Below are positions 1 through 64,000 of a stretch of DNA of 64,000 nucleotides, one piece after another. The stretch comes from Reyranella aquatilis (lineage in GTDB: Bacteria > Pseudomonadota > Alphaproteobacteria > Reyranellales > Reyranellaceae). The notes beneath the pieces were generated by a model. The model was not told where the DNA came from and made no database searches. It was given only the letters and a program-made list of their open reading frames with translations. The translations under genes were made by a program, and so were the position numbers. Position 1 is the stretch's first letter, and every line of letters starts with the position of its first letter. The DNA is taken from NCBI RefSeq assembly GCF_020880995.1, contig NZ_JAJISD010000001.1, positions 1,054,001 to 1,118,000 of the forward strand. The letters run 5' to 3'.

Positions 1-119
1 TGAATGCGCCCCAGCGCCTTTCGGGCGACAAAAACCCATTGCGCCTGCGCCGGCGCGAACGGCAGCAGGAGCCCGGCGAGCACGCCGGCCGCGACGATGG
101 GCTTGAGGATCTTGAGCAT
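1..119 (-). CDS. exported protein, N-terminal fragment
   Basis: Only the first 39 codons lie in the window; the gene runs off the left edge. The N-terminus MLKILKPIVAAGVLAGLL continues into a hydrophobic core and an Ala-Gln-Ala type cleavage site near residues 24-27, a clear Sec signal peptide. An AAGGAG ribosome site stands seven bases before the ATG. It is probably the last gene of the etfB-etfA-hbd-M81-OYE minus-strand run, 28 bases after the OYE stop. The mature part begins QWVFVARKALGRI, too short to name a family. Confidence 0.6.
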   Translation of the reverse strand, partial: MLKILKPIVAAGVLAGLLLPFAPAQAQWVFVARKALGRI

Positions 120-147
120 GGATGCACTCCTTCGGTCGAGCGGCCCG

Positions 148-1248
148 CTACGAAAGTGTCGCCAACGATGAAGCCGAAAACGGCGCCAGTTCGGCGAAGC
201 GACCTTCACGCACCTTCGCGGCCCAGTGCGGATCGGCGAGCAGTGCCCGTCCGACCGCAACGAGATCGAACTCGCCCTTCTCCAGTCGCGCCTCGAGCTC
301 CCCGAGATCGCCGATCTCCGAATCCTCGCGTGTCCGAAAGGTCTGCACGAAGTCCGCGCCCTTTAGGCCGACAGAACCCACGGTGATCGTGGGCCTTCCG
401 GTGAGCTTCTTGGTCCAGCCGGCGAGATTGAGGGGCGAGCCCTCGAACTCCGGCTCCCAGAAGCGGCGCGTCGAGCAGTGGAAGATATCGGTGCCGGCTT
501 CGGCGAGCGGTTCGAGAAAGCGCTCCAACTCACCCGGCGTCGGCGCCAGCCGCGCCGTGAAGTCCTGCTGCTTCCACTGCGAAAAGCGGAAGATGATCGG
601 ATAATCGGCGCCCACCCGCGCGCGGATCGCCTTCACGATCTCGGCGGCGAAGCGCGTGCGCTGCACGAAGTCGCCGCCCCAGGCGTCGTCACGCTTGTTG
701 GCGCCTTCCCAGAAGAACTGGTCGATCAGGTAGCCATGTGCGCCGTGGATTTCGACCGCGTCGAAGCCGATCTCCTTGGCGACGCCGGCCGCGCGGCCGA
801 AGGCGTCGATCGTGTCGGCGATGTCGGCCTCGCTCATCGGCGGGCCGACCTGCTTGCCCGAAGCCGAGAGGCCGGACGGGCCGTCCGACGGTGCCTCCGG
901 GTTCCGGCCGGTGCCGGTCTTGCGCATCATTCCCTGGTGCCAGAGCTGCGGCGCGATCTTGCCACCCGCGCCATGAACTTCCGCGACGACGCGGCGCCAG
1001 CCTTCGAGGCTTGCCGGCGAATGGAAGTCGGGCACGTTGGTGTCATTGGACGCCGCAGGGCGGTCGACCGTGGTACCTTCGGTGATGATCAGGCCGACAC
1101 CGCCTTCGGCCCGGCGGCGGTAATAGGCCGCGACGTCGGCGCCGGGGACGCTGTCGGGACTCTTGGAGCGCGTCATCGGCGCCATGACGAGACGATTGGG
1201 CAGCGACAGCGACTTGGTCGCGAAGGGGTGGAACAGCGGACTGGTCAT
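148..1248 (-). CDS. NADH:flavin oxidoreductase, Old Yellow Enzyme family
   Basis: A 366-residue FMN-dependent TIM-barrel enzyme expected to reduce activated C=C bonds of enones and similar compounds with NAD(P)H. The N-terminal NRLVMAPMTR segment (residues 18-26), the EIHGAHGYLIDQFF active-site stretch with His168 and His171 (the substrate-anchoring pair), and VGRALLADPHW near the C-terminus (phosphate of FMN) are all present. Length is normal for the single-domain OYE class without the iron-sulfur and Rossmann domains of the 2,4-dienoyl-CoA reductases. It follows the M81 peptidase gene by 11 bases and is probably cotranscribed. The natural substrate cannot be told from the sequence. Confidence 0.88.
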   Translation of the reverse strand: MTSPLFHPFATKSLSLPNRLVMAPMTRSKSPDSVPGADVAAYYRRRAEGGVGLIITEGTTVDRPAASNDTNVPDFHSPASLEGWRRVVAEVHGAGGKIAPQLWHQGMMRKTGTGRNPEAPSDGPSGLSASGKQVGPPMSEADIADTIDAFGRAAGVAKEIGFDAVEIHGAHGYLIDQFFWEGANKRDDAWGGDFVQRTRFAAEIVKAIRARVGADYPIIFRFSQWKQQDFTARLAPTPGELERFLEPLAEAGTDIFHCSTRRFWEPEFEGSPLNLAGWTKKLTGRPTITVGSVGLKGADFVQTFRTREDSEIGDLGELEARLEKGEFDLVAVGRALLADPHWAAKVREGRFAELAPFSASSLATLS

Positions 1249-1259
1249 GAAGGTCTCGC

Positions 1260-2729
1260 CTAAGGGAAATCTACGTCGCCGTAGGGATAGAAGTTCTTCA
1301 GGTCGACGTTGCGGTAGGGCAGTCCGTCGAGTCGCACGGTGCCCAGGAACGGCTCGACCGGCTCGACCAGCAGGATCGTCTTCGCGAAACCGCTATCGTC
1401 GAAACCGCGGCGGAAGTGCACGCGCGACTTGATGGCGATCGCCTTGAACTGCGCAAGGTCGAAGGCGGGGCCCGCGAGTTGCGAGGGCTCGATAATCTGC
1501 GTGAGGTATCGGCTGATCAGCACGACGTTGCCGCGACCGAAGGCGACGCTTACCCACAACGTACCATAGGCTTCGTGCGCGCCCACGACCGTGCCTGTGA
1601 CGCGCACCGGCTGGCCGGCGGATTCGTCGGCGAGGCCGCCGATCTCGCGGTCGAACGGATCGCCTACCTTCACGCCTTCGGCCTTCAGCGCATCGATGAC
1701 CTTGGCGTCGGCGATGGTCGCGATCAGCACATCAGACAGGTCCTGCTCGATCACTTCCTTCAAAATCCAGGTCGCGTAGCCCGAGCGGTCGCTGTGGTCA
1801 GCCAGTACGACCGGCGTCTCGCCGCGCGCCATCGCTTCCCCAGCGAGCCTGACGCCCTCGGGGATCGGATAGACCTTCGCCGTGTTGAGCAGCGCTTCGC
1901 GGCGGCGCCAGGCCCAGGACGACATGTCGTCGGCGACCTTTCGGGCCAGCGCCGCATTGCCGTTGGTCATCACCTGGAAGGTGAGCCCGACGTCGGGCAC
2001 GTCGGCGAAGGGGAAACCGAAGAAGACGTTCACGTAGACGTCGGGTTCGCGCGCTTCCCAGACCAGCGCACGCTGCACCAGGTCCATCCACGGCGAGGCG
2101 CCGGTCCATTGCAGCACCGTCGGCGTGATGATCGGCACCTTCACCGTGACGGTCTCGGGCCGGTAGTCGCCGCGGATCGCGCGCACCAGCATGCGCGCTG
2201 CGCGCTCGCCCTGCAGGTGGCTGTCGTAGTGCGGGAAGTACTTCACCGTGAAGGCCATGTCGGCCTGGGCCAGGAACTCGGCGTCCTCGTTGCCGTGCGG
2301 ATCGAAGGTTCCGACGATGAAGGCCTTGCGCCCAACCACTTCGCGGACGCGGCGGGCGATGTCCGCTTCCGGTCGCAGCACGCCGCGGACGCCCATCGCC
2401 CCGTGCAGGCTGAGATAGACGCCGTCGAACGGCCCCTGCTCCTTCAGGCCCGCGATCATGCGGCCGAGAAATGTCTCGTAGGCTTCCTCCGTGATCCAGC
2501 CCGAGCCGGTGCCGGTGCGCGGCCAGAGCGGCGATTCGATGCCGACCAGCTCGACGCCGTCATACTCGCGCGCCACCTTCACGAACCCGCCCATGTAGGA
2601 CCGGGGATCGTGCGTCAGCAGCGCTTCGCCGCTGGCGGGCGAGCCGGGATAGATGAAATCGGCGAGCGTCGTGTCGTTCGGAAGGAACGTCACCGTCTCG
2701 TGGGCAAACTGCAGGACGGCGATGCGCAT
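1260..2729 (-). CDS. M81 family metallopeptidase (MlrC-like)
   Basis: A 489-residue protein of the M81/DUF1485 family, named after microcystinase C (MlrC). The typical start MRIAVLQFAHET, a SLHGAMG motif near residue 107, DPHGN near 143 and an HYDSH cluster at 167-171 are visible; the His and Asp residues in these motifs are the likely zinc ligands. Members in soil alphaproteobacteria are numerous and mostly of unknown substrate, so hydrolysis of a small peptide or amide is only an inference. It sits between hbd (16 bases upstream) and the OYE gene (11 bases downstream) in one operon-like run. Confidence 0.85.
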   Translation of the reverse strand: MRIAVLQFAHETVTFLPNDTTLADFIYPGSPASGEALLTHDPRSYMGGFVKVAREYDGVELVGIESPLWPRTGTGSGWITEEAYETFLGRMIAGLKEQGPFDGVYLSLHGAMGVRGVLRPEADIARRVREVVGRKAFIVGTFDPHGNEDAEFLAQADMAFTVKYFPHYDSHLQGERAARMLVRAIRGDYRPETVTVKVPIITPTVLQWTGASPWMDLVQRALVWEAREPDVYVNVFFGFPFADVPDVGLTFQVMTNGNAALARKVADDMSSWAWRRREALLNTAKVYPIPEGVRLAGEAMARGETPVVLADHSDRSGYATWILKEVIEQDLSDVLIATIADAKVIDALKAEGVKVGDPFDREIGGLADESAGQPVRVTGTVVGAHEAYGTLWVSVAFGRGNVVLISRYLTQIIEPSQLAGPAFDLAQFKAIAIKSRVHFRRGFDDSGFAKTILLVEPVEPFLGTVRLDGLPYRNVDLKNFYPYGDVDFP

Positions 2730-2745
2730 CGCGCCGCCCGCCTCG

Positions 2746-3618
2746 TCAGCGCGTCGGAACCGGGCGCTCGCCGGAATAGTCGTAGAAGCCGCGCTTGACC
2801 TTGCGGCCGACCCAGCCGGCCTCGACGTACTTCACAAGCAGCGGGCACGGGCGGTACTTCGAATCCGCCAGCCCTTCGTGCAGCACCTGCATGACCGAAA
2901 GGCAGGTATCGAGTCCGATGAAATCGGCGAGTTCGAGCGGGCCCATCGGGTGGTTGGCGCCCAGCTTCATGCCGGTGTCGATCGCCTCGACGTTTCCGAC
3001 ACCTTCGTACAGCGCATAGACCGCCTCGTTGATCATCGGCAGCAGGATGCGATTCACGATGAAGGCCGGGAAGTCCTCGGCATTGACCGGCTTCTTCTCC
3101 AGCCTGACCACGACCTCGCGGACGGTGCGGAAGGTCTCCTCCTCCGTGGCGATGCCGCGGATCAGCTCGACCAGCCCCATCAGGGGCACCGGGTTCATGA
3201 AGTGCATGCCCATGAACTTGCCGGGCCGATCCGTGACCGATGCGAGCCTCGTCACCGAGATCGACGAGGTATTGGTCGCCAGCAGCACGTTCGCGGGAAG
3301 GCCGTCGCAGACCTTCTTGAAGATCTCGCGTTTGACCGCCTCGTTCTCCGTCGCCGCCTCGATGATCAGGTCGCAATCGGAGAGCGGCTTGTAGTCGGTG
3401 GCCGTGGCGATACGGCCGAGCGCCGCATCCTTGTCCTCGGGACGGATCATGCCACGGCCGATCTGCCGGTCCATGTTCCGCCCGATCGCGTCGATACCCT
3501 TGTCCACGTGCGGCTGGTCGACATCCACGAGGCGGATGTCGTAGCCCTTCAACGCGCAGACATGGGCAATGCCGCTGCCCATCTGGCCGGCACCGATGAC
3601 GCCGATGCGCTTGATCAT
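2746..3618 (-). CDS. hbdA: 3-hydroxybutyryl-CoA dehydrogenase
   Basis: A 290-residue NAD(P)-dependent enzyme interconverting 3-hydroxybutyryl-CoA and acetoacetyl-CoA. The Rossmann motif GVIGAGQMGSGIA is at residues 6-18. The catalytic HxxNP motif (MGMHFMNPVP, His139 with Asn142) and the following ELIRG glutamate (Glu151) are intact. The length is standard for the stand-alone short form (Hbd/PaaH), not the FadB fusion. It lies 21 bases after etfA, an arrangement common in alphaproteobacteria, linking it to butyrate, PHB and ethylmalonyl-CoA metabolism. I use hbdA by family; paaH is an alternative name. Confidence 0.9.
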   Translation of the reverse strand: MIKRIGVIGAGQMGSGIAHVCALKGYDIRLVDVDQPHVDKGIDAIGRNMDRQIGRGMIRPEDKDAALGRIATATDYKPLSDCDLIIEAATENEAVKREIFKKVCDGLPANVLLATNTSSISVTRLASVTDRPGKFMGMHFMNPVPLMGLVELIRGIATEEETFRTVREVVVRLEKKPVNAEDFPAFIVNRILLPMINEAVYALYEGVGNVEAIDTGMKLGANHPMGPLELADFIGLDTCLSVMQVLHEGLADSKYRPCPLLVKYVEAGWVGRKVKRGFYDYSGERPVPTR

Positions 3619-3639
3619 GATGGGTGTCCTCGGGTTTGC

Positions 3640-4575
3640 TTACTTTTTCTCGACTGCGGCAGTCAGCTCGGGGACGATCTGAAACAGGTCGCCCACGATG
3701 CCGTAATCGGCCACCTGGAAGATCGGTGCTTCCTCGTCCTTGTTGATCGCCACGATGGTCTTGCTGTCCTTCATGCCGGCGAGATGCTGGATCGCGCCGG
3801 AGATGCCGATGGCGATGTAGAGGTCGGGCGCGACCACCTTGCCGGTCTGGCCGACCTGGTAGTCGTTGGGCACGTAACCCGCATCGACCGCGGCGCGGCT
3901 GGCGCCGAGGCCGGCGCCGAGCTTGTCGGCCAGCGTCTCGAGCATCTTGAAGTTGTCGCCGCTCTGCAGGCCGCGGCCGCCGCTGACGACGATCTTGGCG
4001 CTGGTCAATTCGGGACGCTCGCTCTTGGAGAGCTCGGCGCCGACGAACGAGGAGAGACCCGCCGCGCCCGTGCCGGCGATCTGTTCGATCGCGGCCGAAC
4101 CGCCGCCCGCCGCCGCCTTGAAGTTGGTCGGGCGGACGGTGACGATCTTGATCTGGTCGGCGGTCTGCACCGTCGCCATGGCGTTGCCGGCATAGATCGG
4201 GCGGACGAACGTGTCGGGGGAGACGACCTGGATGGCCTCCGACACCTGCGCGACGTCGAGCAGAGCGGCGACGCGCGGCGCGACGTTCTTGCCGACCGAA
4301 TCGGCCGCCATCACGACGTGGCTGTAGCCCGGTGCAAGCTTGACGATGAGCGGCGCGATATCCTCGGCCAGCCAGTTGGCGTAGGCCGCATCCTCGGCCT
4401 GCAGCACCTTGGCCACGCCCTGGATCTCGGACGCCGACTTGGCGGCCTCTCCGGCATTGCTGCCGGCGACCAGCACATGGACCTCGGGTCCCATCTGGGC
4501 CGCGGCCGCGACGGCGTTGGCGACATTGGCGCGGACGGTCTTGCCGTCATGCGCGGCGACGACGAGGACGGCCAT
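3640..4575 (-). CDS. etfA: electron transfer flavoprotein alpha subunit
   Basis: A 311-residue FAD-binding subunit of the soluble ETF heterodimer that takes electrons from acyl-CoA dehydrogenases and passes them to ETF:quinone oxidoreductase. The C-terminal FAD domain is complete: [12 protein letters not shown], then [20 protein letters not shown]-type sequence with the GAIQHLAGM loop and the [10 protein letters not shown] stretch. The gene begins one base after the etfB stop, so the two subunits are probably coupled. One likely client in this window is the methylsuccinyl-CoA dehydrogenase encoded near 15 kb. Confidence 0.95.
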
Positions 4576-4576
4576 T

Positions 4577-5326
4577 TCAGATCACTCCCGCTTCGTTGCG
4601 CAGCTTCTCGACCAGCTCCGCGACGGTCTTCACCTTGATGCCGGCTTTGCGCTTCGGCGGCTCTTCGACCTTCAGCGTCTTGAGGCGCGGCGCCACGTCG
4701 ACGCCCAGCGCGTCCGGCGCCAGGGTCTCGATCGGCTTCTTCTTCGCCTTCATGATGTTCGGCAGCGACGCGTAGCGCGGCTCGTTCAGGCGCAGGTCGG
4801 TGGTGATCACCGCCGGCATCTTGATCTTGATGTTCTCGAGGCCGCCGTCGACCTCGCGCTTCACCTCGACCGAGCCGTCGGCGACGTTCAGCTTGTTGGC
4901 AAAGGTGCCGACCGACCAGCCGAGCAGCGCGGCCAGCATCTGGCCGGTCTGGTTGGAATCGTCGTCGATCGCCTGCTTGCCGACGATCACGAGGCCGGGC
5001 TGTTCCTTGTCGACCACGGCCTTGAGCAGCTTGGCGACGGCCAGCGGCTGCAGTTCGGCATCGGTCTGGACGAGGACGCCGCGGTCGGCGCCCATGGCGA
5101 GCGCCGTGCGGATCGTCTCCTGGCACTGCGCCGGGCCCGCGGAAAACGCGATGACCTCGGTCGCGGCGCCCTTCTCCTTCATGCGGATCGCCTCTTCCAC
5201 GGCGATCTCGTCGAAGGGATTCATGGACATCTTGACGTTAGCCGTCTCGACACCCGTGTTGTCGGCCTTTACGCGGATCTTGACGTTGTAGTCGATGACC
5301 CGCTTGACCGCGACCAGCACTTTCAT
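4577..5326 (-). CDS. etfB: electron transfer flavoprotein beta subunit
   Basis: A 249-residue AMP-binding subunit of ETF. The start chosen is the ATG giving [19 protein letters not shown], the conserved N-terminus of the family. A longer in-frame reading to 5431 adds 35 residues with no family similarity. The signature [16 protein letters not shown] and the region around GADRGVLV and [12 protein letters not shown] (AMP binding) are intact. It is the first gene of the etfB-etfA-hbd run. The 156 bases upstream carry a TTGTGCAGTGC element and an inverted repeat, described separately. Confidence 0.95.
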
Positions 5327-5419
5327 CGCGTTGCGCCTATCGGTGAGTTGCGGCCGGACTGTCCCGTCCGGCGAAGGGGTTTTCGTGTAGGGGTGTTCAG
5401 CCGACCGTGTCAAGGCTAT

Positions 5420-5434
5420 GGCGCACTGCACAAA
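5420..5434 (-). promoter_or_regulatory. TTGTGC-NN-TGC element upstream of etfB
   Basis: Read on the minus strand this is TTGTGCAGTGCGCC, about 95 bases before the etfB start. The same TTGTGC-NN-TGC core occurs upstream of ccr and twice upstream of the first phasin. I infer a shared operator. TGC-rich sites are typical of PhaR, the PHB-responsive repressor of alphaproteobacteria, but no regulator gene lies here. Confidence 0.4.
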
Positions 5435-5443
5435 ACCGCAGGG

Positions 5444-5468
5444 TGAAAGATTTTTCCTCTATCTTTCA
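5444..5468. promoter_or_regulatory. inverted repeat between etfB and the PduO gene
   Basis: Arms TGAAAGAT and ATCTTTCA are perfect 8-base complements separated by nine bases. It lies 15 bases past the stop of the PduO gene and about 120 bases upstream of etfB. There is no T-run on the minus strand, so it is not a textbook terminator. It may be an operator or a weak transcript end. Confidence 0.3.
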
Positions 5469-5482
5469 ACAGCTTGGAGTGA

Positions 5483-6079
5483 TTAGCGCGAGCCGCCCGG
5501 CACCCAGAGCACATCTGCCGCGCCATTGTCGTTGAGCCGGCGGGCCAACACGAACAGGTGGTCGGACAGGCGATTGACGTACTTGATCGCCTCCGGGTTG
5601 ATCGTCTGCTCGGCGGCAAGACGCGTCATGCACCGTTCGGCGCGCCGCGAAACGGTGCGCGCCAGATGCAGCCACGACGCCGCCTCGCTGCCGCCCGGCA
5701 GAATGAAAGACTTGAGCGGCTGCAACTCGGCATTCATCGCATCGATCTCGCGCTCGAGGCGCTCGACCTGCGAGGGAACCATGCGCAGCGCCTGTTCGTC
5801 GCGTTTGGCCTTGCCTTCGGGCGTGCAGAGATCGGCGCCCAGGTCGAACAGATCGTTCTGGATGCGGCCCAGCATCGCGTCGGCCTCGGCCAATCGCGGA
5901 TCGGACGCGCCCGCACGCGCGATGGCATTGCGCGCAAGACCGATCACCGAGTTCGCCTCGTCAGTGGTGCCATAGGCTTCGACACGGATGTCGTGCTTGG
6001 GCACGCGTTCGCCACGGCCGAGCGACGTCTGTCCGGCGTCGCCGCCGCGCGTGTAGATGCGATTGAGGGTGACGGCCAT
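5483..6079 (-). CDS. pduO: cob(I)yrinic acid a,c-diamide adenosyltransferase, PduO type
   Basis: A 198-residue PduO-type ATP:corrinoid adenosyltransferase, which makes adenosylcobalamin in the cytosol. The N-terminal YTRGGDAGQTSLGRGERVPK ATP-binding motif is at residues 9-28, and the conserved helical motif with Arg and Glu (RTVSRRAERC) is near 143. Adenosylcobalamin is needed by the ethylmalonyl-CoA and methylmalonyl-CoA mutases that work with Ccr and Mcd, so the proximity makes sense. It ends the minus-strand run that starts at the Bug receptor and is three bases after the HIG1 gene. Pairing with a HIG1 gene is, as I recall, frequent in alphaproteobacteria. Confidence 0.92.
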   Translation of the reverse strand: MAVTLNRIYTRGGDAGQTSLGRGERVPKHDIRVEAYGTTDEANSVIGLARNAIARAGASDPRLAEADAMLGRIQNDLFDLGADLCTPEGKAKRDEQALRMVPSQVERLEREIDAMNAELQPLKSFILPGGSEAASWLHLARTVSRRAERCMTRLAAEQTINPEAIKYVNRLSDHLFVLARRLNDNGAADVLWVPGGSR

Positions 6080-6082
6080 CTG

Positions 6083-6295
6083 CTAGCTCCTGCTCGCGAA
6101 GTACCAAAGGAGTATCAGCACGACCGTGAGCAGTTGCAGCCGCACGCGCCACCACATGAACTTGTTGCTGCGGCGGCTGCCCTCGATGTTGGCATCCTGA
6201 TTCTGACTCATGTTGATCAGGCCAGCGAACAGCGTGCCGAGCGTGGCGAACGCCGACACCAGCACGAGGACGAAAAGGACATTGGCGAGGGTCAT
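6083..6295 (-). CDS. HIG1-domain twin transmembrane protein
   Basis: A 70-residue protein with two transmembrane helices (about residues 3-27 and 52-67) and, before the second helix, WWRVRLQLL, which resembles the HIG1 signature (R-x-x-x-Q type). HIG1 proteins are small inner-membrane proteins; mitochondrial relatives act on respiratory complexes III and IV. It lies three bases before the PduO gene and six bases after the amine oxidase gene. A clear paralogue with the same start MTLAN and end ASR-S/D is at 14210-14422. Confidence 0.75.
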   Translation of the reverse strand: MTLANVLFVLVLVSAFATLGTLFAGLINMSQNQDANIEGSRRSNKFMWWRVRLQLLTVVLILLWYFASRS

Positions 6296-6301
6296 GGGGA
6301 T

Positions 6302-7729
6302 TTATCCCGCATTGTGCCGGCCCGCGCCAGTACGGGCGCCAGCCCACGGCCGCGCGTCGCGCGACGCATCGGTTCCGGTGGCGAGACGGAAAATCGTCTC
6401 GGCGGTCTGCTCGGCCGACCAAAGGGCCGCATGCACGGTCCCATACTCGACCGGCTCGGTCGCCTCCCCCGCGAAGAACACACGGTTGCCGAGCGGTCGC
6501 GCGTGGGTGGTGCAGTCGTCGGGATCGCTGCCGACGCCGGGATAGGAATAGCCGCCGCGCGACCAGGGATCGCTCAGCCAGCGCGGGAAGACCATCGCCT
6601 CCGGCTCGGGAATGTCGTCGCCGAACATCGCGCGCAATGAACGCATCGCGACCGCCGTCACCTCCGCGTCGCTCGCCTCGCGGTCGAGACGGATGGCGGT
6701 ATGGCCGTTGCAGAAGCTCAGCAGGATCGGCAGGCCGGTCTCCTGCTCATGGCTCACCCAGGTGTTGAAGCCGCCACGCTGCTGCGGGGAATCGGGCAGC
6801 CGCCCAAACCATTTGGGTTGGTCCGGCCAGAAGCGCCGCGGAAAGCGGAGATAGAGCTTGCCCAGGATTCCCGCCCCGTAGCCCAGGCGGCCGATGGCAA
6901 TACGCTGCCGCTCCGGCGGCGCCGGGTCCAGCGCCGGCAAGCCTGCGCGCAGCAGCCCAACCGGCACGGCGATCACCGCGCGATCCGCTTCGATGCGCTG
7001 GCCGTCCTGCAGGATTGCCGTCACGCCGTTGCCTCTCCAGAGTACCCGCTCAACAACGGCGCCGGTACGGATGTCGAGGCCGGGCGCGACATCGTCGATC
7101 AGTTGTTTGTAGCCGCCCCGGGGCTGCGCGTTGCGCTCGAGACCTTCGGTCGGAAACCACTCCTCCGCGGCCACGGCGTCCCACGGCGCGCTCTGCACGC
7201 CCTCGCTCATCTCCACGAACGTGGCCACGACCAACCGGTCGATCTCGGGCAGCCACGATGCGGTGAGCAGCGGCTCGACGGCCTCGCGCACGGAGATCGA
7301 GCGAGGGCCGCGAACGCGCGTCAGCGCCTTGCTCTTCCAGGTCGCCCATTCGATGGCGGCCTTGAAGGCCATCCGTCCCATCACCGCGCGGCGTCGCTGG
7401 CCTTCACGGGTCGGCGAGGTCGCGCGCCTGTCGATCAGCAGACGCTCGCCCTGCGACTCGACCAGGTCGATCCCCAGTTTCCCGCACCACAGGGTGAGCG
7501 GATTGCCATCCACGCCATGCACCCAGGAGCCGCCGAGGTCGACCGGCGCGCCGACGCGATCGTCGGTCCAGGTCCGGCCGCCGACGCGCCCGCGCGCTTC
7601 CAGCACGCTGACGGTGAAACCGGAATCGTGCAGAAGCCTCGCCGCGACCAGTCCGGCCATCCCGGCGCCCACGACGACGACGCGCTCGCCGTTGCCCGTC
7701 CCCATCGACCAGGAACCAGTCCGGCTCAT
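6302..7729 (-). CDS. FAD-dependent amine oxidase family protein
   Basis: A 475-residue flavoprotein of the monoamine oxidase/polyamine oxidase superfamily. The dinucleotide motif VVVGAGMAGLVAARLL is at about residues 18-33, followed by LEARGRVGGRTW and LGGSWVHG. The C-terminal FAD motif FFAGEATEPVEYGTVHAA is present. Substrate cannot be assigned: amines, polyamines or amino acids are all possible. The start codon overlaps the stop of the HAD gene by four bases (ATGA), implying translational coupling. The next gene, HIG1, follows after six bases. Confidence 0.85.
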   Translation of the reverse strand: MSRTGSWSMGTGNGERVVVVGAGMAGLVAARLLHDSGFTVSVLEARGRVGGRTWTDDRVGAPVDLGGSWVHGVDGNPLTLWCGKLGIDLVESQGERLLIDRRATSPTREGQRRRAVMGRMAFKAAIEWATWKSKALTRVRGPRSISVREAVEPLLTASWLPEIDRLVVATFVEMSEGVQSAPWDAVAAEEWFPTEGLERNAQPRGGYKQLIDDVAPGLDIRTGAVVERVLWRGNGVTAILQDGQRIEADRAVIAVPVGLLRAGLPALDPAPPERQRIAIGRLGYGAGILGKLYLRFPRRFWPDQPKWFGRLPDSPQQRGGFNTWVSHEQETGLPILLSFCNGHTAIRLDREASDAEVTAVAMRSLRAMFGDDIPEPEAMVFPRWLSDPWSRGGYSYPGVGSDPDDCTTHARPLGNRVFFAGEATEPVEYGTVHAALWSAEQTAETIFRLATGTDASRDARPWAGARTGAGRHNAG

Positions 7730-8382
7730 ACCCGCGGCGCCCAGGCCAGCATCGGCAGCGATGACATCGAATCGAAAGTCCGGCCGCCGGCGGCGCGCAG
7801 TGCCTCGGGGTCGCTGTGCGTGGCACCGACATAGGCCAGGGCGCGCATGCCCGCGGAACGCGCCGCCTGGATGCCCGGCAGCGAATCCTCGACCACCGTG
7901 CAGCCGAACGGTTGCTCGTCCATCTGGATGGCGGCGTGAAGGAAGAGATCGGGGAACGGTTTGCCGCGCGAGACCTGGCTCGCGCTGAAGATGCGCCCCT
8001 CGAAGCGTGACCAGAGGCCGGTGATTCCGAGCGTCACGCGCATCTTGTCGAGGCCGCCCGAACTCGCGACGCAGGTCGCGATCCCCGCCGCCTCGATCGC
8101 GTCGATCGCCTCGACGACGCCCGGAACGGCCTGGAGCGGCGCATCGCGGAAAGCCTGCAACGTGTCCGCCTGCAGCCGGTCGACGAAGTCGGACGGCAGC
8201 GCCCGGCCGAGTTCGCCCTCGACGATCTCCACGCAGGATTTCATCGAACGCCCCATCAGGCGGCGCATCGTCTCCTCGACCGTCCAGTCGAGGCCCTCGC
8301 GCTCGAGCGCACAGGCAAAGCAGGTGTTAGCGAGGGGCTCGCTGTCGACCAGCACCCCGTCGCAATCGAATATGACCAGCAC
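7726..8382 (-). CDS. HAD-IA family phosphatase
   Basis: A 218-residue haloacid-dehalogenase superfamily hydrolase of the beta-phosphoglucomutase/phosphoglycolate phosphatase type. Motif I FDCDGVLVDSEP (Asp5 and Asp7) is intact, motif II is VASSGG, and the acidic motif IV is VVEDSLPGIQAARSAGM. It probably dephosphorylates a small metabolite. It overlaps the downstream amine oxidase by four bases and starts 12 bases after the dioxygenase stop, so it is part of the same transcription unit. Confidence 0.85.
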   Translation of the reverse strand: MLVIFDCDGVLVDSEPLANTCFACALEREGLDWTVEETMRRLMGRSMKSCVEIVEGELGRALPSDFVDRLQADTLQAFRDAPLQAVPGVVEAIDAIEAAGIATCVASSGGLDKMRVTLGITGLWSRFEGRIFSASQVSRGKPFPDLFLHAAIQMDEQPFGCTVVEDSLPGIQAARSAGMRALAYVGATHSDPEALRAAGGRTFDSMSSLPMLAWAPRV

Positions 8383-8394
8383 CCGCCAGAGATA

Positions 8395-9279
8395 TCAGTA
8401 AGGCTTGTCGCCTGCCACCGTGACCCGGTTGCCGCTGCGGGTGTGCGGCCAGTAGTCCCACATCGCGCGATGCTGGACGCAGCGATTGTCCCAGAAGGCG
8501 ATGGAGTTCTCCTGCCAGCGGAAACGGCACTGGAAGAGCGGGTTTTCCATGTGTTCGTACAGGTAACGCAGGATCGCATCGCTCTCGTCGCGCGGCAGCC
8601 CGACCAGCGAGCGGGTGAAGCCACGATTGACGTAGAGCGCCTTCTTGCCTGTCACCGGATGGGTGCGCACCACCGGGTGGATGGCGCGCGGATACTCCGG
8701 CTTGTCGACGACGTTGTAGTTCTTGTAGAGGCCGCGATAGACCGATTCGCCGTCGTGGACCGCGGTCAGCCCGTCGAGATAGGCCTTCATGCGGTCCGAC
8801 AACGCCTCGTAGGCGGCATACATGCTGGCGAACAGCGTGTCGCCGCCCTTGGGCGGGCACTTCTTGATGTAGAGGATGCTGCCCATCGGCGGCTCGAGGT
8901 CGCAGCTCACGTCGGTGTGCCAGCCCTCGCCGTTGGCGCGCGGCGAATCCTTGTCGGCGTGGATGATCATCAGCTCGGGCTTGCCGGGTTCGCTCGGCGC
9001 GGCGGGATGCGTGTGCAGGTCGCCGAACAGGCGGCCGAACGCCAGGTGCTGGTCCTGGGTGATGTGCTGGTCGCGGAAGAAGATCACGAGATTCTCCGCC
9101 AGGGCACGGTGGATCTCGTCCTGCTGTCGGTTGGACAGCGGCTGGCTGAGGTCGATGCCGCTGATCTCGGCGCCGAGGATCGGCGTCAGCTTGTCGAGGG
9201 TGATGGTCTCGTACGGTGCGCTCTCGTCGGCGGTGTGCCGATAGCGCGGTCCGGCGTTGGCGTTCAGGGATCCAGACAT
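8395..9279 (-). CDS. TauD/TfdA family 2-oxoglutarate dioxygenase
   Basis: A 294-residue non-haem Fe(II)/2-oxoglutarate dioxygenase. The facial triad is visible as GWHTD (His121, Asp123) and the distal CVQHRA (His270), with the 2-oxoglutarate-binding arginine in PHTRSGNR (281-285). Family members hydroxylate taurine, alkylsulfates, phenoxyacetates or similar carbon-sulfur and carbon-oxygen compounds, releasing sulfite, sulfate or phenol. It follows the Bug receptor by eight bases, so receptor and enzyme probably handle the same compound. A sulfatase gene lies beyond the divergent IclR regulator, compatible with organosulfur use, though this is inference. Confidence 0.88.
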   Translation of the reverse strand: MSGSLNANAGPRYRHTADESAPYETITLDKLTPILGAEISGIDLSQPLSNRQQDEIHRALAENLVIFFRDQHITQDQHLAFGRLFGDLHTHPAAPSEPGKPELMIIHADKDSPRANGEGWHTDVSCDLEPPMGSILYIKKCPPKGGDTLFASMYAAYEALSDRMKAYLDGLTAVHDGESVYRGLYKNYNVVDKPEYPRAIHPVVRTHPVTGKKALYVNRGFTRSLVGLPRDESDAILRYLYEHMENPLFQCRFRWQENSIAFWDNRCVQHRAMWDYWPHTRSGNRVTVAGDKPY

Positions 9280-9287
9280 GGGTTCTC

Positions 9288-10256
9288 CTATTCGACCTTG
9301 ATGTTTGCGCGACGAATGATCTGCCCCCAGCGCTCCTTCTCGGCGCTGGCGAAGGCGGCGAACTCGGCCGGTCGCATGAGCTTCGGCGTGCCGCCCAGCG
9401 CCGCCAGGCGCTCGACGACTTCCGGCATGGCAGACACGGCGTAGAGGTCGGCATTGATGCGGTCGACGATCTCCGCCGGCGTTCCCTTCGGTGCGTAGAA
9501 CCCCGTCCAGGTCGTCAGCAGGACCTCGGGCAGCCCCGCTTCCGCCGCCGTCGGCATGGCCGGCACGGCCGCATAGCGTTCGCTGTCGGTCACGAACAAT
9601 CCCTTGAGCGCGCCGCGGTCCATGGCGATCTTGGCGTTGACCGTATCGATCATCATGAAGGTGAGAAGGCCGCTCTGCACGTCCGGGATGGCCTGTGGGT
9701 TGCTCTTGTAGCCGACATAGACCGCGTCCACGCCGGCCGCCATTTTGTACAGCTCCGACGCGACGCGGGCGGGCAAGGCGCCGGCGCCGTAATTGTGCTT
9801 GCCGGGCTCGGCCTTGAGCTTCGCCGTCAGTTCGGCCGCCGTGTTGATCGGGCTGTTGCGGTCCACCAGCAGCACGAAGGGCGACGTCCCCATGCGCGAG
9901 ATCGGCGCGAAGTCCGCGATCGGATCGTAGGGCAGCTTGTCGTAGATCGCTGGATTGACGACCTGCGTCATCGCCGAGGTCGCGAACAACGTCAGACCAT
10001 CCGGCTTGGCACGCGCGACGGATTCGGCCGCCGGAATGCCGTTGCCGCCGCCCTTGTTGTCGATCACGACCGGCTGGCCCCAGATCGCCGAGAGTCGCTC
10101 GGCATAGACGCGGGCACTGATGTCGGTCGCCGCACCCGCCGGAAACGGCACGACCATGGTGACGCGGCCGGCCGGAAACTTCTTCGCGCGCCCGATGGCG
10201 GGAACCGCAAAGGCCGCAACGCCCATCGCCTTGGCGAACTGTCGTCTGCCGAACAT
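9288..10256 (-). CDS. Bug/TctC family tripartite tricarboxylate receptor
   Basis: A 322-residue periplasmic solute-binding protein. The N-terminus MFGRRQFAKAMGVAAFAVPA is a signal peptide with a twin-arginine-like start. The mature protein shows the Bug hallmarks: a VTMVVPFPAGAATDISAR-type loop, a QPVVIDNKGGGNG segment and AKPDGLTL. Bug proteins usually bind carboxylates. No TctA/TctB membrane genes are nearby, so it is an orphan receptor, as most are in such genomes. It heads the minus-strand run down to the PduO gene and faces the IclR gene across about 100 bases. Confidence 0.88.
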   Translation of the reverse strand: MFGRRQFAKAMGVAAFAVPAIGRAKKFPAGRVTMVVPFPAGAATDISARVYAERLSAIWGQPVVIDNKGGGNGIPAAESVARAKPDGLTLFATSAMTQVVNPAIYDKLPYDPIADFAPISRMGTSPFVLLVDRNSPINTAAELTAKLKAEPGKHNYGAGALPARVASELYKMAAGVDAVYVGYKSNPQAIPDVQSGLLTFMMIDTVNAKIAMDRGALKGLFVTDSERYAAVPAMPTAAEAGLPEVLLTTWTGFYAPKGTPAEIVDRINADLYAVSAMPEVVERLAALGGTPKLMRPAEFAAFASAEKERWGQIIRRANIKVE

Positions 10257-10356
10257 GTTTCCTCGCCGTTTCTTATGGGCGCGACGCTAGACGCTTTCGC
10301 GACGCCCCGCCGGTCCTAAGTCGACAGAGTCCGTATTACGGAATATCGTTCCCGGC

Positions 10357-11082
10357 ATGCCGATCGAGCCCGTCCGCCGCAGTTTCGCGATTCTGGAGGC
10401 GTTGAGCCGCCGTCCGCACGGCACGATCGCGACGCTCGCGGAGGAAACGGGCCTGCCCCGCCCCACCGTCGCCCGCCTGCTCGGCACCCTGGTGGAACTG
10501 GGATACGCGACCCAGGTGTCGCGGCTGATCGGTTATCGGCTCACCGACCGCGTGCTGGGGCTGGCGCAAGGGATACGCTTCATCGATCGATTCGTGGACG
10601 CGGCGGCGCCGCACATGCAACGCTTCACGCAGGAACACGGATGGCCGCTCTATCTCGGCTCGATCAGCCATCGCGCGATCACCATCCGCTATTCGACGGC
10701 CGCCGAGAGTCCGATGTCGTTCGAACGCACTGCCCTCTATCGGCGCAGCCCGATTTTGTCCGGAGCGCTCGGTCGCGCCTGGCTCGCTTTCTCCGCGGAC
10801 GAAGAGCGCCGCGCGATCCTGCGCGATCTCGGCGTGCGCTACGACGCGAAACTGGCGGCCGTCTTCGCCCGCATCAGGCGCGACGGGCATGCGTTCGCGA
10901 TCCTGCCGCGATCGGGACGCCTCCAGGGCATCGCCGTCGCCATCCGCAAGCGCGACCGCGTGCTGGGCTGTATCTCGATGCGATTCGTGCGCTCGGCGAT
11001 GAGCGAGGCCGAGGCCGGCGCCCGCTTCGGCGCACCGCTCAATGCGTTGGCACGCGCCATCGCCACGGACGCCGCAAGCTAG
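10357..11082 (+). CDS. IclR family transcriptional regulator
   Basis: A 241-residue regulator with an N-terminal winged helix-turn-helix (residues 8-58, ATLAEETGLPRPTVARLLGTLVELGY) and a C-terminal IclR effector domain. IclR proteins sense small metabolites and control the adjacent catabolic genes. It is divergent from the Bug-TauD operon, and the 100-base gap between them probably holds both promoters and its operator; I see no clean palindrome there. The sulfatase gene follows on the same strand after 30 bases. Confidence 0.88.
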   Translation: MPIEPVRRSFAILEALSRRPHGTIATLAEETGLPRPTVARLLGTLVELGYATQVSRLIGYRLTDRVLGLAQGIRFIDRFVDAAAPHMQRFTQEHGWPLYLGSISHRAITIRYSTAAESPMSFERTALYRRSPILSGALGRAWLAFSADEERRAILRDLGVRYDAKLAAVFARIRRDGHAFAILPRSGRLQGIAVAIRKRDRVLGCISMRFVRSAMSEAEAGARFGAPLNALARAIATDAAS

Positions 11083-11112
11083 TAGCGTGCGCCAAAATCG
11101 ACTGGAGGAAAC

Positions 11113-12642
11113 ATGACGACGTTCGACGCCATCGCCACGCAGACCGTCCGCAAGGCGGCCCATCTCGAGCCGGGCTTCGTGCACAAGGCTGACGTCGAGG
11201 TGGCGGCGCGCAAGCTGGCGGCTCGCAAGAAGAAGCCGAACATCCTGATCTATCTGATGGACGATGTCGGCTGGGGCGACTTCGGCTGCTACGGCGGCGG
11301 CGTGGCCGTGGGCGCGCCGACTCCCAACTTCGACAAGATCGCGCGCGGCGGCCTGCAGCTCACCTCCTGCTATTCCGAACCCTCCTGCTCGCCCTCGCGC
11401 GCCACGCTGCACACCGGCCGTGTGCCCAACCGCCACGGCCTGCACCGGCCGCCGATGTACGGCGAGCCCGGCGGCCTGCAGGGCGAGATCACCCTGCCGA
11501 TGCTGCTGAGCCAGGCCGGCTACACGACCCAGGCGGTCGGCAAGTGGCATCTGGGGGAGAACGTCGAAAGCCAGCCGCAGCATGTCGGCTACGACGATTT
11601 CTACGGCTTCCTCTCCGTGTCCGACATGTACACGGAATGGCGCGACCCGCATTTCTTTCCCGAGATCGTCTATTCGGCGGCGCGCACAGAGTGGATCAAG
11701 AACATGCCCTTCAACCGCTGCTTCGTGCACGCGAAGAAGGGCGAGGAGCTGACCAACGTCGAGGAGGTGACCATCCCGGTCCTCTCGGAGCTCGACGAGA
11801 AGTGGTGCAGGTATTCCGAGGCGTTCATCGAGAAGCAGGCCAAGTCCGACAAGCCGTGGCTGCTCTACCACTGCACGCGCGGCGCGCACTTCGACAATTA
11901 TCCGGGTGAAAAGTATCTCGGCAAGTCGCCGGCGAAGCACCCTTACAAGGACACGCTGCTGGAACTGGACGAGATCATGGGTCGCCTCGTCGAGGCGCTG
12001 CGCAAGTCGGGCCAGCTCGAGGACACGCTGATCTTCATCTCGTCCGACAACGGTCCGCATATGGAGACATGGCCGGACGCCGCCTTCACGCCGTTCCGCT
12101 GCGCCAAGGGCTCGACCTGGGAGGGCGGCGTGCGCGTTCCCGGCCTGATGTACTGGCCGGGCACGATCGAGGCCGGCCGCCAGAGCGATGGTCTGTTCGA
12201 CTTCAACGACATCGTGCCGACGGCGCTCGGCCTCGCCGGGGCCTCGGACCTTCTGCCGTCGGATCGCTACATCGACGGCGTCGACCAGACCTCGTTCCTG
12301 CTGGCGCCCGACGGCCTGTCGAACCGCAAGTACCATTACTACTGGCTGAGCCAGACCTTCTCCGGCCTGCGCTGCGGCGAATACAAGATGGTGCTGTCGG
12401 CCACGAGCGACGATGCGACGGACGCGTTCGGCACGGGCGGCTTCACCGGCGTGCTGGAGCGCTACGCCTATCCGAAGCTGTTCAATCTCTATCTGGACCC
12501 GAAAGAGCAGCACAACTACCTGACGCGCAAGCTCGCCTACGTCGAGGCGTTCCAGCTCGGCATGCGCGGCCATCTCGGCACCTTCAGGAAGTTCCCGGCC
12601 AAGCAGGTGATGGGCATCAACGTGGCGGACAAGCGCGAATAG
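11113..12642 (+). CDS. sulfatase (arylsulfatase family)
   Basis: A 509-residue type I sulfatase. The formylglycine signature C-x-P-S-R is present as SCSPSRATLHTGR (Cys92), and the calcium ligands are visible in YLMDDVGWGDFG (Asp50, Asp51) and SSDNGPHMETW. Cys92 must be converted to formylglycine by a sulfatase-modifying enzyme, not found in this window. No signal peptide is seen; the first 40 residues are charged, so it may be cytosolic. It is the downstream partner of the IclR gene and probably belongs to the same sulfur-ester or ether catabolic locus. Confidence 0.88.
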   Translation: MTTFDAIATQTVRKAAHLEPGFVHKADVEVAARKLAARKKKPNILIYLMDDVGWGDFGCYGGGVAVGAPTPNFDKIARGGLQLTSCYSEPSCSPSRATLHTGRVPNRHGLHRPPMYGEPGGLQGEITLPMLLSQAGYTTQAVGKWHLGENVESQPQHVGYDDFYGFLSVSDMYTEWRDPHFFPEIVYSAARTEWIKNMPFNRCFVHAKKGEELTNVEEVTIPVLSELDEKWCRYSEAFIEKQAKSDKPWLLYHCTRGAHFDNYPGEKYLGKSPAKHPYKDTLLELDEIMGRLVEALRKSGQLEDTLIFISSDNGPHMETWPDAAFTPFRCAKGSTWEGGVRVPGLMYWPGTIEAGRQSDGLFDFNDIVPTALGLAGASDLLPSDRYIDGVDQTSFLLAPDGLSNRKYHYYWLSQTFSGLRCGEYKMVLSATSDDATDAFGTGGFTGVLERYAYPKLFNLYLDPKEQHNYLTRKLAYVEAFQLGMRGHLGTFRKFPAKQVMGINVADKRE

Positions 12643-12667
12643 AAACTGCGCGCACTGTCCCGTGCCG

Positions 12668-13399
12668 CTACCAGGGCACCGGATCGCCGCGGTGATCGAA
12701 GAAGCCACCGCTGCTGCCCGGGCCAAGGCCCTCGATCGTGTCGAGCAGGCGGGCGGCTGCCTCCTCCGGCGTCTGGACGTCGAGGCCGGCCTTCACGAAC
12801 GGCGCCGAGAGAGGCGTCGACACCGTCCCGGGATGGAGCGCGACGCAGATCGCCGCCGGCTGTCGCCGGCCGAGTTCGATGCTGGCCGTCCGGACGAACT
12901 GGTTCAGCGCCGCCTTGGAGGCGCGATAGCTGTACCACCCGCCCAGCCGGTTATCGCCGATGCTGCCGACCCTGGCCGACAGGGTGGCGAATACAGAGCG
13001 GCCCTGGCGCGGCAGCAGCGGCAGGAAGTGCTTCATCAACAGCGCCGGGCCGATCGCGTTGACGGCAAAGGCCCTCGCCATGTGCGCGGGGTCGAGATCG
13101 CGCCAACTCTTCTCCGGTGCCATGCCGTCGCCATGGAGCAATCCGCTCGCGTCGATAAGAAGACGAAGCTCGCCCCCAAGACCCGTCACATGGCGCGCGG
13201 CTGCGGCCATGCTTTCCTCGTCCGTGAGATCGAGCGCGGGCGAGATTCCGCGCCCCAGCGCAAGCACGGTAGAAAAGCACGACTGCAATGAAAGGCGCCT
13301 GTACAAGGCCCCGCCGATTCCGCCCGACGCACCGACAACGATGGCGATGCCCCCCGGCGGGATCGCCTCGGACACATCATTAACGGAGTGCGGGCTCAT
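12668..13399 (-). CDS. short-chain dehydrogenase/reductase (SDR)
   Basis: A 243-residue SDR with the cofactor motif VVGASGGIG (residues 22-29), the catalytic YxxxK as YSYRASK (Tyr158, Lys162) and a Ser near 141. The DNRLGGWYSYRASKAALNQ region resembles the C-factor-like subgroup. The substrate is unknown. Its start overlaps the GNAT gene stop by four bases (ATGA), so the two are probably coupled. It converges on the sulfatase gene with 25 bases between stops. Confidence 0.88.
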   Translation of the reverse strand: MSPHSVNDVSEAIPPGGIAIVVGASGGIGGALYRRLSLQSCFSTVLALGRGISPALDLTDEESMAAAARHVTGLGGELRLLIDASGLLHGDGMAPEKSWRDLDPAHMARAFAVNAIGPALLMKHFLPLLPRQGRSVFATLSARVGSIGDNRLGGWYSYRASKAALNQFVRTASIELGRRQPAAICVALHPGTVSTPLSAPFVKAGLDVQTPEEAAARLLDTIEGLGPGSSGGFFDHRGDPVPW

Positions 13400-13707
13400 G
13401 CCCCGGTCGCTTCGCGATCGGCGCGCGCCGCGCCACCGGACTGCGGCTCCCCGGTACCGGATTCTCTACGGTAGGCTTCCACGAGCAGACGGCCCAGCGG
13501 GCTGAATGGCGGCTTGAAGTCGAGCGTCTTGCCCAGGCGCTCCTCGACAATGGAGAGCATCCGCCTCGCATAGCCACGCCGCCGAAACGGCGGGCCGACG
13601 AAAAGATACTCGATCGCCCCGCACTCATCGTACCGGCAATAGCCGATGGTCGTATTCGCATCGGCGATCGTGATGATGCCGTCGGCATGGTTGATCCGGG
13701 GCTCCAT
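13396..13707 (-). CDS. small GNAT-like acetyltransferase
   Basis: A 103-residue protein with a short GNAT core: IEYLFVGPPFRRRGYARRML carries the beta4 strand and an acetyl-CoA loop of R-R-x-G-x-A type. The family usually spans about 140 residues, so this is a reduced form similar to YjdJ-like proteins. The last 25 residues look disordered. It overlaps the SDR gene downstream by four bases. Its target is unknown. Confidence 0.6.
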   Translation of the reverse strand: MEPRINHADGIITIADANTTIGYCRYDECGAIEYLFVGPPFRRRGYARRMLSIVEERLGKTLDFKPPFSPLGRLLVEAYRRESGTGEPQSGGAARADREATGA

Positions 13708-13750
13708 TCTCAGGCTGCCGTACGAACGCTCGATCCGCGAACTCCCCGCG

Positions 13751-14053
13751 CTAGCCGCCCCACACGTCGTCGTAGCGGGCAGTGCCGTCCTTCAGCGGGA
13801 AATGACGGTAGGTGCGATAGGCGGAAGTCATCGCGGCCTGCTGGAAGACGAGACCCGTGATGATGACGCCGGCCGCGACGAGCACATGGAACACGATCAG
13901 TTCGCCGTACCAGATCCATGCTCCGGCGCTGAGGCAGAAGATGTTGGTCCACATGACGCTGAGGAACAGCATCAGCTGGAAGCGCTGGGCCGCCGGCAGC
14001 GTCCGAAGCGGGTTGACGCTGGAGTCCATGACGGCGCGATAGACTGAATTCAT
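13751..14053 (-). CDS. two-helix membrane protein of unknown function
   Basis: A 100-residue protein. I choose the ATG giving MNSVYRAVMDSS because GGGAG stands six bases before it; an upstream in-frame start would add 39 unsupported residues. Two hydrophobic helices occupy roughly residues 28-48 and 51-72, followed by a polar tail (YRTYRHFPLKDGTARYDDVW). I do not recognise the family. It is divergent from the second HIG1-like gene. Confidence 0.5.
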   Translation of the reverse strand: MNSVYRAVMDSSVNPLRTLPAAQRFQLMLFLSVMWTNIFCLSAGAWIWYGELIVFHVLVAAGVIITGLVFQQAAMTSAYRTYRHFPLKDGTARYDDVWGG

Positions 14054-14209
14054 TCTTTGCTCCCGGTGGACACTGAACCAATTACGCGCCGGGAGCCGCG
14101 ACGGATCACGCATGCGACATCGCAGCTCTGTCCCGCGGAAGGACTTGTCGTCAATCACCTGCGCAACCACCTGTCGGGCAACCGACCGCGGCGTCGGTCT
14201 GGAGCCCTC

Positions 14210-14422
14210 ATGACACTGGCAAACCTGCTCTTCGTGCTCGTCCTTGTTTCCGCATTCGCAACCCTGTTGGTCATGTTCGCCGGCGTGCTCTCGATGGCGC
14301 GCGAAGATGCCGACGCGCCGGCCGGCGCACGCCTTGGCAACCGCCTGATGGCGTGGCGCGTCCGGCTACAGTTGGTCACCGTCCTGCTGATACCGCTGTG
14401 GTACCTCGCCAGCCGCGACTGA
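14210..14422 (+). CDS. HIG1-domain twin transmembrane protein, second copy
   Basis: A 70-residue, two-helix protein. MTLANLLFVLVLVSAFATL is nearly identical to the start of the HIG1 protein at 6083-6295, and the second half (WRVRLQLVTVLLIPLWYLASR) also matches. The start was placed at this ATG by that comparison; a longer frame upstream has no support. Unlike the first copy it stands alone, divergent from a two-helix protein. Possible role in respiratory complex stability, by analogy with mitochondrial HIG1 proteins. Confidence 0.7.
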   Translation: MTLANLLFVLVLVSAFATLLVMFAGVLSMAREDADAPAGARLGNRLMAWRVRLQLVTVLLIPLWYLASRD

Positions 14423-14488
14423 CGGAGTGGCAAGATCGTCCGAGGCCTGAACGACGACCGGGATCGGGCGGTCCAGGCAATATCACCC

Positions 14489-14511
14489 AGGCCCGCCCCG
14501 AGGGCGGGCCT
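14489..14511 (-). terminator. GC-rich hairpin at the end of mcd
   Basis: Arms AGGCCCGCCC and GGGCGGGCCT are 10-base perfect complements with a three-base loop, overlapping the mcd stop codon. No T-run follows on either strand, so it may slow RNA decay or act as a weak end between the convergent mcd and HIG1 transcripts. Confidence 0.4.
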
Positions 14512-16150
14512 AGTTGCGCCCCTCGATCAGGCCACGGCAGACGACCTGTGCCTGGATCTCCGCCGCGCCCTCGAAGATGTTGAGGATGCGCGCATCGCAC
14601 AGGACGCGACTGACGGGATACTCCATCGCGTAGCCGTTGCCGCCGTGGATCTGCAGCGCGTTGTCGGCATTGCTCCAGGCGACGCGCGCGGCGAGTAGCT
14701 TGGCCATGCCCGCCTCGATGTCGCAGCGCCGGTCGGAGTCCTTCTCGCGCGCGGCGAAGTAGGTGAGCTGGCGGGCGATCATGGTCTCGACCGCCATCCA
14801 GGCGATCTTCCCGGCGACGCGCGGAAAGGCGTAGAGCGGCTTGGCGAACTGGATGCGCTCCTTGGCATACCGCAGGCCGAGTTCGAGCGCGTTCTGCGCC
14901 ACACCGACGGCGCGGGCGGCGGTCTGGATGCGCGCGCTCTCGAAGGTCGCCATGAGCTGCTTGAAGCCCTGGCCCTCCTTCTCGCCCAGCAGATTGGCGG
15001 CCGGCACCTCGAACCCATCGAAGCCGATCTCGTATTCCTTCATGCCGCGATAGCCGAGGACTTTGATCTCGCCGCCACTCATGCCCTTGGCGGGGAACGG
15101 CTCGGTGTCGGTGCCGCGCGGCTTCTCGGCGAGGAACATCGACAGGCCCTGATAACCGGGCTTGGAGGCATCGCTGCGCGCCAGCAGGGTCATGATGTCG
15201 GCACGCGCTGCATGGGTGATCCATGTCTTGTTGCCGTTGATCCTGTAGGTGTCGCCGTCAAGCACGGCGCGCGTGCGCAGGCTGGCGAGATCGGAACCCG
15301 TATTGGGCTCGGTGAACACCGCCGTCGGCAGCAGCTCGCCCGACGCGATGCGCGAGAGGTACTTCTTCTTCTGCGCCTCGGTGCCGCCGGAGCGGATCAG
15401 CTCGGCCGCGATCTCCGAGCGCGTGCCGAGCGAGCCGACGCCGATATAGCCGCGCGACAGTTCTTCGGTGACGACGCACATCGCGAGCTTGCCCATGCCC
15501 AGCCCGCCCCATTCCTCGGGCACCGTGAGACCGAACACGCCGAGATCGGCCATCTGCTGCACCACCGGCAGCGGGATGAGTTCGTCGCGCAGATGCCAGC
15601 CGTGGGCGTGCGGCGCCACCTCGGTATCGACGAAGCGGCGGAACTGGCGGCGCACCTCCTCCAGTGCCTCGTCGCCCAGTTCGAGCGAACCGAAGCCGCC
15701 GGTGTCGAGACCGTCGGCGATCAGCTCGGCGATGCGGCCGCGCACCGCCGCGGTATTGGCCGCGATCAGCTTTGCGACGGCCGGAGTCTCGAGCGCGGCG
15801 CCGTCGAGGCCGAGGTCGCCGGGTCGCACGATCTCGACCTGGCTGATGGCGATGCCGCCCTTCAGCTGCGCGAGATACTCGCCATAGGCCGACTGGAGGA
15901 TGAGCTTCTCGAGTTCCCCGCCGGCCCCCGCTTCGGCCCATCGCCGCATCTGACGCAGGGCCGCGACATAGGTCGCGATCCAGGCGTAGCCGTGCGAGGC
16001 GAACTGCTCGCGTTCCAGCAGCTTGGGATCAACCTTGCCCTGCGGCGCCACAAGGCCGCGCACCGCTTCGCGCGCGGCGGTCTCATGCCGTTCGGCCGCG
16101 GCCTCGGCGTCTGCGCACAGGGAGAAAAGGTCTGGGAGGATCAAGGACAT
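14510..16150 (-). CDS. mcd: (2S)-methylsuccinyl-CoA dehydrogenase (acyl-CoA dehydrogenase family)
   Basis: A 546-residue acyl-CoA dehydrogenase with an N-terminal extension of about 150 residues before the usual domain (VRRQFRRFVDTEVAPHAHGW onward). FAD and substrate motifs are intact: TEPNTGSDLASL, NGNKTWITHA, and the C-terminal QIHGGNGYAMEYPVSR. The long N-terminal extension and the position just downstream of ccr fit Mcd of the ethylmalonyl-CoA pathway, which oxidises methylsuccinyl-CoA to mesaconyl-CoA and passes electrons to ETF. A generic acyl-CoA dehydrogenase is less likely. The start MSLILPDLFSL follows the hairpin-rich spacer. Confidence 0.85.
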   Translation of the reverse strand: MSLILPDLFSLCADAEAAAERHETAAREAVRGLVAPQGKVDPKLLEREQFASHGYAWIATYVAALRQMRRWAEAGAGGELEKLILQSAYGEYLAQLKGGIAISQVEIVRPGDLGLDGAALETPAVAKLIAANTAAVRGRIAELIADGLDTGGFGSLELGDEALEEVRRQFRRFVDTEVAPHAHGWHLRDELIPLPVVQQMADLGVFGLTVPEEWGGLGMGKLAMCVVTEELSRGYIGVGSLGTRSEIAAELIRSGGTEAQKKKYLSRIASGELLPTAVFTEPNTGSDLASLRTRAVLDGDTYRINGNKTWITHAARADIMTLLARSDASKPGYQGLSMFLAEKPRGTDTEPFPAKGMSGGEIKVLGYRGMKEYEIGFDGFEVPAANLLGEKEGQGFKQLMATFESARIQTAARAVGVAQNALELGLRYAKERIQFAKPLYAFPRVAGKIAWMAVETMIARQLTYFAAREKDSDRRCDIEAGMAKLLAARVAWSNADNALQIHGGNGYAMEYPVSRVLCDARILNIFEGAAEIQAQVVCRGLIEGRN

Positions 16151-16169
16151 GGCGGACTCGACATCATCT

Positions 16170-16303
16170 CCTCCCCCGTCACACGGGGGAGGTGCCCCGG
16201 AGGGGCGGAGGGGGAAAGAAACAGACCGGATCGGGGCTCGCCCCCTCCGGCGCGGCGCCTTCACAGGCGCCTGAGGCGACCTCCCCCGCGGGACCGGGGG
16301 AGG
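16170..16303. repeat. palindromic intergenic element between ccr and mcd
   Basis: Four hairpins in 134 bases. CCTCCCCCGT/ACGGGGGAGG lie at 16170-16192. CGGAGGGGG (16206) pairs with CCCCCTCCG (16241). GGCGCCT/AGGCGCC lie at 16254-16271. CCTCCCCCG/CGGGGGAGG lie at 16280-16303. The composition (CCTCCCCCG arms, GGGGCGGAGGGGG) is that of the short mobile intergenic repeats common in alphaproteobacterial genomes. It fills almost the whole ccr-mcd spacer. Only one copy is seen in this window. Confidence 0.6.
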
Positions 16304-16311
16304 CAAGAGTC

Positions 16312-17601
16312 TTAGTCTTCCAGCGCGTCCTCGAGGGTGCGCAGGCCGGGGCGCTTGGCCGAAACGAGCACCGCCATGTTTCCGGGCTTGTGCTGGTTCT
16401 TCCACATCTTGGTATGGGCCTTGGGAATGTCGGCCCATTCGAAGACTTCGCTCATGCACGGATCGATGCGGCGCTCGATCACCAGCTGGTTGGCCTGGCT
16501 GGCCTGCAGCAGATTGGCGAAGTGGCTGCCCTGGATGCGCTTCTGGCGCATCCAGACGAAACGCGCGTCCATGGTGAGGTTGAAGCCCGTGGTGCCGGCG
16601 CAGAACACCACCATGCCGCCGCGCTTCACGACGAAGCAGGAGACCGGGAAGGTCTGCTCGCCGGGATGCTCGAACACGAAGTCGACGTCGTTGCCCTTGC
16701 CGGTGTGTTCCCAGATCGCGCCGCCGAACTTGCGGCACTTCTTCATGTATTCGGCATAGCCCGCCTGGTCGTCGACGTCGGGAAGCTGGCCCCAGCAGTC
16801 GAAGTCGTTGCGGTTGATGACGCCGCGTGCGCCCAGCGACATCACGAAGTCCGTCTTCGACGGATCGGAGATCACGCCGATGGCGTTGGCGCCGGCCGTG
16901 GCGATCAACTGGATCGCCATCGAGCCCAGGCCGCCCGCCGCGCCCCAGACCAGCACGTTGTGGCCGGGCCGCAGGATGTGCGGGCGATGGCCGAACAGCA
17001 TGCGATAGGCGGTGGCGAGGGTGAGCGTGTAGGAGGCGCTCTCCTCCCAGGTGAGATGCAGCGGGCGCTTCATGAGCTGGCGCGCCTGCACCTTGCAGAA
17101 CTGGGCGAACGACCCATCGGGCGTCTCGTAGCCCCAGATGCGCTGGCTGGTGGAGAACATCGGATCGCCGCCGTTGCACTCCTCGTCGTCGCCATCGTCC
17201 TGGTTACAGTGGATGACGACTTCGTCTCCGACCTTCCAGCGCTTCACCTTGGCGCCGACCGCCCAGACGATTCCCGAGGCGTCCGAGCCCGCGATGTGGA
17301 ACGGCTGCTTGTGCACGTCGAACGGCGAGATCGGCAGGCCGAGGCCCGCCCAGATGCCGTTGTAGTTCACGCCGGCTGCCATCACGAGGACGAGCACCTC
17401 ATCCTCGCCGATCGCGTGCGTCGGCACGACTTCGAGCTGCATGGACTGTTCGGGCGGCCCATGGCGGTCGCGCCGGATGACCCAGGCGTACATGTTCTTG
17501 GGCACATGCCCGAGCGGCGGAATCTCGCCGACCTCGTAGAGATCCTTCTTCGGCTGGTTGGCCGTGGGATGAGGGCGAGCCGCGAAAGCGACGACGGACA
17601 T
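16312..17601 (-). CDS. ccrA: crotonyl-CoA carboxylase/reductase
   Basis: A 429-residue medium-chain dehydrogenase/reductase that reductively carboxylates crotonyl-CoA to ethylmalonyl-CoA with NADPH and CO2, the key step of the ethylmalonyl-CoA pathway. Family traits: AGVNYNGIWAGLG with the CO2-site asparagine (Asn81), IWGYETPDGSFAQF with Glu159, the VWGAAGGLGSMA nucleotide fold and the KRIQGSHFANL histidine. In the Kitasatospora enzyme the CO2 pocket is Asn, Phe-Glu and His; here the Phe position is Tyr. The gene is followed by mcd after about 160 bases. Its promoter region carries two TGC-N3-GCA elements. Confidence 0.95.
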   Translation of the reverse strand: MSVVAFAARPHPTANQPKKDLYEVGEIPPLGHVPKNMYAWVIRRDRHGPPEQSMQLEVVPTHAIGEDEVLVLVMAAGVNYNGIWAGLGLPISPFDVHKQPFHIAGSDASGIVWAVGAKVKRWKVGDEVVIHCNQDDGDDEECNGGDPMFSTSQRIWGYETPDGSFAQFCKVQARQLMKRPLHLTWEESASYTLTLATAYRMLFGHRPHILRPGHNVLVWGAAGGLGSMAIQLIATAGANAIGVISDPSKTDFVMSLGARGVINRNDFDCWGQLPDVDDQAGYAEYMKKCRKFGGAIWEHTGKGNDVDFVFEHPGEQTFPVSCFVVKRGGMVVFCAGTTGFNLTMDARFVWMRQKRIQGSHFANLLQASQANQLVIERRIDPCMSEVFEWADIPKAHTKMWKNQHKPGNMAVLVSAKRPGLRTLEDALED

Positions 17602-17612
17602 GGCAAATCCTC

Positions 17613-17661
17613 CTGCGTTGCAGCGAAACTATTGCTGCGAAAGCGAGAGTGCAATGCACAA
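17613..17661 (-). promoter_or_regulatory. two TGC-N3-GCA elements upstream of ccrA
   Basis: CTGCGTTGCAG lies at 17613-17623, 12 bases before the ccrA start, and GTGCAATGCAC at 17649-17659, about 50 bases before it. Both are TGC-N3-GCA inverted repeats. The outer one reads TTGTGCATTGCAC on the minus strand, matching the elements at etfB and the phasin. CTGC-N3-GCAG is close to what I recall for PhaR of Rhodobacter. The regulator itself is an inference. Confidence 0.45.
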
Positions 17662-17765
17662 AATACGAATCGGAACGATTGGCACAGTGGAAAAACAACA
17701 ATATTACCCCTGCCCTGCGGAAATCCCGCATTGCCGGCTCCCAAAAGTCGCGCCACGCTCGGCAA

Positions 17766-17781
17766 GTAAACGAGCGTTTAC
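17766..17781. promoter_or_regulatory. palindromic operator upstream of the LLM gene
   Basis: GTAAACGAGCGTTTAC has perfect 7-base arms around two central bases and ends 30 bases before the LLM start. The symmetry and size suit a TetR-type dimer. It lies in the ccrA/LLM divergent region, so it could act on either gene; CcrR of Methylobacterium, a TetR protein, activates ccr. Confidence 0.45.
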
Positions 17782-17811
17782 CAAGCAGGTCGAGTTTAGG
17801 GAGAGCGCGCC

Positions 17812-19086
17812 ATGAAGCTCATGTGGTTCCACCTGATGCCGTACACGGAGCTCCCGGACGACTTCAATCAGAAGCATCCCTCGGTCTGGGTCGACATCCA
17901 CTCGTCGTTGTTCGACCCCAGGCGCGCGCACCACATGTACAACGACTTCATGGACGAGCTCGAATACGCCGCCGAACTCGGCTACGACGCGGTCTGCGTG
18001 AACGAGCATCATTCCAATGGCTACGGGCTGATGCCCTCGCCCAACCTGATCGCCTCCTCGCTCGCGCGCCGCACCACCGACACCGCGCTCTGCGTCATGG
18101 GCAACTCGCTGGCGCTCTACAATCCGCCGACCCGCGTCGCGGAGGAATTCGCGATGATCGACTGCATCTCGGGCGGCCGGCTGATCGCCGGCTTCCCCGT
18201 CGGCTCGCCGATGGATACCTGTTACGCCTACGGCCAAAATCCGAGCCTGCTGCGCGAACGCTATCTCGAGGCGCATGACCTGGTGAAGCGCGCCTGGACC
18301 GAGAAGGACACCTTTGCCTTCAACGGCCGCTACAACCAGCAGCGTTACGTCAACATCTGGCCGCGGCCGATCCAGAACGATCCGCATCCGCCGATCTGGA
18401 TCCCGGGCGGCGGCTCGGTCGAGACGTGGCGGTGGTGCGCGGAGATGGACTACGTCTACTGCTATCTCTCCTACTACGGCTACAAAGCCGGCCTGACGAC
18501 GATGCAGGGTTTCTGGAACGAGATGGAGAAGCTCGGCAAGGACCGAAATCCGTACCGCGCGGGCTTCCTGCAGTTCGTCGGCGTCGCCGAGAGCCGCCAG
18601 CAGGCGCTCGATCTCTACACCGAGCCCGCCGAATACTTCTACGGCCGCTGCCTGCATGTCGATGCGCGCTTCGCGACGCCGCCCGGCTACACGACTGAAG
18701 CCACGCAGCGCGCTGGCATCCAGAGCATGGTGAGCAAGGCAGCCAACACGGCGAGCTACTCGAGCAAGCTCAGCCTCAAGGCCACCAACATGAAAGACAT
18801 CGTCGACGGCGGATACGTCATCATCGGCTCGCCCGACGAGGTGGTAGAACAGATCCGCCACGTCGCCACGAGCCTCAACGTAGGACACCTCATGCTGCTG
18901 CTGCAGTACGGCAACATGAGCAAGGACACGACCAAGTACAACACGCGCCTGTTCGCCGAGAAGGTGATGCCGAAGGTCAAGGACCTGTTCGGCGAGTGGG
19001 AGGACAAGTGGTGGCCCAAGCCGATGGACAAGGGCCAACGCGCGGCCATCCCCGCCTTCCGTCCCCACGCCGCGGCCGCGGAGTAA
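17812..19086 (+). CDS. LLM class flavin-dependent oxidoreductase
   Basis: A 424-residue luciferase-like monooxygenase. It has the family's LGYDAVCVNEHH stretch (about residues 57-68), CISGGRLIAGFPVG and a conserved WIPGGGSVETWRW region. Such enzymes use reduced flavin and O2 on ketones, nitrilotriacetates or similar substrates, or act on F420 in actinobacteria. It is followed after four bases by an alpha/beta hydrolase starting with GTG, so the two form a probable oxidise-then-hydrolyse pair. A comparable pair is found at 57.6-59.7 kb. The palindrome upstream suggests local regulation. Confidence 0.85.
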   Translation: MKLMWFHLMPYTELPDDFNQKHPSVWVDIHSSLFDPRRAHHMYNDFMDELEYAAELGYDAVCVNEHHSNGYGLMPSPNLIASSLARRTTDTALCVMGNSLALYNPPTRVAEEFAMIDCISGGRLIAGFPVGSPMDTCYAYGQNPSLLRERYLEAHDLVKRAWTEKDTFAFNGRYNQQRYVNIWPRPIQNDPHPPIWIPGGGSVETWRWCAEMDYVYCYLSYYGYKAGLTTMQGFWNEMEKLGKDRNPYRAGFLQFVGVAESRQQALDLYTEPAEYFYGRCLHVDARFATPPGYTTEATQRAGIQSMVSKAANTASYSSKLSLKATNMKDIVDGGYVIIGSPDEVVEQIRHVATSLNVGHLMLLLQYGNMSKDTTKYNTRLFAEKVMPKVKDLFGEWEDKWWPKPMDKGQRAAIPAFRPHAAAAE

Positions 19087-19090
19087 GCTC

Positions 19091-19870
19091 GTGTCCCAAC
19101 CTGCGACCGCGACCGTCGAGGTCAACGGCCACGCCTGCCGCGTCTGGACCAAGGGCCAGGGCCCCAAGGTCGGCTTCCTCGCCGGTCTGGGCGGCTTGCC
19201 GCGCTGGGTCCCCTTCCTCGACCGGCTGGCCGAGAGCCGGACGGTCGTCGCCCCGTCCCTGCCAGGCTATCCAGGCGCGACCGGCCATACCGAACTCGAC
19301 ACGCATCTCGACTGGGTGCTGGCGGTGCGCCAGCTGCTCGACAAGGCGGGTCTCGGCGGCGCCGACCTCGTGGGCGCCTCGGTCGGCGGCGCCTTCGCGG
19401 CCGAAATGGCGGCGATCTTCCCCGAGCGTGTGGGTAGGCTTGCGCTGATCGCCCCCTTCGGTCTGTTCGACGACAAGGAGCCCGCCGCCGATCCGTGGGC
19501 CCAGCGCAAGGACGTGCTGCCCGGCCTGATGTGTGCCGAGGCGGCGACCTGGAACGAACTCGTCGCCCCGCCGGAAGGCGCCAATTCGGTGGAATGGCCG
19601 ATCGAGATGACCCGGGCCTCGGAAGCTGCCGCCCGCGCCTTCTGGCCGCTTGGCAACACCAGGCTGGAGAAGCGGCTGGGCCTGATCGAGGCGCCGACGC
19701 TGATCCTGTGGGGCGATCGGGACGCCATCCTGCCGCCGGTCTATGCCGGCACGTTCGCGCGGGCGATCAAGGGGGCAGCGCGTGTCGAGACCATCGCGAA
19801 TGCGGGTCATCTCGCCTATCTCGACCGGCCCGAGGCCGTCGCGAACGCCGTGCTGAAACATTTTGCCTGA
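19091..19870 (+). CDS. alpha/beta hydrolase
   Basis: A 259-residue alpha/beta hydrolase with a GTG start four bases after the LLM stop. The nucleophile elbow is GASVGG, the acid is in LILWGDRDAI and the histidine in NAGHLAYLDRP, all in the right order. The oxyanion region is GLGGLPRW. It probably cleaves an ester or lactone made by the LLM partner, but this is inferred from adjacency only. Confidence 0.85.
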   Translation: MSQPATATVEVNGHACRVWTKGQGPKVGFLAGLGGLPRWVPFLDRLAESRTVVAPSLPGYPGATGHTELDTHLDWVLAVRQLLDKAGLGGADLVGASVGGAFAAEMAAIFPERVGRLALIAPFGLFDDKEPAADPWAQRKDVLPGLMCAEAATWNELVAPPEGANSVEWPIEMTRASEAAARAFWPLGNTRLEKRLGLIEAPTLILWGDRDAILPPVYAGTFARAIKGAARVETIANAGHLAYLDRPEAVANAVLKHFA

Positions 19871-19952
19871 GCGGCTCACGCCCTTGGTGGTTGCTTCGGC
19901 GGTTCGGATCGCTATTGTCCGGCGCGTTAGGGGTTTTGCGAGGTACACGGCA

Positions 19953-20549
19953 ATGACGATCCGTTCGATGAAGATGACCGCTGGCGTCTCCCTGTTCGCG
20001 GCGGTCCTGGCGGTCGGCACGAGCCTGCCGGAGCGGCAGGCGTCGGCCCAGGTGACGGCGGTGCCGCGCGAGGGCGTGGCCTTCAACGACGTGGTCACGC
20101 AGCGGGTCAAGATCGAGACGGCCGATCCGGAGAGCCGCACCGTGGCGTTCACGACGCCGACCGGCCAGCTCGTGATCCTGCCGGTGGCCGACAGTGTGAA
20201 GAACTTGGCGTCGATTGACGACGGCTCGATGGCGAACGTCACCTATTCCGAGGTGATCACCATGCTAAACCTCCGCCAGAAAGGCCCGGGCGCACAGCTC
20301 GCCCGCAAGGACCAGATGGGCCAGACGAACCAGACCGACGTCGAGGCCGGCCGCTTCACGCTCACGGTCGTCGGCGTCGATCTCGCCAAGAATACCGTCT
20401 CGGTGATCGACGGCCGCGGCGGCCCGGTCCGCACCTATGCCGCCAACTCGATCGCCAAGCAGGACATGCTGAAGAAGATCAAGGTCGGCGATGTCGTGAT
20501 CGGCATGACCACGCCGCTCACGATCACGGCGATCTCGCCGGCGCGCTAG
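19953..20549 (+). CDS. exported protein of unknown function
   Basis: A 198-residue protein. I place the start at the ATG giving MTIRSMKMTAGVSLFAAVLAV; a longer frame reaches back into the hydrolase gene without support. A Sec signal peptide ends near ASAQV (about residue 32-34). The mature part is rich in beta-strand-like segments: VTQRVKIETADPESRTVAFTT, and later FTLTVVGVDLAKNTVSVID, two related strand pairs that suggest an internal duplication of an OB- or SH3-like fold. I do not recognise the family. A strong terminator follows. Confidence 0.6.
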   Translation: MTIRSMKMTAGVSLFAAVLAVGTSLPERQASAQVTAVPREGVAFNDVVTQRVKIETADPESRTVAFTTPTGQLVILPVADSVKNLASIDDGSMANVTYSEVITMLNLRQKGPGAQLARKDQMGQTNQTDVEAGRFTLTVVGVDLAKNTVSVIDGRGGPVRTYAANSIAKQDMLKKIKVGDVVIGMTTPLTITAISPAR

Positions 20550-20570
20550 ACGCTCCGGACCGAAGTCCAG

Positions 20571-20599
20571 ACGGCCGGCATTCGCCGGCCGTTTTTTTT
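20571..20599 (+). terminator. intrinsic terminator
   Basis: ACGGCCGGC pairs with GCCGGCCGT over a four-base loop and is followed by eight T. It lies 21 bases after the stop of the exported protein gene and separates it from the convergent DUF427 gene. Confidence 0.9.
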
Positions 20600-20622
20600 G
20601 GCCGCTCGTTGGCCCGGCACCG

Positions 20623-20904
20623 TCAGCGAACGGCGACTTCCTCCCAGAAGCCGATCCAGTGATCGACCGGCTTCATCTTCTCCTGGGGCGCCTCGTAGGA
20701 CCAGGCCGCGCGAGGGCTTCGCGCCTCGCCTTCGACGACATCGTAGAACTGGACGCCATGCGGGCATTTCAGATCGCCGCCCGTCTTCGGCGAGAGGCTG
20801 AGAAGCTCCATCCTGACGGCGTCGCGCGGAAAGTAACGGTAGCCGTCCACCTCGAGCGTGCGATCGCTCTCGGCGATCACCTTGCCGCGCCAGATCGCCT
20901 TCAT
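20623..20904 (-). CDS. DUF427 domain protein
   Basis: A 93-residue protein of the DUF427 family. MKAIWRGKVIAESD, then DGYRYFPRDAV and CPHGVQFYDV are typical motifs. The biochemical role is unknown; DUF427 genes are often found near DUF899 and SRPBCC genes. The ATG at 20904 is chosen because it gives the family start. It is the last gene of the ArsR-SRPBCC-DUF899-DUF427 run, 16 bases after the DUF899 stop. Confidence 0.8.
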   Translation of the reverse strand: MKAIWRGKVIAESDRTLEVDGYRYFPRDAVRMELLSLSPKTGGDLKCPHGVQFYDVVEGEARSPRAAWSYEAPQEKMKPVDHWIGFWEEVAVR

Positions 20905-20920
20905 GACGAGCCTCCTCGCA

Positions 20921-21613
20921 TCAGTACTGGTCGCGCCGCCGTACCCACTCCATCGTGAACGAAAGTCCATCTTCGTCGCGGCCCTTCGACGTCAGGTCGA
21001 GCAGGTGGTAGGCGCCATTCAGCATGTCAACGCCGCGCGCGTACGTCGAGTAGGTACGATAGATCGCGCCATCCTCGCCCCGCCGGAAGGCAGTGAACCC
21101 CGGCATCTCGCCCGGCCCCACCGTCATCGTTCCGAAATTGTAAGGCATCTCCGACTCGCCGGGCCGCGAACTCACGCCATAGTCGAAGTTGAAGTCGCTT
21201 CCGCCGGATGACACCCAACGAAAGGTCCAGCCCATCCGCTTGCGATAGGCCTCGAGCGTGGTCAGCGGCGCTCGCGAGACGGCGACCAATGCCGTGTCGC
21301 GGTGCGCGAGATGGACGTCGATGCCGTTGAAGTTGTCGGCCCAGAACGAGCAGCTCTTGCAGGCCTCGGTCCAGTCCGGGCCAAACATCAGGTGGTAGAC
21401 CAGAAGTTGCCCGTGGCCGCCGAACAGGTCGGCAAGGCCCGCGGGTCCCTCCGCTGTATCGAACGAGTAGTCCTTCTCGACCCGCTCCCAGGGCAACTCG
21501 CGGCGCTGGCGCGACAGCTCGTCCCGCAGGCGCGTGAACTCCTTCTCCCGGGCCAGGAACTCGCGGCTCGCCGCCAGCCAGGCCTCGTGGGATACGACGG
21601 GGTGCATGGTCAT
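20921..21613 (-). CDS. DUF899 thioredoxin-like protein
   Basis: A 230-residue DUF899 protein, a distant thioredoxin-fold family. Features are HEAWLAASREFLAREKEFTRLRDEL-type N-terminal helix, LVYHLMFGPDW and a CKSC pair in WTEACKSCSFWADNF where a thioredoxin would have its CxxC, then MPGFTAFRRGEDGAIYRTYSTYARG. Function is unproven, perhaps redox chemistry. Its ATG overlaps the SRPBCC stop by four bases, so the two are coupled. Confidence 0.85.
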   Translation of the reverse strand: MTMHPVVSHEAWLAASREFLAREKEFTRLRDELSRQRRELPWERVEKDYSFDTAEGPAGLADLFGGHGQLLVYHLMFGPDWTEACKSCSFWADNFNGIDVHLAHRDTALVAVSRAPLTTLEAYRKRMGWTFRWVSSGGSDFNFDYGVSSRPGESEMPYNFGTMTVGPGEMPGFTAFRRGEDGAIYRTYSTYARGVDMLNGAYHLLDLTSKGRDEDGLSFTMEWVRRRDQY

Positions 21614-22074
21614 GGCGCACCTCGCAGGAGCGTCTCCAGCTTGCCAAACGAGCCGTCCCAGCCCTCGCGATGGCAGCGGAAGTCCTCGGTGTCGGCGAAC
21701 GGGCCGTGGATCAGGGTGAGCTGGGTCCGATTGCCCAGAGAGCGAAACTCGACCCGCACCGTCGTCTCGTGGCCCCGCGCGCCCGCGAAATCGCCGTCGG
21801 CATGGTGTGCCCATGTGAAGACGAGCCGTTCCGGCGGAACGACATCGAGATAGACGCCCGATGAGGAGAAAACTCCCTGGGCATTGCGCCCGTCGATGCG
21901 CCAGGCACCGCCGCGTCGAACGTCGATCTCGCACAGCGTGATCTCCACCCCGGGCGGGCACATCCATCGGACGAACTGATCCTTACGGGTCCAGGCCTCG
22001 AACACGCGGTCGCGAGACGCATCGAAGATGCGGCTGACGTGCAGCGTGTCACTATCGATCCTTGCGTCGGGCAT
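21610..22074 (-). CDS. SRPBCC/AHSA1 family protein
   Basis: A 154-residue START-like (AHSA1) protein that should bind a hydrophobic ligand. Motifs are SRIFDASRDRVFEAWT, FVRWMCPPGVEI, GGAWRIDGRN and VYLDVVPPERLVFTW, and the C-terminal FGKLETLL helix. Such proteins are typically coded after an ArsR gene, as here, with a 23-base overlap. It precedes DUF899 with a four-base overlap. The likely role is handling or detoxifying a small hydrophobic compound. Confidence 0.88.
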   Translation of the reverse strand: MPDARIDSDTLHVSRIFDASRDRVFEAWTRKDQFVRWMCPPGVEITLCEIDVRRGGAWRIDGRNAQGVFSSSGVYLDVVPPERLVFTWAHHADGDFAGARGHETTVRVEFRSLGNRTQLTLIHGPFADTEDFRCHREGWDGSFGKLETLLRGAP

Positions 22075-22420
22075 TCGGCTTTCCTTTCTTCGTCTTCGGG
22101 TCGGTGTCCTTCAGGAAGGCATCGAGCCGGTCGAAGCTCGCCTCCCAGAACCTGCGGTAGTGCTCGATCCAGTCCGCCGCGGCGCGCAGCCCCTCCCCGC
22201 GCAGTTCGCAGCGACGCCATTGCGCCTCGGTATGACGTTCGATCAGCCCGGCATCGGTCAGCACCTTGAGGTGACGCGATACCGCCGGCAGCGACATGTC
22301 GAAGGGTTCGGCAAGCTCGCCGACGGTGGCGCCGCCGGCCGCGAGCCTCGCCAGGATGGCGCGGCGGGTGGGATCGGCGAGGGCCGAGAAGGTCTGGGAG
22401 AGGACATCCATATTTAACAT
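22052..22420 (-). CDS. ArsR family transcriptional regulator
   Basis: A 122-residue ArsR/SmtB-type winged-helix repressor. FSALADPTRRAILARLAAGGATVGEL and SLPAVSRHLKVLTDAGLIERH give the complete DNA-binding domain. No Cys or His metal-binding cluster is visible, so it belongs to the non-metal group typically paired with SRPBCC proteins. Two ATG codons are possible, at 22420 or 22411 (MDVLSQTF); both lie in or beside a perfect palindrome and no ribosome site is visible for either, suggesting a leaderless or tightly controlled mRNA. Confidence 0.88.
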   Translation of the reverse strand: MLNMDVLSQTFSALADPTRRAILARLAAGGATVGELAEPFDMSLPAVSRHLKVLTDAGLIERHTEAQWRRCELRGEGLRAAADWIEHYRRFWEASFDRLDAFLKDTDPKTKKGKPNARRKDR

Positions 22421-22431
22421 GTATGTTAAAT
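22412..22431. promoter_or_regulatory. palindrome at the ArsR start, probable auto-operator
   Basis: Arms ATTTAACAT and ATGTTAAAT are perfect 9-base complements around two bases, ending immediately before one possible ArsR start codon and covering the other. It is AT-rich within a GC-rich genome and sits in the divergent region to the 22534 gene, so ArsR may control both sides. Confidence 0.65.
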
Positions 22432-22533
22432 ACAGATGATCGTCAAGCCATCTGCTCCGGTCATTACCTGCCGCGTCATCGACCTCACGACCTTCCAAGC
22501 GCATTTCAGGCACATCCCGAAAGGAGGACCGTC

Positions 22534-23409
22534 ATGAACCGCCGAACCCTGATCGCTTCCCTGGCCGCAAGCTCGTTGACCACCGCTTCGGCCTCGGACG
22601 CGGCCGATGGATTCGTCGACACGCCCGATGGACAGGAAATCGCCGTCCGCGACACCGGCACCGGAACGCCCATCGTCTTCCTGCATGGCTGGTCGCTGGC
22701 AGGGGCGATCTGGCAACCTCAGGTCGACTTCCTCGCAGCCCGCGGACACCGCGTCGTCGTGTACGACCGACGGGGACATGGACGCTCGACCAAACCGCAA
22801 AGCGGATACGACTTCGACACACTCGCCGACGATCTCGCAGCGGTCCTGGCGCGAACCGGGGTGACGAACGCGACGCTGGTCGGCCATTCGATGGCGGGCG
22901 GCGAGATCGCGCGCTACTTCGCGCGACATGGCGGCAAGCACATCGCGCGCACCGTGTTCGTTGCCCCGACGACGCCCTATGCACTGAAGACGGCAGACAA
23001 CCCCGAGGGGACCGACCGGCGTGTCTTCGATCAACTCGCCGCCGCCCTCGCGGCCGATTCTAAAGCCTATCTGGCGGCCGGCGCGCCCGGCCTGCTCGGA
23101 AAGGACGCGGCACCCGAGACGGTGAAGTGGGCGCTCGACATGGCGTACCAGGCCGATCCCCGGGCGCTCGAGAAATGCCTGCGCAGCTTCAGCGAAACCG
23201 ACTTCCGGTCCGACCTGCGCGCGCTCCAGGTGCCGACACTGGTCGTCTACGGCTCCGGCGATCTGCCGTCGATGGCGAGCAACGCGCGGCGCACCGGGGC
23301 CGCGATTGCCGGGAGTCGTGTCGAAGTCTATGAAGGCGCACCCCACGGGCTTTTCATCACCGACCGCGAGCGCTTCGACGACGACCTGCTCCGGTTCATC
23401 CGGAGCTGA
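22534..23409 (+). CDS. exported alpha/beta hydrolase (chloroperoxidase-like)
   Basis: A 291-residue alpha/beta hydrolase. AAGGAGG precedes the ATG by six bases, fixing the start. The N-terminus MNRRTLIASLAASSLTTASA has twin arginines and looks like a Tat signal. Catalytic parts are HGWSLAGAIW, DRRGHGRS, nucleophile GHSMAGGE, acid in VVYGSGD and histidine in GAPHGLFIT, resembling non-haem haloperoxidases and esterases. It begins a plus-strand run with the thioesterase and ABM genes and is divergent from the ArsR operon, so the shared palindrome may regulate it. Confidence 0.85.
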   Translation: MNRRTLIASLAASSLTTASASDAADGFVDTPDGQEIAVRDTGTGTPIVFLHGWSLAGAIWQPQVDFLAARGHRVVVYDRRGHGRSTKPQSGYDFDTLADDLAAVLARTGVTNATLVGHSMAGGEIARYFARHGGKHIARTVFVAPTTPYALKTADNPEGTDRRVFDQLAAALAADSKAYLAAGAPGLLGKDAAPETVKWALDMAYQADPRALEKCLRSFSETDFRSDLRALQVPTLVVYGSGDLPSMASNARRTGAAIAGSRVEVYEGAPHGLFITDRERFDDDLLRFIRS

Positions 23410-23414
23410 AGCGT

Positions 23415-24206
23415 ATGGAATCGATCTACCGCGTCGAAGGCGCCATCGCCGATACGAGCGCCTTCGCCGGCGGGCCGTGGAGCCCGAAACTGCAGCATGG
23501 GGCGGCGCCGTCGTCGCTGATCTGCTGGGCGGTCGAACGCCTTCCCTCGCCCGTGCCCATGCGCATCGCGCGCCTCACCGTCGACCTGATGCGACCGGTG
23601 CCGGTGGCACCGCTCGCCATCGAGACCGAGATCGTCCGCGAGGGCCGCAAGATCCAGCTCGTGTCGGTGCGGCTGCTTGCCGACCGTGAGGAGGTCGTGC
23701 GAGCCAGCGCACTGCGCATCCGCATCGATCCGAAGGAGATGCCCGCCATCGCCGGCGGGCCGCCCCTGGAATTGCCACAGCCGGAGCATTGCAGCCCGCC
23801 CGATTTCTTCGCGACCGAGACGCCCTTCCTGAAAGGCATCGAGATGCGCACGGCCAAGGGCGGCTTCCGGATCCCCGGTCCCGCCGCGGTCTGGTATCGC
23901 GCCACACGGCCGATCGTTGAAGGCACGGCGATCTCCCCGCTGATGCGCGCGGTCATCGCGGCGGACTTCTGCAACGGCACCTCGTCGGTGTTCGACATGA
24001 AGGACTGGACCTTCATCAACGCCGACCTCAGCGTCAGCCTCGGGCGCGAGCCTGTCGGTGAGTGGATCCTTCTCGACGCCGAGACCTGGGTGGGACCCGA
24101 CTCGGTGGGCATCGCCGCCGCGCGACTGGCCGACGCCAACGGCTATTTCGGCCGCGCCGTACAGAGCGTCATATTCGAGAAGCGCAGAGAGAGGACACCA
24201 TGCTGA
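23415..24206 (+). CDS. acyl-CoA thioesterase-like double-hotdog protein
   Basis: A 263-residue protein with the layout of the TesB-like thioesterase superfamily. The N-terminal half has GPWSPKLQHGAAPSSLICWAVER and ARLTVDLMRPVPVAPL, a hotdog core; the C-terminal half has FCNGTSSVFDMKDWTFINADLSV and PVGEWILLDAETWVGPDSVG, the second hotdog. Substrate is unknown, presumably an acyl-CoA. It starts five bases after the hydrolase and overlaps the following ABM reading frame by seven bases. Confidence 0.75.
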   Translation: MESIYRVEGAIADTSAFAGGPWSPKLQHGAAPSSLICWAVERLPSPVPMRIARLTVDLMRPVPVAPLAIETEIVREGRKIQLVSVRLLADREEVVRASALRIRIDPKEMPAIAGGPPLELPQPEHCSPPDFFATETPFLKGIEMRTAKGGFRIPGPAAVWYRATRPIVEGTAISPLMRAVIAADFCNGTSSVFDMKDWTFINADLSVSLGREPVGEWILLDAETWVGPDSVGIAAARLADANGYFGRAVQSVIFEKRRERTPC

Positions 24207-24508
24207 TCGTGCTTGCCGATGCGCGGTTCGATCCCGCCTAGACGGACGACGTCGTCGCCATCGCACGTCCGATGATCGAGGCTTCGCGTGCCGAAGCCGG
24301 CTGCGCCGGCTACGACTATGCGTTCGACATGCTCGAGCCGGGCCTGATGCGCGTGCGCGAATGGTGGAAGGACGAGCAGGCGCTGAAGGACCATTTTGCG
24401 ACGCCGCACATGGCCGTCTTCCTCAAGGCGCTGCGCGACCTGAAGCCGAAGTCGGTCACGATCAGATGCCACGAGCTCGGCCCGGAGCGACCGATGCCGA
24501 ACGCATAG
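24200..24508 (+). pseudogene. ABM-domain monooxygenase interrupted by an in-frame TAG
   Basis: An ATG with upstream GAGAGG starts MLIVLADARFDPA, then TAG at 24239-24241, then the same frame continues TDDVVAIARPMIEASRAEAG to a stop at 24508. Together these make a complete antibiotic-biosynthesis monooxygenase domain (about 102 residues), including YDYAFDMLEPGLMRVREWWKDE and a C-terminal DLKPKSVTIRCHEL-like strand. A single C-to-T change of a glutamine CAG would explain the stop. It may be a true lesion or a base-call error. A shorter product could start at the ATG at 24272. Confidence 0.7.
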
Positions 24509-24583
24509 TCCAAAACGTTTCTGAACCGAGCGTGCCGCCGAGCCTCTGAAGGCGGCGCCGCCAGCTGGCGCATGGGAATGCGC

Positions 24584-25915
24584 CTACCCCCGCTTCCAGC
24601 TCGTACCCTTCGGCCCGTCCTCGAGGATCACGCCCTTCGCCTTGAGATCGTCGCGGATGCGATCGGACTCCTTGAAGTCCTTGGCCTTGCGCGCCGACTG
24701 ACGCGCCGCGATGGCGGCCTCGATATCGGCATCGGATGGGCCCTCGGCGGCCGACGCCGGCATCCAGCGAAACCACGCCTCGGGATCCTGCTGCAGCAGC
24801 CCGAGCGCCAAGCCGCCCGCCTTCAGCTCCGACGGATCGCGCAACTGGTGCAACGCGCTGATGGCCAGCGGCGTGTTGAGATCGTCCGACAGCGCGTCCT
24901 CGACCGAAGCCGGGCTCGGCTTCTCCTCCAGCGTCTTGCCTCGCAGCAACCCGTACCAGCGATCGAGCGTGCCCTTGGCCTGGGCCAGGCCTTCCTGCGT
25001 GAAGTCGAGCGGCTGACGGTACTGCGCCGACAGCAGCAGCAGCCGGATCACCTCGCCGGGATACTGGTCGAGCAGCTCGTGCACGGTGAAGAAGTTGCCG
25101 AGCGACTTGCTCATCTTCTCCCCGGAGATGTTCAGGAAGCCATTGTGCATCCAGTACTTCGCCATGATGGCGTGACCGAAGGCGCTGCGGCTCTGCGCGA
25201 TCTCGTTTTCGTGGTGCGGGAAGATGAGGTCGAGGCCCCCGGCGTGGATGTCGAAGGTCTCGCCGAGCAGTGCGCCGCTCATGGCAGAGCACTCGATGTG
25301 CCAGCCCGGACGGCCGCGGCCCCACGGGCTCGGCCAGCCCGCCTGGGCGTCCGTCGAGGGCTTCCACAGCACGAAGTCGGCGGGATCCTTCTTGTAGGGC
25401 GCGACCTCGACCCGGGCGCCCGCGATCAACTCGTCATGCGAGCGGCGCGACAGGCGGCCATAGTCTTCCATGCTCGGCACGTCGAACAGGACGTGTCCCT
25501 CGGCCTCATAGGCGTGGCCACGCGCGATCAGCCGCTCGATGAGGGCGATCATCTCGCCGACATACTTGGTAGCGCGCGGTTCGACATCGGGCGCGAGCGC
25601 CCCGAGGCGGCTCATGTCGCTCTGGTAGGCGGTCGCCGTACGCTCGGTCAGCGCGTCGATCGACTCCTTGTTCTCGGCGGCGCGTACCATGATCTTGTCG
25701 TCGATGTCCGTGATGTTGCGGACATAGGTGACCTTCGGATGGCGCCGCTTCAGCAGTCGGTAGAGCACGTCGAACACGACGACCGGCCGCGCATTGCCGA
25801 TATGGACGTAGTCGTAGACCGTCGGGCCGCAGACGTAGAGGCGGACATGCGACGGATCGAGCGGCACGAACGGCTCTTTTTCGCGCGACAGCGTGTTGTA
25901 AACGACGAGGGACAT
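24584..25915 (-). CDS. cysS: cysteinyl-tRNA synthetase
   Basis: A 443-residue class I aminoacyl-tRNA synthetase that charges tRNA-Cys. The HIGH-type motif is VHIGNARP (residues 38-41), and the KMSKS motif is at 267-271. Zinc ligands match the family: Cys29 in [10 protein letters not shown], Cys209 in HIECSAMSG, and His234 with Glu238 in IFPHHENE. Length is slightly short compared with the E. coli enzyme (461). It appears to be a single-gene unit, essential, converging on the ABM pseudogene. Confidence 0.96.
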
Positions 25916-26245
25916 CGCCCCTTCTCCCGACTCAAATACGAACGAAGGCTACAGGACCCTGGCGGGCCTCAGGCCTCGATACATCGCGCGATGCGCGCGG
26001 CGGGAAGAAAGATCTGCGACATGATCCCAATCTATACGATGGGTTCCTGCTGCGCAATTCGCGGCCCGTGGCAACACTTTCCAGGTCACATGCGGAAGCC
26101 CGGCGGGGCCGGGCGCATAACGGACGATCGGCAGGTCAGCCGGCGAAATCGTGGCGTGGCCTCGGGTAGGACCTTGGCGGCCAGTCGTTGGCGGGTCAGG
26201 CCTGCTCCGCTAGTCTTGCGGCAATTGCGGAGGAAACGAACGACG
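25916..26245. other. 330-base gap upstream of cysS and the dienelactone hydrolase
   Basis: No convincing gene. A GC-rich hairpin with arms GCCCGGC and GCCGGGC and a GGG loop lies at 26098-26114, with no T-run. The region presumably holds the divergent promoters of cysS and the plus-strand hydrolase; I cannot pick them out with confidence. Confidence 0.4.
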
Positions 26246-26962
26246 ATGCGCACCGAAAGTATCGAGTACCGCGCCGATGGCGTCCGCATGATCGGCCAGT
26301 ATGTGGTCGACGACAGCAAGCCCGGGCGTCGTGGCGGAGTCCTCGTCTGCCACGAGGGTCCGGGCCTCACCGACCATACGAAGAAGATCGCGGCGCGCCT
26401 CGCAGCCCTCGGCTATGCGGCCTTCGCCATGGACTATCACGGCGACGGCAAGCCGCTTGCAGATCCCAGCCAGACCATGGCGCGGCTGCAGCCCTGGATG
26501 GCCGATCCGACAGGCATCCGCAGCCGTGCCCGGGCGGCGCTGGATGTACTGAAGGAGCAGAAGGAGGTTGATCCCGCGCGGCTCGCCGCCATCGGATACT
26601 GCTTCGGCGGCACCACCGCGCTGGAGATCGCGCGCAGCGGCGCCGACGTGAAGGCGGTCGTCGGTTTTCATTCCGGCCTCGCGACGGCGCGGCCGCAGGA
26701 TGCGGTGAACATCAAGGCCAGGGTGCTGGTCTGCATCGGTGCGGACGATCCGATCATTCCTCCCGAGCAGCGCGCTGCCTTCGAAGCCGAGATGAAGAGC
26801 GGGGGCGTCGACTGGCGGCTGCAGCTCTATGGCGGCGCCGGCCACAGCTTCACCAACCCGGCCGCCGATTCGCGCGGCATGAGGGGGTTCTTCTACCACG
26901 CGGCCACCGATCGCCGCTCGTGGAATGCCATGATCGAGTTGTTCGACGAGACACTGAACTAG
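26246..26962 (+). CDS. dienelactone hydrolase family protein
   Basis: A 238-residue alpha/beta hydrolase of the DLH family. The nucleophile is Cys in IGYCFGGTTA (Cys119) rather than Ser, as in true dienelactone hydrolases. The acid is in CIGADDPIIPP and the histidine in GGAGHSFTNP. It would open a lactone or cleave an activated ester. GCGGAGGAAA precedes the ATG, confirming the start. A Bug receptor gene follows after 28 bases. Confidence 0.88.
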   Translation: MRTESIEYRADGVRMIGQYVVDDSKPGRRGGVLVCHEGPGLTDHTKKIAARLAALGYAAFAMDYHGDGKPLADPSQTMARLQPWMADPTGIRSRARAALDVLKEQKEVDPARLAAIGYCFGGTTALEIARSGADVKAVVGFHSGLATARPQDAVNIKARVLVCIGADDPIIPPEQRAAFEAEMKSGGVDWRLQLYGGAGHSFTNPAADSRGMRGFFYHAATDRRSWNAMIELFDETLN

Positions 26963-26990
26963 GCTTCGGAAAAACAAGGGAGGAAACGAA

Positions 26991-27965
26991 ATGAAGCGCC
27001 GTCAACTGATCGTCCCCGGAGCGGCCGCGCTGGTCGCCCCGTCCATCGCCCGCGCGCAGGGCAAGTTCCCCGACAGGCCGATCCGCTTCGTCATCCCGTT
27101 CGCGCCGGCCGGCCCCACCGACATCATCGGTCGCATGGCGGCGGAGAAGCTCAGCGCCATCCTGGGCCAGCAGGTCATCGTCGACAACAAGGCGGGTGCT
27201 GCCGGCTCGATCGGCGCGGTCGACGTGAAGAACGCCAAGCCCGACGGCTACACCTTGCTGTGCGCGCCCTCCTCCACGCACGCCATCAATCCGACGGCCT
27301 TCGTGAAGCCGGCCTACGACGCCGTGAAGGACTTCACACCCATCGCGTCGATCTGCGTCAATCCGCTGGTCCTCGTTGCGCGCATGGACATGCCGGACAC
27401 GGTGATGGGCCTGGTCGAATTGATGAAGAAGAACCCCGGCAAGTATTCGTACGGGTCATCGGGGGCGGGCTCGATCATCAACCTGGCCGGCGAGTACTTC
27501 AAACGCGAGGTCGGGGGCATGGACGTCGAGCACATCCCCTACAAAGGGTCGGCACCGGCGCTGCAGGACATGATGGCGGGCCAGACCGCCTGGATGTTCG
27601 AGACATTCAGCACGACGCTTCAGCTTCACAAGGCCGGCAAGGTTCGCATCCTGGCCTACGCCTACTCCAAGCGCGCGCCCGTCGCGCCCGAAATTCCAAC
27701 GATGATCGAGGCCGGCGTGAAGGGCTACGAGGCCTATACCTTCAATCTCATCCTTGGCCCGGCAAACGTGCCGCAACCCGTCGTTGACGTCCTCGACCAG
27801 GCGGCGCGCCGGGTGATGAAGGATCCGGCCACCATCAAGTTCCTGGAAGACATCGCCGCCGTGCCGACGACCGACACCACGCCTCAACTCACGGCGAAGT
27901 TCATCAACGACGAGATCGCGAAATGGGCGCCGGTGATCCGGGCCGCCGGGATCAGGATCGAATAG
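26991..27965 (+). CDS. Bug/TctC family tripartite tricarboxylate receptor
   Basis: A 324-residue periplasmic receptor with signal MKRRQLIVPGAAALVAPS (twin-arginine-like) and a cleavage site near ARAQG. Mature motifs are IRFVIPFAPAGPTDIIGR, QQVIVDNKAGAAGSIGA, AKPDGYTLL and GKYSYGSSGAGS. Ligand is probably a carboxylate. It is preceded by the dienelactone hydrolase, so it may take up the compound that enzyme processes. GGGAGG stands before the ATG. Confidence 0.9.
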   Translation: MKRRQLIVPGAAALVAPSIARAQGKFPDRPIRFVIPFAPAGPTDIIGRMAAEKLSAILGQQVIVDNKAGAAGSIGAVDVKNAKPDGYTLLCAPSSTHAINPTAFVKPAYDAVKDFTPIASICVNPLVLVARMDMPDTVMGLVELMKKNPGKYSYGSSGAGSIINLAGEYFKREVGGMDVEHIPYKGSAPALQDMMAGQTAWMFETFSTTLQLHKAGKVRILAYAYSKRAPVAPEIPTMIEAGVKGYEAYTFNLILGPANVPQPVVDVLDQAARRVMKDPATIKFLEDIAAVPTTDTTPQLTAKFINDEIAKWAPVIRAAGIRIE

Positions 27966-27972
27966 AGCCCGC

Positions 27973-28395
27973 TCAGCGATACCCCGCCGGGGGCGGCACG
28001 TTCGCGGGCGCCGGTGCGATCGGCGCCTGCTGCGGCATCTGGGCCGGCGTCGGCAGGTTCATGCTGTTCGGACCGGTCGAGATACCGTCCGTCGACGCCA
28101 CGCGGCCCGGGGCATTCGCCCCGGTGTTGCTGATGTAATAACCGGCGACTGCGTTGGAATTGTCGCCCGCGGTCTTGGCGGGCACATCGATGATACCGAC
28201 GCGGGCACCGCTCTTGTCGATCCGGTAGCCCTCGGGATCCATTGCAAAGCCCTCATTGTCGACCCGAAGTCCGCCTGGCTGCACCCGATACGCGGGCGGC
28301 GGCGTGGTCTCGCTATACAGCGGCTGGGGCAGCGGGTCGCAGGCTGCGAGAAGCGACACACCAAGCGCCGCACCCACCAAAGCTCTCGCAGCCAT
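27973..28395 (-). CDS. lipoprotein of unknown function
   Basis: A 140-residue lipoprotein: signal MAARALVGAALGVSLLAAC with a lipobox LLAAC at about residues 15-19. The mature part contains VDNEGFAMDPEGYRIDKSGAR, a motif of the type G-x-x-x-D-x-x-G-x-R-x-D-x-x-G also seen at the end of the neighbouring lipoprotein, and a Pro/Ala-rich tail. The ATG at 28395 is preceded by an in-frame TTG that I do not use. Function unknown; likely outer-membrane or periplasmic, ten bases downstream of its neighbour in the same strand. Confidence 0.65.
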   Translation of the reverse strand: MAARALVGAALGVSLLAACDPLPQPLYSETTPPPAYRVQPGGLRVDNEGFAMDPEGYRIDKSGARVGIIDVPAKTAGDNSNAVAGYYISNTGANAPGRVASTDGISTGPNSMNLPTPAQMPQQAPIAPAPANVPPPAGYR

Positions 28396-28404
28396 CAAAC
28401 CCCC

Positions 28405-29019
28405 TCATGGTGTGGTCGACTGCGGGCTGATGATGTTGCCGTTGCGGTCGAGCCGGTTTCCCTGGCCATCATAGCGGAAACCATACTCGTCGCGGAAGGC
28501 CTCAACGCCTGCCGGCGGGGTGGGCTGATAGGCGACCGGCGGGGTGCTGTAGGTAGTGGTCGAGACGGTCGTGGCCGGTCCGTAATAGGTCGGGGCTGCC
28601 GGGGCGGTCTGATAGTAGGTCGTGGTCTGGGAGGGGTAATAGACGCTCCCCGGTGCCGGAACCGGCGTCACGGCGGCCTGGTCGCGGTAGCGCCGGGCAT
28701 CGATCTCTCGGCCCACACAGCGATCGTACATCGTGCTGCCGGGCGTGAGCCCGTAGGAATAGCAGGCGTTCCGGGCGTCGGCGTCGAGGCTGGCGACCGT
28801 GTACCCGACGGGGACCCGCCCCTGGGCACGGGCCGCGGCTTCCCGCGAGACGCAGCGATTGTAGTTGTCCGTGCCCGCGCGGAAACCATAGTCCAGGCAG
28901 GCCTGCTCAGAACTGCTCACCGGATAGGCACGAGCGGTGCGGGTTTCGTAGGTAGTGCTGCTACAGGCGGCGGCCGAGAGGCCCAAGGCGGCCACGGCCA
29001 GGATCTTCGAAGCGCTCAT
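28405..29019 (-). CDS. lipoprotein with Cys-x-D/S-Y-G repeats
   Basis: A 204-residue lipoprotein with lipobox SAAAC (Cys19). Two repeats of about 25 residues follow: ACLDYGFRAGTDNYNRCVSRE and ACYSYGLTPGSTMYDRCVGRE, each with two cysteines about 15 residues apart, probably forming one disulfide each. A Thr/Tyr/Pro-rich linker then leads to EYGFRYDGQGNRLDRNGNII, the G-x-R-x-D repeat shared with the next gene. Function unknown. The pair of lipoproteins probably form one transcription unit. Confidence 0.65.
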   Translation of the reverse strand: MSASKILAVAALGLSAAACSSTTYETRTARAYPVSSSEQACLDYGFRAGTDNYNRCVSREAAARAQGRVPVGYTVASLDADARNACYSYGLTPGSTMYDRCVGREIDARRYRDQAAVTPVPAPGSVYYPSQTTTYYQTAPAAPTYYGPATTVSTTTYSTPPVAYQPTPPAGVEAFRDEYGFRYDGQGNRLDRNGNIISPQSTTP

Positions 29020-29093
29020 GAGGATGTCCTCCAGGTAAATTCCTGGGGGCCAGAACGGGAAACAGCGCCGCGGGTTGCAGGTTGCCTGCGCGA

Positions 29094-30781
29094 TCAGGCC
29101 CGCTGCTTGATCACCCCGTCGCGCAATTCGCGGCGCAGGATCTTGCCGACATTCGTCTTGGGAAGCTCCTGGCGGAACTCGATGACCTTCGGCCGCTTGT
29201 AGCCCGTCAGCTCATCGTGACAGTAGGCCATCAGCGCTTCCTGCGTGAGCGCAGGATCCTTCCGGACCACGAACAACATCACGGCCTCACCGGAATTCTT
29301 GTCCGGCACCCCGATGGCGGCGCATTCCAGCACGCCCGGATGCGCCGCCACGACCGCCTCGACCTCGTTGGGATAGACGTTGAAGCCGGACACGAGGATC
29401 ATATCCTTCTTGCGATCCACGATCTTCGTGTACCCGCGCGCATCCATGATGCCGACGTCACCCGACTTGAAGAAGCCGTCGGGAGTCATGACCTTCGCGG
29501 TCTCCTCCGGCTGCTGCCAGTAATCGCGCATGACCTGCGGCCCGCGAATCGCGATCTCCCCGGCCTGCCCCAGGGGCACATCCTGGCCGCCATCGTCGAG
29601 GATGCGGATCTCGACGTTGGGCAGCGGCAGGCCGATCGTACCGGTATAGGCTTCCGAATCGGTCGGATTGCAGGTCACTCCTGCAGACGTTTCGCTGAGC
29701 CCGTAGCCTTCACAGATAGGACAGCCGGTGACCGCGAGCCACTTTTTCGCGACGGCCTCCTGCACCGCCATGCCGCCGCCGTTGGAGATGACCAGCTCGG
29801 AGAAGTCGAGCTTCGCGAAGTCGGCGTTGTTGGCCAGACCGTTGAACAGCGTGTTCACCGCCGGGAAGATGTTGATCCGGTACTTGGCCAGCTCCTTGAC
29901 CGTGCCCGCGAGATCGCGCGGGTTGGGAATCAGGATATTGAGCGCGCCGGTGCGCATGCCGAGCAGGCCGCAGGTGACGAAGGCGAAGACATGGTAGAGC
30001 GGCAGAGCGCAGACGATGGTGGTCTGGCCGCTGATCTTCCGGCGGTTGAGGCCCGGCTGCATCCACGCTTCTGACGCCAGCAGGTTGGCGACAAGCGTGC
30101 GATGAAGCAGGGTCGCGCCCTTCGAGACCCCCGTCGTGCCGCCGGTGTATTGCAGTACCGCGACGTCGTCGGGGCCGAGCTGCGGCTTCGCGAGCGTCAG
30201 CCGGCGACCCGCGCTCACGGCGTCGTTGAACGTGACATGGCCCGGCAGCGACCAGGCCGGTACCATCTTACGCACGTTGCGGACGACGAAGTTGACGATC
30301 AGTCCCTTGGGGAAGCCCAGCAGGTCGCCCATCGACGCCACCACGACATGCTTGACGCCGGTCTCCGCGACGACGTGCTGCAGGGTCGTCGCGAAGTTCT
30401 CGAGGATGACGATGGCTTCCGCGCCGGAATCCTTCAGCGGTGCTCGAGTTCGCGCGCCGTGTAGAGCGGATTGACGTTCACGGCGATGAAGCCCGCGCGC
30501 AGGACGGCCGCCACGGCGACCGGATACTGCAGCACGTTCGGCATCATGATGGCCACGCGCGCGCCGCGCTTCAGGCCCCTGCCCTGCAGCCACGCGCCCA
30601 GCGCCTGCGACAGTGAATCGATCTCGCCGAAGGTCAGGGCCTTGTCCATGCAGACATAGGCCTTGCGATCGCGATACTTCGAGAAACTCTCCTCGAACAG
30701 GGTCACGACGCTGGCATAGGCGGTCGGATCGATGTCCGACGGCACGCCCGGCGGATAATTCTTGAGCCAGAAGCGGTCCAT
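29094..30781 (-). pseudogene. fadD: long-chain acyl-CoA ligase, frameshifted
   Basis: An AMP-forming acyl-CoA synthetase in two frames. The 5' part (30781-30437) encodes MDRFWLKNYPPGVPSDIDP, FGEIDSLSQALGAWL and NVNPLYTARELEH, then stops. The rest, from LKDSGAEAIVILENFATT to the C-terminal NVGKILRRELRD, is in the next frame. It includes YTGGTTGVSKGA (ATP loop), YGLSETSAG and DRKKDMILVSGFNVYP. Adding one base at about 30438-30439 (expected codons for His-Gln-Leu) would restore 562 residues, the normal FadD size. It may be a true null or an assembly error. Acyl-CoA would feed the WS/DGAT nearby. Confidence 0.85.
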
Positions 30782-30829
30782 GTCGTTCCTCCCAGAACGT
30801 CGTTGAACGCACTATACCGTCGGCGCACG

Positions 30830-30859
30830 AAAAAAGGCCCGTCCTCGCGGACGGGCCTT
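30830..30859 (-). terminator. intrinsic terminator downstream of the phasin
   Basis: On the minus strand an 11-base stem (AAGGCCCGTCC pairing with GGACGGGCCTT) with a four-base loop runs into six T. It lies 22 bases after the phasin stop and ends that transcript before the fadD start. Confidence 0.88.
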
Positions 30860-30881
30860 CGAACTCGAAGCCTGGGGCAGT

Positions 30882-31331
30882 TTAGGCCGCAGTCTTGGTG
30901 AACTTCTCGATGCGCTCCTGCACGGGGCGGACGACGTCGTCGGCCGACTTGCGGACGAACGCGCCGAGGTCCTGCGCCTGGGCGATGCGGGTCTCGAGAC
31001 GGCCGCGCCAGTACTTGGCCGAGACGTCGAACGCCTCGAGCGGCGACTTGGCCGAGAGGAAGTCACGCATGGCGGCGAAGCCGGCGTCGGCGTCTTCCTT
31101 GGCGACGTCGAGGAGCTTGAGGCTGGCCTTGGTGGCGCCATCACGAACCTGGGCGTACTGGGTGTTCAGCTCCTCCGAGGCGCTCTGCGCGGCCTGGCTG
31201 ATCTTCTCGAAGCCCTCGGTGGCCTTGCGGACGCCGATCTGGGCGAACTCGCGGACGCGCTCGCCGGCGGCCTTGGTGGTCTCGTTGGCGTGCTCGATGA
31301 CGTTCTCGATGGCAGCGGTCTGGGTGGTCAT
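30882..31331 (-). CDS. phasin family protein
   Basis: A 149-residue amphipathic helical protein. MTTQTAAIENVIEHANETTKA, FEKISQAAQSASEELNTQYAQ and the C-terminal FVRKSADDVVRPVQERIEKF are typical of the phasin_2 family that coats PHB granules. The start chosen is the ATG giving this N-terminus; an upstream frame adds 27 residues without support. Its promoter contains two TTGTGCG-Y-TGC elements, and it has its own terminator, so it is probably strongly expressed as a single gene. Confidence 0.88.
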   Translation of the reverse strand: MTTQTAAIENVIEHANETTKAAGERVREFAQIGVRKATEGFEKISQAAQSASEELNTQYAQVRDGATKASLKLLDVAKEDADAGFAAMRDFLSAKSPLEAFDVSAKYWRGRLETRIAQAQDLGAFVRKSADDVVRPVQERIEKFTKTAA

Positions 31332-31395
31332 GGCGTAAGGTCCTGCAATTGGTTGGTGTGGTAACAAATGGCGATGGGGCGTATATGGGATCGCC

Positions 31396-31430
31396 ATTGT
31401 GCGTTGCAACATAAATTTGTGCGCTGCGGC
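31396..31430 (+). promoter_or_regulatory. two direct TTGTGCGYTGC repeats upstream of the phasin
   Basis: ATTGTGCGTTGCAAC at 31396-31410 and TTTGTGCGCTGCGGC at 31416-31430 repeat at exactly 20 bases, two helical turns. They are 65-100 bases upstream of the phasin start on the opposite reading strand. The first contains TGC-GTT-GCA. This is the expected kind of site for PhaR, the PHB-granule-sensing repressor of phasins. Confidence 0.5.
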
Positions 31431-31437
31431 GAAGAAA

Positions 31438-31460
31438 ATTGATAATGATTATATATCAAT
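31438..31460. promoter_or_regulatory. AT-rich inverted repeat in the phasin/WS-DGAT divergent region
   Basis: Arms ATTGATA and TATCAAT separated by nine bases of A and T only. It is the most AT-rich spot of the window and lies about 100 bases upstream of both divergent genes. It may be a regulator site or simply part of a promoter. Confidence 0.35.
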
Positions 31461-31561
31461 AACTTAGAAGGATGCCCCCTCCGGCGGCTCTTGCCTTACC
31501 GGGACCGGACGGAGGACAAATTGTCCAACGACAAGCAAGGCGGACCACGGGGAGGACGCCA

Positions 31562-33016
31562 ATGGACCTGCAGCAGCTTTCCGGAATCGATGCCTCGTTT
31601 CTGTATCTGGAAACGCCCGAGACGCCCATGCATGTGGCGGGCCTCACCTACTTCGAATTGCCGCCCGGCTTCGAGGGCAGCTTCTACCAGCACTTCCGGA
31701 AGTTCTTCGAAAGCCGGTTGCACACGATCCCGATCTTCTCGAAGCGTCTGGCGCCCTCCCTCTACGATCTCGACCATCCCGGCTGGGTCGACGAGGCCAC
31801 GATCGATCTCGACTACCATCTGCGTGAGACGGCGCTGCCGTCGCCGGGCACGGAGGAGCAACTCGAGGAGGTGATCTCGCGGCTTCACGCCAACACGCTC
31901 GATCGCAGCCGCCCGCTCTGGCAGTTCTACGTGATCACCGGCCTCGCGAACGGCCAGGGCGTGCTCTATTCCAAGGTCCATCATGCCGCGATCGACGGCG
32001 GCGCGGGCATGGCGATCAACAAGGCGCTCTACGATGTGAGTGCGACGCCGCGCGACGTGGCCCCGCCGCCGCCGAAGCCGGCGGGCGCCGCCTCGGCCCC
32101 GAGCTCGCCAACGGCCGTCGATCCCATCAAGGGCATGGCCGACATCATGGGCAACATGATGCGCCAGCAGCTGAAGATGCTGCAGGCCGCCCCCGACATC
32201 ATGAACTCGATGGCCAGTGCCTTCCTCGGCAAGCCCGGCGAAATGCCCAAGGCACTCAGCACCCTGCAGAGCCTCGCCAGCCAGCTTCCGACGCTCAGTG
32301 CGCCGAAGACGCCGTTCAATGCCACCATCACGCGCGAGCGCAGCTACGCAGCGCGCACGATCTCGCTGAACGACGCCAAGGCGATCGCCAAGGCGGGCGG
32401 CGCCAAGCTGAACGACGTGGTGATGGCGGTGTGCAGCGGCGCGCTGCGGCGCTACCTGCAGGAGAAGGGCCAGCTTCCCGACAAGCCGCTGATCGCCGGC
32501 GTGCCCATCAGCCTGCGCGAGCCGGGCGACACGCGGCAGAACAACCAGGTCTCCGGGATGCTTTGCCAACTCGCCACCGAGATCGCCGATCCGGCGGAGC
32601 GGCTGCGCGCCATCGTGAAGTCCTCGACCGAGTCCAAGCAGATTGCCGGCACGTTCCGCGATGCCGTGCCGCAGGATTTCGCCTTCGTGGGGGCGCCTAT
32701 CTTGCTGCAGCTCGTGATGCTTGTGTACGGACGCAGCGGCCTGGCCGACAAGCTCCCGATGCCGATGAACGTCACCATCTCCAACGTACCCGGCCCGCCG
32801 ATGCCGCTCTATTGCGCCGGCGCCAAGGTGACGGCGCTGCATCCCGTTTCGATCCCCGCGCACGGTGCGGCACTCAACATTACCGTGCAGAGCTACATGG
32901 ATGCGCTGAACTTCGGCCTGACCGCCGACCGGCGCGCGGTGCCGGACGTGGCGCGGCTGGGAGACTATCTTGTCGAGGCCACCGACGAGCTGAAGCGGGC
33001 GGTCATTTCAGGTTGA
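31562..33016 (+). CDS. wax ester synthase/diacylglycerol acyltransferase (WS/DGAT)
   Basis: A 484-residue bifunctional acyltransferase making wax esters and triacylglycerols from acyl-CoA. The start MDLQQLSGIDASFLYLETPETPMHVAG is the family N-terminus, preceded by GGGGAGG. The catalytic HHxxxDG motif is VHHAAIDGG (His140, His141, Asp145). NNQVSGMLCQLATEIADPAERL, PMPMNVTISNVPGPPMPLY and the C-terminal domain are typical. It is divergent from a phasin and followed by a lipase-like gene, so neutral-lipid storage is likely. Confidence 0.92.
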   Translation: MDLQQLSGIDASFLYLETPETPMHVAGLTYFELPPGFEGSFYQHFRKFFESRLHTIPIFSKRLAPSLYDLDHPGWVDEATIDLDYHLRETALPSPGTEEQLEEVISRLHANTLDRSRPLWQFYVITGLANGQGVLYSKVHHAAIDGGAGMAINKALYDVSATPRDVAPPPPKPAGAASAPSSPTAVDPIKGMADIMGNMMRQQLKMLQAAPDIMNSMASAFLGKPGEMPKALSTLQSLASQLPTLSAPKTPFNATITRERSYAARTISLNDAKAIAKAGGAKLNDVVMAVCSGALRRYLQEKGQLPDKPLIAGVPISLREPGDTRQNNQVSGMLCQLATEIADPAERLRAIVKSSTESKQIAGTFRDAVPQDFAFVGAPILLQLVMLVYGRSGLADKLPMPMNVTISNVPGPPMPLYCAGAKVTALHPVSIPAHGAALNITVQSYMDALNFGLTADRRAVPDVARLGDYLVEATDELKRAVISG

Positions 33017-33071
33017 AAGTCGCAATTCGCGTTCCGATATGTGAGATTCACGGCGCAACAAAGGAGCCCTC

Positions 33072-33848
33072 ATGACGGCTGTCGCCCAAGATTTGCGTCC
33101 CCCCTCGCGTACGCTGCTGTTCCTCGAGGGACGCGCCCTGCAGGAACTCGGCGCCTTCATGATGCTGCGGCCGTGGCTCTCGGCCGCGCCTCGCGGCGAC
33201 GGCCATCCCGTCCTGGTCCTGCCCGGCCTGCTCGCCAGCGACCTGTCGACGCGGCCACTGCGCTCGTTCCTCAAGGGTCAGGGCTATGCCGCACACGGCT
33301 GGAAGCAGGGACGCAATCTCGGCCTGCGCTCCGGCATCGAAGAGGGCATGCTGGAGCGGGTCGAGGAACTCTACGAGCGCTATGGCCAACGCAGGATCAG
33401 CCTCGTCGGCTGGAGCCTGGGCGGCATCTACGCCCGCCAGATCGCGAAGATGGTCCCCGACAAGGTGCGTTCGGTGATCAGCCTCGGGAGCCCGTTTGCC
33501 GGCAGCCCGAAGGCGACGAACGCGTGGCGCGTCTACGAGTTCGCCTCGGGCCAGAGCGTCGAGGCCAGCGAACACAAGATGGCCGGCGGGCTCGCAATGC
33601 CGCCGCCGGTGCCGACGACGTCGGTGTTCAGCCGCACCGACGGAATCTGCGCCTGGCAGACCTGCATCAACGAGGAAAGCGAGCAGGTCGAGAACATCGA
33701 GGTCTACGGCAGCCACTGCGGGCTCGGCCACCATCCGGCCGCCGTCTATGCGGTCGCCGATCGCCTCGCCCAGCCCGAAGGCCAATGGAAGAAGTTCGAC
33801 CGCTCCGGCTGGAAGAGCCTGGTCTTCCCGGACTGGCGGCGGGGCTGA
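33072..33848 (+). CDS. lipase-like alpha/beta hydrolase
   Basis: A 258-residue alpha/beta hydrolase. VLVLPGLLASDLSTRPLRSFL and the nucleophile elbow VGWSLGGIYAR (Ser) with ISLGSPFAGSP resemble PGAP1-like and lipase proteins. A histidine in GSHCGLGHHPAAVYAVADRL is a candidate for the triad. It follows the WS/DGAT gene by 55 bases and lies beside a phasin, so it may hydrolyse storage lipids or act in lipid remodelling; that link is inference. Confidence 0.78.
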   Translation: MTAVAQDLRPPSRTLLFLEGRALQELGAFMMLRPWLSAAPRGDGHPVLVLPGLLASDLSTRPLRSFLKGQGYAAHGWKQGRNLGLRSGIEEGMLERVEELYERYGQRRISLVGWSLGGIYARQIAKMVPDKVRSVISLGSPFAGSPKATNAWRVYEFASGQSVEASEHKMAGGLAMPPPVPTTSVFSRTDGICAWQTCINEESEQVENIEVYGSHCGLGHHPAAVYAVADRLAQPEGQWKKFDRSGWKSLVFPDWRRG

Positions 33849-33953
33849 AGAACCCGCAGCTTCAATGGGAGCGCGTCACTCTAGTGGCGCTCGTGTCCTG
33901 GCTATCGACGAAGTTTAAGCGCCGCCGGAGTGGCGTGCTTCCGTGAGAAAGTC

Positions 33954-34379
33954 TTACGACTTCTTTTCGACGGTCGCGCGGATTTCCTCGTAGGATTCCT
34001 TCATCCGCTCCTGGACGATCTTGAAGGCCTCGGTGCTGGACTTCTGGACCAGCTCGGCGATGTCCTTCGTGTTGGCGATGGCGGCCTCCATCGCCTTCTT
34101 GGCGAACTCGGTCTGCTTCTCGATCACTTCCTGCGGGCTGCCGCCCGGCTTGTAGGACTTGGCCATCTCTGTGACGTCCTTCACCGCGGCCTCGAAGATC
34201 TCGCGCTGCTTGGCGGCGATCTCGCTCGCCCCGCCGGCCACCGCCTGCCAGGACCGCGTCATCGCGTCGAGGTTTTTCTGGTGGTGTTCCATGATCTTCG
34301 ACACGTCGAAGGCTGGCACCTTGAGCTGCTCGCCAAGCTTCTTGAACATGTCCGTGAAGGGCTGCGTCGCATCGGCCAT
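33954..34379 (-). CDS. phasin family protein, second copy
   Basis: A 141-residue helical protein: MADATQPFTDMFKKLGEQL, MEHHQKNLDAMTRSWQAVAGG and MKESYEEIRATVEKKS. It belongs to a phasin subgroup distinct from the first copy, with the sequence FDVSKIMEHHQKNLDA typical of proteins associated with PHB granules in Rhodospirillales-like bacteria. It is the last gene of a P450-DUF445-phasin minus-strand run; 16 bases separate it from DUF445. It converges on the lipase-like gene. Confidence 0.82.
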   Translation of the reverse strand: MADATQPFTDMFKKLGEQLKVPAFDVSKIMEHHQKNLDAMTRSWQAVAGGASEIAAKQREIFEAAVKDVTEMAKSYKPGGSPQEVIEKQTEFAKKAMEAAIANTKDIAELVQKSSTEAFKIVQERMKESYEEIRATVEKKS

Positions 34380-34395
34380 ATGAACCTCCCGTGGG

Positions 34396-35712
34396 TTACA
34401 AGTGCAGCTTCAACCCCTGCTCCAGCGCGTGCAAGGCCAAACCGGCCAGCCCCCCGATGATTGCGCCGTTGAAGCGGATATACTGCAGGTCCCGACCGAC
34501 CGTCAGCTCTATGCGGCCGATCAGCACGTCGATGTCCCAGGACTTCACTTGGTCGGCGATAAAGCGACCGACGCCGCTCTTCTGGCTCTGCACGAAATCC
34601 GCGAGAACGCGCACCATGCCGCGGTTGATTTCGGCCCGGATGGCGGGATCGCGCGCAAGCTGGCTGCCGACATCGACCAGCATGGCTTCGAGCTGGCGGC
34701 GAACCTGGCTGTCGGCGCTGCGCGAATCCTGTTCGAGGAAGGATCGCACGCTGTCCCAGGCGCCCTCCGCCATGGCCGCGATCTCCGGCCGCGCCAGCAG
34801 GTCGCGCTTCAGGGTCTCGGCGCGCCGGGCGAAGGCAGAAGACGTCCGCAGGCGGACGATGAAACCGGTAACGAAACTGTCGAATTCCTGTCGCAGCGGA
34901 TGGCTCTTGTCGGCACGCGCATCTCTGATGAAGGCGGTCGTCGAGGCCACGATCTTGCGCAGGAGGTAGGCATCGGCGCGATAGAGATTGAACAGCGCCG
35001 GCAGTTCCTGGCGGATCTTCTCGCGCATCGCCGCCAGCGTTTCCTCGTTCGCCAGCACCTTCTCCAGCGCGACCAGCAGCTCGTCGAGCAGCTTCTGGTG
35101 TCGTCCCTTTTCCGTGACCGCACTCAGCAGACCGGCAGCCAGGGGAGCGAGCTCGATGCGCTGCAGCTCGGCCATTGCGCGCTGGCCGAGGAAGCCCTTC
35201 AGGCCGGACTGGTCGACGGCGGACAGCGCCTGGGGCACGAGGCGCAGGATGAACCCGGCCAGCGACGCGCTACGCTCGCGATCGTTCAGCCAGTCGGCGA
35301 CGAGAGCGGCGAAGTCGACTTCCCGCAGGCGAGCCTCCACGGGCTCGGGCGCGAGGAAGTTGGTCTCGATGAACTCGCCCAGGTTCTCGGCGATGCGATG
35401 GTGATTGCGCGGAACGATCGCCGTATGGGGGATCGGCAGGCCCAGAGGCCGGCGAAAAAGAGCCACGATGGCATACCAGTCGGCCAGCCCTCCGACCGTC
35501 GCGGCCGCCGCGAAGGCCGCGACATAGCCCCAGATCCAGTGGACCGGCTCGAAGTGGCGGGCCACGACGAACAGCACGCCCGTCGCCACGAGCAGCAACG
35601 TCGCGGCGAGCTTGACCCGCCACAACGCGCGGGCGCGCTCGGCGTCGCGGCTCAGCTGCTCGCCCACACGTCCAACACGTAGCGATTGTCGGCCGAGAGC
35701 CCTGCCATCCAC
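34396..35712 (-). CDS. DUF445 membrane protein
   Basis: A 438-residue DUF445 (YjiN-type) protein. Two N-terminal helices (about residues 35-52 and 59-77) followed by GLADWYAIVALFRRPLGLPIPHTAIVPRNHHRIAENLGEF-type sequence, the family hallmark, then a long helical domain and a C-terminal helix (INGAIIGGLAGLALH-like). Function unknown, presumed inner membrane. The first residues overlap the end of the P450 gene by 61 bases; a GTG at 35667 would reduce the overlap to 16 and is an alternative start. Confidence 0.85.
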   Translation of the reverse strand: MDGRALGRQSLRVGRVGEQLSRDAERARALWRVKLAATLLLVATGVLFVVARHFEPVHWIWGYVAAFAAAATVGGLADWYAIVALFRRPLGLPIPHTAIVPRNHHRIAENLGEFIETNFLAPEPVEARLREVDFAALVADWLNDRERSASLAGFILRLVPQALSAVDQSGLKGFLGQRAMAELQRIELAPLAAGLLSAVTEKGRHQKLLDELLVALEKVLANEETLAAMREKIRQELPALFNLYRADAYLLRKIVASTTAFIRDARADKSHPLRQEFDSFVTGFIVRLRTSSAFARRAETLKRDLLARPEIAAMAEGAWDSVRSFLEQDSRSADSQVRRQLEAMLVDVGSQLARDPAIRAEINRGMVRVLADFVQSQKSGVGRFIADQVKSWDIDVLIGRIELTVGRDLQYIRFNGAIIGGLAGLALHALEQGLKLHL

Positions 35713-38700
35713 GCTTCGCCAGCCGCTTCGTTCACGCCGGCCTTCGCCCGATGGATGGCGATCAGCGCCTTTCTCACGTCCGGCTCCATGCGCCCACCAT
35801 CACCGCAGACATATATGATGGCGCCCTGCTCGATCAGGGCCGCAACCTTGTCGGCATTCTCGGTCAGGAGATCCTGCACGTAGGTCTTTCTTCCGTCGTG
35901 TCGCGAGAAGGCGACCCGTAGATCAACGACTCCCGCATCCGCCTGTTCCTTCAGCTCGTCCGCATAGATGAAGTCCTGCTCGGGATGGCGACAACCGAAG
36001 AACAACATCGCGGGTCCCAGCCTCCGGTTCTGCGCCTTGAGCGCCGCCCGTTCTCGCAGGAAGCCGCGGAACGGCGCCAAGCCCGTGCCAGGCCCGATCA
36101 TCACGATCGGCGCGGCCGGATCGACCGGGAGACGGAAGCCCACCTTGGTTTCCTTCACGAAGGCCTGGACCGTGGAGCCAGCCGACTGACGCGCGAGATG
36201 GTTCGAGCATACGCCGTGGTAGACGCCCGCCCCGGACCGCGCCGGCCCTTCGACGACCGCAACCGTCACCGAACAGCGCGCGCCGTCGGCGACCGGGGAA
36301 GACGAAATCGAATAGTAGCGCGGCACCATCAGCGGCATCATCTCGAGGAAGGCCGCGAAGGGAAGCTCGCAGGCCGGAAACTCCTCCAGCAGGTCGAGCA
36401 CCGACTTCCGCTTCGCCAGGATCTCGGCCCGAAACTTCTCCTCTTCCAGCAACGCCTCGATCCTCGGCCGGGTGAAGGGGCAGCGCGTGTGCAGGGCCAT
36501 GGTCTGGATCTGCTTGCGCGTCGCCGGGAGCTGCAGCTCCACATAATCCGACAGGAGGCGATGAATCGAAATCGCCTCCCCCGTGGGCAGGGAGGCACGC
36601 CTGCCCTCGGCCGCGGTCAGCTCGACATGCGCGCCGGGAGCGAAGCCGAAGCGCCGGACCGCCCGCTCGACCAGCGCCGCACCGTTCTGGGGCACGATGC
36701 TGAGGTGATCGCCGGCGCGATAGCTCACGCCATCGGGCAGCAGAACCTCGATGTGGCGCGTGCTGCGGCCAGACATTGCAGGGTTCTGCAGTTCGCGATT
36801 GGCAAGGACCTGCATCGGCAAGGCATGGCTGCCGCCGATGATCGGGTTCACCGGCGCCCTGTCGACCGTCCGAACCTGGTAGAGCGGCTCCTGCGCGGCG
36901 CCGTCGTCGGCGTCGAGCTTGATGCCGAGCTTGTCCGCGACGGCCGGCAGCATCGGCCCGTACCAGTCCTGGAAGTTGCCATCGAGGTCTTCCTTCGCAT
37001 CGCCCTCGCCGCGGGCATAAAGCCGCTCGGCTCCCCTGGCCGCCATCAACTCGTCGATCTGGCGCGGGATCGCCTGATACGTCGAGGCCCAGTCGCGGTT
37101 GCCACAGCCGAACACGGTGTAGCGCACGCCGGCGAGCGCACCGGGTGCGGCTCCCTTCAGGCTCTCCAGGAACTGGACGGCATTGTCCGGGGGCCCGCCA
37201 TTGTAGGAGGCGCAGACGATGGCGACGGCGCCCTCTGTCGGCAGCTTGCCCGCCATGTCGTCTAGGCCGGCCAGGGTCGTGCCGAAGCCCGCTGCCTCGG
37301 CATCCTCGGCGATCGTGCGCGCAAGTTCCTCGGCAGTACCCATGTTGGAGCCGAACAGCACGGCGAGCTTGGTGCCGTGGCTGGCAGCCACCTTGCGGAC
37401 AGCCTTCTTCGGTGCGGGCGTCGTGGTGACGGCCGCGCGACCGCTGCCGCGCACGATATCGGGCCGCAGCCGCACCTTCATCACCAGCCCCTCGGGTTTG
37501 ATGGTGAGCGATTCCTTGATTTTGAGCTGGTAGCGCGTGTGATCGACCAGCCGGAAGCGCTGCAGGATCATGCCAAGCACGAGCGTCGCTTCAGTCATGG
37601 CGAACTGCCGGCCGATGCAGGCGCGCTGGCCGTTCCCGAACGGCTTGAAGGCATGGCTCGGCATTTTGGCCTCGCGCTCGGGCGCGAAATTGTCGGGGTT
37701 GAAGACTTCGGCCTGCGGTCCCCAGACCGTCTTGTCGCGATGGAGCATCGCCGTCAGCACCGTCACGAAGGTGCGCTTGCGCAGCTTGTATTTCCCGCCG
37801 ATCGTCTCGTTCTGGTACGGGTACAGGCCGAAGGCCGGCGCGGTCGGCCACAGCCTGAGCGACTCCTTCAGGATCTGGCCGATATAGACGAGCTGGTTGA
37901 CCTGCTGCGCCGTCGGCTTTGCATTCACGTCGCGCCCGAGTACGCGATCCACCTCCTCATAGGCCTTCTGCAGCACGTGCGGATTGTTCAGCAGGAAGTA
38001 GATGGCGAAGGACAGCATCCCGCTCGTGGTCTCGTGACCGGCAATCAGGAAGGTGTTCATCTGATAGCGGATGTTGACGTCGTCGAGCCGCTCGCCCGTC
38101 TGCTTGTCCTGCCCGCTCAGCATGAAGCCCAGCAGGTCGGGCTTGGTGGTGTCGTCCGCCGGGATCTCCCGGCGCTCGCGGATGATCCGGTCGGCGATCC
38201 CGTTCATGAAGCCGACATCTTCCTCGAGCTTCTTGCGGGTCTTGCGCTGGGTGATGTCCTCAAGCGGCAGGCCGCGCATCTTCATCACCGCCTCGAGCGC
38301 GCGCACCAGCGATTCGACATAGGGATGGTTGTCGCTGCGATAGAACGAGTTGAAGCGGTAGTTGAACCCACACAGGCCGATCGTGTCGAGCGTAAGTGCG
38401 GTCATGTCCCGCACGACGTCGATCTCCTCGTCGGCGTTCAGCCGTTCCCACTTGGTCACAAGCTGGTCAGCGATATCGAGCATGCCCTCGTGATAGGTCT
38501 GCATCATCCGGTGCGCGAAGGTCGGCAGCAGGATGTTGTGCGCCTTCTGCCAGTTGGGTTCCTGGGTCTCGGCGGTGAACAGGGCGTCGCCGCCGAGCAT
38601 GCGCACCCGGCGCAGCGAGCCGCGGACCGCCTTGTCGAACCGTTTCTCGTCGCACAGCTCGGCCACCAGGTCGGCGCCTGACACGACGACGAGCGGCGTG

Positions 38701-38849
38701 CCCATCATGTCCAGCCAGAAGATCGGTCCCTGCTCGCGGGCAATCCGCATCAGGTCCTGGACCGGCGCCCCGCCGTCCACGGTCAGCATGTTGCCCAGCA
38801 GCGGCGTGCGCGGCGGATGGGGAATCGGGTGCAGTTTGTTTCGCGCCAT
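35652..38849 (-). CDS. bifunctional cytochrome P450/NADPH-P450 reductase (CYP102-like)
   Basis: A 1065-residue fusion of P450 and diflavin reductase, like P450 BM3. P450 domain: I-helix AGHETTSG (270-277), ExxR at Glu329, haem loop FKPFGNGQRACIGRQFA (Cys411). Reductase: FMN domain from LAVLFGSNMGTAEELA (about 495), FAD motif RYYSISSSP, NADPH motif GPGTGLAPFRGF and C-terminal YVLDVWAS. Compared with BM3 as I recall it, Arg47 and Tyr51 are replaced by Thr51 and Val55, while the Phe87 equivalent (Phe91) is kept. It should be soluble and self-sufficient; substrate is uncertain. Confidence 0.93.
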   Translation of the reverse strand: MARNKLHPIPHPPRTPLLGNMLTVDGGAPVQDLMRIAREQGPIFWLDMMGTPLVVVSGADLVAELCDEKRFDKAVRGSLRRVRMLGGDALFTAETQEPNWQKAHNILLPTFAHRMMQTYHEGMLDIADQLVTKWERLNADEEIDVVRDMTALTLDTIGLCGFNYRFNSFYRSDNHPYVESLVRALEAVMKMRGLPLEDITQRKTRKKLEEDVGFMNGIADRIIRERREIPADDTTKPDLLGFMLSGQDKQTGERLDDVNIRYQMNTFLIAGHETTSGMLSFAIYFLLNNPHVLQKAYEEVDRVLGRDVNAKPTAQQVNQLVYIGQILKESLRLWPTAPAFGLYPYQNETIGGKYKLRKRTFVTVLTAMLHRDKTVWGPQAEVFNPDNFAPEREAKMPSHAFKPFGNGQRACIGRQFAMTEATLVLGMILQRFRLVDHTRYQLKIKESLTIKPEGLVMKVRLRPDIVRGSGRAAVTTTPAPKKAVRKVAASHGTKLAVLFGSNMGTAEELARTIAEDAEAAGFGTTLAGLDDMAGKLPTEGAVAIVCASYNGGPPDNAVQFLESLKGAAPGALAGVRYTVFGCGNRDWASTYQAIPRQIDELMAARGAERLYARGEGDAKEDLDGNFQDWYGPMLPAVADKLGIKLDADDGAAQEPLYQVRTVDRAPVNPIIGGSHALPMQVLANRELQNPAMSGRSTRHIEVLLPDGVSYRAGDHLSIVPQNGAALVERAVRRFGFAPGAHVELTAAEGRRASLPTGEAISIHRLLSDYVELQLPATRKQIQTMALHTRCPFTRPRIEALLEEEKFRAEILAKRKSVLDLLEEFPACELPFAAFLEMMPLMVPRYYSISSSPVADGARCSVTVAVVEGPARSGAGVYHGVCSNHLARQSAGSTVQAFVKETKVGFRLPVDPAAPIVMIGPGTGLAPFRGFLRERAALKAQNRRLGPAMLFFGCRHPEQDFIYADELKEQADAGVVDLRVAFSRHDGRKTYVQDLLTENADKVAALIEQGAIIYVCGDGGRMEPDVRKALIAIHRAKAGVNEAAGEAWMAGLSADNRYVLDVWASS

Positions 38850-38943
38850 GAGGCGTCGTTCCTCCCAGTATTGCGCTCCTTATAGCAAGGGACCGGGGTT
38901 TCTGTCGTATAGTCCCGGCAACTGCAGATTTCCGGAGGGACGC

Positions 38944-39834
38944 ATGAAGGTCGGGTATATCGGTGTCGGAAACATGGGAGGCCCCATGTGCCGGAACCTC
39001 ATCAAGCGCAGCAATCACTCGGTCACGGTCTTCGACCTGAACCCCGAGGCGGTGAAGACCTGCACCGATCTGGGGGCCACGGCCGGCAAGTCCATCGCGG
39101 ACGTGACCCGGGGTGCCGATATCGTGATGACCTCGCTGCCCATGCCCAGGGACGTCGAGGCGGTCACCCTGGGCGCCGACGGCATCCTGGCGAATGCAGG
39201 CAAGGGCCAGACCTATATCGACCTCAGCACCAACGCCCCGTCGATGGTGAAGAAGATCGGCGCCGCCATGGCCGCCAAGGGTGTCGCCATGCTCGACGCG
39301 CCGGTGAGCGGCGGCACGGTCGGCGCCGAGGCGGCGACCATCGCCATCATGGTGGGCGGCGACAAGAAAGTGTTCGACGACGCGCTCCCTGTCCTGCAGT
39401 CCTTCAGCGCCAACGTGATCCACATGGGAGAGCTGGGCACCGGCACGGTCGCCAAGCTGGTCAACAACATGATGGCCTTCTGCAACGCCGCCGCCGCGGC
39501 CGAAGGTCTGATGCTGGGCGTCACCGCCGGCCTCGATCCGCACAAGCTGGTGCAGGTGATTTCCAGTTCGAGCGGCAATTCCTCGGCCTTCAAGTCCTTC
39601 TCGGAGCGTGCTCTCTCCGGCAAGTTCTCGCCGCCTTCCTTCGCGCTCAACCTCGCGCACAAGGACCTGCATCTCGCGATGGAACTGGCGGACGAACTGG
39701 ATGTACCGCTCCCTCAGGGATCGGCCACGCACAACCTGCAGCGCATGGCCCGCCGCATGGGTCTCGGCAACAACGACAGCTCGGCGATCCTGCAGGTCTA
39801 CGAGTCGGTCCTGAAGAAGACCGTGAAGCCTTAG
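38944..39834 (+). CDS. NAD(P)-dependent oxidoreductase, 3-hydroxyisobutyrate dehydrogenase family
   Basis: A 296-residue beta-hydroxyacid dehydrogenase. N-terminal VGYIGVGNMGGPMCRNL Rossmann motif, DAPVSGGTVGAE (substrate motif), and GTGTVAKLVNNMMAF with the catalytic lysine. Family members act on 3-hydroxyisobutyrate, tartronate semialdehyde or related acids; I cannot choose. GGAGGG precedes the ATG. It is divergent from the P450 gene and its end overlaps the next convergent gene by four bases. Confidence 0.88.
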   Translation: MKVGYIGVGNMGGPMCRNLIKRSNHSVTVFDLNPEAVKTCTDLGATAGKSIADVTRGADIVMTSLPMPRDVEAVTLGADGILANAGKGQTYIDLSTNAPSMVKKIGAAMAAKGVAMLDAPVSGGTVGAEAATIAIMVGGDKKVFDDALPVLQSFSANVIHMGELGTGTVAKLVNNMMAFCNAAAAAEGLMLGVTAGLDPHKLVQVISSSSGNSSAFKSFSERALSGKFSPPSFALNLAHKDLHLAMELADELDVPLPQGSATHNLQRMARRMGLGNNDSSAILQVYESVLKKTVKP

Positions 39835-40433
39835 GCCAGGTGCTTCGCGATCAGGCGAGCGACGAGGTCGGCGTGAGTGCTGGCCACGTCGTGATCGCCA
39901 CCCGGCACGACCTCGAGGCGCGCATCGGGCAGGCGCGCGAGGAGGTGTTCGCCGACAGCGACAGGGCTCACCGGGTCGCTGTCGCCCCAGATCAGCAGCG
40001 TCGGCGCGGCGATTTTTTCGACCGGCAGCGGCTCCGACTGACGTGTGTCGGTGATCCAGGCGGCCGCCCGCGGAAACGATTTGCGATAGTCGGCACGCCA
40101 GTCCGAGGCGCCCAGTCCCGCCATGTCGACGCCGCCTGACGTGACACAGAGGACCAGCCGGCGCACCAGCTCCGGGTGCTCAAGCGCGATCCGCGCCGCC
40201 AGAACGCCACCCATCGACTGCGCGACCAGGTCGACCGGGCCGTCCATGCGGTCCGTCACCATTTTCTGGAGATCGTCGAGGCCACGCACCGCGGGATCGT
40301 GCGGCTGAGCGCCGAGACCCGGCCAGCCGAAATGCTCCTTCGGCCAATCCGACGGCAGGGCCGTGGCGACCGGCTTCCAGAAGTGCGGCGAGCCGCCGGC
40401 GCCCGGCAGAAACAGGATCTTGTTCCTCGCCAC
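39831..40433 (-). CDS. alpha/beta hydrolase
   Basis: A 200-residue hydrolase with a GTG start at 40433, two bases after the GST stop, giving MARNKILFLPGAGGSPHFW. Nucleophile LVAQSMGGVLAAR, acid in LLIWGDSDPVSP, histidine in VPGGDHDVAS. It is compact (no cap domain), resembling small esterases and RBBP9-like proteins. A longer frame upstream overlaps the GST gene and is not used. Paired with GST, its substrate is unknown. Confidence 0.82.
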   Translation of the reverse strand: MARNKILFLPGAGGSPHFWKPVATALPSDWPKEHFGWPGLGAQPHDPAVRGLDDLQKMVTDRMDGPVDLVAQSMGGVLAARIALEHPELVRRLVLCVTSGGVDMAGLGASDWRADYRKSFPRAAAWITDTRQSEPLPVEKIAAPTLLIWGDSDPVSPVAVGEHLLARLPDARLEVVPGGDHDVASTHADLVARLIAKHLA

Positions 40434-40435
40434 GG

Positions 40436-41083
40436 TCAGAGTCCCAGTTTGCTCATGAAGGGCGGGAGGGTCCGCCCGATCGACAGGAGGTAACGCCCCA
40501 TCGCCCCGGCCACCTGCCTCACGGCCGGCCGCGCGCTCATGCGATCGCGCCAGGCGTGCAGGCGGGGGAACTCGGCGGCGATGGGCGCGCCCATCCGTTC
40601 GCCGAAGAGCTGCGCCATGTAGAAGGCGATGTCCGCATATCCATAGGCCCCCGCCAGCCACTCCCGCTCGCCGATCGTCCCTTCCATGTCGGCGTAGAAG
40701 CGGGACGCGGCATCGTGCGCGCCGGGCGCCTTCGGATCGCTCATCAGGCGGATGATGTGCGGGAAATAGACCTCGTCGGACTTGTGCTCCAGCAGACGCG
40801 CCCGTGCCCGCGCTTTCGGCTCAGACGGCCACAAAGCGGGATCGCGCTTCAGCGATTCCAGATACTCGAATATCTGCGTCGAATCGAAGAGTTCGAGATC
40901 GCCGTCGACCAGGACCGGCACCTGACGCTTGGGGTTGATGCGCACGACCTCCGGATGCTTCGGCTCGTAGAGCGTCTTCATCTCGAAGGGCACCATCTCG
41001 AGGTCGAACAGGATGCTCTTCTCGCGAAGGGCAATCTCGGCTTTGGCGCCGAACATGCTGAGAGGACCGGAATAGAGTTTCAT
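40436..41083 (-). CDS. glutathione S-transferase family protein
   Basis: A 215-residue GST. MKLYSGPLSMFGAKAEIALREK is the thioredoxin-like N-terminal domain, with NPKRQVPVLVDGDLELFDSTQIFEYL carrying the cis-Pro and Ser-Thr glutathione contacts. The C-terminal helical domain includes YGYADIAFYM. The ATG at 41083 is used; an in-frame GTG nine bases upstream is possible. It is the middle gene of an Nramp-like/GST/hydrolase run. Confidence 0.88.
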   Translation of the reverse strand: MKLYSGPLSMFGAKAEIALREKSILFDLEMVPFEMKTLYEPKHPEVVRINPKRQVPVLVDGDLELFDSTQIFEYLESLKRDPALWPSEPKARARARLLEHKSDEVYFPHIIRLMSDPKAPGAHDAASRFYADMEGTIGEREWLAGAYGYADIAFYMAQLFGERMGAPIAAEFPRLHAWRDRMSARPAVRQVAGAMGRYLLSIGRTLPPFMSKLGL

Positions 41084-41109
41084 GGCGGCCACCTTAGGGA
41101 GTCGCAGCG

Positions 41110-42366
41110 CTACATCAATACGAACATGCCGACGGCGGCAGCTGCCATCACTGCCAGCGTCAGCCAGCCCAATACGCGTTGCCAGGGTGCTGCGGTGAAC
41201 TCGCCCATGATCTCGCGCCGCGACGCCACGATCATCATGAACCCGATGATCGGCACCACGATCACGCCGTTCAACGCCGCACTCCAGATCAGCGCCTTGA
41301 TCGGGTCGATCGGCAGGAGCACGACGCCGAGCCCCACGAGGATGGCGGCCGCGATCGTGAGATAGAAGGGCCTGGCCTCGCCGAAGTCATGCTCCAGCCC
41401 AACCTTCCAGCGCCGCACCTCGCCGAGTGCATAGGCGGCTGATCCCGCCAGCACGGGCACGGCCAGCAGGCCAGTGCCGATGATTCCCAGGCTGAACAGC
41501 AGGAAGGCGGCCTCTCCCGCGATCGGCTTCAGCGCTTCGGCGGCCTGCTGCGTGCTCTCGATGTCGGTCTTGCCATTGGCATTCAGCGTCGCGGCCGTCG
41601 TCAGCATGATGAAGAAGGCCACCAGGTTCGATATGGCCATGCCGATGCCGGTTTCCCAGCCGATGCGCGTCAGCTCGCGCGGCGCTTGCTCGGGATTTTC
41701 CTTGAGCGGCCCCGCCTCGTCGTCGCCTTCCTCCTCCTCGACCTCCTGGGAACTCTGCCAGAAGAAGAGATAGGGGCTGATCGTGGTGCCCAGGACCGCC
41801 ACCACCAAGGTCAGCGTCTCCTTGTCGAAGGCGAACTTCGGCACCAGCGCACCCACGCCCACCGCACGCCAGTCGAGATGAGCGGTGAAGACGACGCCGA
41901 CATAGGCGAACAGTGAGAAGGTCAGATACTTCAGGAATCCGACATAGCGGCTGTAGGGAATGAACACGATCGCCAGGATCGAAGCGATGGCGAAGACGAA
42001 AGTGAAGACCACCTGTCCCCACCCGACCAGCATCGCCACCGCCGCGCCCATCGCCGCGAGGTCGGCGCCGATGTTGATCGTGTTGGCGACGAACAGCAGC
42101 AGGACCGCTCCCAGGACCACGGGGCGCGGGAAACTCCGGCACATGTTGGCGGCAAGCCCCCGGCCGGTAACCCGTCCGATGCGGGCACTGACGGACTGGA
42201 CCGCCATCATCAGCGGCCAGGTGAGGACTACCGTCCAGAGAAGACCGAAACCCGCATGAGCGCCGGCCTGCGAGTAGGTGGCGATCCCGCTCGGGTCGTC
42301 GTCGGCGGCACCGGTGATGACACCGGGCCCCAGTCTCTTGATCAGTCCCTGAGCATTGGCAGTCAT
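41110..42366 (-). CDS. Nramp family metal transporter, atypical
   Basis: A 418-residue, about 11-helix inner-membrane transporter. TM1 carries DDDPSGIATYSQAGA in place of the canonical DPGN, and the TM6 region (NLVAFFIMLTTAATL) lacks the MPH motif of true Nramp Mn2+/Fe2+ transporters. An acidic loop QEVEEEEGDDEAG sits near the middle. It is often annotated simply as divalent metal transporter; the altered binding site suggests a different cation, perhaps Mg2+, or another substrate. The ATG at 42366 is used; a GTG nine codons upstream is possible. Confidence 0.8.
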   Translation of the reverse strand: MTANAQGLIKRLGPGVITGAADDDPSGIATYSQAGAHAGFGLLWTVVLTWPLMMAVQSVSARIGRVTGRGLAANMCRSFPRPVVLGAVLLLFVANTINIGADLAAMGAAVAMLVGWGQVVFTFVFAIASILAIVFIPYSRYVGFLKYLTFSLFAYVGVVFTAHLDWRAVGVGALVPKFAFDKETLTLVVAVLGTTISPYLFFWQSSQEVEEEEGDDEAGPLKENPEQAPRELTRIGWETGIGMAISNLVAFFIMLTTAATLNANGKTDIESTQQAAEALKPIAGEAAFLLFSLGIIGTGLLAVPVLAGSAAYALGEVRRWKVGLEHDFGEARPFYLTIAAAILVGLGVVLLPIDPIKALIWSAALNGVIVVPIIGFMMIVASRREIMGEFTAAPWQRVLGWLTLAVMAAAAVGMFVLM

Positions 42367-42464
42367 GGACCCCGCAAACGTCGCCAGCAGCACGCAAGTT
42401 CCTCAGGCCCCCATCTCAGTCCGAAAGAGAGCCGTAGACGTTCAGTCCTTCTGAAGTGCTGGGC

Positions 42465-43265
42465 CTAGCGGAAGGGGCGTGGGCCTTCGAAGTCTCCCAC
42501 ATAGCTCACATGGGTGATCAGTCCCGTGGGCGGCCGCCAGAGATGCAGCGCGACACCGGGCGGATCCATGGTCATCGACAGCTTGGCACCGTCGCGAAGG
42601 TCGAGCGAAGCCTGATGGGCGGTGCTCGGCGCGATCGACGCCAGGGTCCCGGCCCAACGCACCGTGATCGGCCGATGGACGTGGCCGCACAGCACGCGCT
42701 CGACATTGTCGTGCCGCCGTACGATTTCTGCCAGACGCCCAGATCCTTCCTGGAGACGGGCTGCATCGAGTGGCGCGATGCCGACGTCGAACGGAGGATG
42801 ATGCATGAACAGGAGCGTCGGCCGGTCGCTTTCGGCCAGCCGCGCCGCCAGCCAGTCGAGTTGGCCGGCGGAAAGCGCGCCGTGCCCCTTGCCTTCGACG
42901 AGCGTGTCGAGCGCGATCAGCCGCAGCGGCAAATCCTCGACGACATAGTGCAGGAAACCGTCCCGCGGCAGGTAGGCATGACCGGGAAAGGCCTGCCGCA
43001 GCGCATCACGCGCATCGTGGTTGCCGGGGATCAGATAGAACGGGACGGCCAGTGCCGACAGCACGCGCTTCAGGTTCGCGTATTCTTCCGCCTTGCCGCT
43101 GTCGACGAGATCGCCCGTCACCAGCGCGATGTCCGGCCGCGGATCGAGCGCGTTCACGTGGGCAACGGCGCGCTCGAGATAGGCTTGCGTGTCGAGGCGG
43201 CCGTAGAGCAGCTCGCCCTCGCGCTTCAGGTGGGTGTCGGAGATCTGTACGATCAGCATGTCCAT
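42465..43265 (-). CDS. metallophosphoesterase (CpdA-like phosphodiesterase)
   Basis: A 266-residue calcineurin-type metallophosphoesterase. All metal motifs are present: ISDTH, TGDLVD, PGNHD, FMHHPP and GHVH, in the class III cyclic-nucleotide phosphodiesterase/GpdQ arrangement. It may hydrolyse cAMP or glycerophosphodiesters; the two are hard to separate by sequence. It stands alone, 39 bases after the next upstream gene on the same strand. Confidence 0.88.
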   Translation of the reverse strand: MDMLIVQISDTHLKREGELLYGRLDTQAYLERAVAHVNALDPRPDIALVTGDLVDSGKAEEYANLKRVLSALAVPFYLIPGNHDARDALRQAFPGHAYLPRDGFLHYVVEDLPLRLIALDTLVEGKGHGALSAGQLDWLAARLAESDRPTLLFMHHPPFDVGIAPLDAARLQEGSGRLAEIVRRHDNVERVLCGHVHRPITVRWAGTLASIAPSTAHQASLDLRDGAKLSMTMDPPGVALHLWRPPTGLITHVSYVGDFEGPRPFR

Positions 43266-43304
43266 CCTCAGGGTGTCTGAAGTCGCTGGCTCCGTATCCA
43301 GAGC

Positions 43305-43676
43305 CTAGTCGCCATCCTTCAGGTGAAATGGCAGCAAGGCGAGTTCCGGCGCCACGTCCTTGATCTCATCGAAGAACACGATGAAGTGCCGCGCCACCAC
43401 GCGCTGCAACTCGCCGCCGGGCTGGTCGTCGCCGTCGGCGGTCGTCATCTCCATCCCGTCCTTGGTGCGCACCCAGAGCAGCGTGTTGCGCGGCGCATCC
43501 GGCAAACCCTCGAAGCTCAGCAAGCCGAAGGCGACGGCCTGCCGCCGCCGGGCATGCTGGGCGAGCGCATTGTCCCGGGCGATATCGCACAGGGCGAAAG
43601 CCAGCCGACCTTGCGTACCATCCGGCAGGGTCACGTCATATTCGCGGGTCGCCAGCCGCCCGAGCTCGTCGTTCAC
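43305..43676 (-). CDS. hypothetical protein
   Basis: A 123-residue soluble protein. MNDELGRLATREYDVTLPDGTQGRLAFALCD-type start, then LPDAPRNTLLWVRTKDG and VVARHFIVFFDEIKDVAPELALLPFHL. Regular strand and helix pattern, no signal peptide or membrane segment. I do not recognise a family. It starts 16 bases after the NAD synthetase stop and may be cotranscribed with it. Confidence 0.5.
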   Translation of the reverse strand: MNDELGRLATREYDVTLPDGTQGRLAFALCDIARDNALAQHARRRQAVAFGLLSFEGLPDAPRNTLLWVRTKDGMEMTTADGDDQPGGELQRVVARHFIVFFDEIKDVAPELALLPFHLKDGD

Positions 43677-43692
43677 GTCGAAACTCCTGCCT

Positions 43693-45348
43693 CTATCCTC
43701 TGAATCCGTTCACGATAGGGTAGCGCCGCTCCCGGCTGATGCTGCGGGAGGTGATCTTCACGCCCGGCGGCGCCTGGCGGCGTTTGTATTCGGCACCTTC
43801 CAGCAGCCGCCATATCCGATCGACGATCGCAGGATCGTGCCCCTCCTTTGCCAGCGCAGCGGTGTCGAGGTCGCGTTCGATCAGGCCCTTCAGGATGGCA
43901 TCGAGCGTCGGGTAGGGCGGCAGCGAATCGGTATCCTGCTGGTCGGGCCGCAATTCGGCCGAGGGCGGCTTGTCGATGATGCGCGTGGGAATCACGGAGA
44001 CCGGCCGGCCGAGCCCACCGATCGGGAGGTTCGCATTGCGCCAGCGGCAAAGATCGAACACCGTCGTCTTGTAGACGTCCTTCAGCACGTTGAAGCCGCC
44101 GCACATGTCGCCGTAGAGCGTGGCGTAACCGACCGCCATCTCGGACTTGTTGCCGGTCGTCACTACCATGCCGCCCAGCTTGTTCGACACCGCCATCAGG
44201 GTGACGCCGCGTGCGCGGCTCTGGATGTTCTCCTCTGTCACGTCCTCGGCACGATTGCCGAACAGCGGCGTCAGCATGCCGCGAAACGCTTCCATCGCCG
44301 GGCCGATATCGACCACGTCGTAGCGAATGCCGATCGCCCGGGCGCAAGCCTCGGCATCCTCCAGCGACTCCCGGCTGGTATAGGGCGACGGCATCATGAT
44401 CGCGTGCACGCGCTCGGGCCCCAGCGCGTCGGCTGCCACAGCCGCCGTGATCGCCGAATCGACGCCTCCCGAGAGGCCGATCACCACCGAGGGAAAACCG
44501 GTCTTGTTCACATAGTCGCGCAGACCCAGTACCATCGCGTGGTAGATCGATTCGAGACCGTCCAACTCGCGGGCGACCGGCCCGGGCTGGCAGTCCCAGC
44601 CGTCCGCGGTGCGGCGGAACTCGACCGTGGCGACCTCCTCCGCGAACGATGCGAGCTTGGCCTTGAGCGACCGGTCGGCGCCGAGGACGAACGAGGCGCC
44701 GTCGTAGACGACCTCGTCCTGCCCGCCCACCTGGTTCAGGTAGACGAAGGGCAGGCCGCTTTCGACGACGCGCTTGACGCCGAGCTGCACGCGAATGTTG
44801 GTCTTGCCGGCCTCGTAGGGAGAGCCGTTGGGCACCAGCAGGATCTCGCCGCCGGTCTCGGCGATGCACTCGACGACGTCGGGCGTCCACACATCCTCGC
44901 AGATCGGCACGCCGATGCGCACGCCGCGGAAGACGAGAGGCCCCGGCATCGGTCCGGGCGAGAAGACGCGCTTGTCGTCGAAGACGCCGTAGTTCGGCAG
45001 ATCGACCTTGTAGCGCTTGCCAACGATCTCGCCTTTGTCGAGGGCGACGACGGCATTGTAGAGCCTGCCCTCCTCCCGCCACGGCGTGGTGACGAACAGC
45101 GCCGGGCCGCCGTCGCGCGTATCGGCACGCAGCGCCTCGACGGCATCGTGGCAGGCCTGCTGAAAGGCAGGCTTGAGGACGAGGTCCTCGGGGAAGTAGC
45201 CCGCGAGCACCATCTCGGAGAAGAGCACCAGGTCGGCGCCCTGACGGGCCGCTTCGGCGCGTGCAGCGCGGACCTTCGCGAGATTGCCGGCGACATCGCC
45301 GACCTTGGGATTGAGCTGCGCCAACCCGACTTTCAGTGTGTCCGTCAT
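43693..45348 (-). CDS. nadE: glutamine-dependent NAD+ synthetase
   Basis: A 551-residue fusion of a nitrilase-type glutaminase and a NAD synthetase. Glutaminase triad: Glu45 in LFSEM, Lys114 in [10 protein letters not shown] and Cys150 in VPICEDVW. Synthetase P-loop [10 protein letters not shown] (about 293-298). It converts deamido-NAD to NAD with glutamine and ATP, the last step of NAD synthesis. The start giving [18 protein letters not shown] matches the family; a longer frame upstream does not. Confidence 0.95.
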
Positions 45349-45481
45349 GTCGCGGCCAGTGTGCCGCGATTTCCACGGGCATTCATCCGCATTTCTCCTG
45401 CACGCTCCATATACGGGGAGTATGCCTTGGCAATCCGCCGCGTATTTGACGGAAGCACACGCGGGCGGCCAGCATCGCGCC

Positions 45482-46465
45482 ATGAAGATCACGATCCTGG
45501 ACGACTACTTCGACACGCTGCGCACCCTGCCCTGCTTCGCCAAGCTCGCAGGCCACGACGTCACGGTGTGGAACGATCATGAGCAGGACGTTGATCGCCT
45601 GGCCAAGCGGCTCGCCGACACCGAGGTGCTGGTCCTGTTCCGCGAGCGCACCCAGATCCGCGCGCCGCTGCTGGAGCGTTTGCCGAAGCTCAAACTGATC
45701 AGCCAGCGCAGCGTCTACCCTCACATCGACATCGATGCCTGCACGCGGCTCGGCATCGTCGTCTCCTCGAGTCAGCATGCCGGAACCCCGTCCTATGCGG
45801 CCGCGGAACTCACCTGGGCACTGGCGCTGGCCGCGTCGCGCCTGCTGCCGCAACAGATCGAAGCGCTGAAGAGCGGCCGCTGGCAGATGGGTGTCGGCTC
45901 GACATTGCGCGGCAAGACGCTGGGCATCTACGGCTACGGCCGCATCGGTGCGACGGTGGCGGGCTACGGTCGCGCCTTCGGCATGCGCGTCCTCGTCTGG
46001 TCGCGCGAGAAGACGCGCGAGGATGCGCGGCGGGACGGCTACGAGGTGGCGCCCGACAAGCAGACCTTCTTCCGGGAATGCGACGTGCTCTCGCTGCACA
46101 TGCGGCTGGTGGATGCGACCCGCGGTATCGTCACCCGCACCGATCTCGCCGAGATGAAGCCGACGGCGATCCTGGTGAACACCAGCCGCGCACCGCTGAT
46201 CGAACCCGGGGCGCTGGTCGCCGCCCTGCAGGCCGGGCGCCCCGGCATGGCGGCAGTCGACGTGTTCGAGAAGGAGCCGCTGCTCGATACCGCCGATCCG
46301 CTGCTCAACATGCCCAACGTCATCGCCACGCCGCACATCGGCTATGTGTCGCGCGACGAGTACGAGGTGCAGTTCAGCGACATTTTCGACCAGATCGTCG
46401 ACTACGTCGCGGGCACCCCGAGCCATGTCGTCAATCCGGCGGTCTTGGCCGCCCGGCGCCGCTGA
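45482..46465 (+). CDS. D-2-hydroxyacid dehydrogenase family protein
   Basis: A 327-residue member of the D-isomer 2-hydroxyacid dehydrogenase family. [22 protein letters not shown] is the NAD-binding motif, with [31 protein letters not shown] and [13 protein letters not shown], the last carrying the catalytic histidine. Family includes phosphoglycerate, lactate and glycerate dehydrogenases. Exact substrate unknown. It converges on the amidotransferase gene with no gap. Confidence 0.88.
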
Positions 46466-47248
46466 TCAGCTTTCGGCGCGCTCGCGCAACGCGGCGCCGA
46501 ACGCCTGGAAGAGCTTGCGGTTGATCGGGTTGGTCTGGGGATCGTATTCGGCGTGCCACTGGACGCCCACGGCGAAGCCGGGCGCGTCGGCAATGCAGAT
46601 CGCCTCGATCGTGCCGTCCTCCGCCACGCCTTCGATGGCAACGCGCTTGCCGGGATCGAGAATCCCCTGCCCGTGCAGCGAGTTCACCCGGATGCAGTCG
46701 CATCCCAGCAGCGTGGCGAAGTAGCCCTCCGGTACCAGCCTCACCTCGTGGCGGTCAGCGAACACCACCGTGGGATCGGGATGCACTTCGCCATTCTCGA
46801 GCCGCGGCATGCGATGATTCATGCGGCCCGGAATCTCCCGGATCTCCGGATGCAGGGAACCGCCGAACGCCACGTTCATTTCCTGGAAGCCGCGGCAGAT
46901 GCCGAAGATCGGCACGCCGCGCTCGACGCAGGCCTCGATCAGCCCGAGCGCCATGGCGTCCCGATCCTGGTCGTACGGCTCGTGGGCGGGATGCGGCTCC
47001 AGCCCAAAGCGCGTCGGGTGGACGTTGGCGCGCGCGCCGGTGAGGAGAATGCCGTCGACAGCGCCCAGCAGCGCCTCGATGTCGGTGATGTCCGGCGTGC
47101 CGGCGAACATCAGCGGCAGCGCGCCGGCGACTTCGGCGACCGCCCGCATGTTTCGCTGCCCGACGAGTTGGACGTTGTGCCGGTCGTTCACGACACCGGA
47201 ATTGCCGATCACCCCGACCACGGGCTTCTTCTTGGTGCTGGAAATCAA
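46466..47248 (-). CDS. class I glutamine amidotransferase (gamma-glutamyl-GABA hydrolase family)
   Basis: A class I glutamine amidotransferase like PuuD, releasing glutamate from gamma-glutamyl compounds. The nucleophile is Cys in FGICRGFQEMNVAFGG, and the histidine-glutamate pair is in VGVQWHAEYDP. LLTGARANVHP is typical of the family. The start is uncertain: I use a TTG giving MISSTKKKPVVGVIGN; a GTG at 47299 would add 17 residues. No other polyamine or GABA genes are nearby. Confidence 0.8.
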   Translation of the reverse strand: MISSTKKKPVVGVIGNSGVVNDRHNVQLVGQRNMRAVAEVAGALPLMFAGTPDITDIEALLGAVDGILLTGARANVHPTRFGLEPHPAHEPYDQDRDAMALGLIEACVERGVPIFGICRGFQEMNVAFGGSLHPEIREIPGRMNHRMPRLENGEVHPDPTVVFADRHEVRLVPEGYFATLLGCDCIRVNSLHGQGILDPGKRVAIEGVAEDGTIEAICIADAPGFAVGVQWHAEYDPQTNPINRKLFQAFGAALRERAES

Positions 47249-47579
47249 CGCTCGCCTGCTTTGACCATTCGCTGCCGATAATGGCACCAGCCCCGGCACG
47301 GAGCGAGTCCGCTGTCACCGGTTTGGATTGACAGCAGCGCCCACCGGTGCGTGAATCGGGCATCGCATGCAGCAGGGAGGTTTAGATGCTTCCACCCAAG
47401 CAACGTGCCGCAAGGATTGCCGGGGCAATCGTTCGGGCTACGGCATAGCGGCACCCACGAACGGCACGGCGGGAGCGGCCCCAGCGGGTCGCATCAGTTG
47501 GGCGAGACCCCAACCAGGCCGCTCCCGGCGTTCGCTTCGAGACCCAACCTTCTTCACCGCGCCTCTGCAGCAACCAGGT
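47249..47579. other. 330-base intergenic region with strong inverted repeats
   Basis: No convincing protein gene, though a 20-codon ORF (47386-47448, MLPPKQRAARIAGAIVRATA) is preceded by GGGAGG. Structured segments: GTGCCGC/GCGGCAC (47405-47411 and 47448-47454) enclosing GATTGCC/GGCAATC (47415-47430), and CGGGAGCGGCC/GGCCGCTCCCG (47470-47480 and 47517-47527) enclosing GGGTC/GACCC. It may be a structured leader or small RNA. Confidence 0.35.
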
Positions 47580-47900
47580 TTACTGGAACGGCGGTACGTC
47601 ACGCCGCACGTCGCCGCTGCCCCGACTGAAGTGCAGCGTCAGGCGTCCGGCGACATCCTTCGTGCGGGTCGACGCTTCGAGGGGAAGCTCCGTCTTCAGC
47701 CCGCGCGCGCCAAGCTCTTCCACCAGCTCGCGCAGGCGGTCGCCCGGGATCTCAAACTGGAGGACCGCCATCGCATCGGAGAGCAGCGAATGGCCGGAGA
47801 CCCAGCCACCCGCCCCGGTGATAGCCTCCGATGCCGCGTTCACGCTCGCATGAAAGGCGTCGCGGGAAACGGCCTCGAGGTGAAGCAACCCCCGCTCCAT
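47580..47900 (-). CDS. hypothetical protein
   Basis: A 106-residue protein. [23 protein letters not shown], then [35 protein letters not shown] and a basic C-terminus. The beta-alpha-beta pattern around [15 protein letters not shown] is reminiscent of an ACT or ferredoxin-like fold, but I do not recognise the family. It lies five bases after the RidA gene and is probably cotranscribed. Confidence 0.5.
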
Positions 47901-47905
47901 TCGGT

Positions 47906-48295
47906 CTAGGGCTTGGCCGCCACCACTTCGACCTCGACCAGCATCGAGGGATCGGCCAACCCCGCGACGACCAGCAAAGTGGACGCCGGATAGGGCTCCT
48001 GGCCGACGTACTTGCCGCGCACCTCGCGGAATGCCGGGATGAAGCGGCTGTCGGTCAGGAAGACGGTGAGCTTGACGATGTCGCGGAAATCCATGCCCGC
48101 GGCTTGCAGCACCTCGCCGATGTTCTTCCAGACCTGGTCGCTCTGGGCCTCGATCCCGTCCTGCAGCTTGCCCGCAGAATCCACGCCGACCTGCCCCGAG
48201 ACGTGGAGCACGCGCGCCCCGCGCGGCACCTCGACGCCGAGGCTGTACTTGCCGGCCACGGAGACGGACTTGGGATTGTGGAACTTGATGGTCAT
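47906..48295 (-). CDS. RidA family protein
   Basis: A 129-residue YjgF/YER057c/UK114 protein. [29 protein letters not shown] and [25 protein letters not shown] are the family motifs. The arginine typical of true enamine/imine deaminases (about residue 105 in E. coli RidA) is replaced here in the [13 protein letters not shown] loop, so it may belong to a Rid subgroup without that activity. Divergent from trmFO with 48 bases between starts. The start [10 protein letters not shown] is favoured over an upstream in-frame codon. Confidence 0.83.
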
Positions 48296-48343
48296 GCCGG
48301 GCTCTCCATTGTAAGGGAGGCGCACGGTTTCAGGTCCGAGAGC

Positions 48344-49702
48344 ATGGCGTCAAGCATCAAGCCCGTACACGTCGTCGGTGGCGGCCTCGCAGGCAGCGAG
48401 GCCGCGTGGCAGCTCGTCCAGGCGGGCGTGCCGGTGGTGCTGCACGAGATGCGGCCGGTGCGGGGGACCGAGGCACACCTCACAGACAGCCTCGCGGAGC
48501 TGGTCTGCTCCAATTCCTTCCGCTCGGACGATGCCGCCAACAACGCCGTCGGCGTGATCCACGAGGAGATGCGTCGCGCCGGCTCGCTGATCATGCGCTC
48601 CGCCGACGCGCACAAACTGCCGGCGGGTGGCGCGCTCGCGGTCGACCGGCACGGCTTCTCGGCCGCCGTGCAGGAGGCTCTTCTGGCGCACCCGCTCGTC
48701 ACGCTCGAGCGCGAAGAGGTGGCGGGCCTGCCGCCCGAGGAGTGGGACAGCGTGATCGTGGCGACCGGTCCCCTCACCTCACCGGCGCTCGCCGACGCCA
48801 TCGCCCAACTGACTGGCGAAGACTCGCTGGCCTTCTTCGACGCCATCGCGCCGATCGTGCACTACGAGAGCATCGACCAGTCGATCGCCTGGAAGCAGTC
48901 GCGCTACGACAAGGGCGGCCCCGGCGGTGACGGTGCGGATTACTTCAATTGCCCGATGGACAAGCCGCAATACGAGGCTTTTGTCGCGGCGCTGCTGGCC
49001 GGTGAGAAGACCGAGTTCAAGCAGTGGGAGCACAACACGCCCTACTTCCAGGGCTGCCAGCCGATCGAGGTCATCGCCTCGACCGGCCCGCAGAGCCTGC
49101 GCTTCGGCCCGATGAAGCCGGTCGGCCTGCGCGATCCGCGCACCGGCCATCGCCCCTGGGCCGTGGTGCAACTCCGCCAGGACAATGCGCTGGGCACGCT
49201 GTGGAACATCGTGGGCTTCCAGACCAAGCTGAAGCACGGCGAGCAGACCCGCATCTTCCGCACAATCCCCGGCCTGCAGAACGCTGAGTTCGCGCGGCTG
49301 GGAGGCCTGCACCGCAACACCTTCCTCAACAGCCCGCGCCTGCTGGACGGCACGCTGCGCCTGAAGGCCATGCCGCGACTGCGCTTCGCCGGCCAGATCA
49401 CCGGCTGCGAAGGCTATGTCGAGAGCGCCGCCGTCGGCCTGATGACCGGGCGGTTTGCGGCGGCGGAGCGACTGGGCCGGGTGCAGGCGCCGCCGCCGCC
49501 GACCACGGCGATGGGCGCGTTGCTCGGACACATCACCGGCGGCGCCGACGCCACGACCTTCCAGCCAATGAACATCAACTTCGGCCTGTTCCCGCCCATC
49601 GCTGGCAGCTTCAAGGGCAAGGAGCGCAAGCAGGCGATGGCGGTGCGGGCGTTGCGCGACTTCGACGAGTGGCTGAAGCCGACACCTCTCGCAGCGGAGT
49701 GA
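48344..49702 (+). CDS. trmFO: methylenetetrahydrofolate-tRNA-(uracil-5-)-methyltransferase
   Basis: A 452-residue FAD protein making m5U54 in tRNA from methylenetetrahydrofolate. N-terminal [17 protein letters not shown], the [16 protein letters not shown] active-site cysteine region, [14 protein letters not shown], and [18 protein letters not shown] are diagnostic and distinguish it from GidA. It replaces TrmA in many alphaproteobacteria and Gram-positives. Followed by the TerB/COQ4-like gene after 13 bases. Confidence 0.95.
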
Positions 49703-49715
49703 AACGGGGACAATC

Positions 49716-50681
49716 ATGCGCCTGATGCAGCCGGAGCCCGCCGCCGCTCTTCTCGGGCTGCGCGCCATGAAGACGGTGGCCTCGGCATCGGGCGCCCCGG
49801 GAAAGGCACAACTCGCGCTGATGGAAGCGGCGCGGCGGGTGATTCTTCACATCGATGCCGACATCACTACGCTGTCGCCGATCACGCCAGCCGAACTGGC
49901 CGCAGGCTTCCCGTCGGTCGACCTCCGCCACCAGTTCGTCCATGGGCTGATGGTGCTGGCCTTGGCGGACGGAGTGCCCTCGCGCGAAACCGTCAGCAGG
50001 GTCGAGGCCTTTGCGGAAGCGTTGGGCATCGCCACGCCGGAACTCGCCAACCAGCGGCGACTCGCCGAGCATCACACGACGCTTTTCAAGCTCGACCTGC
50101 TGCGGCGCAGCCAGGTCGGCGACATTCTAAGGAATCAGCTCGACCAGCACGGCGTCCTGGCGCTGGCCAAGAGCGTGCTGGGCATGCGCGGTCTCATGGA
50201 AGACAACGAGCTGGCCGCGCGCTACCGCGCCTGGGAGAGGCTGCCGGCCGGCACGGTCGGCCGGTCGATGTGGGAGTATTTCCAGTCCAACAAGTTCGGC
50301 ATGCCGGGCGAGCGGTTCGGCTTCCCCGAGGCGGGCCTCTATCACGATTTCTGCCATGTGCTGGGCGGCTACGGCACCGATCCGGCGGGCGAACTGCAGG
50401 TCGCGTCGTTCACCGCCGGTTTCAAGCAGACCCGTCCCTTCTACCTGATCCTGTTCGCCGTGCTGATCTTCAGTGCCGGTTTCAATGCCCGGCCGACCGC
50501 CGAGGGCTACACGACCGTCGGCGTGCTCGGTGAACCGGGTGCCGCCGAGCGGATGTTCGCGGCGATCGAGCGCGGCGCCCTCGTGAACACCGATCTCTCC
50601 GACAAATGGGACTATTGGCCCTATGTCGAAATGCCGATCGACGAAGCCCGGCACCGGCTCAATATCGTTCACGCGGCCTGA
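49716..50681 (+). CDS. TerB-like/COQ4-like protein
   Basis: A 321-residue protein. The N-terminal third resembles a TerB helical domain (LRHQFVHGLMVLALADGVPSRETVSRVEAFAEALG). The C-terminal half has YHDFCHVLGGYGTDPAGEL, which fits the HDxxH-x11-E metal motif of COQ4 exactly (His210, Asp211, His214, Glu226). COQ4 acts in ubiquinone synthesis. KQTRPFYLILFAVLIFSAG may contact the membrane. Role in ubiquinone biogenesis is inference. It sits between trmFO and an acyl carrier protein gene. Confidence 0.6.
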   Translation: MRLMQPEPAAALLGLRAMKTVASASGAPGKAQLALMEAARRVILHIDADITTLSPITPAELAAGFPSVDLRHQFVHGLMVLALADGVPSRETVSRVEAFAEALGIATPELANQRRLAEHHTTLFKLDLLRRSQVGDILRNQLDQHGVLALAKSVLGMRGLMEDNELAARYRAWERLPAGTVGRSMWEYFQSNKFGMPGERFGFPEAGLYHDFCHVLGGYGTDPAGELQVASFTAGFKQTRPFYLILFAVLIFSAGFNARPTAEGYTTVGVLGEPGAAERMFAAIERGALVNTDLSDKWDYWPYVEMPIDEARHRLNIVHAA

Positions 50682-50792
50682 ACGGCGGAAACATTCCGTA
50701 ACGTCCCGCAACAGTGGGTAACCAAACGTTATTTCACAGGCGGGGGCCGCCGGAGTGAAATGCCTCATCCCCTTCCCCCGACGGAGTGAAGC

Positions 50793-51083
50793 ATGCAGGC
50801 CGTTCAGGAACTGATCGCCCCCACCGGCGGCGCACCCTCGCTGCAGTTCGACGTGATGCGCGAGATCTTCACGCTGCTGGCCCCCTACAATGTCGGCAGC
50901 AAGCCGATCACCCCGCAGACGGTCATCTCCAAGGGCCTGACCGTCGATTCGCTCACCATCATGGACGTGATCATGGAGCTGGAGGACCGTTTCGACGTCA
51001 CCATCCCCATGAGCGTAGCCGCCAACATCGTAACGATCGACCAGCTCGCCGAGGCCGTGGTTTCGCAGCGCGCGCGTCGCTGA
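50793..51083 (+). CDS. acyl carrier protein
   Basis: A 96-residue carrier protein. The phosphopantetheine serine is in the DSL-type motif GLTVDSLTIMDVIMELEDRFDVTIP, and helix IV and V follow. It is longer at the N-terminus (about 20 residues) than AcpP and more divergent, so it is probably not the housekeeping fatty acid ACP. No ketosynthase or ligase gene is adjacent. GACGGAGTGAAGC precedes the ATG. Confidence 0.8.
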   Translation: MQAVQELIAPTGGAPSLQFDVMREIFTLLAPYNVGSKPITPQTVISKGLTVDSLTIMDVIMELEDRFDVTIPMSVAANIVTIDQLAEAVVSQRARR

Positions 51084-51149
51084 CAAAATTACCCCGCCCA
51101 TGAGATAAGTTCGCGAGCACGTTGCGCGGCTCGTGCTACGTAACCTGCG

Positions 51150-52499
51150 ATGACTCCCGCAGAACGCCGGCAGATGATGCTGGCCGGGCCGATCGTGCCC
51201 ACCATCCTCGCCCTAGCGACGCCGAACGTGCTGAACGTGGCCATGCAGAGCCTCGTCAGCATCGCCGACGGCTACTTCATCGGCCAGCTCGGCGTGATCG
51301 ACCTCGCCGCGCTGGCGCTCGTCTTCCCGACCCAGATGACGCTCGGAATGATGTCGGCTGGCGCCATGGGTGGGGGCATCTCCTCCTCGGTGGCCCGCGC
51401 CCTGGGCTCGGGAAACAAGGCGGGCGCCGAGGCCGCGGCGGCGCATGCACTCGCCATCGCCATCGGCATGGCGGCGCTGTTCGGCCTCGTTTTCGTGGGC
51501 TTCGGCCGCCAGATCTACGGCGCCCTCGGCGGCAGCGGTGCCGCGCTCGACCGGGCCGAGGCCTTCGCCACCATCCTGTTCTCCGGCTGCGTCGCCCATT
51601 GGGTCGCCAATTCGATGGCCTCGGTGCTGCGCGGGACCGGCGACATGAAGACTCCGGGCCTTGCCCTGGTCGTCACGGCGGCCATCCAGATCCCGCTTAC
51701 CGGCGCCCTCACGCTGGGCTGGTTCGGCTTGCCCGCCTTCGGCATTCGCGGCCCTGCCATCGCCGCCGTGATCGCCTTCGCCCTCGCCGCACTCTGGATG
51801 CTCTCCAAGCTCACCGGCGAGAAGGCGGCGCTTCGACTGCGCTGGCCGGTCGATGGTTTCCGCTGGCGGGCCTTCCGCGACATCCTGAAGGTCGGCCTGA
51901 TCGCCTGCCTGGTGGTCATCCTGACCAACGGTACCGTGCTGGTCGTTACCGGCCTGATCGGCCGCGAGGGCGACGCCGCCATCGCGGGATACGGTATCGG
52001 CTCGCGGCTCGAATACATGCTGATCCCGATCAGTTTCGGAATCGGCGCGGCCCTCACCGCCCTGGTCGGCACCAACATCGGTGCGAAGCAATATGCCCGC
52101 GCCCAGCGCATGGCCTGGACCGGTGCCCTGATGGCCGGCGCCGTTGCCGCGACCATCGGCGCGATCGTCGCGATCTGGCCCGACCTCTGGCTCGGCCTCT
52201 TCACGACCAATCCGGGCGCGCTGGCCTCGGGCCGCCACTATCTCAGCATCGTCGGCCCCGCCTACGGCTTCTTCGGCCTGGCCATGGCGCTCTACTTCGC
52301 CTCGCAGGGCACGGGTGAGATGATCTGGCCGGTCGGCGCCAACATCACGCGCATCACCATCGCCGGCGGCGGCAGCCTGCTCGCGCTCGACCATTTCGGC
52401 TGGGGCGTGTCGGGCCTCTACGCCTGCGTGGCGCTGGGCATCGTGGCCTTCTCCGCCGTGCTCGCCTTCTCGACGACCAGACGGGCCTGGACCGGCTAA
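51150..52499 (+). CDS. MATE family efflux transporter
   Basis: A 449-residue protein with about 12 transmembrane helices of the MATE multidrug exporter family. MQSLVSIADGYFIGQLG and the repeat in the second half (LEYMLIPISFGIGAALTALVGTNIGAKQYARA) are the typical symmetric motifs. It probably exports cationic or organic compounds with Na+ or H+. Followed by cobF after 33 bases. Confidence 0.9.
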   Translation: MTPAERRQMMLAGPIVPTILALATPNVLNVAMQSLVSIADGYFIGQLGVIDLAALALVFPTQMTLGMMSAGAMGGGISSSVARALGSGNKAGAEAAAAHALAIAIGMAALFGLVFVGFGRQIYGALGGSGAALDRAEAFATILFSGCVAHWVANSMASVLRGTGDMKTPGLALVVTAAIQIPLTGALTLGWFGLPAFGIRGPAIAAVIAFALAALWMLSKLTGEKAALRLRWPVDGFRWRAFRDILKVGLIACLVVILTNGTVLVVTGLIGREGDAAIAGYGIGSRLEYMLIPISFGIGAALTALVGTNIGAKQYARAQRMAWTGALMAGAVAATIGAIVAIWPDLWLGLFTTNPGALASGRHYLSIVGPAYGFFGLAMALYFASQGTGEMIWPVGANITRITIAGGGSLLALDHFGWGVSGLYACVALGIVAFSAVLAFSTTRRAWTG

Positions 52500-52532
52500 G
52501 CTCCGCCACCGGGCGACGCAACAGGGCAGAAC

Positions 52533-53288
52533 GTGAAGACGATCCTCATCATCGGTATCGGGGCCGGCGACCCCGACTATCTGACGGTCCAGGCCATCAA
52601 GGCGCTCAACCGCACCGACGTCTTCTTCCTGATGGACAAGGGACAGGCCAAGACCAAGCTACGCGCGCTGCGCGAAGTGATTTGCCGACGCCACATCGCC
52701 CCTGGTCATCCGCATCGTTTCGTCGAGGCGCCCAGCCCGCCGCGCGATACGCAGCCGGCCGACTATCGCGCCTGCGTCGATGAGCTGAATGCCGCCAAGC
52801 AGGCCGTGTTCGAACGCATGATCGCCGACATGGCGGACGGCGAGACCGCCGGTATCCTCGTCTGGGGCGACCCGATGCTGTACGACAGCACGATCCGCAA
52901 CATCGAAGCCATTGCCGTCGCAGGAACGCACGCGATCCAATACGAGGTCATCCCGGGTATCAGCGCGGTTCAGGCACTGGCGGCCCGGCACAAGATCCCA
53001 CTGAACCGCATCGCCGAGCCCGTCCTGCTGACCACCGGCCGCAGGCTGGCCGAGGGTTTTCCTGCGGATGCCCGGAGCGTGGTGGTCCTGCTGGATGGCG
53101 AGGACACCTATCGCCAGTTCACCGGCCAGAACATGGAAATCTACTGGGGCGCCTATCTCGGCACGGCCGACGAGATCCTGATCGCCGGCAAACTGGATGA
53201 GGTCGTCGAAGAGATCCACCGCCGGCGCAGCGAGGCGCGGCGGAAACACGGCTGGATCATGGACACCTATCTGATGCGGAGAGCCTAG
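52533..53288 (+). CDS. cobF: precorrin-6A synthase (deacetylating)
   Basis: A 251-residue SAM-dependent methyltransferase of the aerobic cobalamin pathway, methylating C-1 of precorrin-5 with loss of acetate. The GTG start gives MKTILIIGIGAGDPDYLTVQA, the corrin methylase motif, followed by WGDPMLYDSTIRN and EVIPGISAVQALAARHKIPLN. Other cob genes are not in this window; it is separated from the PduO-type gene by about 46 kb. Fits an organism using the oxygen-dependent B12 route. Confidence 0.92.
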   Translation: MKTILIIGIGAGDPDYLTVQAIKALNRTDVFFLMDKGQAKTKLRALREVICRRHIAPGHPHRFVEAPSPPRDTQPADYRACVDELNAAKQAVFERMIADMADGETAGILVWGDPMLYDSTIRNIEAIAVAGTHAIQYEVIPGISAVQALAARHKIPLNRIAEPVLLTTGRRLAEGFPADARSVVVLLDGEDTYRQFTGQNMEIYWGAYLGTADEILIAGKLDEVVEEIHRRRSEARRKHGWIMDTYLMRRA

Positions 53289-53408
53289 CCGCGCACGGCT
53301 CGCCAGCCGCGCGACCTCTCGGCTTGATCTGGATCATTCCGCGACCGGGCGTGCGGTTCTCAGTTACAATCCGGAATTGGTTCAAAGCACGTCTCCAGGG
53401 TCTCGGGC

Positions 53409-54533
53409 ATGAAGAAAAAAAGCCGCACGCGCGCAGCCTCCCGGCGTTCCGTCAAACTCGGCGACACGGCACGAGCGCGGTCTTCCCGCGCGATCCAGAA
53501 GTCGGTCGAGAAGGAAGCCGTCGAGGCTGCGGAGGAGTCGAAGGAAATCGCGGTGCGCGACATCCTCGGGCTGATGGTTCCCGACCGAAAGCACGAGTTG
53601 GCCGAAGCGCTTCAGGCGATCATGGCGGGCGCATCTCCCGACGACGCCATCGCCCTGAAGCGCGCCCTCCAGACCTCCGAAGCGGAGAAGGCGGTCGCGG
53701 GGCCCCACCCCGACGAGGAACTGGCCGATGACTGGCGACAGGGCGGCTATCCCTACCGCAATCTCATGCTCCGCCGGAGCTACGAAAAGGCCAAGTACGG
53801 GCTGCAGGTCGAGCTGCTGAAGCTTCAGAGCTGGACCAAGGAGCAAAAGCAGAAGGTCGTCATACTCTTCGAGGGCCGGGATGCTGCCGGCAAGGGCGGT
53901 GCGATCAAGCGCTTCATGGAGCATCTCAATCCGCGCGGCGCGCGGGTCGTGGCCCTCGAGAAGCCGTCGGAGACGGAGCGCGGCCAATGGTATTTCCAGC
54001 GCTATGTGCAGGAGCTGCCGACCGCCGGTGAAATCGTGCTGTTCGACCGCTCCTGGTACAATCGAGCGGGAGTCGAAAGGGTGATGGGGTTCTGCACCGA
54101 CGAGGAATACAAGGAGTTCATGCGCCAGGCGCCCGAGTTCGAGAGAAACCTGACGCGCAGCGGACTGCATCTCATCAAGTTCTGGTTCTCCGTGAGCCGC
54201 GAGGAGCAGAGAAGACGCTTCAAGGAAAGACAGGTTCACCCGCTCAAGCACTGGAAGCTGTCGCCCATCGATCTGGCGTCCCTCGACAAGTGGGAGGACT
54301 ACACCAAGGCGAAGGAAGCGATGTTTCAGCACACCGACACGGCCGATGCGCCCTGGACGGTCATAAAGTCGGACTGCAAGAAGCGGGCGCGGCTGAACGC
54401 AATGCGATACCTGCTGCACCGGCTTCCCTACGACGGCAAGGATCCCAAGAAGATCGGCGCTCTCGACCCCCTGCTGGTCGGGCGGGCCCACGTCGTCTAC
54501 GAGCGTGGCGAAAACGCATCCGTCGTTCTCTGA
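53409..54533 (+). CDS. ppk2: polyphosphate kinase 2
   Basis: A 374-residue PPK2-family kinase that transfers phosphate between polyphosphate and nucleotides. Walker A is FEGRDAAGKGGAIKRF, and the lid and Walker B region EIVLFDRSWYNRAGVERVMGF is intact. The first about 75 residues are basic and Ala/Glu-rich (KKKSRTRAASRRSVK), probably disordered. Class I by length. Followed by an MDR reductase gene. Confidence 0.9.
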   Translation: MKKKSRTRAASRRSVKLGDTARARSSRAIQKSVEKEAVEAAEESKEIAVRDILGLMVPDRKHELAEALQAIMAGASPDDAIALKRALQTSEAEKAVAGPHPDEELADDWRQGGYPYRNLMLRRSYEKAKYGLQVELLKLQSWTKEQKQKVVILFEGRDAAGKGGAIKRFMEHLNPRGARVVALEKPSETERGQWYFQRYVQELPTAGEIVLFDRSWYNRAGVERVMGFCTDEEYKEFMRQAPEFERNLTRSGLHLIKFWFSVSREEQRRRFKERQVHPLKHWKLSPIDLASLDKWEDYTKAKEAMFQHTDTADAPWTVIKSDCKKRARLNAMRYLLHRLPYDGKDPKKIGALDPLLVGRAHVVYERGENASVVL

Positions 54534-54653
54534 GATTCCGCCCCGCTGATGCCTGGGCGGCCGTTCTCCCCTCTTTCATACGGGCTCGCAAGGGACTTCC
54601 CCGCTGTCCCGTCGTGCTATGCTGGACGCCAATTCAGCAATGGGAGATGAACG

Positions 54654-55799
54654 ATGAGCGACACCAACAAGATTACGGGACTGCAGCTTCGCTCCCTGAT
54701 CTCCAAGGCAGGCCAGCTCGAACTGTCGCTCGTCCGGGTCGACGTGCCCGAACCCGGCCCCGACCAGGTGGTCGTCAAGGTCGAGGCCACGCCGATCAAT
54801 CCGTCGGACCTCGGCCTGCTCACCGGCCCTGCCGACCTGACCAAGGCCACGTCGAGCGGCAGCGGTGAGGCCGTCAAGGTGACGGCGCCGGTTTCCGCGG
54901 CCGCCCTTCCCTTCCTCGCGACCCGGCTGGACGAATCCATGCCGGTCGGCAACGAAGGCGCGGGTACCGTGATCAGGACGGGTTCCTCCGAGGCCGCGCA
55001 GGCGCTCAAGGGCAAACTCGTCTCGATGGTCGGCGGCTCGATGTATGCCCAGTACCGCGTCCTGAACGCCCGCGACTGCCAGCCCCTGCCGGCCGGCACG
55101 ACCGCCGCCGAAGGCGCCTCGTGGTTCGTCAATCCGCTGACTGCGCTCGGCATGACGGAAACCATGAAGCGCGAAGGCCACAAGGCGCTGGTCCACACGG
55201 CCGCCGCCTCCAACCTCGGCCAGATGCTGAACAAGATATGCAACGAGGACGGGATCGGACTCGTGAACATCGTGCGCAGCCCCGAGCAGGCCAAGCTGCT
55301 GAAGGGGATCGGCGCCAAGCACGTCGTCGATTCGAGCGCCGCGACCTTCCAGGACGATCTCGTGCAGGCGCTGGTCGAGACCGGCGCCACCATCGCGTTC
55401 GATGCGATCGGCGGCGGCAAGCTCGCCAGCCAGATCCTCACGGCCATGGAAATCGCCATCAACAAGACTGCGACGACCTACAACCGCTACGGCTCGTCCG
55501 TGCACAAGCAGGTCTATGTCTACGGCAGCCTCAACACCGCTCCTGTCGAACTCACGCGCAACTACGGCATGGCCTGGGGCGTGGGCGGCTGGCTGCTGAC
55601 GCCGTTCCTGCAGAAGATCGGCCGCCCCGACCAGACGCGCCTGCGCGAGCGTGTCGTCAACTCGCTCAAGACGACCTTCGCCAGCCACTACACCAAGACC
55701 ATCTCGCTGCCGGAGGCTCTCGACCTCAAGAACCTCACCGCCTACGCCAAGCGCGCCACCGGCGAGAAGTTCCTGATCAACCCGAACAAGGCGGATTGA
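54654..55799 (+). CDS. zinc-binding-dehydrogenase-like (MDR) oxidoreductase
   Basis: A 381-residue medium-chain dehydrogenase/reductase. PEPGPDQVVVKVEATPINPSDLGLL is the MDR N-terminal domain; the cofactor region is ALVHTAAASNLGQMLNKICNEDG with AFDAIGGGKLASQI. No zinc-ligand cysteine cluster is visible, so it is of the quinone oxidoreductase-like (zinc-free) group. Substrate unknown. The next gene, an exported hydrolase, starts 23 bases downstream. Confidence 0.82.
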   Translation: MSDTNKITGLQLRSLISKAGQLELSLVRVDVPEPGPDQVVVKVEATPINPSDLGLLTGPADLTKATSSGSGEAVKVTAPVSAAALPFLATRLDESMPVGNEGAGTVIRTGSSEAAQALKGKLVSMVGGSMYAQYRVLNARDCQPLPAGTTAAEGASWFVNPLTALGMTETMKREGHKALVHTAAASNLGQMLNKICNEDGIGLVNIVRSPEQAKLLKGIGAKHVVDSSAATFQDDLVQALVETGATIAFDAIGGGKLASQILTAMEIAINKTATTYNRYGSSVHKQVYVYGSLNTAPVELTRNYGMAWGVGGWLLTPFLQKIGRPDQTRLRERVVNSLKTTFASHYTKTISLPEALDLKNLTAYAKRATGEKFLINPNKAD

Positions 55800-55822
55800 G
55801 GTCCGGCCGGAGGAGCACGTCG

Positions 55823-56599
55823 ATGCGAAACCGGATGCTGGCCATGTCTCGCCTGGCGCTGCTGGTGATCGCCTCGACGCTCCTCCCTGCCGCTGCCTTC
55901 GCCAAACCCGAGGATTTCCGCGAGTTCGTTCTCTGGTCGCTGCCACCCGGCAACCAGAAGGCGCCGCTCGTGATCCTCATCGAAGGCAATGGCGGCACAC
56001 GCCCCAACGCCCGCAGCACGTGGACCGACTGGCTCACCGCGCGCGGCGTCGCGGTGGCACAGGTCCGCAGCGCCGCGGCGCGCAACCGCCAGGACTGGAG
56101 CGGCACCGGCTGCAGCCTGCAGTACAGCGGCGATGCGCGCGACGTCCTCGATCTCGCCCGGACGGAGCAGCCGAGAATCGACACAACGCGGTTCGCGGTC
56201 ATGGGCTTTTCCCGCGGCGGGACGGAGGTGCTGAATTCCGCGAAGAGCTTTTCCAACGCTCCGGCACAACCCATCGCCGTCTTCGCCTTCTATCCCGGCT
56301 GCGAGGGCTGGTGCACGACGGACTATGCCAGGACCGGCCCGACGTCGGTCCAGATTCTCTACGGCGACGTCGACGACTGGGGCAAGCATCGCGACAGCTA
56401 CGGCCAGTGCCGCCGTCTCGCGGGCGGCAAGATCGTCTTCCACAACATTCCCGGTGCGCATCACGGCTTCGACGGCCGCTCCAGCGGGACCTTCCGCGCC
56501 TCCAGTCAGGTCTTCCGCTACGAACCCAACGCGGAGGCGCTCGAACGGGCCCGCACCATCGTCTGGCAAACCCTCGGACCGGCCTGGGGACTGCCCTAG
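55823..56599 (+). CDS. exported dienelactone-hydrolase-like alpha/beta hydrolase
   Basis: A 258-residue secreted hydrolase. GGAGGAGCACGTCG precedes the ATG. Signal peptide MRNRMLAMSRLALLVIASTL ends near AAAFAK. The nucleophile is Ser in MGFSRGGTEVLNS, the acid in YGDVDDW and the histidine in GAHHGFDG. Two cysteine pairs may form disulfides. Probable periplasmic esterase; it may act on diverse esters. Confidence 0.8.
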   Translation: MRNRMLAMSRLALLVIASTLLPAAAFAKPEDFREFVLWSLPPGNQKAPLVILIEGNGGTRPNARSTWTDWLTARGVAVAQVRSAAARNRQDWSGTGCSLQYSGDARDVLDLARTEQPRIDTTRFAVMGFSRGGTEVLNSAKSFSNAPAQPIAVFAFYPGCEGWCTTDYARTGPTSVQILYGDVDDWGKHRDSYGQCRRLAGGKIVFHNIPGAHHGFDGRSSGTFRASSQVFRYEPNAEALERARTIVWQTLGPAWGLP

Positions 56600-56709
56600 T
56601 CGCACCTGCGCCAAACGGTGAAGAGGGCCTCGACGACGCCTGGGCCCGAACCTTGCTACAGCCCCGCTGAGCGGCCCCTTTCCGGGCAGACACACAGAGG
56701 ACTGAACAA

Positions 56710-57606
56710 ATGCCGCGCGAAACCGGAGACAGCGTCCGCGGGCGGACGCCGTACCTGCCGATCCATAAGCGGCCTAAGCTTACCCTGCCGGGTAAGGCGC
56801 GGGTCGCCGTCTGGACGATCGTGAACGTCGAGAATTGGTCGCCGGCCGGCGCCATGCCGCGGACCGTGCTGCCGCCGCCAATGGGCGTCCCGCTGCTGCC
56901 CGACGTGCCGAACTGGGCGTGGCACGAGTACGGGATGCGGGTCGGCTTCTGGCGCTTCCTCGAGACGCTGACCGCGCGCAAGCTCAAGGCGAGCTTTGCC
57001 GTCAACGGTACCGCTTGCGAGCTCTACCGCGAGGCCTGCCAGGCCGCGCACGAGGCCGGCTGGGACTTCATGGGTCACGGCTGGGTGCAGAAGCCCATGC
57101 ACAGGGTCGAGGACCAGAAGGCCGCCATCACCGATACGATCCGCGCCATCGAGGCGCTGACCGGCAAGCCTCCGCGGGGCTGGGAGAGCCCCGGCCTCAC
57201 CGAGACCGACGAGACGCTCGACCTGCTGGCCGCGGCCGGCATCGAGTATGTCGCAGACTGGGTGATGGACGAGCAACCGCTGCCGCTCAGGACGGCACAC
57301 GGCGAGATCGTTTCCGTTCCCTACACGGTCGAGATCAACGACGTCGTCATCAGCGCCGTCCAGCAGCAGCCGTCGGACGAGATCTACCGCCGCGGCCGCG
57401 ACCAGTTCGATCGTCTCTATCTCGACGGGCTGAAAGCGCCGCGCGTCATGGCGATCTCGATCCACCCCTATCTCACGGGCGTGCCGCACCGCATCAAGTA
57501 TCTCGAGATGCTGTACGACTACATCCTCGGCCACGAGGGCGTCGTGATGTGGACGGGCGCCGAGATCCTCGACTGGTACCGCACCCAGGTGCCGCCCACG
57601 CAGTAG
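56710..57606 (+). CDS. polysaccharide deacetylase family protein
   Basis: A 298-residue NodB-homology protein of the allantoinase PuuE/peptidoglycan-deacetylase type without a signal peptide. HGWVQKPMHRVEDQKAAI and FMGHGW carry metal and catalytic residues; GWESPGLTETDETLDLLAAAG and AISIHPYLTGVPHR are typical. Substrate may be N-acetyl or formyl groups on small molecules. It converges on an LLM gene with six bases between stops. Confidence 0.83.
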   Translation: MPRETGDSVRGRTPYLPIHKRPKLTLPGKARVAVWTIVNVENWSPAGAMPRTVLPPPMGVPLLPDVPNWAWHEYGMRVGFWRFLETLTARKLKASFAVNGTACELYREACQAAHEAGWDFMGHGWVQKPMHRVEDQKAAITDTIRAIEALTGKPPRGWESPGLTETDETLDLLAAAGIEYVADWVMDEQPLPLRTAHGEIVSVPYTVEINDVVISAVQQQPSDEIYRRGRDQFDRLYLDGLKAPRVMAISIHPYLTGVPHRIKYLEMLYDYILGHEGVVMWTGAEILDWYRTQVPPTQ

Positions 57607-57612
57607 CGCACG

Positions 57613-58851
57613 TCAGGCCGACGCGCGCTTCGCCGCCGCTTCCTTCTCCGCCATCTTCTGCTTCAGCTGCTCCGGCGTGAGACGGACGATGTGTTCGTTC
57701 TGGTGGCTGAAGATGTCGTACTTCGCGACATCCAGGTCCTCGAGCACGATCTCGCGCGACAGCACCTTCTGCTTCCAGACGGCATGCTCGGCCTCCGCCG
57801 CATGGAACTCCGGCATCACCTCGCGCGCGAAGAGGTCGAGGGAGGAACAGATGTCCTCGTGGCTGGTCTTGCCGGCCTGGTTCAGCAGGATCACCTGATC
57901 GACGCGGCTGGCCTGGAACTGGCGCAGTTTCCGGCGGATCGTCTCGGGCGAGCCGATCAGGCCCGAATCGAGCGCCTTCTTCTCCTCGGGCCCGCCGCGC
58001 CACGCCTGGTATTCCTCCCACAGGTTCGACGTGCCCGGCGCGTCGACGCCTTTGCGGCCGTAATAGGAGAGCGCGAAGATGAAGAAGGTCCAGCCCGCGG
58101 CCTTGGCCTCGGCCTCCTCGTCGGTGGCGGCGCACATGAAACCCGAGACCATCGCCACGTTGGGATTGCTGGGATAGTCGGCAAGCTTGTTCGAGTTGTT
58201 GAGCAGGTTGTTGTAGTACCGGTGCACCCAGGCGCGCGCGGCCTCGGGCGTCACGAAGGTGAAGCCCAGCGCGCCCATGCCCCATTCGCCGGCCTTGCCG
58301 ATCGTCTGGATGTTCGAGCAGGCGACCCAGAGCGGCGGATGCGGCTTCTGGAACGGCTTGGGGATCACGTTGCGCGCCGGGAAGTCGTAGTACTGGCCGT
58401 GGAACTCCCAGCTCTCCTTGGTGAACATCGGGACGATGGCCTTCACGGCCTCCTCCCAGCGCTCGCGCTTGTCGCGCACGCGGATGTTGAACGGATGCAG
58501 TTCCGCCGGCCCCGCCGCCTCGCCCATGCCGAGTTCGACCCGGCCGCCCGACAGCAGGTCGAGCGTCGAGACCTTCTCGGCGACGCGGTGCGGGTTGTTG
58601 GTGGTGAGCTGGATCACGCCATGGCCCAGCCGGATGCGCTTGGTGCGCTGGCTCGCCGCGCCGAGGAATACTTCGGGCGCGGAGGAGTGGGAATACTCCT
58701 CAAGGAAGTGATGCTCGACCTCCCAGGCGTAGTCGTAGCCCAGCCGGTCGGCGAGCTCGATCTGGGTCAGCGAATCCTGCAGGAGCTGATATTCGCTCTT
58801 CTCGCCCCAGGGCCTCGGAAGCTGATGCTCGTAGAAGATGCCGAATTTCAT
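57613..58851 (-). CDS. LLM class flavin-dependent oxidoreductase
   Basis: A 412-residue luciferase-like monooxygenase: MKFGIFYEHQLPRPWG, LGYDYAWEVEHHFLEEYSHSS, DLLSGGRVELGMG and IGSPETIRRKLRQFQ. It is preceded by an alpha/beta hydrolase gene with a 12-base gap, mirroring the pair at 17.8-19.9 kb though the two LLM proteins are not close. Reaction unknown: flavin-dependent oxidation of a ketone, amide or sulfonate is possible. Confidence 0.85.
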   Translation of the reverse strand: MKFGIFYEHQLPRPWGEKSEYQLLQDSLTQIELADRLGYDYAWEVEHHFLEEYSHSSAPEVFLGAASQRTKRIRLGHGVIQLTTNNPHRVAEKVSTLDLLSGGRVELGMGEAAGPAELHPFNIRVRDKRERWEEAVKAIVPMFTKESWEFHGQYYDFPARNVIPKPFQKPHPPLWVACSNIQTIGKAGEWGMGALGFTFVTPEAARAWVHRYYNNLLNNSNKLADYPSNPNVAMVSGFMCAATDEEAEAKAAGWTFFIFALSYYGRKGVDAPGTSNLWEEYQAWRGGPEEKKALDSGLIGSPETIRRKLRQFQASRVDQVILLNQAGKTSHEDICSSLDLFAREVMPEFHAAEAEHAVWKQKVLSREIVLEDLDVAKYDIFSHQNEHIVRLTPEQLKQKMAEKEAAAKRASA

Positions 58852-58863
58852 GGGAGTCTTTCC

Positions 58864-59748
58864 TCACGCCGACTTGCAGAAACCGGAGATGCTGCCGACC
58901 AGCTTCGGCACCATCTGCTCGGGAACATCGTGGCCCCAGCCGGGGAAGGTTTCGATCTTCGCGCCCGGAACCAGGCTCGCGACGTCGCGACCGCACTCGA
59001 CCGGCAGCAGCGGATCGTCCTCGCCGTGCAGCACCAGAGTGGGCACCTTGACCGTCTTCAGCAGATCGACGCGCGGGCCTGAGACCATGATCGAGAGATA
59101 CTGCCGCGCAGCGCCAGCAGGATAGTAGCGGCGATCGATGTTGCGCTCGACCAGGGCGCGCATCCTCGCCGGATCGGTCGGATATCCCGGACTGCCGATC
59201 ACGCTGCGCAGCTTGATGCCGTGGGCGATGAGTTGCTCGCGCGCCGGCCCCTCGGGCAGCGAAGACAGCATGGCGACCGCCTCCGGCTTTCCCATGGGCA
59301 GCCCGATGCGGCCGCTGGTCGACATGATCGAGACCAGCGAACGCGTGCGCTGCGGATAGGTGCCGGCGATCACCTGGGCGATCATGCCGCCCATCGAGGC
59401 GCCAACCATGTGTGCACGGTCGATGTCCAGCGCGTCGAGCAGGCCGATCGCATCCGCGGCCATGTCGCCCAGCAGGTACGGCGCCTCGACCTTCTCTCCC
59501 TTCATCAGCCTGGCGAAGGCCCCCATCAGGTCGGGCACACCCCATTTGTCGAAATCGGTCGACAGGCCGACATCGCGGTTGTCGTAACGCACGACGAAGA
59601 AGCCCTGGCCCGCCAGCCCTTCGCACAGCGACTCCGGCCACAGCGTCAGCTGCGCCCCCAGGCCCATGATCAGCAACAGGGCGGGGTCGCCCTTCCTGCC
59701 GAACGTCTCGTATTCGATCTCGATGCCATTGGCCTTGGTCTTCGCCAC
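58864..59748 (-). CDS. alpha/beta hydrolase
   Basis: A 294-residue hydrolase. GGAGGAAGC precedes a GTG start at 59748, giving MAKTKANGIEIEYETFGRKGD, better than the longer frame to 59799. Nucleophile GASMGGMIAQ, acid in LHGEDDPLLP, histidine in PGWGHDVPEQ. Lies upstream of the LLM gene and 20 bases after the phytoene synthase-like gene. Likely acts on the same substrate series as the LLM enzyme. Confidence 0.85.
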   Translation of the reverse strand: MAKTKANGIEIEYETFGRKGDPALLLIMGLGAQLTLWPESLCEGLAGQGFFVVRYDNRDVGLSTDFDKWGVPDLMGAFARLMKGEKVEAPYLLGDMAADAIGLLDALDIDRAHMVGASMGGMIAQVIAGTYPQRTRSLVSIMSTSGRIGLPMGKPEAVAMLSSLPEGPAREQLIAHGIKLRSVIGSPGYPTDPARMRALVERNIDRRYYPAGAARQYLSIMVSGPRVDLLKTVKVPTLVLHGEDDPLLPVECGRDVASLVPGAKIETFPGWGHDVPEQMVPKLVGSISGFCKSA

Positions 59749-59768
59749 GCTTCCTCCGGGGTTGCCCG

Positions 59769-60428
59769 TCAGTATCGCCCGCGTCTCGCCGCCCACCAAT
59801 AGGCCAGCGGCCGCCGCAGCGGTCCCATCGGCCGGTCGAGGGACAGAGCCGGCAGCAGGATCGGCAGGGAACGGGGATCGACCTTGCCGCGCAGGGCCCG
59901 GGCATCGCCGACCAGCTGGTCGCGTTCGGTCCCCTCGCCCATCAGCCAGGCCGCACCGATCGCATGGGCGGCCTGCCGCGAGGCGGCATCCTCCACGCCC
60001 AGCACCGAAAGTTCGAGATCGGCCAGCGCCTGCCCGGCCGTCATCACGTCCAGCGGCCCCTCGATCTCTTCCTCGCGAGCGTCGACTAGCCGGACCAGGG
60101 CTTCGCGCTGGAGACCATGCCGGCGCACGGCTTCACTGAGCGATTCGACAATGGGCTGCGCTCGTGGCTTCCCGGCACCGACGGCTTCGGCAATCGCCTC
60201 GCGCCACCATTCCAGCCGGATGCGCGCCAACATCGGTTCCCGAGTCACATTGCGGGTGCGCGCCAGCTCATGGTCGAACGCCAGCAGGGACAGCAATCCG
60301 CTGCGCTGCGGCTCCGGCGCGAACAGTGCGCCGAGGAAACGCTCGCGGTCCGCAGCGCGCACAATGTCCAGCACGTAGCGGTGCGAAGCCTCGGGGGCGC
60401 TGTAACTGTTCGGCGGGGATTCGGACAT
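59769..60428 (-). CDS. squalene/phytoene synthase family protein, NDUFAF6-like
   Basis: A 219-residue member of the isoprenoid synthase fold. LLAFDHELARTRNVT, ARIRLEWWREAI and DPRSLPILLP align with the family, but both Asp-rich DxxxD metal motifs are absent, so prenyl synthase activity is unlikely. It matches the alphaproteobacterial group related to mitochondrial NDUFAF6, a complex I assembly factor. The Mth938/NDUFAF3-like gene lies 800 bases away. Confidence 0.75.
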   Translation of the reverse strand: MSESPPNSYSAPEASHRYVLDIVRAADRERFLGALFAPEPQRSGLLSLLAFDHELARTRNVTREPMLARIRLEWWREAIAEAVGAGKPRAQPIVESLSEAVRRHGLQREALVRLVDAREEEIEGPLDVMTAGQALADLELSVLGVEDAASRQAAHAIGAAWLMGEGTERDQLVGDARALRGKVDPRSLPILLPALSLDRPMGPLRRPLAYWWAARRGRY

Positions 60429-60536
60429 CGGGGATAACGACAGGGTGCGACCGTTGAACGCAGGCAGGGTTGAGTTTACAATATGACCATCGGGGATTCT
60501 TCAATCCTCTCAATAAGATAAAAGGGGATATTCATC

Positions 60537-61133
60537 ATGGGTGCCTTGTTTACCTCTCTTGGGCGCACCGTTTCCGCAGGCATCGTGCTCCTGGTTGTGA
60601 TCGTCGTCGGCGCCGGTGTGCTGTCCGGACAGTCGATCAAGATCGATCATTCCTACGCGACGGTCATCATGCGGTGGCTGCACGTGGTTTGCGGCATCAT
60701 GTGGATCGGGCTGCTCTGGTACCTGAACTTCGTGCAGGTGCCCACCATGCCGAAGATCCAGCCGGTCGAAAGCCGCACCGCCATCACCAAGTTCATCGCT
60801 CCGACCGTGCTCTGGTGGTTCCGCTACGCCGCCCTCGCGACCGTCATCACCGGCCTGCTGCTCGCAACGATGAACAAGTACCTCGTCGAGGCGTTCACCC
60901 TGCGGCCCGGCTTCGTCATGATCGGCATCGGGATGTGGATGGCCCTTGTCATGGCCTTCAACGTCTGGTTCATCATCTGGCCGGCGCAGCAGAAGATCCT
61001 GGGTCTGGTCGAGGCGACCGCCGAGGAGAAGGCGGCGGCGGCACCGCGCGCCCTCTATGCCAGCCGCTTCAACACCATGTTCTCGATCGGCATGCTCTAC
61101 TGCATGGTGGCGCAGCAAAACGCGCCGATCTGA
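60537..61133 (+). CDS. urate hydroxylase PuuD-like membrane protein, short form
   Basis: A 198-residue protein with about four to five transmembrane helices: a signal-like first helix (SAGIVLLVVIVVGAGVL), MRWLHVVCGIMWIGLLWYLNFVQ, VLWWFRYAALATVITGLLLA and GFVMIGIGMWMALVMAFNVWFIIW. It matches the N-terminal membrane domain of PuuD urate hydroxylase but lacks the C-terminal cytochrome c domain. No purine genes are close. Its physiological role is uncertain. Flanked by a terminator downstream. Confidence 0.65.
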   Translation: MGALFTSLGRTVSAGIVLLVVIVVGAGVLSGQSIKIDHSYATVIMRWLHVVCGIMWIGLLWYLNFVQVPTMPKIQPVESRTAITKFIAPTVLWWFRYAALATVITGLLLATMNKYLVEAFTLRPGFVMIGIGMWMALVMAFNVWFIIWPAQQKILGLVEATAEEKAAAAPRALYASRFNTMFSIGMLYCMVAQQNAPI

Positions 61134-61154
61134 CCGACGTCACCTTGGAAAAGG

Positions 61155-61179
61155 AACGGGGCCCGCGGGGCCCCGTTTT
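61155..61179 (+). terminator. intrinsic terminator
   Basis: AACGGGGCCC pairs with GGGCCCCGTT over a three-base loop and continues into four T. It lies 22 bases after the PuuD-like gene and may also serve the convergent Mth938-like gene. Confidence 0.85.
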
Positions 61180-61201
61180 CGTGGGTCCGGCGCACCGCCC
61201 G

Positions 61202-61606
61202 CTACAGCGGGATCAGCGCCGCCGCCACCCGGCGTCCCTCGGCCAGCAACACGTTGTAGATGCGGCAGGCCGAGCCGGTGTCGACCACTTCGATCCCCAT
61301 GCCGGCGCCCTTGAGAGCGGCGCGCAGGTCGGGCGGCACGAAGACCGCGCGCGCGCCGCAGCCCAGCACGAGGATTTCCGTCGGGATCGCGGCCTCGCGG
61401 AGCGGCGCCAGGCTTTCGAGGGAAAGCTCCGCGGCGCTCGTCACGCTCCACGGATAGGTCGCGGCCGGCGTCACCAGCACCGGAGACTGCCATTCCCGCT
61501 CGCTGATCAGGAAGCGGCCGGGACCGTAGCTGCGAATGTACTGGACCTGCTTCGGGTCCGGCGTCGGCAGACTCTTGTCGGCAGGTCCCGGGGCCGGTGG
61601 CTTCAC
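61202..61606 (-). CDS. Mth938-like domain protein, NDUFAF3-like
   Basis: A 134-residue DUF498 protein. YIRSYGPGRFLISEREWQSPVLV and ILVLGCGARAVFVPPDLRAALKGAGMGIEVVDTGSACRIYNVL are the fold core. Mitochondrial homologue NDUFAF3 assists complex I assembly. Its start overlaps the SecF stop by four bases, the gene order conserved in many alphaproteobacteria. Confidence 0.82.
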   Translation of the reverse strand: MKPPAPGPADKSLPTPDPKQVQYIRSYGPGRFLISEREWQSPVLVTPAATYPWSVTSAAELSLESLAPLREAAIPTEILVLGCGARAVFVPPDLRAALKGAGMGIEVVDTGSACRIYNVLLAEGRRVAAALIPL

Positions 61607-62796
61607 GCCCCTGCCTGCTCCGTCTTGTCGGCCTTATCGGCCTTGTCGTCGGCGGGACGAAGCTGGTCGGCGCGCAGGCCGAGATAGACGAGGCCCGCAC
61701 AGGCGACCCAGACCGACGAGTAGGTACCGACGATGACGCCCCACAGCATAGCTATCGAGAAACTGTGCAGGACCGGCCCCCCGAACAGCACCAGTGCACC
61801 CACGGCAACGAACACCGTGGCCGAGGTCATCATGGTGCGCGACAGCGTCTCGTTGATGCTCTGATTGAGGAGATCGAGCAGCGGCATCTTCTTGTAGCGG
61901 CGCATGTTCTCGCGCACGCGGTCGAAGATCACGACGGTGTCGTTGATCGAGTAGCCGGCGATGGTCAGCACCGCGGCGAGCGCGGTCAGGCTGAAATCCA
62001 GCTGGAACAGCACGAAGATGCCGATGGTCGAGATCACGTCGTGCAGCATGGCGATCAGCGCGCCGACCGCGAACTGCCACTCGAAACGCACCCACACGTA
62101 GATCGCGATCGCAACCATCGTGGCGATCACGGCCCAGATGCCGCTCCGCATCAGCTCGTCACCGATCTTCGGGCCGACCGATTCGGTGCCGCGCAGCTCG
62201 TAATTGGTGCCGATCGCATCCTCGACCAGCTTGATCGCCACCTGCTGGCACCATTCGGCGCGCTGCTCGACCGACATGTCGACCTTGGCCGTGTTGGTCG
62301 TGCCGCGCGGCAGCTGGCGTTCCTGCAGGGTCAGGCCGACCCGACTCACCGCATCGCGCCAGTTGGCGCCGTCGAGCGCGGCCGGCGCAGTGAACTCGAC
62401 GTCGCCCGTGCCGGCGGCGCCCGGCTTGACCAGCCAGCCCGGCCCGGCGCGCTTCTGCATCACGCGCTGGGCGCCCGCGACGCACTGGTTGTCGCCTTCC
62501 TGACGCTGGACGCGGATCAGGACGGTGCTGGGATCACCGAATTCCTGCAGCGACACCTCGCCGACGCCGAGCGCGCCCACCGTGTTGCGCAGCTGGTCGA
62601 GTTCGGCCTTGCCGTCCTTGGCCTTGGCCTGGATGGCGATGCCGCCCTTGAAGTCGATGCCGAAGTTGAGGCCGATCGTGAAGACGCCGACGATGGAGAC
62701 GATGTTGATCAGGGTCGACAGGATCAGCGCGATGCGGCGCTGACCGAGGAAGTCGAACTTCCTCTTGAAGGCGAACAGGCGGACGGGCTTCCACAT
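61603..62796 (-). CDS. secF: protein translocase subunit SecF
   Basis: A 397-residue inner-membrane protein with six helices. FDFLGQRRIALILSTLINIVSIV-type first helix and GIDFKGG, then a long periplasmic domain (about residues 55-215), and the conserved TIAGYSINDTVVIFDRVREN and NQSINETLSRTMMTS stretches. It pairs with SecD to drive protein export with the proton gradient. About 75 residues longer than E. coli SecF, chiefly in the periplasmic domain, plus a Lys/Asp-rich tail. Nine bases after secD. Confidence 0.95.
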   Translation of the reverse strand: MWKPVRLFAFKRKFDFLGQRRIALILSTLINIVSIVGVFTIGLNFGIDFKGGIAIQAKAKDGKAELDQLRNTVGALGVGEVSLQEFGDPSTVLIRVQRQEGDNQCVAGAQRVMQKRAGPGWLVKPGAAGTGDVEFTAPAALDGANWRDAVSRVGLTLQERQLPRGTTNTAKVDMSVEQRAEWCQQVAIKLVEDAIGTNYELRGTESVGPKIGDELMRSGIWAVIATMVAIAIYVWVRFEWQFAVGALIAMLHDVISTIGIFVLFQLDFSLTALAAVLTIAGYSINDTVVIFDRVRENMRRYKKMPLLDLLNQSINETLSRTMMTSATVFVAVGALVLFGGPVLHSFSIAMLWGVIVGTYSSVWVACAGLVYLGLRADQLRPADDKADKADKTEQAGA

Positions 62797-62805
62797 GGCT
62801 GCGCC

Positions 62806-64000
62806 TCAGATCACGAGTTCAGAGGGACGCCGCCAGCGCACCCAGACCGAGAGCAGCATGCGCGTGAAGATCGTCGAGCTGAACATCGAGGTGATGATGC
62901 CGAGCGTCAGGGTCGTCGCGAAGCCGCGAATCGGTCCCGATCCGAAGCCGAACAGCAGTACGCCCGCAACCAGGGTCGTGAGGTTGGCGTCGATGATGGC
63001 CGACATGGCCTTCTCGTATCCCGTCGCCAGCGAGCTGAACGGGGAGCGGCCCAGGGCCTTTTCCTCGCGCACGCGCTCGTAGATCAGCACGTTGGCATCG
63101 ACCGCGAGGCCCGCCGTCAGGACGAGGCCCGCGATGCCCGGCAGGGTCAGCGAGGCGCCGAGGATCGACATGCCGGCGAACACCATCAACAGGTTCACCA
63201 GCATGGCGAGATTGGCGAAGCCCCCGAACACCGGCCCGTAGGCCACAAACATGAAGATCGCCACAAGGAGGGTGCCGACGAGCGCCGCCACCGTGCCGGC
63301 CTGGATGGCATCCGCGCCGAGGTCGGCACCGACAGTGCTTTCCTGGATGATCGTCAGCGTCGCGGGCAGCGCGCCGGAGCGAAGCAGAAGCGACTGCTCC
63401 TGGGTCTGCTGGGTCGTGAAGCTGCCGGTGATGATGCCGCTGCCGCCGCAGATCGCGCTCTGCACGACCGGAGCGCTGATGATCTCGCCGTCCAGCTGGA
63501 TGGCCAGCCGCTTGCCGATGTTGGCGCGCGTGGCGGCGCAGAAGGCTCGACCGCCGGCCGAATTGAAGGTGAAGCTGATGATCGGGCGGCCGCCCTGCTG
63601 TTGCTCGAAGGTGGCCTTGGAATCGTCGAGGTCCTCGCCACCGACCACCACGCGCTTCAGCACCGGCAGGCACTGCGGCTGGTAGCGGCGGCAGATCTGC
63701 TCCGGCGACAGGCGCGGATTGGCGGACTGGATGTCCTCCCAGGCCTTCGGATTGGTGCGCCGCAACTCCTGCATGCCCTCGCGCGTCGGCACCAGGTAGG
63801 TGGTCGGCGGCACGGTCTGGGGAATGTTCTGGCCGGTCGCCGCAACATCTTCGTTGACCAGATGGAAGGTGAGCTTGGCGGTCTGGTTGATCTTGCGCTT
63901 GAGGTCGGTCGTATCCTTGATGCCCGGGACCTGAAGCAGGATGCGCTCGTCGCCCTGACGCGTGATGGTCGGCTCGAGCGTGCCGGTTTCGTCGACGCGG
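62806..64000 (-). CDS. secD: protein translocase subunit SecD, partial (5' end beyond window)
   Basis: The C-terminal part of SecD, reading through the right edge of the window in frame (RVDETGTLEPTITRQGDERI...). Periplasmic P1 domain pieces, including GDERILLQVPGIKDT and the GGRAFCAATRANIGKRLAIQLDGEI segment, precede six transmembrane helices with AVDANVLIYERVREEKALGR and SAIIDANLTTLVAGVLLFGFG, the family signatures. Forms SecDF with the next gene. Confidence 0.95.
   Translation of the reverse strand, partial: RVDETGTLEPTITRQGDERILLQVPGIKDTTDLKRKINQTAKLTFHLVNEDVAATGQNIPQTVPPTTYLVPTREGMQELRRTNPKAWEDIQSANPRLSPEQICRRYQPQCLPVLKRVVVGGEDLDDSKATFEQQQGGRPIISFTFNSAGGRAFCAATRANIGKRLAIQLDGEIISAPVVQSAICGGSGIITGSFTTQQTQEQSLLLRSGALPATLTIIQESTVGADLGADAIQAGTVAALVGTLLVAIFMFVAYGPVFGGFANLAMLVNLLMVFAGMSILGASLTLPGIAGLVLTAGLAVDANVLIYERVREEKALGRSPFSSLATGYEKAMSAIIDANLTTLVAGVLLFGFGSGPIRGFATTLTLGIITSMFSSTIFTRMLLSVWVRWRRPSELVI

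Follow-up and report, generated by a model that had tools for sequence, protein, structure and literature searches.

Candidate PhaR boxes upstream of phasin, electron transfer flavoprotein and ethylmalonyl-CoA pathway genes in Reyranella aquatilis and their recurrence across Alphaproteobacteria

Introduction

Binding sites of PhaR, a regulator which attaches to granules of the storage polymer PHB and acts as their sensor, have been described in several Alphaproteobacteria. The consensus is WNWD2NYGCRNYGCRNH2WNW in Sinorhizobium meliloti (PMC12542648) and TGCRNYGCASMA in Bradyrhizobium diazoefficiens, for which footprinted phaP1 sites have been reported, e.g. TGCGACGCACAA, which reads TTGTGCGTCGCA on the opposite strand (PMC6201568). 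For Rhodobacter sphaeroides the consensus is CTGCNNNGCAG (Chou and Yang 2010, as cited in PMC12542648). In S. meliloti and B. diazoefficiens, PhaR represses most of the genes that carry a box and are bound, and this repression is relieved when PHB keeps PhaR on the granules (PMC12542648, PMC6201568). There is also a case, the S. meliloti guaB promoter, where a box is present and PhaR was not bound (PMC12542648). In the open-access literature that we searched, we came across no statement that ccr, ecm or etf is under the control of PhaR.

The regulators of the ethylmalonyl-CoA pathway in Alphaproteobacteria are, to our knowledge, isolated cases, namely RamB in Paracoccus and CcrR in Methylorubrum. 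CcrR of Methylorubrum extorquens is an activator of ccr and belongs to the TetR family. The substrate of Ccr is crotonyl-CoA, which is made from 3-hydroxybutyryl-CoA, a compound from which PHB is supplied as well. The steps after Ccr are those of Ecm and Mcd, and Mcd is an acyl-CoA dehydrogenase which passes its electrons to the electron transfer flavoprotein (ETF).

Results and Discussion

An intergenic element upstream of etfB, ccr and a phasin gene

We analysed a stretch of 64,000 nucleotides from R. aquatilis (the window, to which all positions refer). A first-pass annotation had noticed an element, TTGTGC-NN-TGC, in the upstream regions of etfB, ccrA and a phasin gene. A search of the window with the pattern TTGTGCNNTGC returned exactly these four sites, at 5423-5433 (minus strand), 17651-17661 (minus strand), 31397-31407 (plus strand) and 31417-31427 (plus strand). 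All four are intergenic, and intergenic DNA makes up about 7% of the window. In 100 dinucleotide shuffles of the window the pattern occurred 0.36 times on average and at most twice, as compared to four times in the real sequence, and in 2000 shuffles of the intergenic segments alone the mean was 0.034 and the maximum again two.

Profile searches agreed with the identities that had been given to the three genes. The beta subunit of ETF is encoded by etfB (4577-5326, minus strand; PF01012, E 7e-43) and the alpha subunit by etfA (3640-4575, minus strand; PF00766/PF01012). The two genes are separated by a single base and probably form one operon, of which an hbd-like 3-hydroxyacyl-CoA dehydrogenase gene (2746-3618, minus strand; PF02737/PF00725), following after a gap of 21 bases, is the probable third member. 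The crotonyl-CoA carboxylase/reductase gene ccr (16312-17601, minus strand) scores 611 bits with TIGR01751 (cut-off 379), and its product is 94-98% identical to Reyranella records. Downstream of it lies mcd (14510-16150, minus strand), coding for methylsuccinyl-CoA dehydrogenase; the best PDB match is 6es9 (E 7e-216), followed by 8ciw, which is named "(2S)-methylsuccinyl-CoA dehydrogenase". The phasin gene (30882-31331, minus strand) matches PF09361 (Phasin_2, E 6.5e-15). Divergent from it, across both copies of the element, is a WS/DGAT acyltransferase gene (31562-33016, plus strand; TIGR02946, 461 bits; PF03007), which is a possible second target of these sites. The genes had been grouped by a role in acetyl-CoA to butyryl-CoA flow or in PHB granules. 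The former wording is imprecise, as the product of Ccr is ethylmalonyl-CoA, and ETF is most simply linked to this pathway via the methylsuccinyl-CoA dehydrogenase encoded directly after ccr.

The element corresponds to the PhaR box

For scoring we used a symmetric matrix of 17 positions, derived from the S. meliloti sites that were efficiently gel-shifted and from the B. diazoefficiens sites, without any sequence from the Reyranella genome. The three top-ranking 17-mers of the window coincide with the sites at the phasin, etfB and ccr genes. With a matrix from the S. meliloti sites alone, the same sites at the phasin, etfB and ccr promoters take the first four places. Rank 1 is held by box 1 of the phasin gene (ATTGTGCGTTGCAACAT, 31396-31412, plus strand, 21.0 bits). 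It is followed by the etfB box (TTTGTGCAGTGCGCCAT, 5418-5434, minus strand, 18.7 bits, rank 2), centred 100 bp ahead of the gene start, and by the ccr box (TTTGTGCATTGCACTCT, 17646-17662, minus strand, 16.4 bits, rank 3), centred 53 bp ahead of the start codon. Box 2 of the phasin gene, likewise intergenic (TTTGTGCGCTGCGGCGA, 31416-31432, plus strand, 12.5 bits), is located 20 bp from box 1. Of the four sites, phasin box 1 and the ccr box show no deviation from the full PhaR consensus TKSTGCRNYGCA, while the etfB box and phasin box 2 have one mismatch each (G for A).

A further TGC-N3-GCA repeat that had been pointed out just before ccrA was found as CTGCGTTGCAG at 17613-17623, adjoining the ccr ribosome-binding site. 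This second candidate box has 9.0 bits and is an exact match to the R. sphaeroides consensus CTGCN3GCAG. Near ccr there is also a TetR-like palindrome (17766-17781). Sigma-70 promoter scans of the etfB, ccr and phasin upstream regions placed no -35/-10 elements.

The annotation had likened the sites to PhaR operators of Rhodobacter and Paracoccus. This reading has gained in strength: a matrix taken from the literature picks these very promoters, phaR is present in the genome, and similar boxes precede other pha genes (see below). That the shared element is the alphaproteobacterial PhaR box, and thus a candidate operator, is well supported by the sequence identity of the boxes, their intergenic position, their conservation and the presence of phaR.

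Further boxes in the Reyranella genome

The regulator gene itself was identified by PF07879 (E 5e-30) and TIGR01848 (148 bits, cut-off 109). On its own, the bare 11-mer proves little, since it occurs 24 times in the 6.0 Mb genome as compared to 20 times for the reversed control and is thus not over-represented. The intergenic bias that a genome-wide scan had been expected to reveal is strong, however, with 18 of the 24 matches outside genes. In contrast to the 11-mer, the full consensus is over-represented (100 versus 29); at the genome level two pattern searches were combined with matrix scoring of selected stretches, a procedure that misses weaker boxes elsewhere.

Among the pha genes, a phasin gene on another contig (C25) has upstream boxes of 22.8, 18.5 and 9.9 bits, 30 bp apart. 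One phaZ gene (contig C22) has an upstream box of 17.2 bits, the other phaZ a weaker one (12.6 bits) that overlaps the gene start, and phaR a box of 12.7 bits. No box was detected with the PhaR matrix upstream of phaC. The expectation that pha promoters would carry the element thus holds for phasin, phaZ and phaR genes, not for phaC. A near-perfect palindromic box (20.7 bits) is located 57 bp before the gene for a 659-aa mutase. We assign this gene as ecm because its product scores below the methylmalonyl-CoA mutase cut-off and because its relatives in 50 other genomes fall into two sets, about 65-80% and about 40% identical, the latter being taken as methylmalonyl-CoA mutase.

The boxed operons of the pathway and its electron carrier in this organism are ccr(-mcd), ecm and etfBA-hbd, and no box was found upstream of a candidate lyase/mesaconyl-CoA hydratase pair. 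The term "local regulon", which had been proposed for the three promoters of the window, has to be abandoned: boxes at phaR, the second phasin gene, phaZ and ecm rule out a purely local regulon, and the boxes also recur across the class.

Conservation across Alphaproteobacteria

The etfB box is present in all 30 Reyranella loci and in 19 of 20 further Reyranellales regions, which include other genera. Class-wide, 14 of 28 etfB loci have a box of at least 14 bits, versus none of 784 control stretches. For ccr, a box of at least 12 bits occurs in 75 of 80 loci, these being the 80 most similar to the Ccr of the window.

We then counted boxes of at least 14 bits, taking sequences upstream of other genes at these loci as controls (Fisher test). 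Such boxes were found in 58 of 73 ccr promoters (10 of 226 controls, p 5e-37), in 21 of 30 ecm promoters (3 of 54, p 6e-10), in 12 of 26 etfB promoters (0 of 58, p 9e-8), in 24 of 29 phasin promoters (2 of 41, p 9e-12) and in 13 of 30 phaR promoters (0 of 26). The control frequency is thus 0-6%. The sampling is biased towards relatives of the query, and species of one genus do not count as independent observations.

An unsupervised dyad analysis, which compares spaced trinucleotide pairs (spacers of 0-15) and uses no PhaR input, gave the core of the box, GCA-N2-GCA / TGC-N3-GCA, as the top dyad for ccr (p ~1e-54), ecm, phasin and phaR promoters. Among etfB promoters the core was outside the top ten dyads, which is in line with the box being present in no more than about half of the class-wide loci.

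PhaR is encoded in 49 of 50 ccr-bearing genomes tested, the exception being a possibly incomplete metagenome assembly, so that a correlation of boxes with the absence of PhaR is uninformative. Among plasmid-borne ccr genes, a box was found in Ruegeria TM1040 and a weak one in P. denitrificans; in the same set, the ccr genes of Methylobacterium bullatum and of Methylocystis, Rhizobium, Bradyrhizobium and Burkholderia records have none. One of seven actinobacterial ccr genes (Rhodococcus) reaches 14.0 bits, the others at most 6.6.

Alternative readings of the boxes

For a short GC-rich word, chance matches have to be considered, and the genome-wide count of the 11-mer, close to that of its reversed control, would be compatible with them. 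Yet most of the genomic matches are intergenic, the window has four intergenic matches where 0.03 are expected, and the boxes are conserved across genera. Intergenic location and conservation rule out a chance origin, to which we assign a practically negligible probability.

A more serious alternative arises from differences between the boxes. In the same genomes, the centre of the box is C or G in 45 of 53 phasin boxes, while it is A or T in 39 of 70 ccr boxes (p 5e-6) and 16 of 25 ecm boxes (p 4e-5). The ccr box is, in addition, asymmetric relative to the direction of the gene (nTTnTGCAnTGCAAAAn), with a directional GCAAAA arm. Both features would fit two readers: phasin, phaZ and etfB would be controlled by PhaR, and ccr and ecm by another regulator, e.g. 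an acyl-CoA-sensing factor, whose half-sites follow a similar TGC-N3-GCA logic. In P. denitrificans, expression of ccr, ecm and mcd increases upon deletion of RamB (PMC10370305), a finding which we count among the misfits of the PhaR reading. However, the identical core dyad is top in the ccr, ecm, phasin and phaR sets, and some of the S. meliloti sites with an efficient gel shift are A/T-centred (PMC12542648, Table 3). The RamB motif, for its part, is reported as two boxes with an 18-bp spacer, and no such element led the dyads, which covered spacers of 0-15 only. We regard a second reader as improbable. In view of the gel-shifted A/T-centred sites of S. meliloti, the A/T-centred boxes may be PhaR sites of lower affinity that allow an ordered release.

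The sign of regulation could also be reversed, with PhaR binding the boxes and, when free, activating ccr, ecm and etf, so that PHB accumulation would lower the pathway. PhaR-activated genes with box-like sites have been reported (pdhA and pckA are proposed in B. diazoefficiens, PMC6201568), and an activator would fit the ccr box, which is single and oriented. On the other hand, most of the well-bound box promoters in S. meliloti and B. diazoefficiens belong to repressed genes. With no -35/-10 elements placed at the promoters studied here, the position of the boxes gives no sign. Activation is, in our view, a possibility on the unlikely side.

A model for the coupling of PHB storage to acetyl-CoA assimilation

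We propose repression because this is the effect of PhaR on most bound box genes of S. meliloti and B. diazoefficiens. For Reyranella, we consider it likely that a PhaR operator marks phasin, phaZ, phaR, ccr-mcd, ecm and etfBA-hbd and that PHB granules titrate a repressing PhaR; binding, sign and response to PHB are predictions. At low PHB, free PhaR would sit on the boxes and repress. When PHB accumulates, PhaR would be retained on the granules and the boxes vacated, and the granule proteins and the ethylmalonyl-CoA pathway would be derepressed together. This pathway draws acetyl-CoA from a branch point, acetoacetyl-CoA/3-hydroxybutyryl-CoA, that it shares with PHB, and the boxed operons represent its C4-to-C5 steps (ccr-mcd, ecm) and ETF. 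Given the biochemistry of Ccr, Ecm, Mcd and ETF, a PHB sensor on these operons would determine how much goes into storage and how much into assimilation.

With somewhat more reserve, we also lean towards the view that transcription of the ethylmalonyl-CoA pathway is controlled by PhaR widely among Alphaproteobacteria, where PHB titration would set ccr-mcd, ecm and the ETF serving Mcd, thus coupling storage to acetyl-CoA assimilation. The recurrent boxes before pathway and electron-carrier genes suggest that stored carbon directly tunes this assimilation. PhaR boxes and pleiotropic PhaR regulons were known already; new, as far as the open-access literature searched goes, are ccr, ecm and etf as candidate members, and their recurrence across the class is notable. 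With the conserved PhaR box upstream of ccr and ecm, there is a candidate regulator of the pathway and, with the PHB granule, a candidate signal. If true, this would explain how 3-hydroxybutyryl-CoA and crotonyl-CoA are divided between storage and biomass, which is relevant to the production of PHB and dicarboxylic acids.

Comparison with known systems

The candidate regulon resembles that of S. meliloti PhaR (AniA) in the YGCRNYGCR box with T/A-rich arms, in two boxes in phasin promoters, in the lack of a box at phbC, as at Reyranella phaC, and in the inclusion of central carbon genes; phasins and depolymerase are repressed there (PMC12542648). The main text of that study names no ccr, ecm or etf, so that Reyranella adds the ethylmalonyl-CoA pathway and ETF. 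The boxes are also like the footprinted sites and the consensus of B. diazoefficiens, where PhaR targets include phasins, phaZ, cyo, exo, pdhA, pckA and others (PMC6201568, PMC10888616); etf is found in neither of the two texts, and ccr is absent from the 2024 one. PhaR of R. sphaeroides is known for phasin and PHB genes, and its consensus (Chou and Yang 2010, as cited in PMC12542648) is that of the second ccr element of Reyranella. The text on the phaR transcriptome of M. extorquens names neither ccr nor ecm and reports no changes for them (PMC6520949).

RamB (ScfR) of Paracoccus denitrificans is similar in affecting the expression of ccr, ecm and mcd. It differs in its motif at the glyoxylate-cycle operon, where an 18-bp spacer separates two boxes, and in sensing CoA thioesters, not PHB (PMC10370305). 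From CcrR, PhaR differs in family and site, the common point being transcriptional control of ccr. In view of the TetR-like palindrome near ccr, CcrR-type and PhaR-type control could coexist at this gene.

Neighbours of the etf operon, ccr and phaR

Immediately upstream of the etf operon (etfBA-hbd) is a gene for a PduO-type cobalamin adenosyltransferase (window 5483-6079), the enzyme that makes the cofactor of ethylmalonyl-CoA mutase (Ecm). A perfect TetR-type palindrome, GTAAACGAGCGTTTAC (window 17766-17781), is located between the crotonyl-CoA carboxylase/reductase gene ccr and a divergent luciferase-like monooxygenase gene. Of 7 other Reyranella ccr promoters, 5 contain the palindrome in the form TAAACGNNCGTTTA, and a near-identical copy, GTGAACGCTCGTTTAC, occurs upstream of phaR (L109:7667; L-numbers denote scanned stretches). 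Possibly, ccr and phaR have a second regulator in common.

The gene divergent from phaR (L109:7781-9265) has a PhaC-like product, which carries a partial PhaC_N, resembles class III and may be extended at its N-terminus. This gene is distinct from the main phaC at C1:435187.

PhaR boxes at the phasin gene and elsewhere in the genome

Both PhaR boxes (predicted PhaR operators) of the phasin gene lie in a gap (window 31396-31562) that this gene shares with a divergently oriented one for an acyltransferase of the WS/DGAT type (wax ester/triacylglycerol synthase). Because the boxes sit in this common gap, PHB and neutral-lipid storage might be subject to one switch. In phasin promoters of other genomes (L302-L331), paired boxes favour spacings near 21, 31-35 and 56-61 bp, which suggests that the paired boxes are bound from a single face of the DNA, or that the DNA loops.

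Three strong predicted boxes (18.5, 16.8 and 15.5 bits) were found on contig C12 (L231:1700-1900; C12:192249-192368) upstream of a gene for a 390-aa hypothetical protein whose only match, to cupin, is weak. Another predicted box (15.2 bits; L232:1908, C12:439907) is flanked by a thiolase-domain gene on one side and a divergently oriented gene for a metallo-hydrolase on the other. Two boxes with 20 bp spacing, resembling the phasin promoter pair, precede the gene for a 134-aa DUF1127 protein (L235:1930-1980; C28:155446-155466), possibly a small granule-associated protein that has so far escaped recognition.

A near-perfect palindromic box, ATTGTGCACTGCACAAG (L111:7016; C1:267015), lies upstream of dus, which is followed by a gene for an NtrB-like histidine kinase. 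As a PhaR site also occurs at nifR of B. diazoefficiens (PMC6201568), this box hints at a PHB input into nitrogen regulation.

Follow-up and report, generated by a model that had tools for sequence, protein, structure and literature searches.

The gene at 49716-50681 on the forward strand (gene A), within the 64,000-nucleotide stretch of the Reyranella aquatilis genome that was analysed (the window), encodes a protein in which a TerB-like helical domain precedes a divergent COQ4 domain. This protein almost certainly belongs to the COQ4 superfamily, and it probably does some dispensable lipid-related job other than a step of ubiquinone synthesis. COQ4 is the enzyme that human cells need for coenzyme Q synthesis, whereas Reyranella is a bacterium of soil and water. 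The host genome has a size of 6.0 Mb and is 99.8% complete, with Reyranella as the nearest named relatives.

On the basis of the open reading frame and its orthologues, gene A runs from an ATG at 49716 to a stop codon ending at 50681 and encodes 321 aa. A comparison with six orthologues gave a dN/dS of about 0.11-0.14; gene A is therefore a maintained gene under purifying selection. The TerB-like domain covers approximately residues 1-123 (49716-50084, forward strand) and is placed by the TerB profile matches of the relatives and by the structures 2ou3 and 2h5n. Its boundary is approximate, and the structural match to COQ4 begins at residue 104-110. The COQ4 domain (residues 164-321, 50205-50678, forward strand) is delimited by sequence, with the hhalign alignment and the fold match to 6e12_B.

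The C-terminal half carries the COQ4 metal motif HDxxH-x11-E exactly (H210, D211, H214 and E226; residues 210-226, 50343-50393, forward strand), as the initial annotation had read it. Gene A is the sole bearer of this motif among the six-frame ORFs of at least 60 aa in the window. Shuffling the protein generated the motif in 158 of 200000 shuffles, which makes a chance origin improbable. Furthermore, the motif is found in 24 of 24 aligned canonical Coq4 sequences and is invariant in the 23 aligned TerB-COQ4 relatives, and this invariance settles the question. In the family alignment, which consists of 23 loci picked by hand from six phyla, the invariant positions are H210, D211, H214, Y219, G225 and E226.

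The Pfam Coq4 model (PF05019) alone misses gene A, whose protein scores 12.4 bits, on the motif, and does not reach the gathering cut-off of 22.9; no protein of the host genome scores over this cut-off. The NCBIfam search of the gene A protein returned solely the co-chaperone DjlA at E 0.17. Meanwhile, 22 of the 23 relatives match Pfam Coq4 at E≤1, the best at 1.8e-5. Profile-profile comparison supports COQ4: hhalign of the family profile against a profile of 24 canonical alphaproteobacterial Coq4 sequences gave a probability of 99.1% and E 4.3e-19 over profile residues 163-318. Against the PDB, the family profile matched the Coq4-like structures 6e12 (E 4.4e-7) and 3msq (E 7.9e-7). Two other candidates, DUF294_C (16.9 bits) and RecC_C (15.2 bits), were rejected, as both are below cut-off and appear in two and one of the 23 relatives, respectively.

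For the N-terminal third, which had also been called TerB-like, the support from sequence is weaker, and the assignment leans more on fold. The TerB profile (PF05099) has no match in the gene A protein in the Pfam search and matches four of the 23 relatives (best E 0.0031), while the family profile reached the TerB-type structure 2ou3 at E 0.0078. The N-terminal helical bundle is common to the gene A protein, TerB/COG3793 (2ou3) and PG1108 (2h5n), the last of which we take to be a TerB-like structure. Most TerB-COQ4 members also have a short acidic 'DG' turn between helices, as TerB/COG3793 and PG1108 do. The neighbours of gene A include no recognised ter operon.

We compared predicted structures from two branches of the family with solved ones. 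The AlphaFold model of the gene A protein has a mean pLDDT of 86.6, with residues 260-265 below 50 and residues 131-160 averaging 58-70, and the model of a Nitrospirota relative has a pLDDT of 93.0. Foldseek with the gene A model placed 6e12 on top (E 3.3e-4), with 3msq and 2h5n after it. In VIA-align, the gene A model matched 6e12_B at Z 11.5 (158 residues, 4.7 Å), 2h5n at 10.2 and 3msq at 10.0, and the next row fell to 4.4. The Nitrospirota model matched 6e12 at Z 10.8 (165 residues, 5.1 Å), 2h5n and 3msq at 9.7 each, and the tellurite resistance protein 2ou3 at 9.0 (133 residues, 4.8 Å), with the next row at 5.2. We read rows with Z of 5.2 or less as common helical arrangements. Since these folds are mostly helical and middling Z values may arise by chance, what counts most for us is that fold and sequence agree. 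Both models match 6e12 and 3msq as well as TerB-type structures, and the TerB-like plus COQ4 architecture is predicted in both modelled branches. Together with the profile comparison, these fold matches bear out the two-domain identity proposed in the initial annotation.

The gene A protein has the metal motif, an LPxGT/SxG segment and a C-terminal PLxExR segment in common with canonical bacterial and eukaryotic COQ4, but it scores below the Pfam cut-off and adds the N-terminal TerB-like domain. The residues around the motif differ as well. An arginine at position -5 before the motif is present in 24 of 24 aligned canonical Coq4 sequences, a count drawn from 30 loci (29 motif-bearing) that does not cover L157, which gave no motif ORF, or L138, L141, L148, L150 and L158, which were omitted because they were near-copies, had long starts or were divergent fusions. 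In contrast, two of the 23 TerB-COQ4 sequences have this arginine, and the gene A protein has a glutamate there. Canonical Coq4 further shows an arginine at -3 (21 of 24) and an aspartate at -2 (20 of 24), the latter found in none of the 23 TerB-COQ4 sequences. At motif +11, arginine (19 of 24) is replaced by threonine (22 of 23). Judged from these alignments, the TerB-COQ4 family retains the metal site with altered surroundings, and its chemistry may differ from that of COQ4 because the arginine at -5 and the aspartate at -2 are missing. Alphaproteobacterial members of canonical Coq4 score over the Pfam cut-off in 26 of 289 genomes. In L148 and L158, we notice canonical-type Coq4 matches within longer ORFs whose motif surroundings diverge, possibly further fusions.

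Alr8543 (6e12) and Npun02000094 (3msq) are cyanobacterial Coq4-like proteins that share the fold and the HDxxH-x11-E motif with the gene A protein. Like TerB-COQ4, both have threonine rather than arginine at motif +11. They have a length of about 225 aa, carry no TerB-like domain and show 14-19% identity to the gene A model in structural alignments. The PDB title of 6e12 reads 'in complex with Oleic Acid and magnesium ion', and PMC9774615 describes Mg ions at the motif and bound oleic acid in Alr8543.

A search of 61 genomes with the gene A protein found relatives in 27, which are Reyranella without exception. The host genome has a paralogue on contig 26 (paralogue B) with 31% identity to the gene A protein. 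Assigned by identity, A-type genes occur in 18 of the 37 Reyranella genomes and are absent from 19, and B-type genes occur in 27. Paralogue B is present in every Reyranella genome with A, and 10 of the 37 have neither. A scan of named genomes, from which 80 of 97 loci were kept, added carriers among Legionella, Myxococcota, Nitrospirota, Rokubacteria, Acidobacteriota, Methylocystis, Xanthobacter and Synechococcus, among others. In a tree of 37 rows, Reyranella A, Legionella and Myxococcota form an A clade with 100/100 support, and the B clade is separate. In a sample of 398 genomes spread across the phylum, at least two carry the family, both Reyranella. The TerB-COQ4 family is sparse and patchy. 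Neither A nor B matches any of 72,556 plasmid records. The A-type genes of Legionella bononiensis (L083) and L. quateirensis (L084), with 34-35% identity, have no acyl carrier protein neighbour and sit 3' of a two-component system, which was recognised by eye.

In the window, gene A stands between two context genes, trmFO (48344-49702; NCBIfam TrmFO, 669 bits), which ends 13 bp before it, and a MATE-family transporter gene (51150-52499), with the gene of a 96-aa acyl carrier protein (ACP; 50793-51083) before the latter. All four genes lie on the forward strand. The gene neighbourhoods come from a simple gene caller that can miss short genes, such as the ACP gene of G030, which was recovered by tblastn. 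The ACP next to gene A, as initially annotated, is real (PP-binding, 35.6 bits, cut-off 20.8). Of 26 A-type loci, 17 have the ACP next to gene A, a count that first favoured a partnership, while eight of the 26 have no trmFO, ACP or MATE gene in reach. A search for the ACP covered the 61 genomes, and 30 loci were inspected. In 23 of these it stands beside trmFO and/or the MATE gene, with gene A present at 10 and missing from 13. The empty trmFO-ACP site in these 13 loci overturns the idea of a conserved functional pair. Gene A lies elsewhere in the genome in six of them (G012, G014, G019, G025, G032 and G035). In G024, the first 8 bases of the trmFO-ACP spacer are retained, and the sequence after them agrees at 117 of 129 bases with a stretch that starts within the end of gene A and continues past it; this spacer reads as a deletion scar of gene A.

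A palindrome-like element 5' of the ACP gene (50708-50735, forward strand) is conserved with or without gene A. Its core, GGTAACCAAACGTTATTTC, is retained in the trmFO-ACP spacers of Reyranella and forms a perfect inverted repeat in several Reyranella genomes. Allowing at most two mismatches, the element has a single copy in the whole host genome and one in the window, and the chance expectation is none. It may be an operator or a promoter that serves this ACP alone. The A-less sites, the scar and the conserved element together suggest that gene A was placed or lost beside an ACP gene that has its own control region.

Paralogue B (host contig 26) lies in a long neighbourhood (L034:2411-15695) conserved in Reyranella, which contains genes for a thiolase, an SDR, a molybdenum hydroxylase and quinol/cytochrome oxidase subunits, and polysaccharide-deacetylase-like genes named by eye. 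The oxidase neighbourhood was seen solely at Reyranella-type B loci. Of 38 Reyranella-type loci, 37 have the thiolase near B, and in 23 the distance is no more than 31 bp. The same thiolase turned up in 36 of the 37 Reyranella genomes, and the 10 that lack A and B are all among them; no thiolase was found at 11 B-type loci with 41-51% identity to the B of the host. In genome G023 (L227:2681-3039), an internal deletion has cut paralogue B to residues 1-83 and 280-316. Among the TerB-COQ4 loci that were read, none of the neighbouring genes is shared between lineages, which makes any proposed substrate a guess.

The initial annotation suggested that gene A may fill a missing step of alphaproteobacterial ubiquinone synthesis, and the gene content does not support this role. 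The host genome contains UbiD (513.6 bits), UbiA (330 bits, encoded some 5.5 kb away from UbiD), UbiX (229.7 bits) and one UbiH-type hydroxylase (395.3 bits), all over their curated cut-offs. A UbiD-family match occurs in 37 of 37 Reyranella genomes and is full-length (at least 495 bits) in 31, among them all 10 without A and B. Six carriers of A or B (G004, G025, G026, G032, G033 and G034) have UbiD fragments or lower-scoring paralogues only. Most of these six assemblies are incomplete or contaminated, but G025 is 98% complete and has a fragment only. This is a small result against an accessory role outside the C1 step.

Relatives of gene A also occur outside Pseudomonadota, in phyla without known ubiquinone synthesis. 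According to PMC12324825, bacterial ubiquinone is confined to Pseudomonadota, and Nitrospira have methyl-plastoquinones. UbiA scores over cut-off in 11 of 17 genomes tested, Nitrospirota included. Among the 14 carriers outside Reyranella, 10 score at least 245 bits for UbiA, and the other four (two Polyangia, one Rokubacteria and one Acidobacteriaceae) have about 125 bits or less. These data leave room for a link of gene A to benzoquinones in general, and for the other quinone-related task that the initial annotation named as an alternative. The other bacterial C1 routes, UbiD/UbiX and UbiN, belong to families unrelated to gene A, and the proposed reaction alone is similar; UbiN is another aerobic C1 route in Rhodobacter (PMC10626278). 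Unlike canonical bacterial and eukaryotic COQ4, gene A probably does not fill the slot of the C1 step.

Our best explanation, to which we give somewhat less than an even chance, is that gene A encodes a metal enzyme of the COQ4 superfamily with an accessory activity, which acts on a lipid-tailed substrate and not at the C1 step of ubiquinone synthesis. The presence of A in 18 of 37 Reyranella genomes, the scar in G024 and the broken B in G023 argue that the gene is dispensable. The presence of UbiD, UbiX, UbiA and the hydroxylase, and the retention of UbiD without A and B, argue against the C1 step. In such an enzyme, H210, D211, H214 and E226 would quite probably hold a divalent metal, given their invariance and the Mg in Alr8543. 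By analogy with the oleic acid in 6e12, the metal may well sit beside a hydrophobic groove that takes the lipid tail. The metal centre might then decarboxylate the polar head of a lipid-tailed acid, a tentative step modelled on COQ4. We speculate that the TerB-like domain brings the protein to the membrane or to a partner; for DjlA, PMC11709261 likewise offers membrane or lipid contact by a TerB-like domain as a speculation.

It is very improbable that gene A is a bacterial COQ4 performing the C1 decarboxylation or decarboxylation-hydroxylation of a ubiquinone precursor. The COQ4 homology, the intact metal motif and the several carriers with UbiA over or near cut-off would fit this role, and so would the same chemistry in eukaryotes, where Zn-dependent decarboxylation is reported for ancestral animal COQ4 (PMC7615680) and oxidative decarboxylation by human COQ4 is reviewed (PMC11495197). 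However, the host already has UbiA, UbiD, UbiX and the hydroxylase, 19 of the 37 Reyranella genomes lack A and 10 lack A as well as B, the canonical arginine at -5 is lost, relatives extend to lineages where ubiquinone is not known, and UbiA is weak in four of the 14 non-Reyranella carriers. There is a low probability that gene A acts on respiratory quinones outside the core ubiquinone step, as an enzyme that modifies or repairs them, for example in the salvage of damaged quinone or for a side-branch quinone. The strong UbiA-type matches in 10 of these carriers, including Nitrospirota, point in this direction, together with the methyl-plastoquinones of Nitrospira (PMC12324825) and the terminal oxidase and molybdenum hydroxylase near B in Reyranella. 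Yet the two Polyangia, the Rokubacterium and the acidobacterium have no strong UbiA, and the oxidase neighbourhood is confined to Reyranella-type B loci.

On the other hand, the neighbours of A and B might indicate an enzyme of acyl thioesters that works with the ACP (gene A) and the thiolase (gene B), for which we see a slim chance. Adjacency speaks for it at the 17 A-type loci with the ACP and the 37 Reyranella-type B loci with the thiolase. The ACP, however, occurs beside trmFO without A and has its own conserved 5' element, and the thiolase persists in genomes without A and B and is missing at the 11 more distant B-type loci. The thiolase partnership of B is strong within Reyranella, and we keep it as a weak rival. 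An unlikely explanation that still holds an appreciable share is a non-catalytic lipid-binding or scaffold protein with a structural metal site, which would either organise a complex or carry or present a hydrophobic intermediate. COQ4 was long regarded as a scaffold, Alr8543 binds a fatty acid (PMC9774615; 6e12), the TerB-like domain is a possible membrane or lipid contact (PMC11709261), and the canonical flanking arginine is lost. But the four metal-motif residues are invariant over deep divergence, which is more than a purely hydrophobic carrier would need.

We found no published description of the TerB-COQ4 architecture (in PMC10279924, the match to TerB was the word terbinafine), and a mention in a 2012 survey of Ter systems is possible. 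The results caution against giving these genes the name 'ubiquinone biosynthesis protein'. It is possible, if doubtful, that TerB-COQ4 forms a separate, phylum-spanning branch of COQ4 (Pseudomonadota, Myxococcota, Nitrospirota, Acidobacteriota, Rokubacteria and Cyanobacteriota), whose members, with changed surroundings of the active site, would catalyse a metal-dependent reaction of a non-ubiquinone lipid acid. The mechanism of COQ4 has been argued only recently, as a Zn-dependent decarboxylase (PMC7615680) and as an oxidative decarboxylase (work reviewed in PMC11495197). With a bacterial branch that retains the metal site in altered surroundings and occurs where ubiquinone is lacking, the metal chemistry could be examined separately from coenzyme Q, and the role of the fold before or beside coenzyme Q would come to light. 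If the separate branch is true, COQ4 chemistry would extend beyond coenzyme Q synthesis, with eukaryotic COQ4 as a specialised member of the superfamily.
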